Source of the DNA: Rhodocyclaceae bacterium
GTDB taxonomy: Bacteria > Pseudomonadota > Gammaproteobacteria > Burkholderiales > Rhodocyclaceae
Reading direction: 5' to 3'
DNA length: 56,749 nucleotides
Assembly: GCA_006218025.1 (NCBI GenBank)
Contig: VBWA01000018.1
Location: forward strand, 1-56,749
In this document: one piece after another, positions 1 through 56,749 of the stretch
How the letters are laid out: each line of letters begins with the position of its first letter
Numbering within the stretch: the first letter of the stretch is position 1
The notes under the pieces: generated by a model
Told to the model about the DNA's origin: nothing
Databases searched by the model: none
Seen by the model: only the letters and a program-made list of their open reading frames with translations
Position numbers and translations under genes: made by a program

Positions 1-15
1 CGTCTTGCTTGGCAT
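1..15 (-). CDS. Partial 5' end of a gene leaving the window
   Basis: On the minus strand an AAAGGAG ribosome binding site (about 21-27) lies five bases before an ATG at 13-15. It opens the reading frame MPSKT, which runs off the left edge. The good Shine-Dalgarno spacing is the only evidence; no family can be recognised from five codons. The stretch 28-292 between it and the next gene contains no convincing reading frame and probably holds this gene's promoter. Confidence 0.35.
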
Positions 16-292
16 ACATGCTCCTTTGGCAACATGTTATGCCTCACACACAAAATTTCAGACAGGCTCCAGTTCGGCCAACTGCTGCCGCCCGCCGTAT
101 CCACAAAGCCGCCACCTGATCGACTGCCGCACTTCGAAACCTGCCGGATAGTCAATTCCCGCAAATCGCGACGCATGCCGGCCCAAAGCGGCGATTGAAG
201 GCTGCACCCGGCGTCAGCCATACTCCCCAAAATCCCATTGGATTTCCAATCCTTACGGGTAAGCCTAGTGGAAAATATGGTCATGTTTGGCT

Positions 293-1813
293 CTATTTCA
301 TGGTTGGCATTACAAATTCTGCGCCCGTCCGGATGCCTTTTGGCCAACGCTGCGTGAACGCCTTATAGCGCGTGTAAAAGCGAACGCCTTCGGGGCCGTG
401 AATGTGATGATCACCAAATAATGACTCCTTCCAGCCGCCGAATGAATGAAACGCCATCGGCACGGGGATAGGGACGTTGATTCCAACCATACCCACCTGG
501 ATACGCGATCCAAACTCACGCGCCGTGTCGCCGTCGCGCGTGAATAAAGCAACGCCGTTAGCAAACGAATGCGAGTGTATGACGTCAAGTGCCTCGTCAA
601 AATTCTGAACACGCACAATGCTTAATACCGGACCAAAGATCTCTTCGCGATAAATCTTCATAGACAGCGATACATGATCAAAGAGACATGGCCCGATATA
701 AAAACCCTGTTCATGACCAGCGACCTTCAAACCACGGCCGTCGACTACAAGCTTCGCGCCTTCTGCCACGCCGCATTCCACATAGCCCCGCACTTTTTCG
801 AGATGTGCAGCGGTAACGAGCGGCCCCATCTCTGCGTTTTTCGAATCGCCTGGGGCCACGCGAATCTCCCGTGCCTTCTCGGCAATTCTCTGTACCAAAG
901 TGTCGGCGACATTGCCCACCGCAATTGCCACAGAAATCGCCATGCAACGCTCACCGGCGGATCCATAGGCCGCTCCTATCAAAGCGTCCACGGCTTGATC
1001 CAAATCTGCGTCAGGCATTACCACCAAGTGGTTCTTAGCTCCACCAAGAGCCTGCGCGCGCTTGCCATTCTTTGAGGCGGTCTCGTGAATGTATTTGGCG
1101 ACCGGCGTTGAACCGACGAAGCTCACAGCAGCGACCTTGGGATGCGTCAGGAGTGCATCGACGGCCTCTTTATCCCCCTGAACCACATTAAATACGCCGT
1201 CAGGAAGGCCACACTCCTTTAACCCCTGTGCCATCAACAAGGAGGGAGAAGGATCGCGTTCTGAGGGCTTCAGCACGAACGTATTTCCGCAGGCAATTGC
1301 CACCGGATACATCCAACACGGAACCATTACTGGAAAATTGAAAGGGGTAATCCCTGCGCACACGCCAATCGGCTGACGGACGCTCCACGCATCGATCCCG
1401 GTGCCGACCTGTTCAGTAAACTCGCCTTTTAGTAACTGCGGGATACCACAGGCAAACTCAACCACCTCAAGCCCGCGCTGCACTTCACCCTTAGCATCAT
1501 CGAAGGTTTTTCCGTGCTCGGCGGTAATAGCCATCGCGAGCCTATCCATATTGCGCTCGATCCAATCCCTGAACGCAAATAGTACACGTACCCGCCTGAC
1601 GGCCGGGGTAGCCGACCAAGCGGGAAACGCTTTGGCGGCAGCCTCGACTGCTTTATTGACCTCATCAACGGACGTTAGGGCCACTGTTCGTGATACGGCA
1701 CCAGTTGCGGGGTTATACACGGGCGCGGTACGTGTTGCTTCGGTTGCAGTGAGTTGTCCATTGATCCAGTTGACGATCATAGAATTATTGGAGGTGGACT
1801 GATTTGAATTCAT
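293..1813 (-). CDS. mmsA: Methylmalonate-semialdehyde dehydrogenase (CoA-acylating)
   Basis: This 506-residue aldehyde dehydrogenase converts methylmalonate (or malonate) semialdehyde plus CoA and NAD to propionyl-CoA (or acetyl-CoA), the last step of valine and beta-amino acid breakdown. The catalytic Cys is residue 290 in [11 protein letters not shown]. The usual ELGGK glutamate region reads GGAKNHLVV, as is typical for CoA-acylating members that lack the hydrolytic base. Length is normal for MmsA. Start: residue 1 has only a weak GTGAG site; Met12 is an alternative. It is the last gene of the minus-strand liv operon, 224 bases after livF, so its substrate is probably derived from what LivKHMGF imports. 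The family call is firm; the physiological substrate is inference. Confidence 0.92.
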
Positions 1814-2037
1814 CGCGAAATCTCACAAGAAGTTGAAAAGCGTTGGAAAGCAAACTTGAGGGGCTACCAAAAGCAGCAATTAGCGTGAACTGGCATTCTT
1901 CGAAGGCAACGAATGCTCTCCCTACCGGCCCCCTTGGCCAGTAGCACAGCGATCAATTTGATTGGCTCCAAACTGGTTACCGGTACATCTATTCGGCAAA
2001 GGCTTAAGGGCCGCCAAGCGATCAATCCGTCAACTCA

Positions 2038-2751
2038 TTAGACGGAAAGAAGCTGGTGTTGCAATTCCTCGTTTTGAGCTAGGTCAGATGCGCTTCCGGA
2101 GTAGGACACTTCGCCGCGCTCCAAGACATAGACGCGATCAGACACTTGGAGTGAAAACTCAAGGTTCTGCTCAGCAATCATTAACGTCAGCCCCAACTTT
2201 TTTAACTCCTGTGTGCGCTCAAGAATGCGCTCTACAAGCAGCGGGGCAAGTCCCTCTGACGGCTCATCCAGGAGCAGCAGCTTGGGATTCGTCATCAGCG
2301 TGCGACCGATGGTAAGCATTTGTTGCTGACCGCCAGAAAGCAGTCCTCCTCGGCGCTCCGAATGTGGTTTCAGCTCTGGAAAGAAATCGAAAACCTTTTC
2401 AGCGGTCCAAGCAGAGTCGCCTGTACCTCTTGCGGCGATTTCAAGGTTTTCCTTGACGGTAAGTTCCGCAAAAATTCGACGATCTTCAGGAACCATTCCG
2501 ATACCCAAGCGCACACGAGACGGAGTCGACTTTCCAAGCAAGCTTGTTCCTTGATAAAGGCATTCGCCTTTCATTAGTCGGGTCAACCCCATTACGGTTC
2601 GCATCGTGGTCGATTTCCCCGTACCATTTCGTCCAAGCAGAGCAACACACTCGCCCTCAAAGACTTCTAATGACAGTCCAAAGAGAATCGTCGCCTCGCC
2701 GTAACCGGCGGTTACGTTGTGCAGCTTTAAATATGAGGTTCTGTTAGTCAT
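2038..2751 (-). CDS. livF: Branched-chain amino acid type ABC transporter ATPase LivF
   Basis: A 237-residue cytoplasmic ATPase of the HAAT (LivF) family that helps power import by the LivHM channel. Walker A is GRNGTGKST (residues 40-48), the signature LSGGQQQ begins near 138, and Walker B is LLLLDEPSEGLAP near 158-170. Its ATG overlaps the livG stop by four bases (ATGA), so translation is probably coupled. The family also transports ureas, amides, aromatic acids and other compounds, so the name gives the family rather than the substrate. Confidence 0.9.
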   Translation of the reverse strand: MTNRTSYLKLHNVTAGYGEATILFGLSLEVFEGECVALLGRNGTGKSTTMRTVMGLTRLMKGECLYQGTSLLGKSTPSRVRLGIGMVPEDRRIFAELTVKENLEIAARGTGDSAWTAEKVFDFFPELKPHSERRGGLLSGGQQQMLTIGRTLMTNPKLLLLDEPSEGLAPLLVERILERTQELKKLGLTLMIAEQNLEFSLQVSDRVYVLERGEVSYSGSASDLAQNEELQHQLLSV

Positions 2752-3503
2752 GACTTGCCCAAATACACACGTTTGACTTCTGCATTTGCACGGATGTCCT
2801 CTGGATTTCCGTCCGCGATGATCTGTCCTTCTGCGAGAACAATGATTCGTTCCGCGAGGGAAAATACCACTCCCATATCGTGCTCGGTGATGAGCAGGAC
2901 GATATTCAGGTCTTCTACGATCCGCTTTAGCAATGCAACCGCCCTGTGCGTATCCGTTGAAGACATCCCTGCCGTTGGCTCGTCTAACAGCAGCAGACGC
3001 GGCCTTGAAGCGAGAGCGATTGCTAGTTCGAGTTGGCGCTGATAGCCGTATGCAAGATCTTCGGGTAAGAGATCCAACTTGTCGGCAATCCCGACTTGCT
3101 CAGCAATTTCCTGAACTTCGTCGGCAAACCGACGGCCAAGCGGTGGCCAGATCTTCCATCCCTCACCCGAGCGACTGACAATTGCTGCCTGGATGTTTTC
3201 GAAAACTGAAAGTCCAAGGAATGTATTGCTCTTCTGGAATGATCGAACCATGCCACGGCGACATAGTGACGCCGGGGACATGTGAGAACACGGGCTCCCT
3301 AGAAAAGTCACCTCACCTTCATCGGGCCTGTCCAGACCTGTGATCAGGTTGAACAGAGTCGATTTCCCCGCGCCATTCGGGCCAATGACGGCATGTACTC
3401 TTCCGTGGCCAATGCTGAAATCAACGCCGCGAATCGCTTGGAAGCCATCGAAGGTTTTCCGAAGCGCCCTGACTGTTAGCAAGTCGTTTGCAGATGCGTT
3501 CAT
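2748..3503 (-). CDS. livG: Branched-chain amino acid type ABC transporter ATPase LivG
   Basis: The 251-residue second ATPase of the transporter, pairing with LivF below the membrane. Walker A is GPNGAGKST (41-49) and Walker B is LLLLDEPTAGMSS. The signature region reads LAYGYQRQLELA, where LivG usually has LSYGQQRR; the Gly-Tyr is unusual but the segment is otherwise conserved. It overlaps both livM and livF by four bases, so the five liv genes form one translation-coupled block. The substrate is not determined by sequence. Confidence 0.9.
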   Translation of the reverse strand: MNASANDLLTVRALRKTFDGFQAIRGVDFSIGHGRVHAVIGPNGAGKSTLFNLITGLDRPDEGEVTFLGSPCSHMSPASLCRRGMVRSFQKSNTFLGLSVFENIQAAIVSRSGEGWKIWPPLGRRFADEVQEIAEQVGIADKLDLLPEDLAYGYQRQLELAIALASRPRLLLLDEPTAGMSSTDTHRAVALLKRIVEDLNIVLLITEHDMGVVFSLAERIIVLAEGQIIADGNPEDIRANAEVKRVYLGKS

Positions 3504-4480
3504 TTCGATCGTCTTGTATTGGTGAAGCGTTCAAATAAACCCCACAAGCCCGATGGGAATCGAAGAGTCAGAACCAATAGAATGACTCCTAGTGCGAATG
3601 ACCAATACTCGGTTAATGCCACGGTTTCTTGGTGCAACAGCAGAAGCGTCAGGGAACCTATAGCGGGGCCCCAGAAGCTGCCGATTCCACCAAAGAGCGC
3701 CATGATTAGAATTTCCGCACTCTTGGTCCAGTACATGAAGTCTGGATAGACTCCGCGATTGAAGACGGCAAATAGGCCGCCCGCCAGACCCGCGATGGTT
3801 CCAGCCACGATAAATATCGCTAGCTTTACCCGTCGGGTCTCCACTCCAATGAAGGTTGATCGCTGTTCGTTCTCGCGGATGGTTCGGAGCATCAGTCCAA
3901 CCGGGGATGAAACAATAATCCACATCGCCGCGATACATATCGCCACCACGACCAGGCTGACCAAGTAGTAAGACTGGGCGGATGAGAAATCTGGTCGCCC
4001 TATCATCTGACTGATCCACGTCAGATTGGGATAGGGAATTCCGGACAATCCCTGATCCCCGCCCGTGAGGTCGTTCCAACGAAAGCAAATTGCCCAGAAA
4101 ATAAGAGAGAAGGCCAACGTTAACATTGAAAAGTAGACGCGGTTGAGGCGAACGCAAAAGAATCCCGCTACCGCAGCGCCTAAACCGCCGAATGCTCCAG
4201 CTGCGACTAGGCTCACGCCAAAGGGTAACCCTGCACTTTTCAGCAGTAGGCCGCAAGCATAGGCACCTAAGCCAAAGTACGCTGCATGTCCAAACGAGAT
4301 CAAACCTGTGTATCCGACCAAGAGATTCAAGCTCATAGAAAGACACGCGATAATCAGCGCGTCATTCAGAAATACAACATAAAAGGGCGGTGCGAAGAAA
4401 GGTACTGCACCCAGGCCAAGAAACAACGCCGTGGCCATGAGCAGACGATTACGCTTGTTATCGAGTGTTTTCACGGCCAA
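3500..4480 (-). CDS. livM: ABC transporter permease LivM
   Basis: A 326-residue hydrophobic inner-membrane permease of the LivM type with about eight to ten predicted membrane segments. The conserved internal motif LVGYTGLISFGHAAYFGLGAY is followed later by GLAGGLFA and ALFGGIGSFWGPAIGS, both typical of this family. It forms the translocation pore with LivH. Its start lies inside the end of livH (23-base overlap) and its stop overlaps livG by four bases, placing it firmly in the liv operon. Confidence 0.9.
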   Translation of the reverse strand: MAVKTLDNKRNRLLMATALFLGLGAVPFFAPPFYVVFLNDALIIACLSMSLNLLVGYTGLISFGHAAYFGLGAYACGLLLKSAGLPFGVSLVAAGAFGGLGAAVAGFFCVRLNRVYFSMLTLAFSLIFWAICFRWNDLTGGDQGLSGIPYPNLTWISQMIGRPDFSSAQSYYLVSLVVVAICIAAMWIIVSSPVGLMLRTIRENEQRSTFIGVETRRVKLAIFIVAGTIAGLAGGLFAVFNRGVYPDFMYWTKSAEILIMALFGGIGSFWGPAIGSLTLLLLHQETVALTEYWSFALGVILLVLTLRFPSGLWGLFERFTNTRRSK

Positions 4481-5342
4481 GTAGCCCCTCGGGTTTAACG
4501 ATTAAGATCACCACCATGATTAGCGCCACTGCAAAGAGCGAGAACTGGGGGATAAAGAGAATTCCGAATGAAAAGACCATCCCGTAGATGATTGAGCCAA
4601 GGAAGGTTCCCCAGAATGAGCCAAGACCGCCGATCACGACGATGATGAACAGTGAAATGATTATGTCGGCGTCCATGCCTGGCACGACAGCACTCATAGG
4701 CGCTACTAGAGCTCCCGCGAGTCCAGCAAGGAAGCACCCTGCGGAAAAGACCAGGAGATAAAGCATTCGGACGTCAACACCGAGCATTGACAGCATTTCC
4801 CTGTCAAATGCCGCCGCCCGTACCATCTTTCCGAGGCGAGTCCCTTGCAGGAGCAGCCAAATGCCAACTGCGATAGCGAGTGAAATTACGATAATCACCA
4901 AGTTGTAGCTCGGAAGGACGATCTCCCCGAACTTGAAGGAGTGCGACAGCATCTCGGGGCGGCGAATCCCGAGCTGCTGTGTTCCCCAAATGTACTTCAC
5001 GACATCCGAGACTATGAGCACTATTGAATATGTGAACAGCAGCTGCATCAGCTCTGGGCGATCGTAGAACTTTCTAAAGAGGACTCTCTCAAGCAACGCT
5101 CCGAGAACGCCCGTCGCGATGGCAGCAAACAGCACTGAAAGCCAAAACGAGCCTTGCAGCCATGTATTGAATTGCCATGCGAAGTACGCTCCCAGCATGT
5201 AAAAGGATCCGTGTGCGAAATTAAGCAGCCGAAGCACACCGAAGATCAACGACAAGCCGGAAGCGACCAGGAATAGCAGCATGGCCGTGGTCAAGCCACT
5301 TACTGCCTGTGCTCCAATTGCTGATAGGGATGGCAATTCCAT
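4458..5342 (-). CDS. livH: ABC transporter permease LivH
   Basis: A 294-residue inner-membrane permease of the LivH type. It has the family pattern of an N-terminal LRLLNFAHGSFYMLGAY segment and the C-terminal IISLFIIVVIGGLGSFWGTFLGS segment, with about eight hydrophobic helices. It heterodimerises with LivM. The gene begins nine bases after the livK stop and overlaps livM at its end, so it is cotranscribed with the binding protein. Confidence 0.9.
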   Translation of the reverse strand: MELPSLSAIGAQAVSGLTTAMLLFLVASGLSLIFGVLRLLNFAHGSFYMLGAYFAWQFNTWLQGSFWLSVLFAAIATGVLGALLERVLFRKFYDRPELMQLLFTYSIVLIVSDVVKYIWGTQQLGIRRPEMLSHSFKFGEIVLPSYNLVIIVISLAIAVGIWLLLQGTRLGKMVRAAAFDREMLSMLGVDVRMLYLLVFSAGCFLAGLAGALVAPMSAVVPGMDADIIISLFIIVVIGGLGSFWGTFLGSIIYGMVFSFGILFIPQFSLFAVALIMVVILIVKPEGLLGRENTR

Positions 5343-5351
5343 GGCTAATAC

Positions 5352-6572
5352 TCAGTCCATGAACCCAGTCGGATCTATGAGCTCGACACCGTCAAGTATC
5401 GGGAATGCGTATCCGTCACGCTTTGTCGCTTTGCCCCATAACATTCCTCGCGTAGCTTGCTGGTCCTTCGCCCGCATAGTTATCTTGCCTTGAGGGGAAA
5501 CGATTTCTAATCCTTTCAGGGCCGTCGATACCTTGTCCGAATCGATGGAATTTGCTTTCTTTATCCCTTCGACCAGGAACTGCATTGAGATATAGCCCTG
5601 CACTGCCCACGAGGGAGGTGTGTCGTCTTTCAAAGCAGTGGACAGTCGCTTCGTAAAGGCGGCGTGCAGACGTGCAACCTCGGAATCTTTGGGTTTCCAA
5701 TAGAACGCGTCGTAGGTATTTCCGTAGACTCCGATCGGATATTCCCCCCCCAGTGCACGCAGCGCTTCGATGGACCCTGCTTCTCCTAGGCCGATGAAAT
5801 TGTTGCCGATCGATTTGAAATAGCCCTGCGCCCCGGCCTGCCTAGCAAAGGAGTCGAAATTGCCGCAACAGATCACGGAAAAGACAGCCTCAGGCTTTTT
5901 GCCAAGTTGAGCTGTGATGAATGGGGTGTAATCGCTTTCATTCAACTTCGGCCATTGCTGGTCCACAATCTCAATATCCGGTCTCAGCTTTTTGATGTGC
6001 GCAACAAAGGAAGCTGTTGCGTCGCGACCATAGGCAAAATCCGGAGCGATTGTGGCAAGGCGTTTAATGTTCCACTTTGCGACGATCGTTGCCGCTGCGC
6101 GACCTTCAGTCGTGGTATTGGCTGCAGCCCGGAAGACGTAGGGATGAATTGCGTCCGGGGCGGTAAGGCGATCTGTCTTTGGCGCCACTGCGATAAAGAC
6201 TTTTTTGGCTTCCTTGGCGATTCCCGACACCGCAGGGCCTTCTCCTGAGGTGAAGGTCCCCACCAGGAAATCCACGTTTTCTCGAAGCACCAATTCCCGA
6301 GCGACACGCACGGCCTCGTCAGGGCGCGATTTCGTATCTCGCGGCACGAGTTCAATCTTGCGCCCAAGAACCCCGCCTGTTGCATTGATCTCGTCGACAT
6401 ACATTTGAGCGCCCTTGAGAATCGGCGCTCCAAATTGTCCGCCCGCACCTGAAAGGATCATCGGAAAGCCGACGCGGATCGGCTCTTGGGCGGAGGCGAT
6501 CGATGCGGCAAGAGTGCCCAACAGCCCCAAAAGCAACTGGACTCTCTTTAGTTGCATAAACGTTGTGTCCAT
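5352..6572 (-). CDS. livK: Periplasmic substrate-binding protein of the LivK family
   Basis: A 406-residue type I periplasmic binding protein that captures the substrate for LivHMGF. A signal peptide ends near SIASAQ; then PIRVGFPMILSGAGGQFG begins the mature two-lobed domain. The start is supported by a GAGGAG site seven bases before ATG 6572. The Met at residue 6 is a possible alternative but has no better site. It lies 76 bases after the SnoaL-like gene and is the second gene of the operon driven by the promoter at 7096-7142. Ligand unknown; the neighbouring mmsA and aminotransferase point to an amino acid or a beta-amino acid. Confidence 0.88.
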   Translation of the reverse strand: MDTTFMQLKRVQLLLGLLGTLAASIASAQEPIRVGFPMILSGAGGQFGAPILKGAQMYVDEINATGGVLGRKIELVPRDTKSRPDEAVRVARELVLRENVDFLVGTFTSGEGPAVSGIAKEAKKVFIAVAPKTDRLTAPDAIHPYVFRAAANTTTEGRAAATIVAKWNIKRLATIAPDFAYGRDATASFVAHIKKLRPDIEIVDQQWPKLNESDYTPFITAQLGKKPEAVFSVICCGNFDSFARQAGAQGYFKSIGNNFIGLGEAGSIEALRALGGEYPIGVYGNTYDAFYWKPKDSEVARLHAAFTKRLSTALKDDTPPSWAVQGYISMQFLVEGIKKANSIDSDKVSTALKGLEIVSPQGKITMRAKDQQATRGMLWGKATKRDGYAFPILDGVELIDPTGFMD

Positions 6573-6648
6573 GGCAAGTCTCCTCGTAATTGTTTGTGGT
6601 CTTCTTTTTCGCTCGCCTAGCCAATAGCGATCGATCGCCTACCTGGTC

Positions 6649-7056
6649 TTACAACACGGCTGGCTTGGGGCCGGCGTCCGCATCCCATACATTGAAGGTG
6701 GCCTCCCACAACTTAACCCTTCCATCCACCACGGTCCAAAACTCAGTGCCGCGTCCGGCCATACGGCGGCCTGTCTGAGCGTCTTCCCAAGTGCCGGCCC
6801 AGAAGTTCCCAACCATGTTTCCTTGAAGCATTCGCATCGTCTTCTTGAGCTGGTAGTTCTTTTGGCGACTGAACCTGGCATTTAGAAATTTTTCCGCATC
6901 AGTCTTCCCATGGATTTCGGGAACATCCGCAAATTGGATTACGACGTCATCCGTGAGCCCCGCTAGGATCGCGGGTACGTTTCCGCTACCAAAGTTCATT
7001 TCTGCTGCCTGCACCATCGCGACAGCCTGTTCGTTTGACAAGGCATTTGCACTCAT
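6649..7056 (-). CDS. SnoaL/NTF2-like small protein
   Basis: A 135-residue protein with the layout of an NTF2/SnoaL-like cone domain: N-terminal helices, then PAILAGLTDDVVIQFADVP and a C-terminal sheet ending in VWDADAG. Members may be isomerases, dehydratases, hydrolases or non-catalytic, so no reaction is proposed. It is the first gene of the liv-mmsA operon, with an AGGAGA site seven bases before ATG and a 5' leader of about 50 bases from the predicted promoter. Its position beside a catabolic transporter suggests a role in the same pathway. Confidence 0.75.
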   Translation of the reverse strand: MSANALSNEQAVAMVQAAEMNFGSGNVPAILAGLTDDVVIQFADVPEIHGKTDAEKFLNARFSRQKNYQLKKTMRMLQGNMVGNFWAGTWEDAQTGRRMAGRGTEFWTVVDGRVKLWEATFNVWDADAGPKPAVL

Positions 7057-7095
7057 ATTTTTCTCCTATGTGGTCGTTCAATAGATAGAACACAA

Positions 7096-7142
7096 TTCGC
7101 TATACTGAATCCTATTAGAGCGTAGCGAAATTGTTTTGTCAA
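7096..7142 (-). promoter_or_regulatory. Sigma-70 promoter P1 with palindromic operator for the SnoaL-liv-mmsA operon
   Basis: On the minus strand a perfect -35 (TTGACA, 7142-7137) is separated by 17 bases from a -10 of TCTAAT (7119-7114). Overlapping the expected start site is the palindrome TTCAGTATAGCGAA (7109-7096), of form TTC-N2-TATA-N2-GAA. The same -35, spacer end (CTACGC), -10 and palindrome recur at 8324-8370, upstream of iclR and the MIP gene. The palindrome is therefore a good candidate for the IclR-family operator; its placement over the start suggests repression. Confidence 0.7.
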
Positions 7143-7504
7143 GAGAAGGTCGTCCGATTTTTTCAAAGGGCGTCGCTGGAGAGCTTCAGAAAGCGCTTCC
7201 CGCTCTCCTGATGCGGCACCGCAACAAGTCGCTACTGCCCTCCCAATGCGCAGGCATCCGGACAACTGGCATCGATAGGGGTTCTCGTCGATCACGAACT
7301 TCAGAATCGATCCAGGCTCAGGCAGACTCGCGCAATGGGCAGCATGACGCCTACATCGTGCAGCGGATAGTTGCTGCCGTCATTAACAATGATGGATCTA
7401 TTGAGGGCGCTTCACGTCAGCGCTGTTGAAAGCTCTTTAGGGCTAAGTCACTTCATCCGACGTTGCCGACTAAACGAACAAGTGAAGCTGTTTCAGTCGT
7501 TGCC
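7143..7504. other. Non-coding gap between promoter P1 and iclR
   Basis: No reading frame here has a plausible start, ribosome site and family match. Short open stretches exist on both strands (for example plus 7136-7429) but none resembles a known protein. It may contain a decayed gene; no terminator or repeat was recognised. Confidence 0.4.
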
Positions 7505-8305
7505 CTAAGCAGATTGGGCAGGGTTAAGGCTAACCGCCTTTTCCGATAGGGTGGCTGCGAGTTCCTTGAGCGTTGCGATTGCCTGCTTCCTATGAGCTTC
7601 GTCCAGGTCGGCGCGAAAGAAGCTCAATGCGACCCCAGCCACCGCGACGTTCCCGCCTCTAGCAAAAACCGGGGCGCCGATGGAGCACATACCCTCGCGC
7701 GTCTCGCCATCATCGATTGAATATCCTTGCTTCCTGATTTGAGCCAGTTGCTTGCGGAGAGAGGTCAATGACTTCACGCTCTGAGAAGTCAAATCACCAA
7801 GTGAGCCCTTTCCTTGGTAAAGCTCGTCGATCTCCCGATTGGATAAGGTGCTTAGGATCGCTTTCCCCGTTGCGGTTACGGCTGCAGGCAGTCGCATGCC
7901 AACCCTAAACGTCACGCCCAAAGGACGTGAGCTATTGCGGCAGGCCAAATAGACAACATCCCGTTCAAGACGCTCTGATAGGACTGCGGCATCGCGCAGG
8001 AAATGGGGGTGGGTGTCCCAGAAGCGCATGAATTCACCGGTCAGATTGTTTTGCTCAAGGCGGGAGTTTGCGAGATCGACAATCCGCAGCCCGATCGAGT
8101 ACGCCCCCGTATCACCTCGGTCGAGAAGGCTGCCCCGCACCAGTGAAGAGCAGATTCCAAAGACGCTGCTTTTCGGTAAGTCCAGATATGCAACAAGCTC
8201 ACCGAGCGTTAAGGGTTTCTTGGCTTGCGCAAGAGTCTCCAGAATCGATATTGCTCTGGTTACAGCAGGTGCCAAATCCCGACTTTTTTTCGAATTCACA
8301 GTCAT
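7505..8305 (-). CDS. IclR-family transcriptional regulator
   Basis: A 266-residue regulator with the IclR layout: an N-terminal winged helix-turn-helix (LTLGELVAYLDLPKSSVFGICSSLV, about residues 34-58) followed by a GAF-like effector domain. The latter contains the usual LPAAVTATGKAILSTL and ETREGMCSIGAPVF segments. It binds DNA as a dimer or tetramer and responds to a small catabolic ligand. An AGGAGG site precedes ATG 8305. It sits between the two operons it probably controls, and the shared palindrome lies within its own predicted promoter, which would allow autoregulation. The ligand is unknown. Confidence 0.9.
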   Translation of the reverse strand: MTVNSKKSRDLAPAVTRAISILETLAQAKKPLTLGELVAYLDLPKSSVFGICSSLVRGSLLDRGDTGAYSIGLRIVDLANSRLEQNNLTGEFMRFWDTHPHFLRDAAVLSERLERDVVYLACRNSSRPLGVTFRVGMRLPAAVTATGKAILSTLSNREIDELYQGKGSLGDLTSQSVKSLTSLRKQLAQIRKQGYSIDDGETREGMCSIGAPVFARGGNVAVAGVALSFFRADLDEAHRKQAIATLKELAATLSEKAVSLNPAQSA

Positions 8306-8323
8306 GCCTCCTATGCCCTCTTG

Positions 8324-8352
8324 TTGACAGATGGATTGTACTACGCTCTAAT
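8324..8352 (+). promoter_or_regulatory. Sigma-70 promoter P2 for the MIP-amidotransferase-MOSC-aminotransferase operon
   Basis: TTGACA at 8324-8329, a 17-base spacer ending CTACGC, and TCTAAT at 8347-8352, on the plus strand. It matches promoter P1 in both hexamers, spacing and the last six spacer bases. The resulting leader to the MIP gene would be about 225 bases; no riboswitch was recognised in it. Confidence 0.65.
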
Positions 8353-8356
8353 GAAG

Positions 8357-8370
8357 TTCATTATACAGAA
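8357..8370. promoter_or_regulatory. Palindrome TTC-N2-TATA-N2-GAA, candidate IclR operator
   Basis: TTCATTATACAGAA lies just downstream of the P2 -10, over the predicted start, and also covers the -10 of the divergent iclR promoter. The counterpart at 7096-7109 has the same half-sites. Binding here could control the plus operon and iclR together. Confidence 0.6.
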
Positions 8371-8388
8371 CGGCATGCGATATGGCGA
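8360..8388 (-). promoter_or_regulatory. Candidate promoter P3 for iclR
   Basis: On the minus strand TATAAT (8365-8360), preceded by TG, lies 17 bases from a weaker -35 TCGCCA (8388-8383). This would give a leader of about 48 bases before iclR. Its -10 is embedded in the candidate operator. Confidence 0.5.
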
Positions 8389-8583
8389 ATCCTCATTTCA
8401 ACAGCAATCGCCTGAAACTTGGCTTCGGCATAGCCCGTACGGCGATCAGGGCTTGCGAAATCGAAGGGCGGTTCGTTCTCGCTCCCCATTCAAAAGCAGG
8501 AAATCGGCCTTTGACCGCCATCGAGACTTTTTTGCGATGGCGGACCGAAACTCTTTTAACACTCACCAGAATTGGAGGTTGAC

Positions 8584-9309
8584 ATGGCTACACCTTTCGT
8601 TGGCGAAATGCTTGGGACCGCAGTCCTTATCCTTCTTGGAAACGGCGCCGTTGCCAATGTCGTGCTGACTGAGACGAAGGGCCACAACGCCGGCTGGGTT
8701 GTAATCGCCGCAGGTTGGGCTATGGCTGTACTCTGCGGTGTCTTTACGGCCTTGGCGACAGGGAGTCCGGACGCCCATCTCAATCCGGCGACAACGCTAG
8801 CGTTTGCTGTCGTCACAAACGACTACAGCAAGGTCACAACCTATGTTCCGGCCCAATTTCTAGGGGCCTTCATCGGGGCAATCCTCGTTTGGCTCCAATA
8901 CCTACCGCATTGGGAGAGAACCAAAGACCAAGGCATGAAGCTTGCCGCCTTCTGCACCGGTCCTGCAATCCGTAACGCCCGAGCCAATCTGATCAGCGAA
9001 ATAGTTGGAACAATTGTCTTGGTTTTCGTTATTGCCGCCATGTTCTCAAAACAGGGTGCGAACGGGCCAATCTCACCCGGACTCGGCCCCTATCTGGTCG
9101 CAATGCTTGTTTGGGGTATTGGTCTATCCTTGGGTGGTACGACCGGATTTGCTATCAACCCTGCACGCGATCTTGGACCACGCATTGCCCATGCCATCTT
9201 GCCGATATCTGGCAAAGGAAGTTCAGATTTTGCCTACTCATGGATACCCGTCGTTGGACCACTGATGGGCGCATGCATCGCTGGCGGTTTGATCAAGGCC
9301 TTTATCTGA
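8584..9309 (+). CDS. MIP-family channel (aquaglyceroporin type)
   Basis: A 241-residue inner-membrane channel with six predicted helices and both pore half-helices: HLNPATT in the first repeat and INPARDLGPRIAHAILPI in the second. The Asp after NPAR and the long flanking loop favour a GlpF-like glycerol or small neutral solute channel over a strict water channel. The start is ATG 8584 because GGAGG lies at 8574-8578; the upstream TTG at 8572 has no site. It opens an operon with an amidotransferase, a MOSC protein and an aminotransferase, so its cargo may be a small neutral or amide compound rather than glycerol. Confidence 0.85.
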   Translation: MATPFVGEMLGTAVLILLGNGAVANVVLTETKGHNAGWVVIAAGWAMAVLCGVFTALATGSPDAHLNPATTLAFAVVTNDYSKVTTYVPAQFLGAFIGAILVWLQYLPHWERTKDQGMKLAAFCTGPAIRNARANLISEIVGTIVLVFVIAAMFSKQGANGPISPGLGPYLVAMLVWGIGLSLGGTTGFAINPARDLGPRIAHAILPISGKGSSDFAYSWIPVVGPLMGACIAGGLIKAFI

Positions 9310-9411
9310 CGCTACTACGGCTCATTGAGGTCTTATTGGCTGTCGCCCTGTCGCCACGCGCCAACCTAAACGCCCAATACCTGAGATCGAAGATTTGATT
9401 GGAGTCGAAAG

Positions 9412-10122
9412 ATGATCAAGACCGCTGCAGTCATCCGCCATGTTCACTTTGAGGACCTCGGGACTTTGGAGTCCCTGCTCAAAAAATGTGGCTATACCGT
9501 TCAGTACCATGATGTGGGCATGGCACCATTAGGCACAATTGATCCGATCGAGACGGACTTGGTCATCGTACTGGGTGCGCCGATTGGGGCCTGTCAAGAA
9601 CATCTATATCCATTCGTCAAGGATGAACTAGGGATTCTCGAAGCTCGTCTGACTCGTAACAGGCCGACGATGGGTATCTGCCTTGGCGCTCAACTGATGG
9701 CTCGTGCGCTTGGCGCGCGGGTCTATCCCGGCCCTCGCCAGGAGATAGGCTTTGCCCCGATCCAACTTACCAACGCCGGAAAGCATTCATGCCTAGCGCC
9801 CTATGGCGAGGAAGGCGCCACAGTTCTGCATTGGCATAGTGACACGTTCGACTTGCCCCAGGGGACCCAACGCCTTGCTTCGACCGAGGTTTGTGAAAAC
9901 CAGGCGTTCTCATGGGGAAGCAACGCCATTGGACTGCAATTCCACCCCGAGGCACAATTTCGGGGATTTGAACGATGGTTGGTCGGCCACGCCTGTGAGA
10001 TTGCTAGTTCCAAAACCCTTTCGGTGACCCGTCTTCGCTCAGATGCTGAAAAGTATTTTCTGGGGATCGAAGCACGAGCCGAACGATGTTTTGGTAATTG
10101 GCTGGACCAGCTTGAACCATGA
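9412..10122 (+). CDS. Class I glutamine amidotransferase-like protein
   Basis: A 236-residue cytosolic protein with the class I amidotransferase fold resembling the GMP synthase glutaminase domain. The triad is visible: Cys90 in GICLGAQLM, His178 and Glu180 in GLQFHPEAQ. No synthetase domain is attached, so it works alone or with an unlinked partner; stand-alone members include gamma-glutamyl hydrolases that cleave amide-linked intermediates. GGAG precedes ATG. It overlaps the MOSC gene by four bases (ATGA). Family assignment is firm; a role as amide hydrolase in the catabolic pathway is inference. Confidence 0.85.
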   Translation: MIKTAAVIRHVHFEDLGTLESLLKKCGYTVQYHDVGMAPLGTIDPIETDLVIVLGAPIGACQEHLYPFVKDELGILEARLTRNRPTMGICLGAQLMARALGARVYPGPRQEIGFAPIQLTNAGKHSCLAPYGEEGATVLHWHSDTFDLPQGTQRLASTEVCENQAFSWGSNAIGLQFHPEAQFRGFERWLVGHACEIASSKTLSVTRLRSDAEKYFLGIEARAERCFGNWLDQLEP

Positions 10123-10838
10123 AAACAGTTCGTATCAACGGCGTATTGTTAGGTCGATCTGTCCCTTTTGGCCCAGCTGGCGAGCCAAGTGCAATCGCCA
10201 AGAAGGCGTCGACCAAGCCAGTCAAAGTAACGGAGACAGGAATTGTTGGGGACGAGCACGGCGACAACCTTCACCATGGCGGTAGGGAGAAGGCACTGCA
10301 CCACTACGCATTAGATCATTACGAAAAGTGGAATAGCGAATTCGACCCGGTCCCGACTGTCCTGAATACCCCGGGAGCGTTCGGCGAGAACCTATCTACG
10401 CTTGGCCTGACCGAAATTGAGATCTGCGTCGGCGACATAGTTTCTGCCGGGACCACTATTCTTCAGGTATCTCAGCCAAGGCAGCCGTGTTGGAAACTTG
10501 ACATCCACTTTGCCAAGGCCGGAATGGCTCGACGCGTTCAAGAATCAATGCGAACCGGCTGGTATTACCGGGTACTACAGTCGGGATGGATCAGTAAGGG
10601 GGATCAGTTAGAAATCCTGAATCGCCCACATCCGGAGTGGACGCTTACTCGCATTTTGCGGACGGTGTATCAACTACCCAGTGACCCAGAAACTCTGGCC
10701 GGCATGGTGGAACTTGAATTGCTGACGCCGTCGTGGCGCGAATTGGCAGCAAGACGCCTCCGAACCGGGGAGATAGAGAGCTGGTCACGTCGACTTGGAG
10801 AGTACCCCGGCAATCCTGCTCCGAGCTCGCATGCTTAA
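10119..10838 (+). CDS. YiiM-like MOSC-domain protein
   Basis: A 239-residue MOSC protein with strong resemblance to YiiM: VTETGIVGDEHGDNLHHGG, FGENLSTLGLTE and LQVSQPRQPCWKL, plus the C-terminal 3-alpha region ending in EIESWSRRLGEY. Cys124 is the expected molybdenum-cofactor ligand. YiiM reduces N-hydroxylated compounds such as 6-hydroxylaminopurine with partner electron carriers. No reductase partner gene is nearby. Translationally coupled to the amidotransferase gene. Its presence in this operon hints that the pathway handles, or produces, an N-hydroxylated amine; this is inference. Confidence 0.85.
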   Translation: MKTVRINGVLLGRSVPFGPAGEPSAIAKKASTKPVKVTETGIVGDEHGDNLHHGGREKALHHYALDHYEKWNSEFDPVPTVLNTPGAFGENLSTLGLTEIEICVGDIVSAGTTILQVSQPRQPCWKLDIHFAKAGMARRVQESMRTGWYYRVLQSGWISKGDQLEILNRPHPEWTLTRILRTVYQLPSDPETLAGMVELELLTPSWRELAARRLRTGEIESWSRRLGEYPGNPAPSSHA

Positions 10839-10886
10839 ACCAACATTCGTCGCCGTCGTTGCCTCAGCTAGATTTAATAGAGTCGT

Positions 10887-12086
10887 ATGAACGCAGTTTT
10901 CCCGCAGAACACGAGCTTGATGCGGATAACCGAACGTCCAGATTTGGTCTTTTCACACGGTTCGGGTTCATGGCTCACCGACGAGCAAGGCAAGCGCTAC
11001 TTGGATTTCGTTCAAGGCTGGGCAGCTAATTGCCTAGGACACGCACCTGCCGCCGTTCTGCAAGCCCTCAACGAACAGAGCTCCCGGCTCGTCAATCCAA
11101 GCCCCGCTTTCTACAACCGCCCTTCGATTGAATTGGCTGAATGCCTAACCAAACACTCCGTGTTCGATCAGGTCTTCTTCGCAAACTCGGGCGCCGAAGC
11201 CAATGAAGGCGCCATCAAACTGGCAAGGAAATGGGGACGGCGGCACAAGGCCGGTGCCTTCGAAATAATCACTTTCGAAAACAGCTTTCACGGCCGCACT
11301 CTGGCCACGATGTCAGCATCGGGCAAGCCAGGTTGGGACAAACTGTTTGCGCCGCAGGTAGACGGCTTCCCGAAAGCAAAGCTGAACGACATCGACTCGG
11401 TTACTGCGCTGATCACCTCGAACACAGCAGCCATCATGCTCGAACTGGTTCAGGGTGAAGCGGGCGTAATCCCGGCAACTTACGAATTCATTCACTCCCT
11501 ACGGGAACTTGCTAATCTGAGCAACGTGCTACTGATCGTAGATGAAGTGCAGACTGGCATCGGGCGTACGGGGAAACTTTTTGCCTACGAACACCTCGGA
11601 ATCGTTCCCGATATCATGACCCTTGGCAAAGGCATCGGTGGAGGAATACCACTAGCCGCTCTGTTGGCGCGCGAAGAAGTCTGCTGCTTCGAGGTTGGGG
11701 ATCAAGGCGGAACCTTTAATGGGAATCCCTTAACGACAGCTGTCGGCGTCGCTGTCCTAAACACAATTCTTACCCCTGGATTTCTGGGCGATGTAGCGAG
11801 CAAGGGTGACTATTTGGCAGCACGTCTAAAAATCCTATCGACGAACTTCGGCCTGCCTGGTGAGCGTGGCGTCGGCTTATTGCGCGGGCTTGTGCTAACC
11901 AACAACTGTGCGGGGTCCATCGTGCTCTCTGCACTCCAGAGAGCTCCCGATGGCCTGCTGCTAAACGCACCTCGCCCGAACCTCCTCCGCTTCATGCCAG
12001 CGTTGACGGTGACGCATCAGGAAATTGACCTGATGGTCGAATGGCTGACATCTATTCTCGACGACTCCACCGCTCTCCACCAATAG
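10887..12086 (+). CDS. Class III PLP aminotransferase (ArgD-like)
   Basis: A 399-residue fold-type I aminotransferase close to acetylornithine/omega-amino acid transaminases. Visible features are the [17 protein letters not shown] phosphate-binding segment, [14 protein letters not shown] (Asp219), and the PLP lysine, Lys248, in [10 protein letters not shown]. It transfers an omega- or beta-amino group to a 2-oxo acid, giving a semialdehyde. It begins 48 bases after the MOSC gene, without a strong ribosome site. Because MmsA in the partner operon oxidises semialdehydes, a beta-amino acid transaminase fits the context better than arginine biosynthesis. Confidence 0.85.
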
Positions 12087-12658
12087 AGTCCTTGGTCGGC
12101 TTTGCGTAGATTTCAAACCAATTGACGTGGTGCAATCCAGAGCAGTAAGCGGTTCCAAGGCTCGATCTACCGGGTGATCCAGTCAATTGCGTCTAAAATA
12201 ATGCCGCATAGTCTGCGCAGCGGCCGTTTAAGAGTATCCAGAAAACCCGGAGTGATTCAGAGTCCCGCGTTGACTTTGGAGTTCCTCTCTAAGTGAGGTG
12301 CCCCCGTTAAGTTAATAGTGCCAAGGGCGTTCTAGCAAATCCATGGTTGTGATGTGCTTGCCTTTTTCGGGCCACTGGCAGCGTTAGTTTTCGGCGCCGT
12401 TACTCGACCCATTGCTGCCATCGATCGGTGGCGAGGCCAACGGCAGCAAAGGCCGAGGGCTTGCCGGTGAGCAGTCGCCTTGAACGGCCGCTGAACTTTG
12501 TTACCTGCCTTTCATGCGGCGACAGCGCGAAAGTCAGCTAAGGGCACGAAGGAGACATGGACGATTTCAAAGCTTGAACAGGCATGCCCGAACAGCTGCC
12601 GCGCCGCAGCATGCGGCTTGAATATCAATCACGAATTCCGGATGTTCCATAAATAGGC
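12087..12658. other. Non-coding stretch at the composition boundary
   Basis: No supportable gene in about 570 bases. A short frame with an AAGGAG site near 12548 encodes only six codons. The stretch joins the lower-GC left region to the high-GC chromosome, so it may hold remnants of the insertion that brought the left region, but no inverted terminal repeats or att duplication could be recognised. Confidence 0.5.
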
Positions 12659-12659
12659 C

Positions 12660-12677
12660 GGGCTCCGCGAGGAGCCC
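12660..12677 (-). terminator. GC-rich hairpin after the PanE-like gene
   Basis: GGGCTCC and GGAGCCC form a seven-pair stem with a short loop. It lies about 35 bases beyond the stop of the minus-strand reductase gene. No T-run follows, so termination strength is uncertain. Confidence 0.4.
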
Positions 12678-12680
12678 CGT

Positions 12681-12706
12681 TCGCCGTCCCGCCGGCGCCG
12701 ACTTTT
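12681..12706 (+). repeat. Dispersed 26-nt motif, copy 1
   Basis: Intergenic copy just past the 3' end of the PanE-like gene, about four differences from the consensus (ends in GCCGACTTTT). Consensus on this strand: TCGCCGTGTCG, then CCAGCGCCGACTTTC. Confidence 0.6.
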
Positions 12707-12710
12707 GCCG

Positions 12711-13718
12711 TCAGCGCGCGGTGACCGCCAGCTTGCCGTTCTGCTCGGCTAGCGTCTTCGCCAGCAGCGAAGCGCAGGCGTAAACGGCGTCGATGCAAGG
12801 GGTCGGCGTCTCCGTCAAGCGACCGAGTTCGCGCACGGAGCCGACCAGTGCTTCGAGTTCGAGCGGCCGACCGGTCTCGACGTCCTGCAGCATCGAGGTC
12901 TTGTGCTTGCCCACCGCCTCGGCGCCGGCGATGCGCTTTTCCAGCGAGACCCTGAACTTGACGCCGAGCTTTTCGGCGATGGACTGCGCCTCGCGCATCA
13001 TGCTGGCCGCCAGCTCGCGCGTCAGCGGGAACTGGCAGATATCGACCAGAGTGGCGTGCGTCAGCGCGCTGATGGGGTTGAAACTGAGGTTGCCCCAGAG
13101 CTTGAGCCAGATCTCGGAGCGGATGTCGGTGGATACCGGCGCCTTGAAGCCGGCGCCGATCAGCGTCTGCGCCAGTGCTTCGACGCGCGGGCTCTTGCTG
13201 CCATCGAGCTCGCCCAGGGTGAAGCGATTGCCCTCGATGACCTTGATCACGCCTGGCGCGACCAGTTCGGAAGCCGGATAGACCACACTGCCGATGACGC
13301 GCTCGATCTCGATGTTCGCCGCTACCGTGCCGTCGGGATCGACCGTGCTGACCGGGCGGCCCTCCCACGGGCCGGCCAGCTTGTGGAAGTACCACCAGGG
13401 AATGCCGTTCTGCATGGTGACGACGAGGGTGTCGGGGCCGAACAGTCCGCGCATGTCGGGCAGCACGTCCTTGACCTGGTGGGCTTTGAGGGTCAGCAGC
13501 ACGATATCCTGCGTGCCGGCCTCGCTCATCTTCTGCGCGCCGCGGACGTTGGCGGCATGGCGCTCGGTGCCATCCTCCTCGATCAGCCTGAGGCCGTTGG
13601 CCTGGATCGCGGCGAGGTTTGGCCCGCGCGCGATGCAGGTCACTTCCTCGCCGGCCAGCGCCAGCCTCGCGCCGAGATAGCCGCCGATGGCGCCAGCGCC
13701 GACAATCGCAATCTTCAT
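12711..13718 (-). CDS. 2-dehydropantoate 2-reductase family protein (PanE/ApbA-like)
   Basis: A 335-residue NADP-dependent reductase with an N-terminal Rossmann motif GAGAIGGYLGARLA, the LLTLKAHQV segment with the conserved Lys near residue 75, and the C-terminal all-helical domain. The start at 13718 is set by AAAGGAGG upstream; a longer frame to 13772 is not needed. True PanE makes pantoate, but paralogs reduce other 2-oxo acids. Being last in an operon with TctABC and a CoA ligase, it probably acts on the imported carboxylic acid rather than in pantothenate synthesis. Confidence 0.8.
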   Translation of the reverse strand: MKIAIVGAGAIGGYLGARLALAGEEVTCIARGPNLAAIQANGLRLIEEDGTERHAANVRGAQKMSEAGTQDIVLLTLKAHQVKDVLPDMRGLFGPDTLVVTMQNGIPWWYFHKLAGPWEGRPVSTVDPDGTVAANIEIERVIGSVVYPASELVAPGVIKVIEGNRFTLGELDGSKSPRVEALAQTLIGAGFKAPVSTDIRSEIWLKLWGNLSFNPISALTHATLVDICQFPLTRELAASMMREAQSIAEKLGVKFRVSLEKRIAGAEAVGKHKTSMLQDVETGRPLELEALVGSVRELGRLTETPTPCIDAVYACASLLAKTLAEQNGKLAVTAR

Positions 13719-13743
13719 CGTTTCCGACCTCCTTTCGAATCGC

Positions 13744-15261
13744 TTACTGGTGCAAGTGGGCGTTGGTCTCACGCTTGCGCAGAAGGTCTTTCAGGGCGCC
13801 CCATGCCGGCAGGAACAGCAGGAAGATGGCCACGGCCATCAGGCCGCCCACCAGCCAGTTGGCGTAAAAGATATTGACGTTGCCCTGCGACATCAGCATC
13901 GACTGGCGGAAGCTCGATTCGGCCATGTCCCCGAGCACCAATGCCAGCACCAGCGGAGCAAGAGGATAGCGTAATTTCTTGAACAGGTAGCCGAGCACGC
14001 CGAACACCAGCATCATCACCACGTCGGTGATCGAGCTGTGCACCGTGTAGGCACCGACGGCGCAGATGAAAATGATCACCGGCGCAATCACCGGGAAGGG
14101 AATGCGCAGGATGGCCGCCCACCATGGCACCGTGGTCAGCACCACGAAGAGGCCGACGATGTTGCCCAGGTACATGCTGGCGATCAGGCCCCAGACGAAG
14201 TCCTTCTGTTCGACGAACAACAGCGGTCCGGGCTGCAGGCCCCAGATCAGGAGGCCGCCGAGCAGCACTGCCGCCGTTGGGGAACCGGGGATGCCCAGGG
14301 TCAGCATGGGCAGCAGGGCGGCGGTGCCGGCGGCATGCGCCGCAGTTTCGGGGGCGACCACACCCTCGACATTGCCCTTGCCGAAAGAGTCCTTGTCCTT
14401 CGCGGCGCGCCGCGCCATGCCGTAGCCCATGAACGAGGCCGGCGTCGCTCCGCCGGGCGTGATGCCCATCCAGCAGCCGATCAGCACCGAGCGAATGAAG
14501 GTGCGCCAGTACTGGAACAGTTGTCCCCAAGTCTGCCAGACGATCCTGAAGTTGATCCTGGCCGACTTGCCCTTGAAGGCCAGGCCCTCTTCCATGGTGG
14601 TGAGGATCTCGCCGATGCCGAAGAGGCCGATCACCGCGATCAGGAAGTCGAAGCCCTTGAGCATCTCGGTGAAGCCGAAGGTCATGCGCAACTGGCCGGT
14701 TACAGTATCCATGCCGACCGCGGCAAGCGCGAAGCCGAGCATCATCGCCGCCAGCGTTTTCATCGGCGGCTCCTTGCTCATGCCGACGAAGCTGCAGAAG
14801 GTCAGCATCTGCACAGCGAAAAATTCCGGTGGACCGAACTCCAGCGCGAACTTCGCCAGCAGCGGCGCGAGGAAGGTGATCGCCAGCACTGCGAACAGCG
14901 CGCCGACGAAGGACGAGGTGAAGGCCGCGGTAAGCGCCTCGGCCGCGCGCCCCTGCTGCGCCATCGGGTAGCCGTCGAAGGTGGTGGCCACCGACCACGG
15001 CTCGCCGGGAATATTGAACAGGATCGAAGTGATCGCGCCGCCGAACAATGCGCCCCAGTAGATGCAGGAGAGCATGATGATGGCCGAGGTCGGGTTCATC
15101 GAGAAGGTCAGCGGCAGCAGGATTGCCACGCCGTTGGCGCCGCCGAGTCCCGGCAGCACGCCGATTAGGATGCCGAGCAGCAGCCCGACCATCATGAAGC
15201 CGAGGTTGGGCAGGGTCAACGCAACGCCGAAACCCTGCATCAGGCTGTTGATTTCGTCCAT
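13744..15261 (-). CDS. tctA: Tripartite tricarboxylate transporter large permease TctA
   Basis: A 505-residue inner-membrane protein with about eleven to twelve helices and the TctA landmarks GVLPGLGGANGVAILLPLTF and, in the second half, GITPGGATPASFMGYG. It forms the transport channel driven by the ion gradient, receiving substrate from TctC. It starts directly after the stop of the short repeat-derived frame at 15262-15345, whose end supplies the GGAGG ribosome site. The reductase gene follows after 25 bases. Confidence 0.92.
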   Translation of the reverse strand: MDEINSLMQGFGVALTLPNLGFMMVGLLLGILIGVLPGLGGANGVAILLPLTFSMNPTSAIIMLSCIYWGALFGGAITSILFNIPGEPWSVATTFDGYPMAQQGRAAEALTAAFTSSFVGALFAVLAITFLAPLLAKFALEFGPPEFFAVQMLTFCSFVGMSKEPPMKTLAAMMLGFALAAVGMDTVTGQLRMTFGFTEMLKGFDFLIAVIGLFGIGEILTTMEEGLAFKGKSARINFRIVWQTWGQLFQYWRTFIRSVLIGCWMGITPGGATPASFMGYGMARRAAKDKDSFGKGNVEGVVAPETAAHAAGTAALLPMLTLGIPGSPTAAVLLGGLLIWGLQPGPLLFVEQKDFVWGLIASMYLGNIVGLFVVLTTVPWWAAILRIPFPVIAPVIIFICAVGAYTVHSSITDVVMMLVFGVLGYLFKKLRYPLAPLVLALVLGDMAESSFRQSMLMSQGNVNIFYANWLVGGLMAVAIFLLFLPAWGALKDLLRKRETNAHLHQ

Positions 15262-15345
15262 CTAGTCCTCCGCCGGGCAGCCCCAAGGGGGACGGCGCCC
15301 CCCCGTGGGGGGCAGCGAGTTGCTGTTACGAGCGTGGGGGGCCAT
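15262..15345 (-). CDS. Repeat-derived 27-codon mini-ORF between tctB and tctA
   Basis: The tctB-tctA spacer is a GC-rich palindromic element (CCCCCCACG against CGTGGGGGG). It is open from an ATG four bases after the tctB stop to a TAG directly abutting the tctA ATG, encoding MAPHARNSNSLPP then TGGRRPPWGCPAED. The element ends in GGAGGAC, which serves tctA. Whether the peptide is made or kept is unknown; the open frame may simply keep ribosomes running into tctA. Confidence 0.4.
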   Translation of the reverse strand: MAPHARNSNSLPPTGGRRPPWGCPAED

Positions 15346-15349
15346 TTTC

Positions 15350-15862
15350 CTAGAATCCCAGCCAGGCTTCCACCGGACCCTTGGCCAGCGGCACCAGGAA
15401 CCAGCGTTCGAAGATAAGGAAGAACACCACGGGCACGCCCACGGATACCGACACCGTTGTCAGCCAGCCAAAGACGCCGTGACGGCGCATGAAGAAGCCG
15501 ATCAGCAGCGCGCCGGGCAGGTAGAGTCCGAGAAAGGGCACCGCGGCGACGAAGACCGTCAGCGGCCCCAGCATGGCGCCGACATCGCGCAGTTCGCTCC
15601 ACTGCGAGAAAAATGTTGTGTCCTGGCACCAGTTCAGCAGGGTGCGCGCCAGGGTCCACCCCGATGACAGCACGAGAATGCAGCCGATGTAGAAGGGAAA
15701 ATAGCCGGCGCGCGGGCCGTCGTCGGCCCACTCGATACCTACCCGCAGGCTGTCGTATATCACCACCAGGCCGCCGGCCAGGAGCAGCAGTGCCACCCCC
15801 GCCTCCGGGCCGCGCCGCCTCAGTCCAGCGCCGGGGCCGGCCCCTTCAGTCTCTTGATTCAT
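15350..15862 (-). CDS. tctB: Tripartite tricarboxylate transporter small permease TctB
   Basis: A 170-residue membrane protein with four predicted helices, poorly conserved as usual for TctB. The recognisable part is DDGPRAGYFPFYIGCILVLSSGW after the first helix. It pairs with TctA. The gene starts four bases after the tctC stop and is separated from tctA by a repeat-derived mini-ORF. Confidence 0.85.
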   Translation of the reverse strand: MNQETEGAGPGAGLRRRGPEAGVALLLLAGGLVVIYDSLRVGIEWADDGPRAGYFPFYIGCILVLSSGWTLARTLLNWCQDTTFFSQWSELRDVGAMLGPLTVFVAAVPFLGLYLPGALLIGFFMRRHGVFGWLTTVSVSVGVPVVFFLIFERWFLVPLAKGPVEAWLGF

Positions 15863-15866
15863 GAAC

Positions 15867-16877
15867 TCACTTGGCGATGAAGCCGGCTTCCTTCATCAGT
15901 CGCACGTGCAGCGCCTCGTTCCTGGCAACCCAATCGGCATAGTCCTTGCCGGTCATGAAGGTCTGGTTGAAGGCGCCTTTCTCCATGAATTCCTTCCACT
16001 CGGGCAGTTCGCGCACCTTCTTGAACAGATTCACGTAGAAATCGACCTGCTCCGGCGAGACCCCGGGCGGCATGAAGATGCCGCGCAGCATCACGTACTC
16101 GGCGTCGATGCCGGCCGACTGGCAGGTGGGAATGTCGGACCAGGCCTGCTGCGCCGTCACCTTTTTCTTGTAGGGCAGGGGTTTCGCGTCCATCACGCAC
16201 AGCGCGCGCAGCTTGCCGCCGCGCCAATGAGCTTCGGCTTCGATCGGGTTGTTCACGGTCGAGTCGACATGCTTGCCGACCAGTTGCACGGCGACGTCGC
16301 CGCCTCCCTTGAAGGGGATGAAGGTGATCTTCTTGCCCGCAGCCTTTTGCAGCATTACGGTGATGATCTGGTCTTCCTGCTTGGAGCCGGTGCCGGCCAT
16401 CTTGAACTTGTTGTCGGGGCCGGCCTTGATGGCGTCGACGTATTCCTTGGCGGTCTTGTAGGGCGAGTCGGCATTGACCCAGAGCACGAACTCGTCGAGC
16501 GCCAGCATGCTCACCGGGGTCAGGTCGCGCCAGTTGAAGGGCACCGCGGTGGCCAGCGGGGTGGTGAACAGGTTGGATAGCGTGATGATGATCTTGTGGG
16601 CCTCGCCCTTGGCGCCCTTGATCTCAAGGAAGCCCTCGGCGCCGGCGCCGCCCGACTTGTTGACGACAACGAGCGGCTGGTTCATCAGCTTGTGCTTGGC
16701 GATCACGCCTTGCAGGAAGCGCGCCATCTGGTCGGCACCGCCGCCCGTGCCGGCCGGCACGACGAACTCGACCGGCTTGCTCGGTTCCCACGCCATGGCC
16801 GACGAACTGCCAAGAAAGGCCGCGGTCATGCCGAGGGCGGCCAGCAGTCTGTTCAGTGCAAACGTCTTGATGCGCAT
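15867..16877 (-). CDS. tctC: Tripartite tricarboxylate transporter binding protein TctC (Bug family)
   Basis: A 336-residue periplasmic solute receptor. A signal peptide (MRIKTFALNRLLAALGM to SSAMA) precedes WEPSKPVEFVVPAGTGGGADQMAR, the usual Bug-family start, and the FIPFKGGGDVAVQLVG ligand-loop segment is present. Start 16877 is chosen for the GGGGAG site and signal peptide; an upstream extension of 44 codons is rejected. Bug proteins bind a carboxylic acid through two bridging waters; the particular acid cannot be read from sequence. Confidence 0.9.
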   Translation of the reverse strand: MRIKTFALNRLLAALGMTAAFLGSSSAMAWEPSKPVEFVVPAGTGGGADQMARFLQGVIAKHKLMNQPLVVVNKSGGAGAEGFLEIKGAKGEAHKIIITLSNLFTTPLATAVPFNWRDLTPVSMLALDEFVLWVNADSPYKTAKEYVDAIKAGPDNKFKMAGTGSKQEDQIITVMLQKAAGKKITFIPFKGGGDVAVQLVGKHVDSTVNNPIEAEAHWRGGKLRALCVMDAKPLPYKKKVTAQQAWSDIPTCQSAGIDAEYVMLRGIFMPPGVSPEQVDFYVNLFKKVRELPEWKEFMEKGAFNQTFMTGKDYADWVARNEALHVRLMKEAGFIAK

Positions 16878-16953
16878 CGATGTCTCCCCACTTTTATTGT
16901 TGATAAAAATCATGCCCGGGCGCATTGCGCCCAGGCCCCTTGTTTCAACGAAA

Positions 16954-18480
16954 TCAGGCAAGTCCGAGTTTCTGTGCCATCCCGATGCGCTGTAGTTTGC
17001 CGGTGGCACCCTTCGGAATTTCGGCCAGGAGCAGGATCTTTTTCGGTACCTTGAAGTCGGCTACCCGGTTGCCGACAAATTGCTGCAATTCCTTTTCAGT
17101 CACGGCCGCGCCTTCCTTCAACACCACAGCGGCGGCGACTTCCTCGCCAAGCTTGGCATGCGGCATGGCGAAGCACACCACCTGTGCCACGGCCGGGTGG
17201 TCCATGATGATTTCATCGATTTCCCGCGGCGAAATTTTCTCCCCGCCGCGGTTGATGATTTCCTTCAGGCGGCCTGTGAGCGAAATGTAGCCATCGGCGT
17301 CCTTGACGCCCTGGTCGCCGGTACGGAACCAGCCGTTGGTAAACCCCTCGGCGTTGGCCTTTGGATTGTTTTCGTAGCCGGCGGTGACATTGGGTCCGCG
17401 GATGACTATCTCGCCGACGGTATTCGGCGGCAGCAGCTTGCCCGCTTCGTCCATGATGTCCACCTCCGGACCGGCTGCCAGTCCCACGGTGCCGGGCTTG
17501 CGCGGCCTCGGCGGCAGCGGATTGCTGGCCATCTGGTGGGCGGCTTCGGTCATGCCGTAGGCCTCGACCAGCGGCGCGTGGAAAATCTCCTCCAGCTCGG
17601 TAATCACCTGCGGCGGCATCGACGATGACGAGGAGCGCAGGAAGCGAAGCGGATTGCGGGCGATGATCTCCTTGTTGCGCGCGGCCCGCGACACGATCGT
17701 CTGATGCATGGTCGGCACGGCCGTGTACCAGGTGGGATGGCATTCGTCCATCCAGGCAAAGAATTTGAGGGCGTCGAAGCCCGGCGCGCAGAACACCTGT
17801 GATCCGGCCGAGAGCGGGGCGAGGATGCCGGCGATCAGGCCGTGGATGTGGAACAGGGGCATGATGTTGAGGCCGCGGTCCGCCGGCGTGAAGGCCAGGG
17901 TGCGACGGATGTTCTGTGCCGAGGCGCAGACGTTGCGCTGGGAGAGGGGTACGATCTTCGGCCGCGAGGTCGTGCCGGAGGTATGCAGCACCAGGGCCAC
18001 GTCGTCCGCTTCGGCGTATCCGGGATTCGCTGCCGCCGCGTTGCCGGCTTCTCGCGCCACCAGTTCGAAATCGCCCGCGGCGCCATTCGCGTCGGCGACC
18101 AGATCCACCACCCGCACGCCGAGCTTGCGCGCCACGTCCACTGCCGGCGATTGCGAGCCGCGCTCGACAATCAATATCCGCGCGTTCAGGTCGTTGAGAT
18201 AGAACTCGAATTCCTCGGCACGGTAGGCCGGATTGAGCGGCGCGGAAGTGGTGCCGGAGGCAACGGCGATGAAGCAGGTGGCCATCTCGGGACCGTTGGG
18301 CAGCACGATGGCAACGCGGTCGTTGCGGCCGACGCCGAGCGCGTTCAGGCTGCCGATCGTCTTGCCGACGAGGGCGCGCAGTTGTCCGTGCTTGAGCACC
18401 GGCCGGCCCGGCGCGCTGATGGCGGGTGCCGCGTCGTCGCCAGAGGCGAACAGCGCTTTGAAAGTTACAGCGTCAGACAT
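16954..18480 (-). CDS. AMP-dependent acyl-CoA synthetase (oxalyl-CoA synthetase-like)
   Basis: A 508-residue ANL-family ligase that activates a carboxylic acid with ATP and CoA. P-loop LHTSGTTSRPKIVPLS, the YGMTEAAHQM motif, TGDQGVKDADGYISLTGRLKE hinge and the C-terminal catalytic Lys in GATGKLQR are all present. The N-terminal half resembles the PCS60/AAE3 oxalate-CoA ligase branch. ATG 18480 has a GGGAG site. First gene of the operon with tctCBA and the reductase, which suggests import and CoA activation of a short di- or hydroxy-acid; oxalate is only one candidate. Confidence 0.85.
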   Translation of the reverse strand: MSDAVTFKALFASGDDAAPAISAPGRPVLKHGQLRALVGKTIGSLNALGVGRNDRVAIVLPNGPEMATCFIAVASGTTSAPLNPAYRAEEFEFYLNDLNARILIVERGSQSPAVDVARKLGVRVVDLVADANGAAGDFELVAREAGNAAAANPGYAEADDVALVLHTSGTTSRPKIVPLSQRNVCASAQNIRRTLAFTPADRGLNIMPLFHIHGLIAGILAPLSAGSQVFCAPGFDALKFFAWMDECHPTWYTAVPTMHQTIVSRAARNKEIIARNPLRFLRSSSSSMPPQVITELEEIFHAPLVEAYGMTEAAHQMASNPLPPRPRKPGTVGLAAGPEVDIMDEAGKLLPPNTVGEIVIRGPNVTAGYENNPKANAEGFTNGWFRTGDQGVKDADGYISLTGRLKEIINRGGEKISPREIDEIIMDHPAVAQVVCFAMPHAKLGEEVAAAVVLKEGAAVTEKELQQFVGNRVADFKVPKKILLLAEIPKGATGKLQRIGMAQKLGLA

Positions 18481-18596
18481 GAAATCTCCCTTGGGGCCAC
18501 TGCTGTGGCGCTTTTGATGCAATTGCGGTAGAGAAGCGAATTTTGCCGATGCCGGCACGATACATGCAGCAAAGTTTAAATGAAATAATCAAATAT

Positions 18597-18610
18597 GTTG
18601 ATGTTTCAAC
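18597..18610. promoter_or_regulatory. Palindrome upstream of the CoA ligase-tct operon
   Basis: GTTGATGTTTCAAC, with arms GTTGA and TCAAC, lies in an AT-rich stretch about 120 bases before the CoA ligase gene. Promoter-like elements on the minus strand (TTGAAA, 16 bases, TATTTC) overlap it, so it could be an operator. The regulator is unknown. Confidence 0.3.
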
Positions 18611-18692
18611 AAAAAACGCTGACCTCGAATATGAAATTCGACTGGAGGTTGCCGCCGCCGTCCGCGCCCGAGTCAAGCGCAGTAGCCGTGCC

Positions 18693-18729
18693 CAAAAAAA
18701 AAACAGGGCGCGGAAACCTCCGCGCCCTG
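18693..18729 (-). terminator. Strong Rho-independent terminator after 6S RNA/zapA
   Basis: An eleven-pair stem (CAGGGCGCGGA with TCCGCGCCCTG, loop of four) is followed on the minus strand by about ten T residues. It ends the zapA-6S transcription unit. Confidence 0.9.
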
Positions 18730-18736
18730 CTGTTCA

Positions 18737-18931
18737 ATTCCCCCGCGAGTGCCGTTTGGCCGGCATCCTGAACCTGGGTTCAGAGGGGCCACGTTCCTGC
18801 CGCTTCAGGTTCGCTCACTGGGAGCGATCACAACAGCGGCGTCATTGGGCTGTGGCCGATGCCAATCGGTATTGGTTCAAGGAATGTATGGCCTTGGCGA
18901 ACACCGCAGGGGAAACCCGGGGAAGCCAGGC
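18737..18931 (-). ncRNA. ssrS: 6S RNA
   Basis: About 195 bases between the zapA stop and a strong terminator, the usual position of ssrS. On the minus strand the 5' part carries TTCCCC and the 3' part GGGGGAA, which can pair as the closing stem. The 3' half contains TGAACCCAGGTTCAGGA then TGCCGGCC, resembling the conserved 3' arm of 6S RNA. 6S RNA mimics an open promoter and sequesters sigma-70 RNA polymerase in stationary phase. Ends are estimated from the closing stem; a covariance-model search would settle the call. Confidence 0.65.
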
Positions 18932-18973
18932 AAGTCATTCGCGAATCGGGGGCGGAAATTGCCGGAACAGCGC

Positions 18974-19300
18974 TTAGAACAACTGCTCGTGCTGCGCCAG
19001 CGATTCGTCGAGCTTGGCTTCGATGGAATTTATTCTACGCTGAATCGATTCGCTTTCAAGTGCCGCTGCAACTTCCGTCGGAGTGTTTTTCAGGGCCAGT
19101 AATTCATGGGCCAGATTCAGCGCCGCCATGATCGCGAGGCGCTCGCCGTTGCCGCGCGCGCCGGTCGACGATTTGTCGCCGATGTCCTTCAGCTTGCCGT
19201 CGAGAAAGGCCACCGCGGCTAGCAGCGGCTCGCGCTCAGCGGGTTCGCAGGCCACGCGATATTCCTTGCCCAGCAGCTTCACTTCAAGAGTATTGCTCAT
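18974..19300 (-). CDS. zapA: Cell division protein ZapA
   Basis: A 108-residue cytoplasmic FtsZ-ring stabiliser. The N-terminal MSNTLEVKLLGKEYRVACEPAER strand region, the SSTGARGNGERLAIMAALNLAHELL helix, and a long C-terminal coiled coil match ZapA. It tetramerises and crosslinks FtsZ filaments. Start 19300 is chosen by homology and because it overlaps the stop of the upstream coiled-coil gene (ATGA). A longer frame to 19438 is rejected. The 6S RNA gene follows directly. Confidence 0.9.
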   Translation of the reverse strand: MSNTLEVKLLGKEYRVACEPAEREPLLAAVAFLDGKLKDIGDKSSTGARGNGERLAIMAALNLAHELLALKNTPTEVAAALESESIQRRINSIEAKLDESLAQHEQLF

Positions 19301-19491
19301 TCGTCGGGCAACCGTGACATCAGGGCTTCCAGGCGCTGGCGGGTGATGTCGATCTTCTGCGTCAGTGCGGCCTTTTCCGCCTCGAGGCTGGCGACGTGGG
19401 CACGCAGGGCCTGATTCTCGCTGCGCAGGCTGGAGCACACGGCCAGTATCTGGTCGACCTTGCGTTCAAGGTGATCGAGGGAAACGCTCAT
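19297..19491 (-). CDS. ZapB-like short coiled-coil protein (TIGR02449 type)
   Basis: A 64-residue protein that is almost entirely one heptad-rich helix (LERKVDQILAVCSSLRSENQ to RQRLEALMSRLPDE). It resembles the TIGR02449 family found before zapA in proteobacteria and is similar in size and style to ZapB, a division-site coiled coil that binds ZapA. Its stop overlaps the zapA start, so the two are translated together. A division role is inferred from context. Confidence 0.8.
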   Translation of the reverse strand: MSVSLDHLERKVDQILAVCSSLRSENQALRAHVASLEAEKAALTQKIDITRQRLEALMSRLPDE

Positions 19492-19601
19492 GGCGGCAAG
19501 TTTCCGGGAAAAGTGTAATCAGGTCAAGCAACAAGCTGGGAAACTGAATGTCGTTTGGCAGGCGCTGTCGGTAATCAAGCGCGGTCTGGCAAAATGGCCC
19601 C

Positions 19602-20702
19602 ATGCCCATTGAAGCCTTCTCTCCGGCCAGCCTGCGCCGCGTATTGGTGATCAAGCTGCGCCATCATGGCGATGTGCTGCTTGCGACGCCGGTGCTTTCA
19701 ATGCTGAAGCGCGTGGCGCCGCAGTGCGAAGTGGATGCGCTGGCCTACGCCGATACCGCGCCGATGCTCGAAGGCCACCCGGCGCTGGCGCAACTGCATC
19801 TGATCGACCGCAACTGGAAGCGGCAGGGCTTGTGGCGGCAGGCTGCGGCCGAATGGAAGCTGATCTCGGAGCTGCGCACGAGGCGCTACGACCTTGTGGT
19901 GCATCTCTCGGTGCATACGCGCGGCGCCTGGCTGGTGCGTTTGTTGCGGCCGCGCTGGTCGGTGGCACCGCAATTCCGTGTCGGGTTCTGGGCCAACAGT
20001 TTCACCCACCTTTACCCGGCGCAGTCGGACCCGCTGCGCCACACCGTCGAGACCAATCTCGACAGCCTGCGCGCCCTGGGACTGGAGCCGACCGCCGCCG
20101 ACAAGGTCGTGACCATGGTGCCGGGGGCAAAGGCTGAGGCGCGCGTCGCCGGCTTGCTCGCCGAGCATGGCCTGCAGACGGGTGCTTTCGTCCATGTCCA
20201 TCCCGCCTCGCGCTGGGCCTTCAAGTGCTGGCCCGCCGAACGCGTCGCGGCCTTGTGCGATGCGCTCGCGGCGAAGGGTTGGCCCATCGTGCTGAGCTCG
20301 GCGCCCGATGCGAACGAGAAGGCGCTGATTGCCGCGGTGTGCGCCGCTCGCGACAAAAACGCCGTATCGCCAGCGCCGACTTTCGACATTTCCGGCCAGC
20401 TTTCGCTGAAGGAACTCGCGGCGCTGACGGCGCAGGCCAAACTCTTCGTCGGCGTCGATTCGGCGCCGATGCACATTGCCGCCGCGATGGGCACGCCGGT
20501 GGTCGCCATCTTCGGCCCTTCGGGCGATCTGGAATGGGGGCCGTGGGATCCGTTGCAAAGCGGCCATCGGATCGTTGCCTCGAACACTCACCCATGCCGC
20601 CCCTGCGGCATGGCCGGCTGCAACGACAGCAAGATCAGCGACTGCCTGACCACCTTGCCGGTGGCGCAGGTTTTATCAGCATGCGAGGATCTGCTGGCGT
20701 GA
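19602..20702 (+). CDS. waaQ: LPS core heptosyltransferase III-like protein (GT9)
   Basis: A 366-residue GT-B glycosyltransferase of family 9, closest to the WaaQ branch. The N-terminal VLVIKLRHHGDVLLATPVLSMLK motif, the FVGVDSAPMHIAAAMGTPVVAIFGPS nucleotide-heptose segment and the Cys-rich tail HPCRPCGMAGCNDSKISDCL are all typical. It would add a side heptose to the inner LPS core on the cytoplasmic face. It overlaps the waaG-like gene. One copy of the dispersed 26-nt motif lies inside it (20359-20384), coding SPAPTFD in a variable region. Confidence 0.87.
   Translation: MPIEAFSPASLRRVLVIKLRHHGDVLLATPVLSMLKRVAPQCEVDALAYADTAPMLEGHPALAQLHLIDRNWKRQGLWRQAAAEWKLISELRTRRYDLVVHLSVHTRGAWLVRLLRPRWSVAPQFRVGFWANSFTHLYPAQSDPLRHTVETNLDSLRALGLEPTAADKVVTMVPGAKAEARVAGLLAEHGLQTGAFVHVHPASRWAFKCWPAERVAALCDALAAKGWPIVLSSAPDANEKALIAAVCAARDKNAVSPAPTFDISGQLSLKELAALTAQAKLFVGVDSAPMHIAAAMGTPVVAIFGPSGDLEWGPWDPLQSGHRIVASNTHPCRPCGMAGCNDSKISDCLTTLPVAQVLSACEDLLA
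20359..20384 (+). repeat. Dispersed 26-nt motif, copy 2 (in waaQ)
   Basis: Two differences from consensus; reads in frame as SPAPTFD. Similarity to the copy at 40379 continues six bases further (GACAT). Confidence 0.7.
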
Positions 20703-21796
20703 AGCTCGCCATCGTCCGCCAGAAATACACGCCTTTCGGCGGCGCCGAGCGCTTTGTCGAGCGTGCACTGGCGGCGCTGAGGGCAAACCATGTAGATGTT
20801 TCGATCGTCGCGCGCGAATGGCAGGATGATGTCGCGGGCGACATGCCGTGCGTGCGCGTGAATCCCTTCTATCTCGGCCGCACCTGGCGCGATGCCGGCT
20901 TCTCGCGCGGCGTGCAGCGTCTGCTGGCGCAGCGGCGCTTCGATCTGGTGCAAAGCCACGAGCGCATTCCCGGCTGCGATATCTACCGCGCCGGCGACGG
21001 CGTCCATGCCACCTGGCTGGAACTGCGCAACAAGCCGTCGGATGCCTATTCGCCGTGGCACCGCTACACGATCGCGGCGGAGGCGGAAATGTTCCGCCAC
21101 CCGAAGCTGCGCACGGTGATCTGCAATTCGCGCATGGTGCGTGACGACATCGCGCGCCGCTTCGGCCTCGCCGGCGAGAAGCTGCAGGTGATCTACAGCG
21201 GCGTCGACCTCGATGCTTTTCATCCGCGCCTGCGCGAGGAGCAGGGGCTGGCCTTGCGCGAAAAGACCGGCGTTGGCGAGACGGCGCCGGTGCTGCTCTT
21301 CGTCGGTTCCGGCTACCAGCGCAAGGGCGTGCCGACGCTGCTGCGCGCGCTATCGCAGATGAAGCGCAACGACGCCCGGCTCTGGGTAGTCGGCCGCGAC
21401 AAGGACGAGATGCTGATGCGCAAGCTGGCGCAAACCCTGGGCGTCGATGAGCGCGTGCTGTTCCTCGGCGCGCAGACCGATGTCAAGCCCTTCTACGGCG
21501 CGGCGGACGTCTTCGCCCTGCCGACGATCTACGATCCCTTTCCCAATGCCGCATTGGAGGCGCTGGCCTGCGGCCTGCCGCTGGTCACCACCACGACCTG
21601 CGGCGCGGCGGAACTGGTCACGGCGGACAATGGTCTGGTGATTTCCGCCGGTGACGATGCGGCTCTGGCGGCCGGCCTGGATGCCCTGTGCGGCCGCGCG
21701 CCGGCGATGCGCGATGCCGCGCGCGCCAGCGTCGCCCACCTCGCCCTGGCGCAGATGGCGGCGCAGCTGATGGGACTTTATTCGCGGCTGGTATAA
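20699..21796 (+). CDS. waaG: LPS core glucosyltransferase I-like protein (GT4)
   Basis: A 365-residue GT-B enzyme resembling WaaG, which adds glucose from UDP-glucose to heptose II. It has VKLAIVRQKYTPFGGAERFVER at the N terminus, the QSHERIPGCDIYRAGDGVHATWL segment, VIYSGVDLDAFHP, and the family 4 E-x7-E motif in FPNAALEALACGLPLV. The GTG at 20699 overlaps the waaQ stop; an in-frame ATG at 20681 is the alternative. The 3' end overlaps the convergent gene by 19 bases. Confidence 0.85.
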   Translation: MKLAIVRQKYTPFGGAERFVERALAALRANHVDVSIVAREWQDDVAGDMPCVRVNPFYLGRTWRDAGFSRGVQRLLAQRRFDLVQSHERIPGCDIYRAGDGVHATWLELRNKPSDAYSPWHRYTIAAEAEMFRHPKLRTVICNSRMVRDDIARRFGLAGEKLQVIYSGVDLDAFHPRLREEQGLALREKTGVGETAPVLLFVGSGYQRKGVPTLLRALSQMKRNDARLWVVGRDKDEMLMRKLAQTLGVDERVLFLGAQTDVKPFYGAADVFALPTIYDPFPNAALEALACGLPLVTTTTCGAAELVTADNGLVISAGDDAALAAGLDALCGRAPAMRDAARASVAHLALAQMAAQLMGLYSRLV

Positions 21797-22911
21797 GCCG
21801 TGGCGTCGGCCACCACCGGCCGCAGGCGCTCGACGAAGGCTTCGAAGGAAAATTGCGCGAGGTGCGTGTCGGCCAGTTCGGGTTTCGGTCTGGCGCGGCC
21901 CGCGAGCAATTCGTCGAGCAGGCGGCCGAAATCTGCGCCGCCATCCAGCCGCGGGTCGCGGTAGAGAAAACCGGTCAGGTCGTTGGTCACCGTTTCGGTG
22001 AATGGTGGCGCATGGACTGCGATCACGGATGTGCCGCAGGCCTGCGCCTCGATGATGTTGAGACCCAGCGCCTCCTTTTCGGGCAGGCCCGAGAGCAGGT
22101 AGTCGAGCTGCGGATAAATCGCGGCGACGTTGCCCTGCTGGCCCCAGAAGCGCACTTGTCCGACCGCCAGCGCGGCGAGCGCGCGGTCGAGGTCGCGCAC
22201 CGAGGCATAGCCCCCGCTGCCGAAGATTTCGAGATTCACTTGTGGATGACGGGCGAGTACAGGCGCGAGATACGAGAACAGCAGCGGGAACTGCTTGATC
22301 GGCGTCAGGCGCGAGACGATGCCCAGCGTGAGGCCGGGACGCCGCTCGAATGGCGGATGCGGGCGCAGCATCTCGACCAGCGGTTCGAACCATCCCAGCA
22401 GGCGGTCGCGCCCCTTGTGCCGGTCCCAGTCGTAGCGGCTGGTGCGGCGGATTTCTTTCCCGTCGCTGCGGTTGGCCAGGTCGGCGACGCCGTACAGCGG
22501 CTCATCCCAGGCCGGCAGCCCGGCCGCCTTGAGGCCGTCGCGCACCCAGCCGGAGACGGCGTAAATTCGATCGTGATCGGCGAAGACGGCAGGGTCGCGC
22601 CCCTGCACCGGCATGTGCGCGATCGCGCTGCGCATCCGCTGCGGCATCGCGCCGCGCAATTCGACCGGCAGCGGGCCGTGCGACAGCAGCCAGAGCGGCC
22701 CGGCGGGCAGATGCTGCGGCAAGTCGGCGGCACCGGCGACGGCGATGCGCTCGGTATCGGCGGGCAGTCCGAGCTTGTCCCAGAATCCGGCACACGGATG
22801 CACCAGCAAGCGCGTCGGCACGCCGAGTTGCGACAGCGCGCGGCACACGAAGGCGGTGTACACCTCGCCGCCGCCGAAGTGCTGCTGCAAGTTGATCTGG
22901 ACCAGTTTCAT
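21778..22911 (-). CDS. Glycosyltransferase family 4 protein
   Basis: A 377-residue GT-B glycosyltransferase. It starts MKLVQINLQQHFGGGEVYTAF and has the C-terminal LSGLPEKEALGLNIIEAQACGTSVIAV segment containing the E-x7-E donor-binding motif. It probably adds one sugar of the outer core or O-unit; donor and acceptor cannot be inferred. Last gene of the long minus-strand LPS operon; its ATG overlaps the stop of the O-antigen ligase gene, which fixes the start. Confidence 0.85.
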   Translation of the reverse strand: MKLVQINLQQHFGGGEVYTAFVCRALSQLGVPTRLLVHPCAGFWDKLGLPADTERIAVAGAADLPQHLPAGPLWLLSHGPLPVELRGAMPQRMRSAIAHMPVQGRDPAVFADHDRIYAVSGWVRDGLKAAGLPAWDEPLYGVADLANRSDGKEIRRTSRYDWDRHKGRDRLLGWFEPLVEMLRPHPPFERRPGLTLGIVSRLTPIKQFPLLFSYLAPVLARHPQVNLEIFGSGGYASVRDLDRALAALAVGQVRFWGQQGNVAAIYPQLDYLLSGLPEKEALGLNIIEAQACGTSVIAVHAPPFTETVTNDLTGFLYRDPRLDGGADFGRLLDELLAGRARPKPELADTHLAQFSFEAFVERLRPVVADATAYTSRE

Positions 22912-24191
22912 GTCTGCTTTCGCGGATTTTTCATCGCCGCGATCAGCACGCCGCAGAGGAAGGCGAACAGCCCCAGCCGCCAGCCGGAAAGATGGCCGTC
23001 GAGCAGGCAGCGCAACAAATAGCTGCCGGTCAGGAAGCTGAACATCAGGCCGGCAGCGTCGTCGTGCTGGCGGAACTGCCGCCAGCCGCCGCGAATCGCC
23101 AGCCCGGCGGTGAGCAGCAGCAGGGCAAGGCCGGGGAGGCCGGCAGCGAGCGCGAAATCGAGCCAGCCGCTGTGGCTGCTGACGAAGCCCTTCTGGCCGA
23201 ATTTCGCCTCGATCACCCGACCGAAGCCGTCGCGGCCGAAACCGAGGCCCAGCGGATGCTCGCCGACGGCCAGCATGGCCTGGTGTGTCCAGGCGGCACG
23301 CGCATAGGCAGATTCCTCGAGCGCCGCTCCCGACGGCGTCGGCGGACGCGATGTCGGGTCGCCGCTCAGCCAATACAAACCGGAAGAGTTCCAGCCAACG
23401 ACTATCGACTCCTTCAATCCGCCCCAGCGCGAATCGAGCGCAAAAGACGCGCCGCCCAGCGCTGCGACGACCAACAGCAACAGAAGGAAACGCGGCTGGC
23501 GCCGGGCCATCCAGGCGGTCGCCGTCAACAGCAGTACGGCACTGACGACGGTGCCGTTGCGGGTACGCAGGACAGCGTCGGCAATCAGGGCAAGGGCGAA
23601 CGCCGACCAGGCCAGCCGGGGTGCGGAAATCGCCTCAACCGGGCCGACGGACAGTACCGCGAGTCTGTCGGCGAGGAGCAGCGCAAGCAGGAAACCGCTC
23701 AGACTGCTGTGGTAGTCGCGCTCGCCGATGGGCACGATTCCGGCAGGCCATGCGCCCGACGCACCCGCCGATATCCACAGCCAGAGTTGCCAGCCGAACA
23801 TCCAGAGCATGTGCGCCAGCAGCGCCGCGACCACAGCGCGGATGGCCAGACGGGGTTCCAGACGTGTCGCAGCATAGGCCGCCAGGGCCGCCGTCAGCAG
23901 CGGCATGATCCAGTCGCCGCGCAGGTTGTCCAGCGCAAGAGTCGGCGCTGGCGCTACGGTAACGGAATGCAAGGCCAGCCAGGCCGTGGTCGCCACCAGT
24001 GCCCACGCCGCGGGCTTCAGTGCCGGCAGCGGCTGCGGGCGCGGCGCGCGGCGCAAGCTTGCCAGCAGCGTCAGCAAGCCGACCAGCAGCAGCAGGTTGC
24101 GCAGGGCAATCGTATGAGGAATGGGAAAGACGAAAACGATCGCGGCAAGCCAGGCCTGCCAGAACCAGGTCACCGCCGCGCCGCGCATCAT
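22908..24191 (-). CDS. O-antigen ligase/polymerase family membrane protein
   Basis: A 427-residue integral membrane protein with about twelve hydrophobic segments and a large periplasmic loop in the second half (GWNSSGLYWLSGDPTSRPPTP to FVSSHSGWLDFALAAGLPG). The HSGWLDFALAAG part matches the Wzy_C domain of WaaL-type ligases, which join O-antigen to lipid A-core. WaaL and Wzy share this fold, so ligase versus polymerase is open. It lies between glycosyltransferase genes with four-base overlaps. A copy of the dispersed motif encodes VAPAPTL near residue 80. Confidence 0.8.
   Translation of the reverse strand: MMRGAAVTWFWQAWLAAIVFVFPIPHTIALRNLLLLVGLLTLLASLRRAPRPQPLPALKPAAWALVATTAWLALHSVTVAPAPTLALDNLRGDWIMPLLTAALAAYAATRLEPRLAIRAVVAALLAHMLWMFGWQLWLWISAGASGAWPAGIVPIGERDYHSSLSGFLLALLLADRLAVLSVGPVEAISAPRLAWSAFALALIADAVLRTRNGTVVSAVLLLTATAWMARRQPRFLLLLLVVAALGGASFALDSRWGGLKESIVVGWNSSGLYWLSGDPTSRPPTPSGAALEESAYARAAWTHQAMLAVGEHPLGLGFGRDGFGRVIEAKFGQKGFVSSHSGWLDFALAAGLPGLALLLLTAGLAIRGGWRQFRQHDDAAGLMFSFLTGSYLLRCLLDGHLSGWRLGLFAFLCGVLIAAMKNPRKQT
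23937..23962 (-). repeat. Dispersed 26-nt motif, copy 3 (in O-antigen ligase)
   Basis: Core AGTCGGCGCTGG is exact; about six differences outside it. Reads as VAPAPTL in the ligase frame. Confidence 0.55.
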
Positions 24192-25165
24192 TTGCCGGCT
24201 CCGGCCAGCCAGGAGCGCAGCCAGTGACGGGCGATGCGGCGTCGCTGCGCGTTGTCGCGGGCGTGGCGCCAGAGCAGGCGCAGGAATCCCTCACGGCGCA
24301 GGCGGCACAGGGTGCGGGCCGCCGCTTCGCGATCGGGCATCTTCGCCAGCTTGTGGAACACCGACAGGGCGCCATCCACCAGGTGCTCGTCGATCAACGC
24401 GCGCAATTCGGCATCGTCATCCAGAGCGGCGGACATCGCCGCCAGCGCTTCGGCGTTAACCACGCTGCTGTCCACGATGGCCTGCAGCCGGCGCTGGCTC
24501 TGCTCGGGCGTGAAGCGGCGCAGCGGAATCCGGTAATGCACGGCGATGTGGCCCGTATAGCGCACGCGCGTTGCCGCCAGCAGCGCCCGCGTGGTCCAGA
24601 TCACGTCCTCGTGGATCAGCCGCGGCACGAAGCGGTAGCCCTTGCCCTCGATGAAATCGCGGCGATAGAGGTGCATCCAGACCATGTGCAGGAAGCGCCC
24701 GGCGCGCAAGCGCTGGCGCAGCCATTCGCGACCGGGCACGATGCCCGTGACCGGCGCATCAGCGTAGATCGGATAGTCCTTCTCGCGCCCCTCGAAGTGG
24801 TAGTTGGCATTCAGCAGCACCATGTCGAGCTGCCCGTCTTCCGCCAGGCGCAGCGCGTCGGCGTAGGCGTCGGGCGAAACGAAATCGTCGGAATCGACGA
24901 AGGCAAGGTACTTGCCGTGCGCCGCGTCGAGCCCGGTGTTGCGCGCCGCCGAAAGCCCGCCGTTCTCCTGGCGGATCACGCGCATCTGCGGCAGGCGCGA
25001 CGCGAACCCGGCAAGGATGGTCGGGCAGTCGTCGGTCGAACCGTCGTCGACCACGATGATCTCGTCGACCGGCGGGTTCAGCGCGGCGAGGCTTTCCAAG
25101 CAGCGCGGCAGGTAGGGCGCGACGTTGTAGACCGGAACCACCAGTGAGAGCAAAGAGGCGGTCAT
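24188..25165 (-). CDS. Glycosyltransferase family 2 protein
   Basis: A 325-residue GT-A enzyme. The N-terminal LSLVVPVYNVAPYLPRCLESL, IIVVDDGSTDDCP and the metal-binding FVDSDDFVSPDAY (DxD) are clear. The C-terminal third is helical and basic and may contact membrane or acceptor. It belongs to the LPS operon, overlapping its neighbours by four bases on each side. Sugar specificity unknown. Confidence 0.87.
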   Translation of the reverse strand: MTASLLSLVVPVYNVAPYLPRCLESLAALNPPVDEIIVVDDGSTDDCPTILAGFASRLPQMRVIRQENGGLSAARNTGLDAAHGKYLAFVDSDDFVSPDAYADALRLAEDGQLDMVLLNANYHFEGREKDYPIYADAPVTGIVPGREWLRQRLRAGRFLHMVWMHLYRRDFIEGKGYRFVPRLIHEDVIWTTRALLAATRVRYTGHIAVHYRIPLRRFTPEQSQRRLQAIVDSSVVNAEALAAMSAALDDDAELRALIDEHLVDGALSVFHKLAKMPDREAAARTLCRLRREGFLRLLWRHARDNAQRRRIARHWLRSWLAGAGK

Positions 25166-26139
25166 TGCAGCCGTCCCCGTTTGCCCTCGTGCCAGGCCAG
25201 CAGCGCGTTGTGCAGCGTTTCCGCGCGATGGGCGTAGGTGTGCCGTGCCATGACATGGGCGTGGCAGCGTTCGGCGAGCTCGCGCGCGGCGGCGAAGTTC
25301 GCCAGCCAGTATTCGATTTGCGCGACAGCTTCGTCCAGCCCCTCGAACTCGGCCCAGTTGTCCCCGGGCGTGAAGTCGTCGCGTGCATGTGTGCGCCGGT
25401 CGCAGAGCAGGAAGCCGCCGCAGGCCGGAATGCCGTAGCAGCGCTCGGGCAGGCCCGAGGCCACCGGCGCGCCGTAGTCGCAGGAGGCGCCGAAGTTGAG
25501 GTTGATGCGGCTCTTCTGGATCAGCGCCACCTGTTCTTCGACACTCATGCCGGCCGATTCGCGGAACAGGAAGCGGATGCCACGCGCCGCCAGCCGCTCG
25601 CCCAGCGCGGTGAAGAACTCCTGCCGACTGCGCATTTCCTGGTAGCGAAGGCCGTCCATGGCGCCGAAGAAGCTGACGTCGTGCTCATAGCGGGCCGGGT
25701 CGCGCAATTCGGCGAGCGTCGCGCCGTGCAAGTGATAGCGGGCGATGTCGGCGGCATTGGGCAGGTAGAGCAGGCTGTCGGCGAAACTGCGCTGCGAGTC
25801 GACCAGGCTGTGCGTGGCATAGATGTCGAACAGGCGCCCGCGGTCCAGCCAGTCCAGCCGCCATGCCGCGCGATTAAGGTAGTGCGGCGCATCCTGGTTC
25901 CAGACGAACAGCGGTATGCCTTGCCGGCGCAGGAAACGATGCATGCCCCATATCGTCAGTGGATGGCGCAGGCCTTCGTAGAACCAGGTGTAGGCGCCGA
26001 GGATGCGCTGCGCTTCGCTGCGATCGGCGTCCTGCCAGCGCCGACTTTCGCGCAGAACCAAGCCGCGCGCCGCGAGCTCGCGGCGCAGTGCCGGATGCAG
26101 GCTGCCGTGGGCGATCAGCAGGACATCTCTGACCGTCAT
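25162..26139 (-). CDS. CgeB-like glycosyltransferase (GT4-type C-terminal domain)
   Basis: A 325-residue protein. The N-terminal half (VLLIAHGSLHPALRRELAARG, PLFVWNQDAPHYLNR) resembles DUF3880/CgeB-type proteins. The C-terminal half has INLNFGASCDYG and LPERCYGIPACGGFLLCDRR, the usual glycosyl-transferase segment. The start at 26139 overlaps the FkbM gene stop. A much longer open frame to 27012 on this strand is a shadow. A dispersed-motif copy is read here as ESRRWQD. Confidence 0.75.
   Translation of the reverse strand: MTVRDVLLIAHGSLHPALRRELAARGLVLRESRRWQDADRSEAQRILGAYTWFYEGLRHPLTIWGMHRFLRRQGIPLFVWNQDAPHYLNRAAWRLDWLDRGRLFDIYATHSLVDSQRSFADSLLYLPNAADIARYHLHGATLAELRDPARYEHDVSFFGAMDGLRYQEMRSRQEFFTALGERLAARGIRFLFRESAGMSVEEQVALIQKSRINLNFGASCDYGAPVASGLPERCYGIPACGGFLLCDRRTHARDDFTPGDNWAEFEGLDEAVAQIEYWLANFAAARELAERCHAHVMARHTYAHRAETLHNALLAWHEGKRGRLQ
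26024..26049 (+). repeat. Dispersed 26-nt motif, copy 4
   Basis: The last 16 bases match the consensus exactly and a few bases differ in the first ten. The enclosing minus-strand gene reads it as ESRRWQD, a different frame from copies 2 and 3. Confidence 0.65.
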
Positions 26140-26861
26140 TCGGGCCGATGGAAGAAAAACACATTCTTGCGGATCAGCGAGAAGTCCAGCGCGAAGCCCT
26201 TCGCCACGAGGCCGGCGAACATCTCCGACAGCACGCGGTCGCCGAGCACGTCGGGATGGGTTTCGACGCAGATCTTCCGCACCGTCGAAAGCTCGGCACC
26301 GGCAAAGAACTCGGCTTCGCCGCCCTCGATATCCACGATCAGGAAGCTGGGCTTGACGCGCGCGAGCTCGCTGTTGAGGTCGATCTGCTTGACGGTGATG
26401 GCCCTGCCACCCGTGCGATGCGCCGAAGAGGCCCAGAAGTCGTCTTCGAGGTGGAACTCGCGTTCGCCGTCGCCCCTCGCCAGCAGCGCATTGATCAGGG
26501 TCGGCGCCACCTTGTTCTTCGCATGGGTCTCGCGAATCAGCGGAATCAGCTCCGGGTTGGCCTCGTAGGCGAAGACCCTGTCCGCACCGGTACGCTTGGC
26601 GCAGTACGCCGAAAGGAAGCCGAGTCCGGCGCCGACTTCGAACACCACATCGTCGGCCGCGAGGCGCCTGGAAATGATCTCGATTTCCTTGGCTTCGTAG
26701 TCGCCGAGGTAGATTTCGCGCGCGATGCCCGGCGAGACCAGCGCATGCTTCACCGGCAGCAGCACGCCGTGGTTGTCGGCCCAATCGGGCTGGCCGAATT
26801 GGTAAATAAGGCGCCAGGCGAGTTTCTTCAGTTTGCGTGCGGTGCGGCCGTTGCTGCGCAT
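26136..26861 (-). CDS. FkbM-family methyltransferase
   Basis: A 241-residue SAM-dependent methyltransferase. Motif I is VVFEVGAGLGFLSAYCA, followed by VFAYEANPELIPLIRE; the FkbM feature FLIVDIEGGEAEFF is present. It probably O-methylates a sugar in the O-antigen or outer core. No strong ribosome site is visible before ATG 26861, but only three bases separate it from the preceding acyltransferase gene, so translation is likely coupled. Confidence 0.85.
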   Translation of the reverse strand: MRSNGRTARKLKKLAWRLIYQFGQPDWADNHGVLLPVKHALVSPGIAREIYLGDYEAKEIEIISRRLAADDVVFEVGAGLGFLSAYCAKRTGADRVFAYEANPELIPLIRETHAKNKVAPTLINALLARGDGEREFHLEDDFWASSAHRTGGRAITVKQIDLNSELARVKPSFLIVDIEGGEAEFFAGAELSTVRKICVETHPDVLGDRVLSEMFAGLVAKGFALDFSLIRKNVFFFHRPE

Positions 26862-26864
26862 GGA

Positions 26865-27425
26865 TTATTCCCTGTATTTTTTGATCGCTGCCGGCACGCC
26901 GGCGACCACCGCGTAAGGCGGCACATCCTCTCGTACCACGGCGCCGGCGGCGACCACGGCGCCGTCGCCGATGGTGATGCCGGCCAGGATGATCGCGTTG
27001 GCGCCAAGCCATACGTCGCGGCCGATGCGTATTGGGCGCGCATCCACCGGCTGCGAGCGGATCGTCGCGCCACGCGCATGGCGGTGCTGGTAGGAAATGA
27101 TCCGCACGCCAGGGCCGATCAGGGTGTCCTCGCCGATATCGACGCCGCCGGTGCCGTTGACGATGCTGAAATTATTGACCTCGACCCGGTCACCCAGCCT
27201 GACGCCGCCCTCGCCGCCCTGCACGTAGGCGTAGCGGTTGAGCGTCACCTTGTCGCCGAAGCGCACGCCGGGACTGCGCGAGGCATCGACCGAGGCGCCC
27301 GCGTGGATCTTGCAGCCGCGTCCGAGTTCGATGCGCTCATGGCCCTTGATATAGGCGGAGAAGGACACCCGGTTGCCGGCGCGGCGCTGCTGCACGATAA
27401 ACAGGAAATGCTTGAGAAAGTTCAC
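26865..27425 (-). CDS. Hexapeptide-repeat (left-handed beta-helix) acyltransferase
   Basis: A 186-residue LbetaH acyltransferase of the WcaF/maltose-acetyltransferase type. Hexapeptide repeats run from about residue 30, with the C-terminal pattern IRIGRDVWLGANAIILAGITIGDGAVVAAGAVV. It would transfer an acetyl or other acyl group to a sugar. The start is GTG 27425, overlapping the asnB stop (GTGA); a longer frame has no support. Confidence 0.82.
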   Translation of the reverse strand: MNFLKHFLFIVQQRRAGNRVSFSAYIKGHERIELGRGCKIHAGASVDASRSPGVRFGDKVTLNRYAYVQGGEGGVRLGDRVEVNNFSIVNGTGGVDIGEDTLIGPGVRIISYQHRHARGATIRSQPVDARPIRIGRDVWLGANAIILAGITIGDGAVVAAGAVVREDVPPYAVVAGVPAAIKKYRE

Positions 27426-29296
27426 ATCGGTTCCAGCGGATGCGTTTCGAGCCAGGCCAGCAGCACGGCGAAAGTGTACATCAGGCGCACGTTGCCCTCG
27501 CCCAGCCGCGCTTCCTGCCATAGCGCGGCGAGCGGGCCGGCGGCCAGCCAGGGCGCGCGTGACGCGGCGCTGGCAACCTGGGCCTCGCCCCAGTTGCGCC
27601 AGGGCCCGCGGAAGTTGGCGCGCAGCGGCACCGAGAAGCCGTGCTTCTCGCGGTTCCAGACGGCCTCGGGCAGGTGCCTGCGCGCCAGCGCTCGCAGCAG
27701 GGCCTTGCCGCCGCCGGCATCGAAATGCACCGCGGCCGGCAGGCGCAGCATTCGGTCCTGGATGGCGTTGGCCAGCAGCGGCACGCGCACTTCGAGGCCG
27801 TGCGCCATGCTGGCGCGGTCGGTCTTGAGCAGGCAGTTTTCCGAGAGATAGGTCCACAAGTCGGCGCGCAGCAGCGCGCCGCGGTCGTAGTCGCCGTGGC
27901 GCGCGGCCAGCTCGCGCCAGAGTTCAAGGGTGCGTTCCGGCCGGGAGGCATAGGCCGCTTCGGGCGCCAGGTAGCGGCGCAGATCCTTGCGGCTGCCGGG
28001 GTAGTCGCCCAGCTCGACGCGGCGATAGAGCAGCAATTCGGCGCCGGCCAGCGCACGCCGGCGCAGGCTCGCCGGGGCGAGGCCATGACGCAGCAGGCGG
28101 CGCAGGAACTGCTTGCCGATGCTGTCGGGGAAGCGGTCGGCGCTGTCGAAAAAGCGCGGATAGCCGCCGAACAACTCATCGCCGCCGTCGCCCGAGAGGG
28201 CCACCGTGACATGCTGCCGCGTCAGGCGCGACAGCGCCCAGGTCGGAATGTAGGCCGGATCGGCGAGCGGCTGGTCGAGATCGCGCAGCGCCGCGGCCAA
28301 GGTGTCGGCGGTGAGTTCGGGGGCATCGAGGACGTGGTGCTCGGTGCCGTATTGATCGGCCACGGCCTGCGCATGCGGGCTTTCGTCGAAGCCGGCTTCG
28401 GCGAAGCGCACGCTGAAGGTATTCAGCGGCTTGGCCCCTGCCTGCGCCATGTAATGCACCACCAGGCTGCTGTCGATGCCGCCGGAAAGAAAGGCGCCCA
28501 GCGGCACGTCGGCGACGAGCTGATCCTTGACGGCTTGCGCCAGCAGGCTATCGGTTTCCTCGACCAGCGCTTGACGGTCGGGCGCTTTTTCCGTCGCGTC
28601 GGGAATGGTCCACCACTGCCGCGCCGTTACCTGCCCGCGAAGCGGATCCCCAGATACGCAGAGCGAGCCGGCGCCGACTCTCCAGCGCAGGCAGGCGCCC
28701 GGCGGCAGGGCGCGGATGCCGCGCACCAGGGTATGCGGGGCCAGCGGCGTCTGGAACGCGAGGTAGTCGCGCAGGCCTTCGGCGTCGAGCTTTTTCGGGA
28801 AGGCCGTCAGCGCAAAAAACGGCGCCAGCGTCGAGGCCGCGACCAGGCCTTTGGCATGCTCGCCCCAAAACAACGGCTTGATGCCGAGCCGGTCGCGGGC
28901 GAGGAAGACGCTGCCATCGGCGCTGTCGTGAATGGCGAAGGCGAACATGCCGTCGAGCCGCTCGACCACGGCTTCGCCCCAGTGCAGGTAGCCGGTGAAC
29001 AGCACCTCGCTGTCGGAGCGGGTGGCGAAGGCGTGGCCTGCCGCCTCGAGTTCGCGGCGCAGCGCGGCGAAGTTGTAGATCTCGCCGTTGTAGACCATGG
29101 CCAGCCGGCCGTTGGCGGTGGTCATCGGCTGGCGGCCGCCGTCGATGTCGATCACGGCCAGCCGCGCGTGGCCGAGCAGGGCGTCGCCGTGGGCCAGCGT
29201 CTCGCGTGCGTCGGGGCCGCGCGATTTGAGCGTTGCCAGCGCCGCATCGAAATCGGCGCGGAAGATTTCACCGACGGTGAGCAGGATGCCGCACAT
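27422..29296 (-). CDS. asnB: Glutamine-hydrolysing asparagine synthetase-like protein
   Basis: A 624-residue AsnB-type protein. Cys2 is the glutaminase nucleophile (MCGILLTVG); the N-terminal domain also shows VYNGEIYNF and SDSEVLFTGY. The C-terminal domain has the ATP pyrophosphatase loop FLSGGIDSSLVVHY and ALSGDGGDELFGGYPRF. In LPS clusters such proteins often amidate sugar uronic acids rather than make asparagine. Overlaps on both sides tie it to the glycosyltransferase operon, so a sugar carboxamide is a reasonable inference. Confidence 0.88.
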   Translation of the reverse strand: MCGILLTVGEIFRADFDAALATLKSRGPDARETLAHGDALLGHARLAVIDIDGGRQPMTTANGRLAMVYNGEIYNFAALRRELEAAGHAFATRSDSEVLFTGYLHWGEAVVERLDGMFAFAIHDSADGSVFLARDRLGIKPLFWGEHAKGLVAASTLAPFFALTAFPKKLDAEGLRDYLAFQTPLAPHTLVRGIRALPPGACLRWRVGAGSLCVSGDPLRGQVTARQWWTIPDATEKAPDRQALVEETDSLLAQAVKDQLVADVPLGAFLSGGIDSSLVVHYMAQAGAKPLNTFSVRFAEAGFDESPHAQAVADQYGTEHHVLDAPELTADTLAAALRDLDQPLADPAYIPTWALSRLTRQHVTVALSGDGGDELFGGYPRFFDSADRFPDSIGKQFLRRLLRHGLAPASLRRRALAGAELLLYRRVELGDYPGSRKDLRRYLAPEAAYASRPERTLELWRELAARHGDYDRGALLRADLWTYLSENCLLKTDRASMAHGLEVRVPLLANAIQDRMLRLPAAVHFDAGGGKALLRALARRHLPEAVWNREKHGFSVPLRANFRGPWRNWGEAQVASAASRAPWLAAGPLAALWQEARLGEGNVRLMYTFAVLLAWLETHPLEPM

Positions 29297-30366
29297 CAGA
29301 AGCTCTCCCGCGCCAGGGCTTCCCAGGCGTCGAGCGCCCGCTCGGCCGCGTAGGGCGCCAGCGCTGCGGCGACCACACCCTGCGCCGGCTTCGGTGCCGA
29401 CAGTGCGGCGCGCATTGCCGTCGCCAGCGCATCAGCGTCGTTGCAGGGCACCAGCCATTGCGCGAGTTCGCCGCCGAGGATCTCGCGCGGACCGGAGGGG
29501 CAGTCGGTGCTGACCACGCGCGTGCTGCAGGCCAGCGCTTCGATCAGTACGTTGGGCAGGCCCTCGTGGTCGGAGCACAGCACCAGCAGGTCGGCGCCGG
29601 CCATCCACGGATAGGGGTTGGCCTGAAAGTCGGCGATGAGGACACGGTGCGTGAGATTCCGTTGCGCGATCAGCGCAGCAAGTTTCGCGTCGGGCGGCGT
29701 CAGCAGCACCAGCGTCTGCGGCAGTTCCGCCTGTGCAAATGCGGCGAGCAGCAGGTCGTGGCGCTTCTGCGCGGAAAAGCGCCCGACATGAAGGACGTAA
29801 GGTCCGGCAGGCCGCGTCGGGCACGGCTCGGCGGCAAGCGCGCGGATGGCGGCGAAGTCGAAGGGGTTGGCGATGACTTGTGCCCGTTTGGCATCGATAC
29901 CGAAGTGCGATTGCAGGTCCGCCTCCACGCCTTGCGAGACGGCGACCAGCCGGCGCGGGCCGTAAAGCTCGCGATAACGGGCCGCGCGCCGTTGCGCCTT
30001 GGCGGCAGGCAATCGCGCGATCTCGGCCGACAGCGTATTGGCGATGCGGCAGACGTGGCGCGGCGCCCACGCCAGGGCCGCGACTTCGTCGGCGAAGGGC
30101 AGCGTCGATACCAGCAGGTCGTGAGGGCGCGATGCCAGGTGGCGCTTCAGGCGCCAGGCCAGTCGCCGCTTGCCCAGCCAGCCGTGGCCGGCACGTGCGG
30201 CCAGGGCATGAAATCCGCAGCCGGCGGGCGGCGCGTATTTGCCCGCATCCTCGCAGACGATGAAGTCCACCTCGTGTCCGCGCGCGGCCAGTCCGCTGGC
30301 GATCTTGGCCAGCGCCTTTTCGGCACCGCCGCCGGCAAGATTGGTGGTGAATAGCGCGAACTTCAT
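29296..30366 (-). CDS. Glycosyltransferase family 4 protein
   Basis: A 356-residue GT-B enzyme starting MKFALFTTNLAGGGAEKALAKIAS, a classic donor/acceptor loop. The donor site is YVLHVGRFSAQKRHDLLLAAF and CSDHEGLPNVLIEALACSTRVVSTD (E-x7-E). The ATG overlaps the preceding GT9 gene stop. An upstream extension to 30672 is rejected. A diverged dispersed-motif copy is read as VLIADFQ. Confidence 0.87.
   Translation of the reverse strand: MKFALFTTNLAGGGAEKALAKIASGLAARGHEVDFIVCEDAGKYAPPAGCGFHALAARAGHGWLGKRRLAWRLKRHLASRPHDLLVSTLPFADEVAALAWAPRHVCRIANTLSAEIARLPAAKAQRRAARYRELYGPRRLVAVSQGVEADLQSHFGIDAKRAQVIANPFDFAAIRALAAEPCPTRPAGPYVLHVGRFSAQKRHDLLLAAFAQAELPQTLVLLTPPDAKLAALIAQRNLTHRVLIADFQANPYPWMAGADLLVLCSDHEGLPNVLIEALACSTRVVSTDCPSGPREILGGELAQWLVPCNDADALATAMRAALSAPKPAQGVVAAALAPYAAERALDAWEALARESF
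29625..29650 (-). repeat. Dispersed 26-nt motif, copy 5 (diverged)
   Basis: Begins GAAAGTCGGCG like the consensus and keeps GACACGG further on; about five differences overall. Read as VLIADFQ. Confidence 0.45.
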
Positions 30367-31412
30367 GGCGCGCGAGTTTCCGTCGCGTGCTCCGTCAGCG
30401 CCTGCTGCACGGCGGCCCAGACGCGGTCCACGGTGATCTCGGCCATGTCGGCTTCGGGCGTGCAGCGATCGGCCAGCGGATGGTCGACGGCGTAGAGGCA
30501 GGGGTGGTCGAGCGGCGCCAGCACGCGGCTCGGCGAATAGCCGTGGTAGAGCGCCACCATCGGCCGCTGCAGCGCGCCCATCAGATGGGTGGGGCCGGTG
30601 TCGACGCCGACATAGAGATCGACGTGGTTCATCAGCGCCGCGGTTTCGCGCAATGTCAGCTTGCCGGCACACAGCGTCGCGGCAGCGCCCAGCTCGGCGG
30701 CCAGCGCCTCAGTGCGTTCCTGCTCCAGTTCGCCACCGAAAATCAGGAAGTGCGCTTGCGGCCAGCGCCTGCGAATGCGGCGGCACAGCTCGCTGAAGTG
30801 GGCGGGCGGCCAATCGCGGTAGGCCTTGGTGGGAAAGCTCGCCACCTGCAGGCCGATCAGCGGATGGAGGTCGCCAGCGCGATGCTGATCCAGGAAGTGC
30901 AGGGCCCACTGGTCTTCATCGGCGGTGACGCAATAGCTCAGCGCCTTGCCGGCAGGCAACGCGCCGACCGCCGCCGGCAGCAGCAACTGGATGTCCACGG
31001 CGTGGGTGGTCTGCAGCGCCGGATGTTCGACGGCGCGGTACAGCCTGCGATTCAGCGTCTCGTCCGGCTGGCGAAACGCTACCACGCGGCGGGCGACGCG
31101 CAGCGCATACTCGACCAGCGGCGCATCGAAATTGCAGACGAAGGCTAGGTCGTAGGGCTTGCCGGGCAGCCGGCCCATGAAGCGCGCCCGCTGCTTGCTG
31201 ATGGGGCCGGTGCGATGGACGAAGGGCAGATGGCGCAGCACTTCTTCGCGCTTCGGATGCGCCAGCAGGGTGATGCGCGCCTGCGGCCAGCGCGCCGCGA
31301 CGGCGCGCACGGCCGGCGTCACCAGCAGCGTGTCGCCGATGCGCGAGACGTTGATGTAGAGGATGTCCCGCGGCTCCGGAAGCGCGGAATCAGTCGCGCC
31401 GGACGAACTCAT
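30363..31412 (-). CDS. Heptosyltransferase-like glycosyltransferase (GT9)
   Basis: A 349-residue family 9 enzyme with ILYINVSRIGDTLLVTPAVRAVAARWP at the N terminus and YVGVDTGPTHLMGALQRPMVALYHG at the donor site. It probably adds heptose or a related sugar to the core. It differs clearly from the waaQ-like gene at 19.6 kb, so the locus has two GT9 enzymes. It overlaps the methyltransferase gene by 23 bases and the following GT4 gene by four. Confidence 0.87.
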   Translation of the reverse strand: MSSSGATDSALPEPRDILYINVSRIGDTLLVTPAVRAVAARWPQARITLLAHPKREEVLRHLPFVHRTGPISKQRARFMGRLPGKPYDLAFVCNFDAPLVEYALRVARRVVAFRQPDETLNRRLYRAVEHPALQTTHAVDIQLLLPAAVGALPAGKALSYCVTADEDQWALHFLDQHRAGDLHPLIGLQVASFPTKAYRDWPPAHFSELCRRIRRRWPQAHFLIFGGELEQERTEALAAELGAAATLCAGKLTLRETAALMNHVDLYVGVDTGPTHLMGALQRPMVALYHGYSPSRVLAPLDHPCLYAVDHPLADRCTPEADMAEITVDRVWAAVQQALTEHATETRAP

Positions 31413-32109
31413 ACAGATAGTCCGGGAAGGAAAATTCCACCGGCTCCAGGCGCCAGCCGATCAGCCGCTTGACGACAAGCGCCATGGGCGAGAAGCGCTT
31501 GACCAGATGGTAGGCGGCCAGCGCGATGCCCGCGCGGCGGGCCAGTTCCATGGCCAGCGTCGGCGTGATCCAGGCCACGTGGTCGAGGTTCACCACCATC
31601 ACGCCCTCGCGCTTGAACTGGCGGAAGAACTTGCGCGAGAAGGGATTCGGCGTGGTGACGTAGAGCCGTCCACCAGCGGCGAGATGGCGCGCGGCGAACT
31701 TCAGCAGCAGCACGGCGTTGTCGACGTGTTCGACGACGTCGCCGATGAACACCGCGTCGAAGCGCTCGCCCATGTCCGCCTCGGAAGTGGCATCGACGCA
31801 GCGCACGTTGAAGCCGCGGGCATTGAGTTCATTCACCAGCGGTTCCAGGATGTCGATGCCGACGCAGTAGCCGGCGGCCTTGTGGATGCGTCCGTGGCGC
31901 CAGTCCGGCAGATCGAAGTAGCGCGCGCTGTGCGACACCACGCCGATATCGAGCACGCGCTTGCCCCGCACCAGACTCTCGATGTGGCCGAGCAGATCGG
32001 TGTCGGTATGGACGCGCTGCGCGGTCTTCAGCCAGGCGCGCACGGCGGCTTTCGCCTCCCGGTTGTTGGGGTCGTCGGACACGGTGGTCCAGTCGAGGTA
32101 TTCGTTCAT
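31390..32109 (-). CDS. Class I SAM-dependent methyltransferase
   Basis: A 239-residue Rossmann methyltransferase. Motif I is RVLDIGVVSHSARY and the post-I acidic region CVGIDILEP; the FDAVFIGDVVEHVDN segment follows. Motif I has IGVVSH instead of the usual glycine-rich GxGxG, which is unusual but seen in the sugar or lipid methyltransferases of this type. It is preceded by GWGGQ-type GT4 with a four-base overlap. The target is probably an LPS sugar. Confidence 0.8.
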   Translation of the reverse strand: MNEYLDWTTVSDDPNNREAKAAVRAWLKTAQRVHTDTDLLGHIESLVRGKRVLDIGVVSHSARYFDLPDWRHGRIHKAAGYCVGIDILEPLVNELNARGFNVRCVDATSEADMGERFDAVFIGDVVEHVDNAVLLLKFAARHLAAGGRLYVTTPNPFSRKFFRQFKREGVMVVNLDHVAWITPTLAMELARRAGIALAAYHLVKRFSPMALVVKRLIGWRLEPVEFSFPDYLYEFVRRD

Positions 32110-33203
32110 GGCTGCGCGGCCTGTTTAAAAATGGCTTCCATCCGATCGAGCATGGCGTCCCGCGAAAAGTCGGCGCTGGCGACACGGCGCGCGGCGTCGC
32201 CGAGGCGGGCGGCGAGTGCGTCGTCGTCGAGCAGGCGGGCGATGGCGGCGGCCAGCGCCGCGGCGTCCTTCGGCGGCACTACCAGCGCTGTCTCGCTGTC
32301 ACTCACGGCTTCGAGAATCGCGCCGACCGGGGTGCTGACGATCGGCAGGCCGCAGAGCATGGCCTGCAGGATGGCCTGCGGCACGCCTTCGTTGGCGTAG
32401 GACGGCAGGCAGAAAACATCCATGGCCTGCAGCCAGTGTTCGGGGTCGCCGCGCTGGCCGGCCAGCGTGACCCGCTCGCCTATCCCAAGCGCTGCGATCT
32501 TCTCCGCTATCGGGCCGCGCATCGGGCCTTCGCCGACGATCAGCAGGTGCAGCCCGGGCCGCTCGAGTTGCGCGAAGGCATCGAGCAGGAACAGATGGCC
32601 CTTCCAGCTGCGCAGCGTGGCGACGATGCCGAGGTGGCGCTGCGCCGGATCGAGTCCGAGCGCGAGTTTTGCGGCGGCCCTGTCGGCCGCGCGTTTGACA
32701 GGACTGAAGCGCACCGTGTCGATTCCGGTGGGCACCGAGGTCACGCGCGCCGGTTCGAGGTCGAGGGCTTTCAGCAGGTGCCGGCGCAGGCTCTCGCCGG
32801 TGGTGACCACGGCACTGGCGCGACGGTAGAGCCAGCGGTTGAAGGGATTGGTGGACACTGTTGCCGAGATGTGGCGGGTGCGCACGATCGCCGGCGGATT
32901 CCTCAGCGTGGCGCAGGCGAGGCCCGTCAGCCATGAATCGGCCGAGCTGTGGGTATTCACCACGTCCGGCTGCCGGCTTGCCAGATAGCTGCGCAGCGCC
33001 CGGAATCCGGCGACGGTCTTGAACTCGAGCGGCAGCGCCACCACCGGCACGCCGAAGCGGGCCGCCTCGGTCGTCATCCGGGCGTGGGCGGGACAGGCGA
33101 CGGCAACTTCATGACCACGCGCAATCAGGCCCTTCGATTCCTCGAGGATGCGGATTTCCTGCCCGCCCCAGCCACAGGAGGCTTCGGTGTGGAGAATTTT
33201 CAC
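32106..33203 (-). CDS. Glycosyltransferase family 4 protein
   Basis: A 365-residue GT-B enzyme beginning VKILHTEASCGWGGQEIRILEE, with GIVATLRSWKGHLFLLDAF and PSYANEGVPQAILQAMLCGLPIVSTPVG in the donor domain. The start is GTG 33203 with GGGGAG upstream. The first eight codons are duplicated 50 bases upstream, where they start a separate 17-codon frame (see 33200-33253). The dispersed motif near the 3' end is read as VASADFS. Confidence 0.87.
   Translation of the reverse strand: MKILHTEASCGWGGQEIRILEESKGLIARGHEVAVACPAHARMTTEAARFGVPVVALPLEFKTVAGFRALRSYLASRQPDVVNTHSSADSWLTGLACATLRNPPAIVRTRHISATVSTNPFNRWLYRRASAVVTTGESLRRHLLKALDLEPARVTSVPTGIDTVRFSPVKRAADRAAAKLALGLDPAQRHLGIVATLRSWKGHLFLLDAFAQLERPGLHLLIVGEGPMRGPIAEKIAALGIGERVTLAGQRGDPEHWLQAMDVFCLPSYANEGVPQAILQAMLCGLPIVSTPVGAILEAVSDSETALVVPPKDAAALAAAIARLLDDDALAARLGDAARRVASADFSRDAMLDRMEAIFKQAAQP
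32165..32190 (-). repeat. Dispersed 26-nt motif, copy 6 (in GT4)
   Basis: Two differences from the consensus. Read as VASADFS, a third reading frame relative to SPAPTF and ESRRW. Confidence 0.7.
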
Positions 33204-33253
33204 GCGGAAGTCTCCCCGTAAAAACTCCAGGCTTCGGTGTGGAGAATTTTCAT
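33200..33253 (-). CDS. 17-codon leader ORF from a duplicated gene start
   Basis: The frame MKILHTEAWSFYGETSA begins at ATG 33253, overlapping the msbA stop (ATGA), and ends at a TGA overlapping the GTG of the next gene. Its first 28 bases repeat the start of that gene with one C/T change (33179-33207 versus 33229-33257). A 50-base tandem duplication evidently copied the start region; the old ATG now heads this leader and the gene proper uses GTG. Confidence 0.55.
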   Translation of the reverse strand: MKILHTEAWSFYGETSA

Positions 33254-34989
33254 GCGGTTTCGGCGAACTGAAGTCGGTAGAGGCCCGCGTACAAACCTCC
33301 GGCCGCCAGCAGTTCGGCGTGGTTGCCGATTTCGGCGATGCGGCCGTGCGACAGCACCACGATGCGGTCGGCATGCTCCACGGTGGATAGGCGGTGCGCG
33401 ATGACCAGCGTGGTGCGGCCATGCATCAATGTTTCCAGCGCGTCCTGTACGGCACGCTCCGATTCGCTGTCGAGCGCCGACGTCGCCTCGTCGAGGATCA
33501 GGATCGGTGCATCCTTGAGAATCGCGCGGGCGATCGCGATGCGCTGGCGCTGGCCGCCGGAAAGCCGCGCGCCGTTCTCGCCGATCAGGGTATCGAATCC
33601 CTGCGGCATGGCTTCGATGAACTCCAGCGCATGGGCGGCGCGGGCGGCGGCTTCAATTTCCGCGCGGCTCGCGTCGCGCTTGCCGCCGTAGGCGATGTTG
33701 GCGGCCACCGTGTCGTCGAACAGGAAGACGTCCTGGCCGACATGGGCGATGTTGGCGCGCAGGCTGCCCAGTGTCAGCGTCTCGATGTCGTGGCCGTCGA
33801 TGCGGATCTGGCCGCTGCCGGCGTGATAGAAGCGCGGCACGAGATTGACGAAGGAGGTCTTGCCGCCGCCCGAGGGGCCGACCAGCGCCACGGTTTCGCC
33901 GGGCTGGATCTTGAGGTCGATGCCGGCCAGCGCGTCGCGCTCGGCAGAGGCATAGCGCAGGTCGACGCCCGCGAATTCGATCTCGCCGCGGGCATGGCCG
34001 AGGGCGAGCGTGCCGTGGTCGACTTCGGTCGCTTCGTCGAGCATGCGGAATACGCTTTCGGCCGCGGCCAGCCCGCGCTGCAGCGGCGCGTTGATGTCGG
34101 CCAGGTGCTTGAGCGGGGCGAGCAGCAGCAACATGGCGGTGATGAAGGACACGAAGCCGCCGACCGTCGTCTCGTTGCCGGCGGACTGGTGCAGCGCGAC
34201 GTAGACCACGATGGCGAGCCCGACCGAGGCGAAGATCTGGGTGATCGGCGCGACGGCCGCAGCGGCGATCGCCTGGCGCATGCCGTAGCCGCGCAGCGCG
34301 TTATTGACCCTGGAAAAACGCGAAGTCGCGTGCTGCTCGCCGCCGAATATCTTGACCACCTTATGGCCGCGGATCGATTCCTGCAGCACTTCGTTCATCT
34401 GCGCCATGCCTTCCTGTGAGGCGAGCGACAGGCGCCGCAGACGCGCAGAAAAGCCGCGAATGATGAGGGCGATCAGCGGAATCACCGCCAGGCTGATCAG
34501 GGTCAGCTTCCAGTTGAGATACAGCAGCCAGGCCACGAGGCCGATCACCGAGAGGCTGTCGCGGATCAGCACGGTCAGCGTCGAAGTCGCCGCGGCGGCG
34601 ACACCATTCACGTCGTAGGCGATGCGCGTGGCCGGCACCGAGGAGGCGTGGGCGTCGAAGTAGCTGGCAGGCAGGCGCATCAGGCGCTCGAACATCAGCT
34701 GGCGCAGGTCGGTGATCACGCGGTTTGAGACCCAGGACATGCCGTAGGAGGCAAAAAAGCCCGCCACGCCGCGCAACATGAAGATGCCGATGATGGCCAG
34801 CGGCAGCCAGGCCAGCCAGTCGCTGCCGCCCTGGCCGAAGCCCTTGTCCAGCAGCGGCTTCATCAACGCCGGGAACAGCGGCTCGGTGGCCGCGGCCAGC
34901 ACCGTGGCGGCGAGGGTCAGGACGAAGCCCTTCCAGTGCGGGCGCACATGGCCGAGCAGGCGCAAATAGAGGTCGCGGCTTTCTTGCAC
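33250..34989 (-). CDS. msbA: Lipid A flippase MsbA (ABC exporter)
   Basis: A 579-residue half-transporter: six membrane helices (about residues 20-310), then an ATPase with Walker A GPSGGGKTS, signature LSGGQRQRIAIARAIL and Walker B ILILDEATSALDSESE. It flips lipid A-core across the inner membrane as a homodimer. Its place at the head of the LPS operon supports MsbA over other exporters. The start is GTG 34989 with no strong ribosome site, so the exact N terminus is uncertain. Confidence 0.9.
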   Translation of the reverse strand: MQESRDLYLRLLGHVRPHWKGFVLTLAATVLAAATEPLFPALMKPLLDKGFGQGGSDWLAWLPLAIIGIFMLRGVAGFFASYGMSWVSNRVITDLRQLMFERLMRLPASYFDAHASSVPATRIAYDVNGVAAAATSTLTVLIRDSLSVIGLVAWLLYLNWKLTLISLAVIPLIALIIRGFSARLRRLSLASQEGMAQMNEVLQESIRGHKVVKIFGGEQHATSRFSRVNNALRGYGMRQAIAAAAVAPITQIFASVGLAIVVYVALHQSAGNETTVGGFVSFITAMLLLLAPLKHLADINAPLQRGLAAAESVFRMLDEATEVDHGTLALGHARGEIEFAGVDLRYASAERDALAGIDLKIQPGETVALVGPSGGGKTSFVNLVPRFYHAGSGQIRIDGHDIETLTLGSLRANIAHVGQDVFLFDDTVAANIAYGGKRDASRAEIEAAARAAHALEFIEAMPQGFDTLIGENGARLSGGQRQRIAIARAILKDAPILILDEATSALDSESERAVQDALETLMHGRTTLVIAHRLSTVEHADRIVVLSHGRIAEIGNHAELLAAGGLYAGLYRLQFAETA

Positions 34990-35042
34990 TGGGAGTCGGG
35001 AAACGGGAAACCGCGAAGTATACAGGGGCTTAGGCCGGAAAC

Positions 35043-37781
35043 TCAGTGCGCGGCGTCCCAGTTGGCGCCGACTCCCACTTCGACAAGAAGAGGTACCTTG
35101 AGCCTGGCGACGCCGCCCATCAGCTTCGGCAGCATCTCGCGCACTAGCTCGAGTTCCGCCTCCGGCACTTCGAGTACCAGTTCGTCATGCACCTGCAGCA
35201 CCAGCAGGGTTTGCAGCTTTTGTGCGTCGAGCCAGTCCTGCACGGCCAGCATGGCGCGCTTGATCAGGTCGGCGGCGGTGCCCTGCATCGGCGCATTGAT
35301 CGCGGCGCGCTCGGCGCCCTGGCGGCGGCCGGCGTTGGACGACTTGATTTCGGGCAGCCACAGGCGGCGGCCGAATACGGTTTCGACATAGCCCTTGTCG
35401 CGGGCGATGGCGCGGGTGTCTTCCATGTAGCGGGCGACGCCGGGATAACGGGCGAAGTAGCGGTCCATGTAGGCCGCCGCGGCCGTGCGGTCCACGCCGA
35501 TCTGCTTGGCCAGGCCGAAGGCGCTCATGCCGTAGATCAGTCCGAAGTTGATGACTTTCGCCGCGCGGCGCTGCTCGCTGCTGACCTCGATCGGCGTGAC
35601 GCCGAAGATCTCGCCGGCCGTGGCGCGATGCACGTCCTCGCCCTGGGCGAAGGCTTCGAGCAGGCGCGGATCGTCGGAGAGGTGGGCCATGATGCGCAGC
35701 TCGATCTGCGAATAGTCGGCGCTGACGATACGGTGATTTGCCGGCGCGACGAAGGCGGAACGGATGCGGCGGCCCTCCGGCGTGCGGATCGGGATGTTCT
35801 GCAGGTTGGGGTCGGTCGAGGCCAGCCGACCGGTGACCGCGGTGGCCTGGCCGAAGCTGGTGTGCACGCGGCCGGTGGCCGGGTTGATCATCTTCGGCAA
35901 CTTGTCGGTGTAGGTGTTCTTGAGTTTCGCCAGGCTTCGATGCTCGAGGATTTTCTTCGGCAGCGGGTAATCCTCGGCCAGCTTCTCCAGCACTTCCTCG
36001 TCGGTCGATGGCCCGCCCGAAGGCGTCTTCTTGACCACCGGCAGGCCCTGCTGATTGAACAGGATTTCGGCCAGCTGTTTCGGCGAATTCAGGTTGAAGG
36101 GCTGGCCGGCGAGCAGTTGCGCCTCGGTTTCGAGGGCCATGATCTTGCGCCCGAGCTCGTCGCTTTGCTGCGCCAGCGTCGCCGCATCGATCAGCACGCC
36201 ATTGCGCTCGATGCGGAACAGAACCTCGGCCACCGGCAGTTCCAGGTCGCGGTAAAGGCTTTCCAGTTGCGGCTCGGCGGCGAGCTGCGGGCGCAGCACC
36301 TGATGCACGCGCAGCGTGACATCGGCATCCTCGGCAGCGTATTCGGCGGCACGCTCGACATCGACCTGGGCGAAGGAAATGCGGTTGGCGCCCTTGCCGG
36401 TAACGGCGTCGTAGCTGATCGTCGCGAGGCCGCAATGGCGCGCCGCGAGCGAGCCCAGATCGTGCGGCTTGTCGGATTCCAGCACGTAGGACTGCAGCAG
36501 CGTGTCCTCGACGATGCCGCGCAATTGCACGCCGTGATTGGCGAAGATGTGGCGATCGTACTTGAGGTGCTGGCCCAGCTTGGCGTGATTCGCCGATTCA
36601 AGCCAGGGCTTGAGCCGGGCCAGCGTTTCGGCGAAGGGCAGTTGCGTCGGTGCGCCGGCATAGCTGTGGCCGAGCGGCAGGTAGGCGGCATCGACGCGGT
36701 CATCCGCGGCAATGGCGAAGGAAATGCCCACCAGCCGCGCCTGCATCGGGTCGAGGCCGGTGGTCTCGGTGTCGAGCGAAACCAGTTCGGCGGCGTCGAG
36801 GCGGGCCAGCCATGCGTCGAGTTGTGACGGCTCGACAATGCATTGGTAGCCGCTGCGGTCGGGTTCGCTCGTCGGAGCTGCAGAAGTCGGCGCTGGCGGC
36901 ACGGCATTCTCGTTGCGCGCCTGCGGCGCCGGCTTCTCCCCGCTCAGCTCGCGCAGCCAGCCCTTGAATTCCAGCCGTGCATACAACTCGGACAGCTTTT
37001 CCTTGTCCGGCGGCTGCGGTGCGAGATCGGTCACCGCCTGCGGCAGCGGCACGTCGCACACCACGGTGACGAGCTTGACCCCCAGCGGCAGGAAATCGAG
37101 GTGCTTCCGCAGGTTTTCGCCCACCGCGCCGCCGATCTCGCCGGCATGGGCCACGATCGCATCGAGCGACCCCCAGGCGTCGAGCCATTTGACGGCGGTC
37201 TTCGGTCCCACCTTGGACACGCCCGGCACGCCGTCCGAGGTATCGCCGACCAAGGCGAGGTAATCGACGATGCGCTCGGGCGGCACGCCGAACTTGGCCT
37301 GCACGCCGGCCGCGTCGAGCTTTTCGTTGTTCATGGTGTTGACCAGCGTGACGTGCGGATTCACCAGCTGCGCCAGATCCTTGTCGCCGGTCGAGATCAC
37401 GCAGGCTATGCCGGCTGCGGCGGCCTGCGTCGACAGGGTGCCGATCACGTCGTCGGCCTCGACGCCGTCGATCATCAGCAGCGGCCAGCCGGCGGCGCGG
37501 ATGCACTGGTGCAGGGGCTCGATCTGCGCCACCAGATCTTCCGGCATCGAGGGGCGGTGCGCCTTGTACTCCGGATACCAGTCGTCGCGGAAAGTTTTGC
37601 CCTTGGCATCGAATACCACGGCGCGGAAATCTGACTTATAGTCGGCTTCGAGCACGCGCAGCATGGACAGCACGCCGCGGATCGCGCCGGTCGGTTCGCC
37701 ATGGGTCGTGCGCAGATCGGGCAGTGCGTGGAATGCGCGGTAAAGATAGGACGAGCCGTCGACGAGCAGAAGCGTGGGCAT
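35043..37781 (-). CDS. polA: DNA polymerase I
   Basis: A 912-residue full-length PolI. It has the N-terminal 5'-3' exonuclease (LLVDGSSYLYRAFHAL; metal-site region GVEADDVIGTLS), an intact 3'-5' exonuclease (SLDTETTGLD) and the polymerase with motif A VSADYSQIELR and motif C QVHDELVLEVP. It does repair and Okazaki maturation. The linker after the 5' nuclease contains PPAPTSAAPTSEP, encoded by a dispersed-motif copy. ATG 37781 lies only 16 bases from the divergent LOG gene. Confidence 0.97.
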   Translation of the reverse strand: MPTLLLVDGSSYLYRAFHALPDLRTTHGEPTGAIRGVLSMLRVLEADYKSDFRAVVFDAKGKTFRDDWYPEYKAHRPSMPEDLVAQIEPLHQCIRAAGWPLLMIDGVEADDVIGTLSTQAAAAGIACVISTGDKDLAQLVNPHVTLVNTMNNEKLDAAGVQAKFGVPPERIVDYLALVGDTSDGVPGVSKVGPKTAVKWLDAWGSLDAIVAHAGEIGGAVGENLRKHLDFLPLGVKLVTVVCDVPLPQAVTDLAPQPPDKEKLSELYARLEFKGWLRELSGEKPAPQARNENAVPPAPTSAAPTSEPDRSGYQCIVEPSQLDAWLARLDAAELVSLDTETTGLDPMQARLVGISFAIAADDRVDAAYLPLGHSYAGAPTQLPFAETLARLKPWLESANHAKLGQHLKYDRHIFANHGVQLRGIVEDTLLQSYVLESDKPHDLGSLAARHCGLATISYDAVTGKGANRISFAQVDVERAAEYAAEDADVTLRVHQVLRPQLAAEPQLESLYRDLELPVAEVLFRIERNGVLIDAATLAQQSDELGRKIMALETEAQLLAGQPFNLNSPKQLAEILFNQQGLPVVKKTPSGGPSTDEEVLEKLAEDYPLPKKILEHRSLAKLKNTYTDKLPKMINPATGRVHTSFGQATAVTGRLASTDPNLQNIPIRTPEGRRIRSAFVAPANHRIVSADYSQIELRIMAHLSDDPRLLEAFAQGEDVHRATAGEIFGVTPIEVSSEQRRAAKVINFGLIYGMSAFGLAKQIGVDRTAAAAYMDRYFARYPGVARYMEDTRAIARDKGYVETVFGRRLWLPEIKSSNAGRRQGAERAAINAPMQGTAADLIKRAMLAVQDWLDAQKLQTLLVLQVHDELVLEVPEAELELVREMLPKLMGGVARLKVPLLVEVGVGANWDAAH
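35711..35736 (-). repeat. Motif-like copy in polA motif A
   Basis: About five differences from consensus. It encodes the conserved VSADYS of polymerase motif A, so it cannot be an insertion; either chance or codon choice produced it. Confidence 0.35.
36882..36907 (-). repeat. Dispersed 26-nt motif, copy 7 (in polA linker)
   Basis: About four differences. Read as VPPAPTS in the poorly conserved linker between the nuclease domains. Confidence 0.6.
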
Positions 37782-37797
37782 GGAGGAGCGCTAGGAA

Positions 37798-38574
37798 ATG
37801 AATGAGAAGGACAAGTTACCCAAAAGCGTACCCAAAAGCGTATCCAAAAGCCTGGGGAAGGAATCGAAGGTCTTTGACGCGGCTCCTGCCCGGCAGACCG
37901 CTACCAGTGCGCGTGAAGCCTGGCGGGTGTTCGGCATTATGTCAGAGTTCGTCGAGGCGACCGAGCGTCTGGCGGCGATCCGCCCGGCGGTGTCGATCTT
38001 CGGCAGCGCGCGCATCGCGCGGGATTCCAGCTCCTATCTGCTCACCGAAAAGATCGCCCGGCTGTTGTCGGACGCCGGCTTCTCGGTGATATCCGGCGGC
38101 GGTCCCGGCGTCATGGAGGCGGCCAACAAGGGCGCCTTCGAAGGCAAGAGCATGTCGATCGGGCTCAACATCCAGCTGCCGCACGAGCAGAAGATGAATC
38201 ACTATCAGGACATCTCGCAAAGCTTCCGCCACTTCTTCGCCCGCAAGTACATGTTCGTCAAGGTCGCCGCGGCCTATGTCGTGATGCCCGGCGGCTTCGG
38301 CACGCTCGATGAACTGCTGGAAGCCCTGACCCTGATCCAGACCGGCAAGAGCCCGCGCATTCCGCTGATCCTGGTCGGCTCCGAGTTCTGGGCCGGCCTG
38401 CTCGACTGGTTCCGCGGGCGGCTGGTGGCCGAGAACATGATCAATCCCGAAGACATCGATCTGCTGCAGGTCATCGACGAACCGGAGCGCATCGTGGCGG
38501 CGATCTTCGACCACTACGAGACACGCGGTTTCGGGCCCTTGCCGGAAGAGCACGAATTGCTGCTTAACCTTTGA
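37798..38574 (+). CDS. LOG-family protein (TIGR00730 Rossmann fold)
   Basis: A 258-residue protein with the lysine decarboxylase-like/LOG signature VISGGGPGVMEAANKGAFE and VMPGGFGTLDELLEALTLIQTGK (PGGxGTxxE). Family enzymes hydrolyse nucleoside 5'-monophosphates to the base and ribose phosphate. The N-terminal extension has three tandem 12-base repeats (37819-37854) coding PKSV-PKSV-SKSL. An AGGA site precedes ATG. It is divergent from polA with a 16-base gap, so its promoter must overlap polA coding sequence. Confidence 0.87.
   Translation: MNEKDKLPKSVPKSVSKSLGKESKVFDAAPARQTATSAREAWRVFGIMSEFVEATERLAAIRPAVSIFGSARIARDSSSYLLTEKIARLLSDAGFSVISGGGPGVMEAANKGAFEGKSMSIGLNIQLPHEQKMNHYQDISQSFRHFFARKYMFVKVAAAYVVMPGGFGTLDELLEALTLIQTGKSPRIPLILVGSEFWAGLLDWFRGRLVAENMINPEDIDLLQVIDEPERIVAAIFDHYETRGFGPLPEEHELLLNL
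37819..37854 (+). repeat. Three tandem 12-base repeats in the LOG gene
   Basis: Units CCCAAAAGCGTA, CCCAAAAGCGTA and TCCAAAAGCCTG. Being in multiples of three they keep frame, and copy number could vary by slippage without breaking the gene. Confidence 0.75.
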
Positions 38575-38605
38575 TAGACTGGCAGGAATTCCTTAAGGAC
38601 ATCCC

Positions 38606-38938
38606 ATGCGCCGCCTGATCCTTGTTCTGCTTTCCGCCGTGTCACTGAACGTTGCCGCCCAGACCGGGGCGCCGAAGCTGGAACCCATCCCCGAACCCCC
38701 GCCCCCGCCGCCGGGAACGCTGAACGAATCGCTCGAGCCTCAGGTCACCATCACCAGGCGCGGCACGGACAAGGTCGAGGAATTCCGCGTGAGCGGCAAG
38801 CTCTACATGCTCAAGGTGACGCCCTCGCACGGCGTGCCTTACTACCTGCTCGACAACACCGGCGATGGTCAATGGGTGCGCCAGGATTCGAAGGATGCCG
38901 GGCTGCGCGTGCCGATGTGGGTGATCGGCACCTTCTGA
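38606..38938 (+). CDS. DUF2782 family secreted protein
   Basis: A 110-residue protein with a signal peptide (MRRLILVLLSAVSLNVAAQ), a proline-rich linker PEPPPPPPG, and the DUF2782 core QVTITRRGTDKVEEFRVSGKLYMLKVTPSHGVPYYLLDN. This family is commonly found next to polA in betaproteobacteria; its function is unknown. Probably periplasmic. Likely cotranscribed with the LOG gene, and followed by a strong terminator. Confidence 0.85.
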   Translation: MRRLILVLLSAVSLNVAAQTGAPKLEPIPEPPPPPPGTLNESLEPQVTITRRGTDKVEEFRVSGKLYMLKVTPSHGVPYYLLDNTGDGQWVRQDSKDAGLRVPMWVIGTF

Positions 38939-38959
38939 CCTGCCGCACCAAGGACAAGC

Positions 38960-38986
38960 AATCCCGGCCGCGCGCCGGGATTTTTT
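38960..38986 (+). terminator. Rho-independent terminator after DUF2782
   Basis: ATCCCGGC and GCCGGGAT form an eight-pair stem with a five-base loop, followed by six T residues. Confidence 0.92.
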
Positions 38987-39011
38987 CTGAGACCTGAGTG
39001 ATCCCCGAACC

Positions 39012-40256
39012 ATGACGCTACTGCCATCGCCCAAGAAAATCGCTTCCTTCCATCCGCCGCTGCGCACCCTGATGGGTCCCGGCCCCTCGGAGATGCATCC
39101 GCGCACCATTGCCGCGCTGGGCCAGCCGGTCATCGGCTATCTCGACCCGATTTTCGTCGGCATGATGGAAGAGCTGAAGGAGCTGCTGCGCTACACCTAT
39201 CAGACCAGGAATCCGCTGACCTTCCCCGTCTCCGGCCCCGGCTCGGTCGGCATGGAAACCTGCTTCGTCAATCTGGTCGAGCCCGGTGACAAGGTCATCG
39301 TCTGCCGCAACGGAGTGTTCGGCGGGCGCATGATCGAGAACGTCGAGCGTGCGCGCGGCGTCGCCGTCGTGGTCGAAGACGCCTGGGGCGAGCCGGTCGA
39401 TCCGCAGAAGCTGGCCGATGCGCTGAAGGCCCATCCCGATACGAAGATCGTCGCCTTCGTCCATGCCGAAACCTCGACCGGCGCGCAGTCGGATGCCAAA
39501 ACGCTGATCTCACTGGCGCAGCAGGCCGGCGCACTGACCATCGTCGATGCCGTCACCTCGCTCGGCGGCACGCCGGTGCTGACGGACGAGTGGGGCGCCG
39601 ACGCGATCTACTCCGCCAGCCAGAAGTGCCTGTCCTGCACGCCGGGCCTCTCGCCCGTGTCGTTTTCGGAGGCCGCGATCGCCCGCGTCAAGGCGCGCAA
39701 GACCAAGGTGCAGAGCTGGTTCATGGACCTGAATCTGGTGATGGCCTACTGGGGCGAAACCCAGCGCACCTATCACCACACCGCGCCGGGCAACAGCCTC
39801 TATGCGCTGCACGAAGCCCTGCTGCTGCTGCGCGAGGAAGGCCTCGAACGCGCCTGGGCGCGACACCAGCGCCACCATCTGGCGATCAAGGCCGGCCTCG
39901 AAGCCATGGGCCTCAAGTTCGTCGTCCGCGAAGGTGCGCGCCTGCCGCAGATGAACGCCGTGCATGTGCCGGAGGGCGTCGCCGAAGCCGAAGTGCGCAA
40001 GCGCCTGCTCGCCGAATTCAATCTCGAAATCGGCGCCGGTCTCGGCCCCCTGGCCGGCAAGATCTGGCGCTTCGGCCTGATGGGTTATTCCTGCAAGGCG
40101 GAGAACGTCATGCTGTCGCTGTCGGCACTCGGCTCGGTGCTGTCCGACATGGGCTGCGCGGTCGAAGTCGGCCAGGCCGAAGCCGCGGCGCATCAGGCCT
40201 ACGCGGCACAGCACGCGGCCGCGGCAAAAGCCAAGGTGGGCAAGAAACCGGCATGA
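39012..40256 (+). CDS. Alanine/serine-glyoxylate aminotransferase family protein
   Basis: A 414-residue fold-type I class V PLP enzyme. LMGPGPSEMHPRTIAALGQPVIGYLDP is the family N terminus; the internal aldimine Lys is in YSASQKCLSCTPG. The usual reaction is transamination of glyoxylate with alanine or serine. It ends in an alanine/lysine-rich tail. The TGA stop overlaps the ATG of a repeat-derived mini-ORF that continues to the methylase gene. Confidence 0.87.
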   Translation: MTLLPSPKKIASFHPPLRTLMGPGPSEMHPRTIAALGQPVIGYLDPIFVGMMEELKELLRYTYQTRNPLTFPVSGPGSVGMETCFVNLVEPGDKVIVCRNGVFGGRMIENVERARGVAVVVEDAWGEPVDPQKLADALKAHPDTKIVAFVHAETSTGAQSDAKTLISLAQQAGALTIVDAVTSLGGTPVLTDEWGADAIYSASQKCLSCTPGLSPVSFSEAAIARVKARKTKVQSWFMDLNLVMAYWGETQRTYHHTAPGNSLYALHEALLLLREEGLERAWARHQRHHLAIKAGLEAMGLKFVVREGARLPQMNAVHVPEGVAEAEVRKRLLAEFNLEIGAGLGPLAGKIWRFGLMGYSCKAENVMLSLSALGSVLSDMGCAVEVGQAEAAAHQAYAAQHAAAAKAKVGKKPA

Positions 40257-40372
40257 GGGCCACCGCCGGGCCGTCCCAAGGCGGCGCAGCCAGAAATATG
40301 GAGCCGCGTCAGCGGCGCACCGGAATCACCCCCTCCCCCGGGGAGGGGGTCGGGGGGAAGGCAGTTCCATGA
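40253..40372 (+). CDS. 39-codon mini-ORF encoded by junction repeat copy 1
   Basis: Starts at ATG 40253 overlapping the aminotransferase stop (ATGA) and ends at a TGA overlapping the methylase ATG (ATGA). It encodes MRATAGPSQGGAARNMEPR and continues to GVGGKAVP. The DNA (40253-40368) is a near copy of 50951-51065, where the same frame is fused to metW. It carries inverted repeats (CCCCCTCCCC with GGGGAGGGGG) and ends in GGGGGGAAGG, a usable ribosome site for the methylase. Peptide expression is not proven; the conserved open frame and double overlap argue for ribosome read-through. Confidence 0.5.
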   Translation: MRATAGPSQGGAARNMEPRQRRTGITPSPGEGVGGKAVP

Positions 40373-41562
40373 TCGCGGTCGCCGTACCACCAGCGCCGAC
40401 TTTCGACATCACGCGCTACGGGCAGGTGTTCACGCCGCCCGCGATCGTCGACCGCATGCTCGCCCTGCGTCGCAACCACGGACGGGTGCTCGACCCGGCC
40501 AGCGGCGACGGCGCGTTCTCAGGGCGCATTCCCGGCTGCGTGGCGATCGAGCTCGACGCTGCGCACTGCCCCGCCGGCGCGCTCAACATCGACTTCTTCG
40601 CCTATCCCGAGAGCGAGCAGTTCGCCACCGTCATCGGCAACCCGCCCTACGTCAAGGCGCGCGACATCCTGCCGGAAACCGCGGTGCGCCTCGGCTCCAG
40701 CCTGCTCGACGGCCACGCCAACCTCTATCTGCATTTCATCGAGAAATGCGTGAGGCATCTCGTCCCCGGCGGCGAACTGATCCTCATCACGCCGCGCGAT
40801 TTCCTCAAGGCCACCGGCGCCGGGCGGCTCAACACCTGGCTCCACGACCAGGGCACGATCACCGATTTCGAGGACCTCGGCGACGCCAAAATTTTCGCCG
40901 GCGCCGCGCCCAACTGCGCGATCTGGCGCTTCGAAAAAGGCAACGCCAGCCATCGCCTGAAGGACGGGCGGCGCATGGCGCTGTCCGGCGGCCAGTTGAT
41001 GTTCACCCGCGGCATCTACAGCCTGCCGCTGGCCAGTGTCTTCGCCGTCAAGGTCGGCGCGGTTTCCGGCGCCGACGACATTTTCAGCAACGAGGAATTC
41101 GCCAACAGCGATTTCGTCTGCTCGAAAACCGCGCAGACCGGAGTCACGCGCCGCATGATCTACCTCGATCGCGAAGCTCCGCTGCCGTATCTGGTGCAGT
41201 TCAAGGAGCGCCTGCTGGCGCGTCGCGTCGCCCGCTTCGACGAATCCAACTGGTGGAAATGGGGCCGCCGCCATCATGTGTCGCCCGATCCGCGGATCTA
41301 CGTCAATGGCCGCACGCGCAATCCGCAACCCTTCTTCCTGCATCCCTGCAAGGACTACGACGGCGCCGTGCTGGCGCTGTTTCCGCATCGCGCGAAACTG
41401 AAACCCGCCGACCTCAAGCGCCTGAAGGACATGCTCAATGACGTCGATTGGCATGAGCTGGGCTTCGTCTGCGATGGCCGCTTCCTGTTCTCGCAGCGCA
41501 GCCTGGAACAAGCCCTGCTGCCGGAAGCGTTTGCCGAGTTCGCGGTCAAGGGGCTGGTGTAA
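40369..41562 (+). CDS. Orphan N6-adenine DNA methyltransferase (M.TaqI/Eco57I type)
   Basis: A 397-residue gamma-class m6A methylase. The SAM site is VLDPASGDGAFS (40-51), the catalytic NPPY is at 91-94, and the FTPP start motif is at 21-24. The C-terminal half probably holds the target recognition domain. No restriction endonuclease gene is adjacent, so it is solitary or regulatory, or part of a fused modification system whose specificity is unknown. Its first 14 codons are provided by the junction repeat end and a dispersed-motif copy (VPPAPTFDI). Confidence 0.8.
   Translation: MIAVAVPPAPTFDITRYGQVFTPPAIVDRMLALRRNHGRVLDPASGDGAFSGRIPGCVAIELDAAHCPAGALNIDFFAYPESEQFATVIGNPPYVKARDILPETAVRLGSSLLDGHANLYLHFIEKCVRHLVPGGELILITPRDFLKATGAGRLNTWLHDQGTITDFEDLGDAKIFAGAAPNCAIWRFEKGNASHRLKDGRRMALSGGQLMFTRGIYSLPLASVFAVKVGAVSGADDIFSNEEFANSDFVCSKTAQTGVTRRMIYLDREAPLPYLVQFKERLLARRVARFDESNWWKWGRRHHVSPDPRIYVNGRTRNPQPFFLHPCKDYDGAVLALFPHRAKLKPADLKRLKDMLNDVDWHELGFVCDGRFLFSQRSLEQALLPEAFAEFAVKGLV
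40379..40404 (+). repeat. Dispersed 26-nt motif, copy 8 (5' end of methylase)
   Basis: Three differences; the following GACAT is shared with the copy in waaQ. Read as VPPAPTF. Confidence 0.7.
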
Positions 41563-41576
41563 ACAAGCAGCGCCTG

Positions 41577-41592
41577 TGTAGCTTTTGCTACA
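41577..41592. promoter_or_regulatory. Perfect palindrome upstream of cytochrome c peroxidase
   Basis: TGTAGC-TTTT-GCTACA, 60 bases before the peroxidase gene. A 16-base dyad of this size suits a Crp/Fnr-family dimer, and such a regulator is encoded just downstream. It is not the classical Fnr box. Confidence 0.45.
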
Positions 41593-41652
41593 GATGTTTG
41601 CCGCCGTGCTTGCTAGATTCCCTTCCAGACAATCGAATTTCTGGAGGCAATC

Positions 41653-42978
41653 ATGGACACCGATCTCGCTGCGCTACTCAACATAGCCTTGCCGGCAATC
41701 GCCATTGCGCTATTGGTGATCATGATGATGGTGCAGAAGGAGCTGGGGCCGTTTGCCGGGCTTAGCGCCAGTGGCAAGTGGATGCTCTCGGGCGCCTTCG
41801 GCATGGGGGTGCTGGCCTTCACTTTCAAGATGGTGGTTGCCGTCGCGATGGCCGGCATGCCGGGCCGCACCATCAGTCCGCTGATCGCCGCCTACAACCA
41901 GCCGCCGGCGACCACCGCGGGCGACACCAATGTCTTCAACGACAGGGCGCTGGCCCCGCGCTACATATGGCAGGCGCTGCCGGAAGCGGCGCCGGCACCG
42001 CCCGACAATCCGACCACGCCGGAGAAAGTCGCCCTCGGCCGGCTCCTGTTCGTCGATACCCTGCTGTCCGCCGACCGCACGTTTTCCTGCGCTTCCTGTC
42101 ACGATCTGTACGGCCTGGCCGGCGGCGACGGCAGGCGCACGGCAAGCGGCATCGGCGGCAAGGTGGGCGGGCGCAATGTGCCGACGGTGTGGAACGCGGC
42201 GTTCCAGTCGGTACTGTTCTGGGACGGCCGCGCTGCGTCCCTCGAAGAGCAGGCCAAGGGGCCGATCCTCAACCCGATCGAAATGGGCATGCCCTCGGCG
42301 GCCGAGGTAGAACGCCGTCTGGCGGCCGATGCTTCCTATCGCGAGGAATTCGCGCGGGTGTTCGGCGCCGGGCAGGCCATCACCATCGACCGGGTGGCCA
42401 AGGCCATCGCCGCCTACGAGCGCACCCTGATCACGCCCGATGCGCCTTACGACCGCTTCGTGCGCGGCGATGCGACGGCGCTGACGGCGGCCCAGTTGCG
42501 CGGCATGGCCCTGTTCGAATCCGTCGGCTGCGTGATCTGCCATCAGGGGCCGGGATTCTCGGATGCGAGCCTGCTCGGCGGCCGCATGGCGCAGCGCATT
42601 TTTCCCGCCAACGCCAATCCCTACGAGGCAAAGTACAGACTGCTCGCCGATGGCGGCGCCACGGGACAACACGACGTGCGCGGAATCTGGCGCATCGCCT
42701 CGCTGCGCAACGTGGCGCTGACCGGACCCTACCTGCACAACGGTTCGGTCGACAAGCTGGCCGATGCCGTGCGCATCATGGCCACGGCCCAGTTGGCCGC
42801 CACCGTCGGCGCGGCCCGCCCGCCATCGCGCAGCATCGAGTGGTCGCCGGCGGAACGCGCCTTCATTCGCACCGAACGGCGCGTCCTGGGCGATAGCGAG
42901 GTGGAGGATATCGTCGCCTTCCTCGGCGCGCTTTCCAGCGACTCCCTGGTCGCGGCGAAGAAGAAGGCAGCGCCTTAG
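41653..42978 (+). CDS. Membrane-anchored di-heme cytochrome c peroxidase
   Basis: A 441-residue CcpA/MauG-like protein. Two N-terminal hydrophobic segments (about 8-27 and 44-68) anchor it; heme sites are CASCH (146-150) and CVICH (293-297). The segment NVPTVWNAAFQSVLFWDGRA and the C-terminal TGPYLHNGS are family features. It reduces hydrogen peroxide with electrons from cytochrome c in the periplasm. GGAGG precedes ATG. The soluble enzymes lack these two helices. A Crp/Fnr gene follows after 72 bases. Confidence 0.9.
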   Translation: MDTDLAALLNIALPAIAIALLVIMMMVQKELGPFAGLSASGKWMLSGAFGMGVLAFTFKMVVAVAMAGMPGRTISPLIAAYNQPPATTAGDTNVFNDRALAPRYIWQALPEAAPAPPDNPTTPEKVALGRLLFVDTLLSADRTFSCASCHDLYGLAGGDGRRTASGIGGKVGGRNVPTVWNAAFQSVLFWDGRAASLEEQAKGPILNPIEMGMPSAAEVERRLAADASYREEFARVFGAGQAITIDRVAKAIAAYERTLITPDAPYDRFVRGDATALTAAQLRGMALFESVGCVICHQGPGFSDASLLGGRMAQRIFPANANPYEAKYRLLADGGATGQHDVRGIWRIASLRNVALTGPYLHNGSVDKLADAVRIMATAQLAATVGAARPPSRSIEWSPAERAFIRTERRVLGDSEVEDIVAFLGALSSDSLVAAKKKAAP

Positions 42979-43050
42979 CCGCGCGATTCACGGGCGGACA
43001 TCGCCCGACCATGCGGATAGAATCCCCGGCACATGTCGGGGAGATGAAGC

Positions 43051-43707
43051 ATGGTCGAACTGGAAAGCCTGGGTCCGTTCAGCAAGCTCGGCGAAGCCGG
43101 CAGGAAGCTTCTGCATCGTGGCGTCATCTGCAAGGAGTGCTTGCCGGGTGCTCCGATCCTGCACAAGGGTACCGCCATCTCGGGCGCCTACTTTGTGGTT
43201 CGCGGCAGGCTGCGGGTGTATTCGGTGGCGCCCGACGGCAGCGAGGCGACGCTCTACTTCATCGCCCCCGGCGAAACCTGCGTCTTCGCCCTCAACAGCC
43301 TGTTCAACGATCTGCGCTATCCCGCCTGGGTGGAGGCCGAAGCGCCGACCACGGTGGCGCTGATTCCGGGGCCGGTGTTTCGCCAACTGTTCGCCAGCGA
43401 GCCGGCTATCCAGGATGTGACGGTGCGCGCGCTATCCACGCTGGTGTTTCGGCTGATGGCGGGGCTGGAAGAAGTGCATGCCTACAAGCTCGACCAGCGG
43501 CTGGCCAATCTCCTGCTGCTGCACGCCTCGACCGAGGGCGAATTGCGCATGACCCAGCAGCAGCTCGCCGACCATCTGGGCACCACGCGCGAGGTGGTGG
43601 CCAGGCTGATGGGCGAATTCGCGGCCGCCGGCCAGGTCGACACCCGTCGCGGCCGGATCCGGATACTCGACGCGGCCAGCCTCGCCGCGCGCATCGGCAA
43701 GCGCTGA
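43051..43707 (+). CDS. Crp/Fnr-family transcriptional regulator
   Basis: A 218-residue regulator with a cNMP-binding-like beta barrel (ISGAYFVVRGRLRVYSVAPDGSEATLYFIAPGETC) and a C-terminal winged helix-turn-helix (MTQQQLADHLGTTREVVARLMGEF). Cys residues in CKECLPG near the N terminus might sense redox state, but the four-Cys cluster of Fnr is not evident. It may regulate the peroxidase gene through the palindrome at 41577-41592. Confidence 0.88.
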   Translation: MVELESLGPFSKLGEAGRKLLHRGVICKECLPGAPILHKGTAISGAYFVVRGRLRVYSVAPDGSEATLYFIAPGETCVFALNSLFNDLRYPAWVEAEAPTTVALIPGPVFRQLFASEPAIQDVTVRALSTLVFRLMAGLEEVHAYKLDQRLANLLLLHASTEGELRMTQQQLADHLGTTREVVARLMGEFAAAGQVDTRRGRIRILDAASLAARIGKR

Positions 43708-43721
43708 GCGGCGGGCCGGGC

Positions 43722-43741
43722 CGGTCCGGGCCCCCGGACCG
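43722..43741 (+). terminator. Possible hairpin terminator after the Crp/Fnr gene
   Basis: CGGTCCGGG pairs with CCCGGACCG. No T-run follows, so the role is uncertain. Confidence 0.3.
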
Positions 43742-43839
43742 CGGGAGCGATTCACGCGAATCGGGCGCGGCCGGCCAAGTCGGTTGCGGGCTGCTACACT
43801 TTGCGATTGGCCACTGCCCACTGTCATCGACCCCAGACC

Positions 43840-45129
43840 ATGGTTCCACACCTCACCACCGCGCTGACCGGGCCGCTGCTCGAACTCGAACGGCGCATTC
43901 TCGAGCACGACACCACGGTCGAGCGCTGGCTGCGCACCCAGTGGCTGGAGCACACGCCGCCCTTTTACAGCTCTGTCGATTTGCGCAACGCCGGTTTCAA
44001 GCTGGCGCCGGTCGACACCAACCTGTTTCCCGGCGGCTTCAACAACCTGAATCCGGCCTTCCTGCCGCTGTGCGTGCAGGCGGCGATGTCGGCCATCGAG
44101 AAGATCTGCCCCGAGGCGCGCAACCTCCTGCTGGTGCCGGAGAACCACACGCGCAACCAGTTCTACCTGATGAACGTGGCGCGCCTTGCATCCATCCTGC
44201 ATCACACCGGGCTCAACGTGCGCATCGGCAGCCTGCTGCCGGAGATCACCGAAGCCACCACGCTCGACCTGCCCGACGGCCAGAAGCTGGTGCTCGAACC
44301 GCTGAAGCGCATCGGCACCGAAGGCCGCCGGCTCGGTCTGGAGGGATTCGATCCCTGCGCCGTGCTGCTCAACAACGACCTCTCGAGCGGCGTACCGGAA
44401 CTGCTGCAGAACATCAACGAGCAGTTCCTCATTCCGCCGCTGTGGGCCGGCTGGCACGTGCGGCGCAAGTCGCAGCATTTCGCCGCCTATCAGGAGGTCG
44501 CGCTCGCCTTCGCCGCGGAGATCGGCATCGACCCCTGGCTGATCAATCCGGAGTTCGAAGTCTGCGGCAAGGTGAATTTCCACGAGCGCTCGGGCGAGGA
44601 ATGTCTGGCGGCCAACATCGACACGCTGCTCTACCGCATGCGCGCCAAGTACAAGGAATACGGCATCGAGTCGGAGCCCTTCGTCATCGTCAAGGCCGAC
44701 GCCGGCACCTACGGCATGGGCATCATGACGGTGAAGGACGCCAGCGAGGTGAAAAACCTCAATCGCAAGCAGCGCAACAAGATGGCGGTGATCAAGGAAG
44801 GCATGTCGGTCACCGAGGTCATCATCCAGGAAGGCGTGCCGACCTTCGAGCGCGTTGATGAAGGCACCGCCGAGCCGGTCGTGTACATGATCGACCGCTA
44901 TGTGGTCGGCGGCTTCTACCGCGTCAATACCGGGCGCGCCATCAACGAGAACCTCAATGCCCCCGGCATGACCTTCAAGCCGCTGGCCTTCGAGACCGGC
45001 TGCACCCTGCCCGATGCCAAGCTCGGCCCCGACGCGCCGCCCAATCGCTTCTATGCCTACGGCGTGGTGGCGCGACTGGCGATGCTGGCGGCTTCGCTCG
45101 AACTCGAGCAGGCCGCGCCGCGGGAGTAA
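43840..45129 (+). CDS. gshA: Glutamate-cysteine ligase (betaproteobacterial type)
   Basis: A 429-residue ligase of the TIGR02049 (Thiobacillus-type) class, distinct from E. coli GshA. Recognisable segments are VDTNLFPGGFNNLNPAFLPL, VPENHTRNQFYLMNVARL and VIVKADAGTYGMGIMTVKDA. It makes gamma-glutamylcysteine, the first step of glutathione synthesis. Start 43840 (ATGGTTCCACAC) was chosen because the longer frame to 43801 has no ribosome site. It is followed by a hairpin repeat and gshB. Confidence 0.9.
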   Translation: MVPHLTTALTGPLLELERRILEHDTTVERWLRTQWLEHTPPFYSSVDLRNAGFKLAPVDTNLFPGGFNNLNPAFLPLCVQAAMSAIEKICPEARNLLLVPENHTRNQFYLMNVARLASILHHTGLNVRIGSLLPEITEATTLDLPDGQKLVLEPLKRIGTEGRRLGLEGFDPCAVLLNNDLSSGVPELLQNINEQFLIPPLWAGWHVRRKSQHFAAYQEVALAFAAEIGIDPWLINPEFEVCGKVNFHERSGEECLAANIDTLLYRMRAKYKEYGIESEPFVIVKADAGTYGMGIMTVKDASEVKNLNRKQRNKMAVIKEGMSVTEVIIQEGVPTFERVDEGTAEPVVYMIDRYVVGGFYRVNTGRAINENLNAPGMTFKPLAFETGCTLPDAKLGPDAPPNRFYAYGVVARLAMLAASLELEQAAPRE

Positions 45130-45137
45130 TGAAATTG

Positions 45138-45211
45138 TCCGCAGATTTCGCCGATTTACGCAGATGAAAATCCGGTTCCTGAAATCTGCGCACATCTGCG
45201 CAATCTGCGGA
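45138..45211. repeat. REP-like hairpin between gshA and gshB
   Basis: TCCGCAGATT (45138-45147) pairs with AATCTGCGGA (45202-45211), and GCAGATTTC with GAAATCTGC inside. The ATCTGCG unit recurs several times. This palindromic intergenic element may stabilise or attenuate the gshAB message. Confidence 0.65.
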
Positions 45212-45230
45212 TCGATCTGAGGGTTTCTGC

Positions 45231-46178
45231 ATGAAGCTGGCTTTTATAGTGGATCCGCTGGAGAGCATCCAGGCCTACAAGGATTCCAGCGTCGCCATGA
45301 TGCGCTGCGCGGCGAAGCGCGGCCATGACGTGTGGACCATCCAGCGTGCGGCGCTGACCTGGCGCGACGGCTGCGTTGCCGCCCGCGCGCAACGCCTGAA
45401 AGTCGGCGCCGACGACACGGCGTGGTTCGCCGTGGCCGAAGAATCCGTGCAACCGCTGACCGCCTACGACGCGGTGCTGATGCGGCAGGACCCGCCCTTC
45501 GATTTCGAGTATGTCGCGGCCACCTGGCTGCTGGAACGCGCCGAGGCCGAGGGCGCGCGGATCTGGAACAAGCCGCGCTCGATTCGCGACCATTCCGAGA
45601 AGGTGGCGATCACCGAGTTCCCGCAATACACGCCGACCACGCTGATCGCCCGCGATCCGGCCGACATCCATGCCTTCATCGACGAACTCGGCGACGTGAT
45701 CCTCAAGCCGCTCGACGGCATGGGCGGCAGCAGCATTTTTCGGGTGCTGAAAGACGACTCCAACCGCAACGTCATCGTCGAGACCCTGACCCAGTTCGGC
45801 GCCCGCAGCATCATGGCCCAGCGCTACCTGCCGGCCATCACGCACGGCGACAAGCGCATCCTGTTGATCGCCGGAGAGCCTGTGCCCTACTGCCTGGCGC
45901 GCATCCCGAAGCCCGGCGAATCGCGCGGCAATCTCGCCGCCGGGGGCAAGGGCGTGGCGCGCCCGCTGCTCGGCCGCGACCGTGAAATCGCCGAGGCGCT
46001 GGCGCCGACTCTCTGGGCGCGCGGCCTGCTGATCGTCGGCCTCGACGTGATCGGCGACTGCCTGACCGAGATCAACGTCACCAGTCCCACCTGTTTCGTC
46101 GAGATCACCCAGCAGACGAAGTTCGACGTGGCCGCCACCTTGATCGACGCCCTGGAACGGGAGTGTTCCGGCTCCTGA
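45231..46178 (+). CDS. gshB: Glutathione synthetase
   Basis: A 315-residue ATP-grasp enzyme. MKLAFIVDPLESIQAYKDSSVAMM is the family N terminus; ILKPLDGMGGSSIFR and GDKRILLIAGEP form the ATP-grasp, and INVTSPTCFVEI is at the C terminus. It adds glycine to gamma-glutamylcysteine. It overlaps apbE by 16 bases. A dispersed-motif copy is read as LKVGADDTA, and a weaker one lies near 45998. Confidence 0.95.
   Translation: MKLAFIVDPLESIQAYKDSSVAMMRCAAKRGHDVWTIQRAALTWRDGCVAARAQRLKVGADDTAWFAVAEESVQPLTAYDAVLMRQDPPFDFEYVAATWLLERAEAEGARIWNKPRSIRDHSEKVAITEFPQYTPTTLIARDPADIHAFIDELGDVILKPLDGMGGSSIFRVLKDDSNRNVIVETLTQFGARSIMAQRYLPAITHGDKRILLIAGEPVPYCLARIPKPGESRGNLAAGGKGVARPLLGRDREIAEALAPTLWARGLLIVGLDVIGDCLTEINVTSPTCFVEITQQTKFDVAATLIDALERECSGS
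45398..45423 (-). repeat. Dispersed 26-nt motif, copy 9 (in gshB)
   Basis: Three differences; preceded by CT as in the copies at 47113 and 53897. Read on the plus strand as LKVGADDTA. Confidence 0.6.
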
Positions 46179-47209
46179 CCCTGCTCGCCGCGGTTTGGCT
46201 GCTCGCGGCTTGCGGGCAGCCGGCGCCCTGGCGGCAGGAGTCCTACGTCTTCGGCACCCGCGTCGAACTGCTGATCGCGGGCCTGCCCGAAGCGCAGGCC
46301 CGTGCCGCCGGCGATCGCGTCCTGCGCGAATTCGACCGGCTGCATCGCAGCTACCACGCCTGGCAGCCCTCCGAACTGTCGGCCCTGAACGACGCCATCG
46401 CCGCCGGGCGCACGCACGAAGTCACGGCCGAGTTCGCCGCGTACATCCGCGAGGCGCAAGCCGTCGCCGCGGCGGGCGACCATCTGTTCGATCCCGGCAT
46501 CGGCCGGCTGATCGCCCTGTGGGGTTTTCACACCGACGACATCCAGGCGCGCCTGCCCGATATGGCCACCGTCAATGTGCTGGTGGCGCAGCATCCTTCG
46601 ATCGCCGACCTGCGCGTGGACGGCAATCGCGTCAGCAGCCGCAACAGGAGCGTAGCCCTCGACTTCGGCGGCTATTTGAAAGGAGTGGCGCTCGATCGCG
46701 CGGCGGCCTCGCTGAAACAGGACGGCGTCGCCAACGCCCTGATCAACATCGGCGGCAACGTCATGGCCCTGGGCACCCGCGATGCGGCCGGCACGCCCTG
46801 GCGTGTCGGCATCCAGCACCCGCGGCCGCAGGGCGTCGGCGGCGCGCCGCTGGCCACGCTGGAACTGCGCGACGGCGAAGCCATCGGCACCTCGGGCGAC
46901 TATCACCGCTACTTCGAAGTGGGCGGCCGCCGCTACTGCCACCTGCTCGATCCGCGCAGCGGCTTTCCTGCAGATGTGACACAGGCGGTGACGGTGCTGA
47001 TTGCGCCGGGCCCGGGCGCCGGCATGCGCTCCGACGCACTGTCGAAGCCGATTTTCATCGCCGGCCGCGAGTGGCGCGACATGGCGAAAAAGCTCGGCGT
47101 CGACGCGGTGCTGAAAGTCGGCGCTGACGGTACGGCGAGCGCAACGCCCGCGATGAAGGCGCGGATCAAGATCGAGGTCCCCGACTTGCAGTTGGAGGTG
47201 AGTCCATGA
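46163..47209 (+). CDS. apbE: FAD:protein FMN transferase (ApbE lipoprotein)
   Basis: A 348-residue lipoprotein: signal sequence with lipobox LAAC (Cys17), then the ApbE fold with VALDFGGYLKGVALDRAAASL, INIGGNVMALG and the C-terminal DAVTVLI-like segment. It attaches FMN covalently to Thr of flavoproteins such as Nqr or Rnf subunits; none is in the window. It starts with GTG inside gshB. A dispersed-motif copy near the 3' end is read as LKVGADGTAS. Confidence 0.9.
   Translation: MFRLLTLLAAVWLLAACGQPAPWRQESYVFGTRVELLIAGLPEAQARAAGDRVLREFDRLHRSYHAWQPSELSALNDAIAAGRTHEVTAEFAAYIREAQAVAAAGDHLFDPGIGRLIALWGFHTDDIQARLPDMATVNVLVAQHPSIADLRVDGNRVSSRNRSVALDFGGYLKGVALDRAAASLKQDGVANALINIGGNVMALGTRDAAGTPWRVGIQHPRPQGVGGAPLATLELRDGEAIGTSGDYHRYFEVGGRRYCHLLDPRSGFPADVTQAVTVLIAPGPGAGMRSDALSKPIFIAGREWRDMAKKLGVDAVLKVGADGTASATPAMKARIKIEVPDLQLEVSP
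47113..47138 (-). repeat. Dispersed 26-nt motif, copy 10 (in apbE)
   Basis: Three differences; read on the plus strand as LKVGADGTAS. Confidence 0.65.
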
Positions 47210-47394
47210 GCGACGATCCCGAAATCCAGCGCGCCGTGCGGCGCACCGTGGGCATCGCCGCCCTGCGTCGAATCCGCCGCATCGTCGATGCCGACAACGA
47301 GCTGGAAGCCGGCAAGCAACGCTGGGCCCGGCGTCTGTCGATCCTGCTGATTCTTGCCGCCGTCCTTGCTCTGGCCTGGATCGCGATCCGCTAG
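47206..47394 (+). CDS. Small single-helix membrane protein, unknown
   Basis: A 62-residue protein with a charged, basic N-terminal half (RRTVGIAALRRIRRIVDADNELEAGKQRW) and one C-terminal hydrophobic helix (LSILLILAAVLALAWIAI). It overlaps apbE by four bases (ATGA) and precedes the PTS gene by nine. Probably a tail-anchored inner-membrane protein. No family recognised. Confidence 0.65.
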   Translation: MSDDPEIQRAVRRTVGIAALRRIRRIVDADNELEAGKQRWARRLSILLILAAVLALAWIAIR

Positions 47395-47403
47395 AATGCC
47401 GAC

Positions 47404-47793
47404 ATGATTGGCATTTTCCTTCTCACCCACAGCGCCTATGGCGAAGCGCTGATCCAGTGCGCCTGCCACGTGCTCAACAAGCGGCCGGTGCAGATCGCGC
47501 AGCTGGGCGTCGCCGCACAGGACGATCCGCTGGACGCCCTGCCGCTGGCGCGCGACATGCTGAAGCTGGTCGATAGCGGCCGCGGCGTGCTGATCATGAC
47601 CGACATTTACGGCGCCACACCGTCCAATCTCGCCATGAAGCTGCTCGAGCCGGGACGCGTCGAAGGCATCGCCGGCGTCAACCTGCCCATGCTGCTGCGC
47701 GCCATCGCCTACCGCGACAAGGACATGGAAACCCTGGTCACCCGTGCCCTCGCCGGCGGTCGCGACGGCGTTCTCAACATGCTCAAGCACTAA
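47404..47793 (+). CDS. PTS EIIA component of the mannose family
   Basis: A 129-residue EIIA-Man domain with the phosphorylated His9 in LLTHSAYGEAL, then IMTDIYGATPSNLA and GVNLPMLLRA. No EIIB, C or D genes follow, so it is part of a regulatory phosphorelay rather than a sugar importer. Grouped with HPr and EI. Confidence 0.9.
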   Translation: MIGIFLLTHSAYGEALIQCACHVLNKRPVQIAQLGVAAQDDPLDALPLARDMLKLVDSGRGVLIMTDIYGATPSNLAMKLLEPGRVEGIAGVNLPMLLRAIAYRDKDMETLVTRALAGGRDGVLNMLKH

Positions 47794-47799
47794 GCCGAT

Positions 47800-48069
47800 A
47801 TGCCGCGCGCCGAAACCGAAATCACCAACAAGCTGGGCCTGCATGCCCGCGCCTCGGCCAAGCTGACCCAGCTGGCCGGCTCCTTTCCCTGCGAGGTCTG
47901 GATGGAGCGCGGCAGCCGCCGCATCAATGCCAAAAGCATCATGGGCGTGATGATGCTGGCTGCCGGCAAAGGCTCCAGCGTGATCATCGACACCGAAGGC
48001 GAGCGCGCCGAAGAGGCGCTGCAGGCCCTCGTCAATCTCATCGCCAACAAGTTCGGCGAGAGCGAGTAA
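47800..48069 (+). CDS. ptsH: HPr phosphocarrier protein
   Basis: An 89-residue HPr. Catalytic His15 is in GLHARAS and the regulatory Ser46 is in NAKSIMGVMMLAA, so control by an HPr kinase is possible although none is present here. It carries phosphate from EI to EIIA. It lies six bases after EIIA and 12 before ptsI. Confidence 0.95.
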   Translation: MPRAETEITNKLGLHARASAKLTQLAGSFPCEVWMERGSRRINAKSIMGVMMLAAGKGSSVIIDTEGERAEEALQALVNLIANKFGESE

Positions 48070-48081
48070 GCGGGCGCGACC

Positions 48082-49821
48082 ATGACTTTCAGCCTTCACG
48101 GCCAGGCGGTCTCCGGCGGCATCGCGATCGGCCGCGCGCACCTGGTGTCGCACGCGATACTGGAAGTGGCCCAGTACCAGCTGCGCGAACGCGACGCGGC
48201 GGGCGAACTGGTCCGCTTCGACAAGGCGGTGGCCACCGCCAGCGCCGAACTCAACGCCTTGCGCAGCGAGGCCAGCGTCCCCGGCGCCCCGGCGGAGCTG
48301 TCCGCCTTCGTCGATCTGCACGTCATGATCCTCGCCGATCCGACCCTGACCGACGGGGTGCGCGAGCTGATCCGCGAACGTCGCTGCAATGCCGAATGGG
48401 CCATGGTGCAGCAGATGCAGCTGGTGGTCGACCAGTTCGACGAATTCGAGGACGCCTACCTGCGCGAGCGCAAGCAGGACATCGTGCAGGTGGTCGAGCG
48501 CGTGCTCAGAATCCTCCAGGGCAAGCCGCGCAAGCTGGCGAAGCGCAAGACGACCACCGATGACGACCTGATCGTGGTCGCCAACGATCTTTCGCCGGCC
48601 GACACGATCCAGTTCAAGAGCCTCAAGATCGGCGGTTTCGTCACCGATCTGGGCGGCACCACCTCGCATACCGCGATCGTCGCGCGCAGCCTGGCCATCC
48701 CGGCGGTGGTCGGCATGCAGCATGCGCGCCCGCTGATCCAGGACGACGACCTGCTGATCGTCGACGGCACGCGCGGCGTGCTGATCGTCGATCCCGACTC
48801 GGGGGTGCTGGCGGAGTACCGTCTCAGGAAGACCGCGCTGGAACTCGAGCGCTCCAAGCTCAAGCGCCTGGTCACGGCCCGCTCGCGCACGCTGGATGGC
48901 GACGACGTCGAACTCCACGCCAACATCGAATTGCCGCAGGACGCCGAACGCGCGAAGGAAGTCGGCGCCGACGGCGTCGGCCTGTTCCGCACCGAATTCC
49001 TGTTCATGAATCGCGACGAGCTGCCCGACGAAGACGAGCAGTTCGAGGCCTACCGCAGCGTTGCCAAGACGCTCGGCGACAAGCTGGTCACCATCCGCAC
49101 GCTGGACATCGGCGCCGAAAAAGAGGCCCGCGCGCTACGCAACCGCGCCGGCAACCGCAGCGCGCCCAATCCTGCGCTGGGCCTGCGCGCGATCCGCTTC
49201 TGCCTGGCCGAGCCGCAGTTGTTTCTGGCGCAGCTGCGCGCGATTTTGCGCGCCTCCCATTACGGCAGGATTCGCCTGCTGGTGCCGATGCTGGCGCATG
49301 CCCATGAGATCGAGCAGACGCTGGCCCTGATCGAACTGGCCAAGACGCAACTGCGCGAATCGCGGCACAAGTTCGATGACGGCATGCAGGTCGGCGGCAT
49401 GATCGAAATCCCCGCCGCCGCCCTGACCCTCGGACCCTTCCTGCGCCGGCTGGATTTCCTGTCGATCGGCACCAACGACCTGATCCAGTACACGCTGGCG
49501 ATCGACCGCACCGACGGCTCGGTCGCCCATCTCTACGATCCGCTGCATCCGGCCGTGCTCAAGCTGATCGCGCAGACCATCCAGAGCGCGCAGCGGGTGG
49601 GCATGCCGGTCGCGGTCTGCGGCGAAATGGCAGGCGACCCGAAGCTGACCAAGCTCCTGCTCGGCATGGGCCTGCGCCAGTTCTCCATGCACCCGGCGCA
49701 GCTGCTCGAAGTCAAGCAGCAGATCATGATGGCCGACGCCTCGCAGCTGGCGGTCCGCGTCGCGAAGATCCTGAAGCTCGACGAATCCGACAAGATCGGC
49801 GAACAAGTGGATAAACTTTGA
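48082..49821 (+). CDS. ptsI: PTS enzyme I (phosphoenolpyruvate-protein phosphotransferase)
   Basis: A 579-residue EI with His196 in [21 protein letters not shown], the PEP-binding [12 protein letters not shown] and the C-terminal TIM barrel with [18 protein letters not shown] and VCGEMAGDP. It starts the PTS phosphorelay. Normal length; last PTS gene, just upstream of metX. Confidence 0.96.
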
Positions 49822-49823
49822 TC

Positions 49824-50954
49824 ATGTCCGGTGTCGGTATCGTAGCCGCGCAGCGCGCGCACTTCGACCAGCCCCTCGATCTGAAGGGAGGCAGCGTGCT
49901 GCCTGCCTTCGATCTGGTGTATGAAACCTACGGCACGCTCAATGCCGCCAAATCGAACGCCATCCTGGTCTGCCATGCGCTGTCCGGCCATCACCACGTT
50001 GCCGGGCGTACCGCAGACGAGTTTGGCAAACCCACCGCCAACGTCGGCTGGTGGGACAACATCATCGGTCCCGGCCGGCCGCTCGATACGGACCGCTTCT
50101 TCGTCGTCGGGCTGAACAACCTCGGCGGCTGCCACGGCTCCACCGGTCCGGCCAGCCCCAACCCCGCCACCGGCAAGCCGTGGGGCGCCGATTTCCCGGT
50201 CGTCACCGTCGAAGACTGGGTTGCCTCGCAGGCGCGGCTCGCCGATCACCTCGGCATCGACGCCTGGGCGGTGGTGATGGGCGGGTCCCTGGGCGGCATG
50301 CAGGCACTGCAATGGACGCTGAGTTTTCCCGAACGCATCCGTCATGCATTGGTCATCGCCGCGGCGCCGAAACTGTCGGCCGAGAACATCGCCTTCAACG
50401 ACGTCGCCCGCCAGGCCATCCTCACCGACCCGGATTTTCACGGCGGCCACTTCTACGAACACGGCGTGCGCCCCGTGACCGGTCTGCGCCTGGCGCGCAT
50501 GCTGGGCCACATCACCTATCTTTCAGACGACCAGATGGCCGAGAAATTCGGCCGCCGCCTGCGCACCGGCGCCGGCAGCTACGGCTTCGACGTCGAATTC
50601 GAAATCGAGTCCTACCTGCGCTACCAGGGCGACAAGTTCGCCGGCGTGTTCGACGCCAACACCTATCTGCGCATGACCAAGGCGCTCGACTACTTCGACC
50701 CGGCGCAGGATTTCGACGACGACCTGGCGCGTGCGCTGGCCCGCGCCAAGGCGAAATTCCTGGTGGTCGCCTTCAGCACCGACTGGCGCTTCACGCCTGC
50801 CCGCTCGCGCGAGATCGTGCATGCCCTGGTGCATAACGGACAGGCGGTCGCCTATGCCGAAATCAACAGCGCCCACGGCCACGACTCCTTCCTGATGGAC
50901 GAGCCGCACTACCACGCCGTGGTCGATACCTATCTGAAGCGGGTGAAGCTATGA
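49824..50954 (+). CDS. metX: Homoserine O-acyltransferase MetX
   Basis: A 376-residue alpha/beta hydrolase-fold enzyme. The nucleophile is Ser155 in [14 protein letters not shown]; the Asp is in FSTDWRFTP and the His in AHGHDSFLM. It acylates homoserine with acetyl-CoA or succinyl-CoA; many proteobacterial MetX proteins use succinyl-CoA, and sequence alone does not decide here. ATG 49824 is preferred over the TTG at 49818. Its stop overlaps the metW start. Confidence 0.92.
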
Positions 50955-51065
50955 GCGCCACCGCCGGGCCGCCCCAAGGCGGCGCAGCCAAGAATATGGA
51001 GCCGCGCGAGCGGCGAACCACAATCACCCCCGCCCACGGGGAGGGGGCCGGGGGGCAGGCAGTCC
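50951..51065 (+). repeat. Junction repeat, copy 2 (fused to metW)
   Basis: By eye about 85 percent identical to 40253-40368, in the same place relative to an ATGA stop/start overlap. In this copy the frame has no stop before metW. Confidence 0.85.
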
Positions 51066-51646
51066 AATTACGTGCCGATTTCGACCTCATCGCAAGCTGG
51101 GTGCAGCCGGGCGAGCGCGTGCTCGACCTCGGTTGCGGCGATGGTTCCCTGCTCAAGCGCCTGATCGAGGAACGCGGTGCGCGCGGCTATGGCGTCGAAC
51201 TCGAAGACGCCGAAGTGCTCGCCGCCATCCGCAACGGCATCAACGTGATTCAGGGCAATCTGGAACAGGGCCTGTCCGGCTTCGACGACCAGACCTTCAA
51301 CCATGTCGTGCTTTCGCGCACGCTGCAAACCGTGCGTCACACCGAACGAATCTTGAGCGAAATGCTGCGCGTGGGGCGCGAGGCGGTCGTCAGCTTTCCG
51401 AATTTCGCCTACTGGAAGAACCGCATGGCCATCATGGCCGGGCGCATGCCGGTGTCCGAAGACCTGCCCTACGAATGGTTCGATACGCCGAACCTGCGCT
51501 TCTTCACCCTGCTCGATTTCGAGGCGCTGTGCGCCAAAATGGACCTCGTTATCCGCGAGCGGCAGGTGCTCGACGATGCCGGCCACCTGGTGACGGAAGA
51601 GCCCAATTTCCTCGGCAGCCTCGCTGTCTACCGGCTCGCGCGCTAG
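50951..51646 (+). CDS. metW: MetW with a repeat-encoded N-terminal extension
   Basis: A 231-residue protein whose residues from about 38 on are Met[58 protein letters not shown] and [21 protein letters not shown]. MetW partners MetX in methionine synthesis. The first 37 residues ([19 protein letters not shown] to GGQAV) are encoded by the junction repeat and are foreign to the family. ATG 50951 overlaps the metX stop. A GTG at 51071 inside LRADF is the only start near the usual family N terminus. Confidence 0.9.
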
Positions 51647-51668
51647 GCGCAGGCCGGCGTCAGGAGAT

Positions 51669-51830
51669 TCAGGGAACCGTCTTTACTTCCGCAGCCGGCG
51701 GCACCGCAGCCAGCTCCGGGGTTTCCGGATTCGCAGGCGCGCCGGCTTTGCGCTTGAGCTTCTCCTCTTTCTTGGCCTTCTTGGCGAGATCTCTCTGGCG
51801 CTTTTCGAACGAGTAATTGGGTTTTGCCAT
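51669..51830 (-). CDS. Small conserved lysine-rich protein
   Basis: A 53-residue protein starting MAKPNYSFEKRQRDLAKKAKKEEKLKRKAG, with an acidic proline/alanine tail PANPETPELAAVPPAAEVK. This N terminus is common to a small uncharacterised family in betaproteobacteria. AGAGG precedes ATG. It is highly charged and helical, perhaps nucleic acid or ribosome associated, but no function is known. Confidence 0.75.
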   Translation of the reverse strand: MAKPNYSFEKRQRDLAKKAKKEEKLKRKAGAPANPETPELAAVPPAAEVKTVP

Positions 51831-51899
51831 CGGTTACCTCTGTCAGGGAATGGGTGAAGGGTGGAACACCCCGATTGTACGGCACTCCTCATCCAATTC

Positions 51900-52253
51900 T
51901 TAAAGCGCTGCAACTCCCATGCGGCGCAGTACCGGCAGCAGCGCGAGGTAGCCGGCGGCGGTGGCTGCGGCCGACAAGCCAAGGCTGAGCCAGAAGTTCA
52001 GGCCATGCCTGAGCAAAAACGGCAGCAGCAGAAACAGCAACAGCGAAGGCAGCACCAGCCAGAAGATCTGGCTCGAGAGTTCGGCAATGCGCTCCGGCGG
52101 CGAATCCTCCACATGCAGCCAGACGAAGGCCAGCAGCGAGGTGAGCGGCAGCGATGCCAGCAAGGCGGCCAGCCCGGTGGAGCGTTTGGCGATTTCGGAA
52201 ATGGCAACGATCAGCAGGGCCGAAACGATGATCTTGGTCGCGTAATAGAGCAT
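51900..52253 (-). CDS. DUF3147-like small membrane protein
   Basis: A 117-residue protein with four hydrophobic segments: IIVSALLIVAISEIAKRS, LAALLASLPLTSLLAFVWL, IFWLVLPSLLLFLLLPFLL and AAATAAGYLALLPVL. Layout and length match the DUF3147 family. The start at 52253 uses an AGGA site; the ORF extension to 52286 is unlikely. Function unknown. Confidence 0.75.
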   Translation of the reverse strand: MLYYATKIIVSALLIVAISEIAKRSTGLAALLASLPLTSLLAFVWLHVEDSPPERIAELSSQIFWLVLPSLLLFLLLPFLLRHGLNFWLSLGLSAAATAAGYLALLPVLRRMGVAAL

Positions 52254-52297
52254 GGGCGTGGTCCTAAGGTCGGAAGCGAGGGGCACGCAGCGCGCGG

Positions 52298-52585
52298 CTA
52301 TGCCTCATAGGAAAGCAGGACCCCGTCCGTCGCCTGCTGCCGCAGCGGAATCAGGGCCTGATACGCAGCGGAGGCGTGCCAGCCGGCGATCGCCTCGCGG
52401 CTGGGGAAGCGGATCACCACCACGTCGGTGTGCGGATGCTCCCCGGCCAGCACCTCGGCTCGCTGTCCGCGGAATACCAACTCGGCGCCCCAGGGTTCCA
52501 GCGTGGCCGGAACCCGGCTGCGGTACATGGCCCACGTGTCGGCATCCTTGATGGTGAGGTGTCCGATCAGGTAAGCAGTGCTCAT
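52298..52585 (-). CDS. DUF1330 family protein
   Basis: A 95-residue ferredoxin-like-fold protein: AYLIGHLTIKDADTWAMYRSRVPATLEPWGAELVFRG, then DVVVIRFPSREAIAGWHASAAYQALIPLR. DUF1330 proteins form small dimeric domains of unknown role. A second member lies at 53388-53678. The start at 52585 is set by family length. Confidence 0.85.
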   Translation of the reverse strand: MSTAYLIGHLTIKDADTWAMYRSRVPATLEPWGAELVFRGQRAEVLAGEHPHTDVVVIRFPSREAIAGWHASAAYQALIPLRQQATDGVLLSYEA

Positions 52586-52673
52586 TGCGTCGCTTTCTTC
52601 ATGGGTAGAGCGGTTCCACGTCGGATCCGGGGCCCGGAAATGATACCCCTCTGCGTGCCGGCGCTGCCGGCGG

Positions 52674-53282
52674 CTAGATGTCGGGCAGTGTCGTCGCCTC
52701 AACCAGCACCTGCTGCGCGATGGCGTAGAACTTCTTCCGCTCGTCCATGCCGTTGTACCCGCCGTTGATGGTGATGCCGATGTATTCCACGGGCGAGACG
52801 TCGATGATGTTCTTCCTGTACTTCTTCTTCAATACGTCCGTGTCGGCGTGATTGGCGGCGTCGTTGAGTCCCCGGGTCTGCCAGTATTCGCACGCGCTCC
52901 ATACCGCGTACTCCGGCTGTTCGAGCAGCTCCGGGTTGTTGATGAAAAGATCCCGGCGGCCCTTCTTGATGCCCAGCTGCAGGTAGTTGGCCCGTCCGGT
53001 GGTCTGAAAGATGCCGCGGCCCTTGTATCGCGGGCCATCGCCCGGCCTGGTGTTTCCGAGGTCGACACGCCCTTCGTAGGCGCGGCCGGAGGCGTATTCG
53101 CGGAGCGTCTTGAAGTGATCGGTTTCGTGGCAGGCCTGGGCCAGGAAGTGGCAGTACTCCTGCGGTGTGTCGATCTCGTACTGCGGGCAGGTTGCATTGA
53201 TCCATTCGGCAAGATTCGCCATCAGGGGTCTGGCACGTCCTGCGATGGCGGCGAGATGCTCGGCAGTGACGACGTATGGCAT
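52674..53282 (-). CDS. GH19 chitinase/lysozyme-like enzyme
   Basis: A 202-residue family 19 glycoside hydrolase domain of the predicted-chitinase type. AQACHETDHFKTLREYASGRAYEGR carries the catalytic glutamate region, and YKGRGIFQTTGRANYLQLG the second conserved block. No signal peptide or binding domain is present, as in phage endolysins. AAGGAG precedes ATG 53282. No holin or other phage gene is adjacent, so it may be a domesticated endolysin. Substrate, chitin or peptidoglycan, is unproven. Confidence 0.85.
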   Translation of the reverse strand: MPYVVTAEHLAAIAGRARPLMANLAEWINATCPQYEIDTPQEYCHFLAQACHETDHFKTLREYASGRAYEGRVDLGNTRPGDGPRYKGRGIFQTTGRANYLQLGIKKGRRDLFINNPELLEQPEYAVWSACEYWQTRGLNDAANHADTDVLKKKYRKNIIDVSPVEYIGITINGGYNGMDERKKFYAIAQQVLVEATTLPDI

Positions 53283-53387
53283 GTGCACTCCTTACGAGAG
53301 GTCCAACGCTTCGAAATCGCCGGCGTCGGATCGGGCTCCAGCATGTAACGACCTTTCAAGGCGTCGCGACCGACGACACACAGATGC

Positions 53388-53678
53388 TCAGAGCCCTTCG
53401 ATGATGCGGATTTCCCGTTCGGCACCATCGCCAAGAGCGGCCAGCGCGGCCTGGTAGCCGGGGCTGTCATGGGTGGCAAGCGCCTGTTCGACACTGTCGA
53501 ACTCGATCAACACGGTACGCTGCTTCAAGCCCTGCTCGTAAACCTTCGCCGGCTCGCCGCGCGCCAAAAACCGGCCTCCACCGGAAGCGATTGCCGGTCC
53601 GGCAAGCTTCGCGTAGGCGGCAAGTTTGTCGGGGTCGCTTACCGCGCGATACACGCTTACCCAATAGGCCTTTGACAT
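53388..53678 (-). CDS. DUF1330 family protein
   Basis: A 96-residue protein: KAYWVSVYRAVSDPDKLAAYAKLAGPAIASGGGRFLARGEP and VLIEFDSVEQALATHDSPGYQAAL. It is clearly a second DUF1330 member and belongs to a different subgroup from the one at 52298. GGGAAA before ATG. Function unknown. Confidence 0.85.
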   Translation of the reverse strand: MSKAYWVSVYRAVSDPDKLAAYAKLAGPAIASGGGRFLARGEPAKVYEQGLKQRTVLIEFDSVEQALATHDSPGYQAALAALGDGAEREIRIIEGL

Positions 53679-53705
53679 GATATTTCCCTTTCCCGGTCAA
53701 TGACG

Positions 53706-53754
53706 CAGTAGAAAAGTCTCTTCCTCCACGCATCCTGCCGTGAACCAAATGGAA
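53706..53754 (+). repeat. Repeat leader, left copy
   Basis: Starts GCAGTAGAAAAGTC and ends with a 27-base stretch (53728-53754, ACGCATCC to AAATGGAA) repeated exactly at 56723-56749. It forms the upstream region of the small frame at 53795. Confidence 0.8.
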
Positions 53755-53794
53755 CAACAAGACTCCAGGCACAAGTTCCTGCGCAGGAGGATTC

Positions 53795-53947
53795 ATGGCT
53801 CGCTGCAAGAACGACCTCACGGGAGCCGCCGCCTGCGCGCAGCAGGGCGAACGGGCGAGGAAGAACCGCTCGCCAGAACCCGCCGGCGGCTTGCCTGAAA
53901 GTCGGCGCTGGCGACACGGCGACTTGAGCAATCCGGGAATCAAATGA
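53795..53947 (+). CDS. 50-codon small ORF carrying the perfect motif copy
   Basis: ATG 53795 follows a strong GCAGGAGG site. The frame starts MARCKNDLTGAAACAQQGER and ends PESRRWRHGDLSNPGIK. The last third is encoded by the one copy of the dispersed motif that equals its consensus (53897-53922). Its upstream region recurs at the right end of the window, so the unit seems multicopy. No family known; translation unproven. On the opposite strand the motif reads VSPAPTF in a longer but siteless frame. Confidence 0.45.
   Translation: MARCKNDLTGAAACAQQGERARKNRSPEPAGGLPESRRWRHGDLSNPGIK
53897..53922 (-). repeat. Dispersed 26-nt motif, copy 11 (equals consensus)
   Basis: GAAAGTCGGCGCTGG followed by CGACACGGCGA, preceded by CT. 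Confidence 0.8.
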
Positions 53948-54003
53948 CAAATGGCGCGAGGGAAATCGCGTCATTCGGTGGAGGCTTTGCGGCTTGGAAT
54001 GGG

Positions 54004-54018
54004 TTTTTCTACAGCTTC
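54004..54018 (+). repeat. Left arm of the 15-bp inverted repeat around the array
   Basis: TTTTTCTACAGCTTC, directly abutting the AAC of the last attC. Confidence 0.85.
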
Positions 54019-54083
54019 AACGTGGAGGTGACCGACGCTGCGCGGCTTCATCGCGCAGCGTCCTGTTGACTGCCGGGTTCGGC
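54015..54083 (-). other. attC site A (end of array)
   Basis: On the minus strand it runs from GCCGAAC to the core GTTGAAG, enclosing the CGCTGCGCGATGAAGCCGCG palindrome region. It belongs to the secreted-protein cassette. The final GTT is joined to the flanking repeat arm, not to another cassette. Confidence 0.8.
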
Positions 54084-54086
54084 GCT

Positions 54087-54704
54087 TTACTCAATACGAA
54101 ATGCTTTAAGTTCGCGAATCTGGCCGTCGTACAGCCGCCCGCCTGCATAGGTAAGGGCTTCTGATTTCACCAGCCATTTAACTTTTGGGGCATACCAAAA
54201 TTTGAATGCCAAGCGATCACTGCCGCAATTGTTTTTCCAGTAGCCACTGCTATCGATGCGAAGCGCTCGAAACGTACCGGCAGGAACCGTAACGTCTTCC
54301 CACCCAATAACTTCGTTCTTCAGGTCCGATGTCGTATTTCCGCAGCGTTCATGAGCATAGGAATTGCTGTGTTCCCATTTCTTACCAACCAGCATTGGGA
54401 ATGTAAGCGCCTGAATCGAAGGTGTGTAGCTTCGACTCCCGACCTGCTTAAGCGCCCAGTCGCGGTCGTAGGTTGCCACCACAGAAGAAACTTTGTCGGT
54501 AATTTGGATTTGACTGTCAGTTACCGCGGTGACCATCAATTCCTCAGTGCGTTGCTCCACTCTGGAAATTGGTTCTAGGGCAGCGTAGATCCGAGTATCT
54601 CCAACTTTGGGTTCAGGTTTATCTACCTGCGCCGGGTCTTGCGCTTGTGCCGCAAAGGAAAATACAGAAAGTGCGGCCACTACAGATAGGCAATATCGTT
54701 TCAT
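54087..54704 (-). CDS. Cassette-encoded secreted protein, unknown
   Basis: A 205-residue protein with a clear signal peptide (MKRYCLSVVAALSVFSFAAQAQ) and a mature beta-rich part containing VPAGTFRALRIDSSGYWKNNCGSD and FWYAPKVKWLVKSEALTY. Two Cys in the mature part may form a disulfide. It lies between attC sites B and A, the typical position of a single-gene cassette. The WYAPKVKWLVK segment resembles periplasmic domains of unknown function. No activity proposed. Confidence 0.75.
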   Translation of the reverse strand: MKRYCLSVVAALSVFSFAAQAQDPAQVDKPEPKVGDTRIYAALEPISRVEQRTEELMVTAVTDSQIQITDKVSSVVATYDRDWALKQVGSRSYTPSIQALTFPMLVGKKWEHSNSYAHERCGNTTSDLKNEVIGWEDVTVPAGTFRALRIDSSGYWKNNCGSDRLAFKFWYAPKVKWLVKSEALTYAGGRLYDGQIRELKAFRIE

Positions 54705-54725
54705 TTGGAACTCCTTCTTGGTTGG

Positions 54726-54794
54726 GCCGAACGTGGAGGTGACCGGCGCTGCGCGGCTTCATCGCGGCGCGTCCCCTGGAACGACGGGTTCGGC
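54726..54794 (-). other. attC site B
   Basis: GCCGAAC (54726-54732) to GTTCGGC (54788-54794), 69 bases, with the shared inner palindrome. It ends the higBA cassette. Confidence 0.85.
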
Positions 54795-54797
54795 GTC

Positions 54798-55082
54798 TTA
54801 GGCGGCAAGCTTGATGACCTTGAGCGCTTTGCGCCCTTGCTCGGCGTGCCACAGGTCGTATTGCACTTGCTGGCTAAGCCAACTCTCAGCGCTGGTGTTA
54901 AAGGCGATGGATAGGCGTATCGCCATTTCGGGACTGATGCCAGAGCGCCCATTGAGGATTGCCGAAAGGGTTTTACGGCTTACGCCCAAACCTTCCGCAG
55001 CCTCGGTAACCGTAAGACCTACAGGCTCCAAGCACAGAGACTTGATAATTTCACCCGGATGAGGGGGGTTGTGCATACGCAT
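54798..55082 (-). CDS. higA: HigA-type antitoxin
   Basis: A 94-residue Xre-family protein: [57 protein letters not shown] is the HigA helix-turn-helix domain. It neutralises the toxin and represses the operon. It lies 11 bases after higB, toxin first, the usual order for this system, and directly before attC B. Confidence 0.93.
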
Positions 55083-55093
55083 AGCAAATTACC

Positions 55094-55372
55094 TCAGTGA
55101 TAGTCCTCGTAGTCCACCAGTTCGGCATCCCTTCCCACGAACTGAAACGTGACCCGCCAGTTGCCGCTCACCCACACCGACCACACGCCTTTGCGCTCGC
55201 CCTTGAGTGCGTGGAGGCGCAAACCAGCCAAGTCCATATCTCGGGCGACCGTTGCGACATGCAGCCGACCGAGTATGAGCCGTAGCCGCTCCGCGTGCTG
55301 AGCCTGAATGCCCGACTTGGAACCGTGCTCGAAGAAGCGGGCCAAGCCCTTGTGTTTGAAACTTAGGATCAC
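55094..55372 (-). CDS. higB: HigB-type toxin (RelE superfamily)
   Basis: A 92-residue toxin with ILSFKHKGLARFFEHGSKSGIQAQHAERLRLILGRL and the C-terminal GVWSVWVSGNWRVTFQFVGRDAELVDYEDYH. These match HigB, a ribosome-dependent mRNA endonuclease. Forms a toxin-antitoxin cassette with higA, which would stabilise the array. Confidence 0.93.
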   Translation of the reverse strand: MILSFKHKGLARFFEHGSKSGIQAQHAERLRLILGRLHVATVARDMDLAGLRLHALKGERKGVWSVWVSGNWRVTFQFVGRDAELVDYEDYH

Positions 55373-55409
55373 GCGCTATCGTAACCTGAGGCGTTACGGA
55401 TTACAAGAC

Positions 55410-55478
55410 GCCGAACTTAGAAGTGACCGGCGCTGCGCGGCTTCATCGCGCAGCGTCCTGTTGACTGCCGGGTTGGGC
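55410..55478 (-). other. attC site C
   Basis: GCCGAAC (55410-55416) to GTTGGGC (55472-55478). The last codons of the acetyltransferase gene lie inside it. Confidence 0.85.
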
Positions 55479-55976
55479 GTCTTCTACGCGCCGCCCGACG
55501 ATAACGAGATTTCGTTCGACACCGTCCAGTACTGCGACGCGGGGTAGCTCGCCCCAGCGGGAAAACCCATATGCACTAAACAACGAGATGCTCGGATGGT
55601 TGTGCCCAAATATAAAGCCGAGAAGCGTATTGACCTTGAGTGTAGGCGCGTGGGCAATTGCTTGGGTTAGGAGATACGAACCAAGGCCCATTCTTCGAAA
55701 CCCTTCGCGGACATAGACGCTTAGCTCGGCGGACTGGCTGTAGGCTGGGCGTCCGTAGAAGTTCGAAAAGCTCAGCCACGCCCCCACTCTGTCCTCGACC
55801 TCAGCCACCCAAAGTGGACGCAGTATGGGGTTATGTTCTTCAAACCATGAAATGCGACTCTCGACGGAAACCGGCTCAGTGTCCGCGGTGACCATGCGAG
55901 ATGCGACAGTGGAATTGTAGATTTCCACTATCTGCGCCAAGTCGTCGCGGGTTGCTACTCGATGGGTAAGCGCCAT
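55443..55976 (-). CDS. GNAT acetyltransferase (phosphinothricin acetyltransferase-like)
   Basis: A 177-residue GNAT enzyme. The core ELSVYVREGFRRMGLGSYLLTQAIAHA is the acetyl-CoA site, and IVEIYNSTVASRMVTADTEPVSVESRISWFEEH resembles the phosphinothricin/methionine-sulfoximine N-acetyltransferase group. The start at 55976 avoids a TTG extension into attC D. The last 12 residues (AQPGSQQDAAR) are encoded by attC C. Substrate unknown; cassette acetyltransferases often act on antibiotics or amino-acid analogues. Confidence 0.85.
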   Translation of the reverse strand: MALTHRVATRDDLAQIVEIYNSTVASRMVTADTEPVSVESRISWFEEHNPILRPLWVAEVEDRVGAWLSFSNFYGRPAYSQSAELSVYVREGFRRMGLGSYLLTQAIAHAPTLKVNTLLGFIFGHNHPSISLFSAYGFSRWGELPRVAVLDGVERNLVIVGRRVEDAQPGSQQDAAR

Positions 55977-55997
55977 TTGAGTCTCATCTCTGAAGAC

Positions 55998-56084
55998 GCC
56001 CAACGTGGAGATGACCGGCGCTGCGCGGCTTCATCGCGCAGCGTCCAGCGACCGAAGGGAGCGAGGTCGACCGACGGGTTGGGC
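55998..56084 (-). other. attC site D
   Basis: GCCCAAC (55998-56004) to GTTGGGC (56078-56084), 87 bases, longer than the others by a loop insertion around 56050-56070. Its outer boxes match RYYYAAC and GTTRRRY fully. Confidence 0.88.
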
Positions 56085-56111
56085 GTCACTTGTAGTAGTG
56101 ACCTTGATGAC

Positions 56112-56405
56112 CTATGTCCGATGCGCCCAGTAACCAGGACGCCGCCTGTGATGGGCAACGGCAAGAATTCGAAGCTCCTCTGCGGTGACCTGATAGATGA
56201 TGCTGTATGGAAACCGACGGAGAATATATCGCCGACGAGTGCCACGGAATACAGCGCCGAGCAGAGGATTGGCCAAGACGAAATTGGCCGTTCGCTCAAA
56301 CTCCGCCACAAACGCGAGACCAAGCTCAACATTCGCTTTCAGCGTGTAGAACGCGGCCGCATCGTGTAGTTCGGCGAGCGCCAGCGGAGCAACGACGAGC
56401 TTCAC
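56112..56405 (-). CDS. ParE/RelE-family toxin
   Basis: A 97-residue toxin: MKLVVAPLALAELHDAAAFYTLKANVELGLAFVAEFERT and FRGTRRRYILRRFPYSIIYQVTAEELRILAVAHHRRRPGYW. These are ParE/RelE superfamily features. Its start overlaps the antitoxin stop by four bases. Whether it targets gyrase or mRNA is not determined. Confidence 0.9.
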   Translation of the reverse strand: MKLVVAPLALAELHDAAAFYTLKANVELGLAFVAEFERTANFVLANPLLGAVFRGTRRRYILRRFPYSIIYQVTAEELRILAVAHHRRRPGYWAHRT

Positions 56406-56626
56406 TTCAGCGACGCACGTACCTGTGCAAGCGCGTCAGCAATTGGAATGACTTGAACCGCTCCGCTCTCAATGTCAGAAATTCTGCGCTCGGATTCGGC
56501 GGCCCACGCTTCCTCAATGTCAGCATCTTCGTCGAGACTAGCAAGCAATAGCTGGGCGAAAGCTGCGCGCTCGCCGGATGTCAGTTGCAGAGCTTCGGCT
56601 TCGAGCAATTCGAGTTTACTTCCCAT
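56402..56626 (-). CDS. Addiction-module antitoxin of the TIGR02574 type
   Basis: A 74-residue acidic protein, MGSKLELLEAEALQLTSGERAAFAQLLLASLDEDADIEEAWAAESERRISDIESG. It matches the short addiction-module antitoxin family that accompanies ParE/RelE toxins. First gene of the first cassette, about 60 bases after the cassette start. Confidence 0.88.
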   Translation of the reverse strand: MGSKLELLEAEALQLTSGERAAFAQLLLASLDEDADIEEAWAAESERRISDIESGAVQVIPIADALAQVRASLK

Positions 56627-56688
56627 GGCGAGTGCCTCCGTAGAGAGAAAGGTTATTGTACTGCGAGCCCGGTGCCGAGGATGGTGAC

Positions 56689-56695
56689 GCCCAAC
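56689..56695 (-). other. Cassette core site at the array start
   Basis: GTTGGGC on the minus strand. Unlike the internal sites it is not preceded by an attC body but by the repeat arm at 56696-56710, so it marks where the first cassette joined the chromosome. Confidence 0.75.
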
Positions 56696-56710
56696 GAAGC
56701 TGTAGAAAAA
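56696..56710 (+). repeat. Right arm of the 15-bp inverted repeat around the array
   Basis: GAAGCTGTAGAAAAA, the exact reverse complement of 54004-54018. Confidence 0.85.
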
Positions 56711-56749
56711 GTCTTTTCATAGACGCATCCTGCCGTGAACCAAATGGAA
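56699..56749 (+). repeat. Repeat leader, right copy (runs off the window)
   Basis: Begins GCTGTAGAAAAAGTC and includes the 27 bases shared exactly with 53728-53754. By analogy with the left copy a second small ORF of the same kind may follow outside the window. Confidence 0.75.

Follow-up and report, generated by a model that had tools for sequence, protein, structure and literature searches.

What is a word of nearly thirty bases doing when it recurs across the window (the whole 56,749-nucleotide stretch of DNA analysed here), for the most part inside genes? A preliminary description gave coordinates for twelve copies, and named as candidates a DNA-uptake signal like the long-consensus USS, a chromosome-maintenance site and a mobile mini-repeat. 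From the sequence-level evidence, we consider it rather likely that the motif is a DNA-uptake signal, which would be the third such signal and apparently an independent one.

The motif and its copies

The motif is present at all twelve coordinates, with the 12-base core exact in seven copies (20370, 23940, 26035, 32168, 36885, 40390, and 53900), and a 27-bp profile recovers these twelve sites plus a weak extra at 45988. The consensus, CRRRAGTCGGCGCTGGCGRBACGGCGA, carries ~35 bits over 27 bp, and is bipartite and non-palindromic; the flanks of its copies show no conservation. Within the window, the core with at most one mismatch has 14 matches against 0.75 expected (the highest count among 100 shuffles was 3), and the 26-mer with at most three mismatches has 6 matches against 0 in 100 shuffles. 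The thirteen profile sites are as follows.

12681..12707, minus strand: motif, score 38.9; intergenic, just 3' of a panE-type gene (gene end 12711)
20359..20385, minus strand: motif, score 39.6, exact core; within a glycosyltransferase-9 gene (19602-20702, plus strand)
23936..23962, plus strand: motif, score 34.1, exact core; within an O-antigen ligase-type gene (22908-24191, minus strand)
26024..26050, minus strand: motif, score 34.4, exact core; within a minus-strand glycosyltransferase gene
29624..29650, plus strand: motif, score 25.7; within a minus-strand glycosyltransferase gene
32164..32190, plus strand: motif, score 39.0, exact core; within a minus-strand glycosyltransferase gene
35710..35736, plus strand: motif, score 35.2; in polA (35043-37781, minus strand), at the codons of RIVSADYS, where the alignment is gapless clade-wide
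36881..36907, plus strand: motif, score 32.4, exact core; in polA, within its hypervariable linker
40379..40405, minus strand: motif, score 40.0, exact core; where an Eco57I-type methylase gene begins (40369-41562, plus strand)
45397..45423, plus strand: motif, score 33.5; in gshB (45231-46178, plus strand), where most motif-less orthologues have the same length
45988..46014, minus strand: weak motif, score 22.4; in gshB, where the conserved peptide EIAEALAPTLWA largely accounts for the copy
47112..47138, plus strand: motif, score 40.3; in an ApbE-family gene (46163-47209, plus strand)
53896..53922, plus strand: motif, score 42.0, the window maximum; outside predicted genes; the integron cassettes' first attC-like repeat follows 92 bp later

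The earlier impression that copies lie mostly inside genes was borne out, with 11 of the 13 sites in predicted genes and exceptions at 12681 and 53897. In relatives, copies in the polA linker occur in both orientations.

Genome-wide, the exact core occurs 548 times in 4.44 Mb against 2 for the reversed control, that is, in the hundreds predicted for an uptake signal, and its copies are balanced between the strands (278 and 270). The core ranks first among 12-mers and the motif also supplies the top 10-mer, in a ranking based on 457 kb rather than on the whole genome. With the 27-bp profile, 213 sites were found in 1.097 Mb (~0.2 per kb), compared with 1 for the reversed profile.

Range among relatives

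Among the 31 genomes of the host genus the motif is abundant in 30, and it is also abundant in five more genera. Across the family, 21 of 199 genomes, spread over 6 genera, have >200 matches, and 175 have no more than 16. The hosts are Rhodocyclaceae, probably Sulfuritalea, Rugosibacter, and their kin. In a polA tree the motif-bearing rows cluster (fork 99/97), with the exception of motif-free G082, which falls among them with weak support. G016, of the same genus as the host, has only 29 copies, and G076, absent from the polA tree, is also poor in copies. Genera have dialects: in G132 the motif ends in ACGGCAC, and G098 carries AGTCGACGCTGG, which makes G098 a dialect switch rather than the motif loss that had been considered. 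Despite G082, G016, and G076, the motif is restricted to a clade and its dialects follow phylogeny. Phage contigs also carry copies, at a density below that of the host; their having any weighs against an uptake signal. A second frequent word, in G153, comes from a single repetitive gene.

Position, polarity, and origin of the copies

Gene context, spacing, and inverted pairs were counted with a purpose-written, simple codon-usage gene finder rather than from annotation. Of the 213 profile sites, 69 lie on the coding strand, 72 on the opposite strand, and 72 between genes, where 31 were expected; this intergenic enrichment is conservative, because the finder left the first, low-GC 12 kb without predicted genes and the expected intergenic share is therefore too high. 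In other words, 141 sites (66%) are within predicted genes compared with 85% coding, and the intergenic ones have a median distance of 28 bp to 3' gene ends. All six frame and strand classes hold copies, which, together with the 72 intergenic sites, upholds the earlier view that the DNA and not a peptide is conserved. That the motif simply follows from conserved peptides and preferred codons would fit the weak 45988 site, but is extremely improbable given this spread over frames and given polA, where motif-free relatives have a nearly identical palm peptide written in different codons.

The same polA palm site, gapless in all 29 rows that cover it, bears on how copies arise. Of the 19 motif-rich rows, 17 carry the motif there (at most three mismatches), against none of the 8 motif-free rows (G009, whose row does not reach the palm site, is excluded from this count, and G076, whose polA matched as two pieces, was unused). 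For gshB, located in 24 of 30 genomes, orthologues that carry the motif and those that lack it are equal in length, except for 3-bp gaps in two rows and a 60-bp insert in G002. Among 37 orthologous placements, none had a subject gap of at least 20 bp at the motif, although a BLAST segment can stop at a long gap, which may have concealed some. In the alignments of host genes with motif-free orthologues, copies thus arise through substitution, with no clean indels. The suggestion of a mobile mini-repeat, copied by insertion, does not survive this comparison: the copies are dispersed, near-identical, and clade-limited, and some sit within repeated flanks (L133 of G177, and L335), but the lengths of gshB, the gap count, and the unconserved flanks make it scarcely credible. 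A MITE- or REP-type element was rejected, since no clean element-length indel separates orthologues.

Copies are more evenly spaced than random (CV 0.81 vs. a simulated 0.97 ± 0.07, P=0.0045) and scarce in low-GC DNA, with only 6 of 213 sites in the 27 of 219 5-kb bins below 60% GC (P=2e-6). The reported lack of copies before 12.6 kb is real and fits this scarcity; taken alone it is not significant, since 2.5 sites were expected there, which gives a ~9% chance of zero. Both features would suit a chromosome-organisation site, for which a clade-specific cytoplasmic protein would bind the word every few kb to organise, segregate, or protect the nucleoid, and so would competence genes that do not track the motif and a mostly undetected ComEA (see below). 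Like Chi, KOPS, matS, and parS, the motif is a scattered, species-specific word. Of these, Chi is a short site whose orientation follows replication, KOPS are polar, and matS is confined to ter. The present motif, unlike these, is much longer and non-palindromic, with neither replichore polarity nor evident regional clustering in samples of the closed genome G002: replichore bias was absent (36/43 and 18/19, P=0.84), no ori/ter gradient was evident across 30 samples, as judged without a formal test, and sampled stretches held matches on both strands (11 and 14). Together with the genome-wide balance, these samples answer the call for a strand and replichore check, and a replication-polar site is rejected for G002 as sampled. 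Given also the genus dialects and the viability of G016 with almost no copies, we regard a chromosome-maintenance role as unlikely, and as less likely than an uptake signal. An intracellular mark for recombination or self-recognition, whether akin to Chi or belonging to a restriction or defence system, would share the clade-specific, scattered, self-marking distribution. It is highly unlikely in our view: neither replichore shows a strand imbalance, the bipartite site spans 27 bp, and phage contigs carry the motif below host density.

Only one full-length inverted pair was found among 211 sites examined, and a terminator role was rejected on this count; 5 of the 71 intergenic sites and 2 of the 140 genic ones have inverted matches of at least 9 bp nearby. 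Frequent inverted pairs acting as terminators are a common accompaniment of uptake sequences, not needed for uptake function.

A candidate uptake signal

According to PMC12616744, uptake sequences are known only from Neisseriaceae and Pasteurellaceae, where self-DNA is picked out at the cell surface through a short word. At the level of sequence, the profile of the motif is one that matches theirs: hundreds of copies, a top-ranking repeat, no strand or replichore bias, and permissive positions both in and between genes. As described in portions of PMC3630211 and PMC12616744, DUS occur in very many copies as the most abundant repeat, with phylogeny-following dialects and permissive intragenic positions; their inner core is CTG (PMC12616744) and inverted pairs are present in high numbers (PMC3630211). 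The motif resembles DUS in these copy numbers, rank, dialects, and intragenic copies, and in the ComP_DUS-family minor pilins of its hosts. It differs in its length (27 bp vs. ~10–13), its core (AGTCGGCGCTGG vs. CTG), its sparser occurrence (~0.2 per kb), the rarity of full inverted pairs, and its different family. Membership of the neisserial DUS sequence family was rejected, as the consensus differs and ComP_DUS-family pilins occur in motif-free genomes too. USS are long discontinuous motifs of up to 32 nt in the account of PMC12616744, and the relevant passages of PMC2346458 place 65% of H. influenzae USS in ORFs vs. ~86% coding, without a general genome orientation bias but with a bias to one orientation within genes. 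The motif is likewise long and discontinuous, without general orientation bias, and under-represented in ORFs. Unlike USS, it has no orientation bias within genes (69/72), and no sequence relation was seen. Its second block is GC-rich (ACGGCG) and its A-rich part lies at the 5' edge, whereas the flanks of USS are AT-rich. The proposed reading as an uptake signal like the long-consensus USS held for copy number and most sequence-level tests. It fell short in the rarity of inverted pairs, which are frequent for DUS, and in competence genes that do not track the motif.

The DUS receptor in Neisseriaceae is ComP, and for the USS of Pasteurellaceae ComN/PpdA has been proposed. By our uptake reading, type IV pili would probably bring DNA into cells of the motif clade, where a receptor on the surface, at best guess the ComP-like minor pilin beside fimT, would bind the 27-bp word and let kin DNA enter preferentially. 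Recombination of word-bearing DNA would then spread and maintain the word where proteins and regulation tolerate copies (molecular drive). To a fuller scenario we give an even chance: a third, independently evolved uptake-signal system, that of Rhodocyclaceae, with a GC-rich word of 27 bp in two parts, dialects (AGTCGGCGC, AGTCGACGC, and ...ACGGCAC), secondary loss in G016, a ComP-like minor pilin as reader, and copies on integron-like cassettes and on phages of related hosts. If true, such cassettes and phages could ride the uptake pathway, and self-tagging of DNA would have evolved repeatedly, the third instance being in environmental bacteria that include cultured ones. The natural loss lineage and the dialect switch would offer a means to find the receptor, and the purpose of uptake sequences would be open to testing outside pathogens.

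Among competence genes, pilins are present, ComEC occurs in all 46 genomes, and DprA exceeds its cut-off in 26 of 27, with none over cut-off in the window's own genome, G000, a 141-contig draft. ComEC, GspH/FimT, and DprA are also present in motif-free relatives and in motif-poor G016, and GspH/FimT had no match in motif-bearing G098 and G099. Compared by presence and absence in the search for a receptor, none of GspH/FimT, ComEC, DprA, ComEA, ComP_DUS, and N-methyl pilins (the last compared in 8 genomes, with only a portion of them clustered) tracks the motif. In those parts of the literature that were consulted, natural competence in Rhodocyclaceae had no report, with mentions only in other contexts. 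All 9 pilins tested from motif-rich genomes exceeded the cut-off for ComP_DUS (PF16732), and so did all 6 from motif-free or motif-poor ones. ComEA exceeded the NCBIfam cut-off in two genomes out of 16, of which one is motif-free and neither is the window's genome, and with Pfam HHH_3 in 27 genomes, short, strong-scoring ComEA-like frames were found in motif-rich G199 and G117 and in motif-free G034, G122, and G071.

Form and abundance of the motif

The dispersed repeat is a 27-bp word, CRRRAGTCGGCGCTGGCGRBACGGCGA, whose 35-bit profile was built iteratively from 496,749 bases of the window's own genome (G000) and 600,000 of G002, a closed genome of the same genus, giving 213 sites and one in the reversed control. 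It is non-palindromic, with a long block, AGTCGGCGCTGGCG, followed after two loose positions by a second one, ACGGCG, and with sharp conservation from about −4 to +23 relative to its exact 12-base core and none outside. All 12 copies of the preliminary description are recovered by the profile in the window, together with a weak one at 45988 (13 sites), and its seven exact cores were counted again. The core with at most one mismatch has 14 matches in the window vs. 0.75 expected, and the 26-mer with at most three mismatches has six vs. none in 100 shuffles. As predicted for an uptake signal, the genome has hundreds of copies (core, 278 + 270 in 4,441,755 bp; reversed control, 2); among its 10- and 12-mers, counted over 457 kb, none is more over-represented than the core and its sub-words. 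The 97 profile sites in its 496,749 bases (~195 per Mb) extrapolate to ~870 genome-wide.

Placement in chromosomes, phages and cassettes

With genes called by a simple codon-usage script, the 213 sites fall 69 on the coding strand, 72 on the opposite strand and 72 between genes, vs. 31 expected for the last. Several reading frames had been described, and all frame and strand classes are indeed occupied, unevenly (2 to 55 sites). The median distance of intergenic sites is 28 bp to a 3′ gene end and 121 bp to a 5′ end. Similarly, 65% of the H. influenzae USS lie in ORFs vs. about 86% coding (PMC2346458), close to the 66% of our motif in genes vs. 85%. Spacing is evener than random (CV 0.81 vs. 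0.97 ± 0.07, P = 0.0045), and 5-kb bins below 60% GC make up 27 of 219 bins but hold only six of 213 sites. An inverted match of at least 9 bp lies close to 5 of the 71 intergenic sites and 2 of the 140 genic ones, and one inverted pair is full-length. A check in samples of closed G002 found no replichore bias in strand (36/43 on one replichore vs. 18/19 on the other, P = 0.84).

Three features of the window, with its first 12.6 kb, are as follows.

18736–18915, minus strand: 6S RNA (Rfam RF00013, 64 bits)
53896–53922: best motif copy in the window, 92 bp ahead of the first of four attC-like repeats
54015–56071: cassette array of an integron, its four attC-like repeats (74 nt each) with spacings of 711, 684 and 588 bp, 55–57% GC

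The array contains small genes, one of them ArsN1-like (an acetyltransferase under its cut-off), and the window ends just past it. Positions 1–12600 are low in GC (about 54%), carry no motif, and encode a branched-chain-type ABC transporter, an aldehyde dehydrogenase and a class-III aminotransferase; this is possibly acquired DNA.

At least 120 stretches of IMG/VR contigs contain the motif as an exact 22-mer. In 80 of these, the profile finds 123 sites in 727 kb, or about 59 per Mb after dropping one conditioned match each, a third of host density; since the stretches were picked for carrying the word, real phage density is lower. At least some of the contigs are phage, judging by their genes: terminase (L362), primase (L345 and L349) and tail fibre J (L335). 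The last, phage-like contig also has 4.7 tandem 316-bp units with five motif copies (629–2123), each unit beside an attC-like sequence (judged by eye). In G177, five copies lie within 2 kb (L133, 3591–5553) with 63-nt and 108-nt repeated flanks and apparent small accessory genes on either side.

Distribution, dialects and origin of copies

The 12-mer is present in all 31 genomes of the genus (20 to 548 copies each), whereas 30 from other genera contain 0 to 11. With a looser pattern, 30 of the 31 reach 105 to 661 copies, and G016 (99% complete) has 29. Across the family, 21 of 199 genomes, spread over six genera, exceed 200 matches, three (G109, G098 and G076) have 23 to 43, and 175 have at most 16. 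When one genome per GTDB species was scanned, the exact 28-mer was found in 32 stretches, from records named Sulfuritalea, Rhodocyclaceae, Rhodocyclales or beta-proteobacterium and one MAG labelled Burkholderiaceae. We take G002 to be S. hydrogenivorans sk43H, and strain Ca6 is presumably now Rugosibacter aromaticivorans; the window's genus is probably, not certainly, Sulfuritalea.

Other genera show dialects. Genera g70 and g88 use a word close to that of the window's genus, and in G132 (g43) it ends ACGGCAC (26 sites in 118 kb). G098 (g69) has AGTCGACGCTGG as its core in the 146 kb analysed, where AAAAGTCGACGC occurs 18 times vs. 0.06 expected. Motif-poor G016 and G076 are near background, about 20 per Mb. 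In a polA tree built without G076, motif-bearing rows form one group (fork support 99/97), apart from the intrusion of motif-free G082, placed with g70 on weak support (86/75). Since G016 is nested within the window's genus, it is best read as a loss of the motif, and G098, which adjoins motif-rich G061 and G091, as a dialect switch. A single origin is likely, not proven.

The alignments indicate that copies arise by substitution, not insertion. At the polA palm site (RIVSADYS), all 29 covering rows align without gaps; the motif (at most three mismatches) is present in all motif-rich rows but G025 and G072 (17 of 19) and in none of eight motif-free rows, whose peptide is nearly identical. Read from the alignment, the motif-rich rows all encode the serine with AGC, and six of the eight motif-free ones with TCN. 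In a variable polA linker, copies occupy a homologous place in both orientations (inverted in G017). The gshB gene was located in 24 of 30 genomes, of which G000, G010 and G017 carry the site; other rows are equal in length with quite different residues, except for a 3-bp gap in G103 and G082 and a 60-bp insert splitting the motif in G002. We compared 37 orthologous placements between sampled stretches: the motif was retained in 13, altered without any gap in 9, and altered with gaps, small or of other kinds, in 15. The clean 24–27 bp indels predicted for mini-insertions were thus not seen: no placement had a gap of at least 20 bp at the would-be insertion point, a count open to bias because BLAST segments may stop at long gaps, which does not affect the MAFFT polA and gshB alignments.

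The gshB insert of G002 (L297/L309) belongs to a ~50–63-bp dispersed repeat, also in L188, L073 and L046, with 96% identity between G002 and G199 and shorter pieces in G000. It sits there in frame and resembles a small, in-frame mobile element.

Probable uptake signalling and competence genes

The word has very many copies, clade-limited dialects and no polarity; its copies arise by base substitution where they are tolerated, are evenly spaced and are scarce in foreign-looking DNA. This is the behaviour of an uptake sequence, and we consider a DNA-uptake signal the probable role of the motif. Its main rival, a nucleoid or chromosome site, seems unlikely to us. No report of this motif came to light in the open-licence literature, whether under the 12-mer itself or in work on uptake sequences, natural transformation or competence in Burkholderiales, Sulfuritalea, Rhodocyclaceae or Betaproteobacteria; the papers found there that pair Rhodocyclaceae with natural competence do so in other contexts.

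All 46 genomes tested have ComEC, and DprA exceeds its cut-off in 26 of 27, the window's draft genome being the only miss. ComEA is undetected in most genomes, which counts against competence: among 16 genomes, only G199 and motif-free G034 passed the NCBIfam cut-off. Pfam HHH_3 matches occur in 24 of 27 genomes, most of them in frames of roughly 800 residues, presumably the Tex protein, with short, strong frames in G199, G117, G034, G122 and G071. Among 46 genomes, GspH/FimT went undetected in G098, G099 and G063.

At least 15 genomes have a PilE-like minor pilin adjoining fimT, and all 15 tested match Pfam ComP_DUS, the receptor family of the Neisseriaceae DUS, so a candidate receptor of the right family is available. 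It is present regardless of motif (nine proteins from motif-rich genomes, the others from motif-free G082, G084, G126 and G071, and motif-poor G016 and G076), and no tie to the word was found. G000, G002 and G199 also encode a 53–54-residue mature pilin (L207, L216 and L225), which we take to resemble the short pilin of Geobacter; a different G002 pilin matches Geobacter geopilin.
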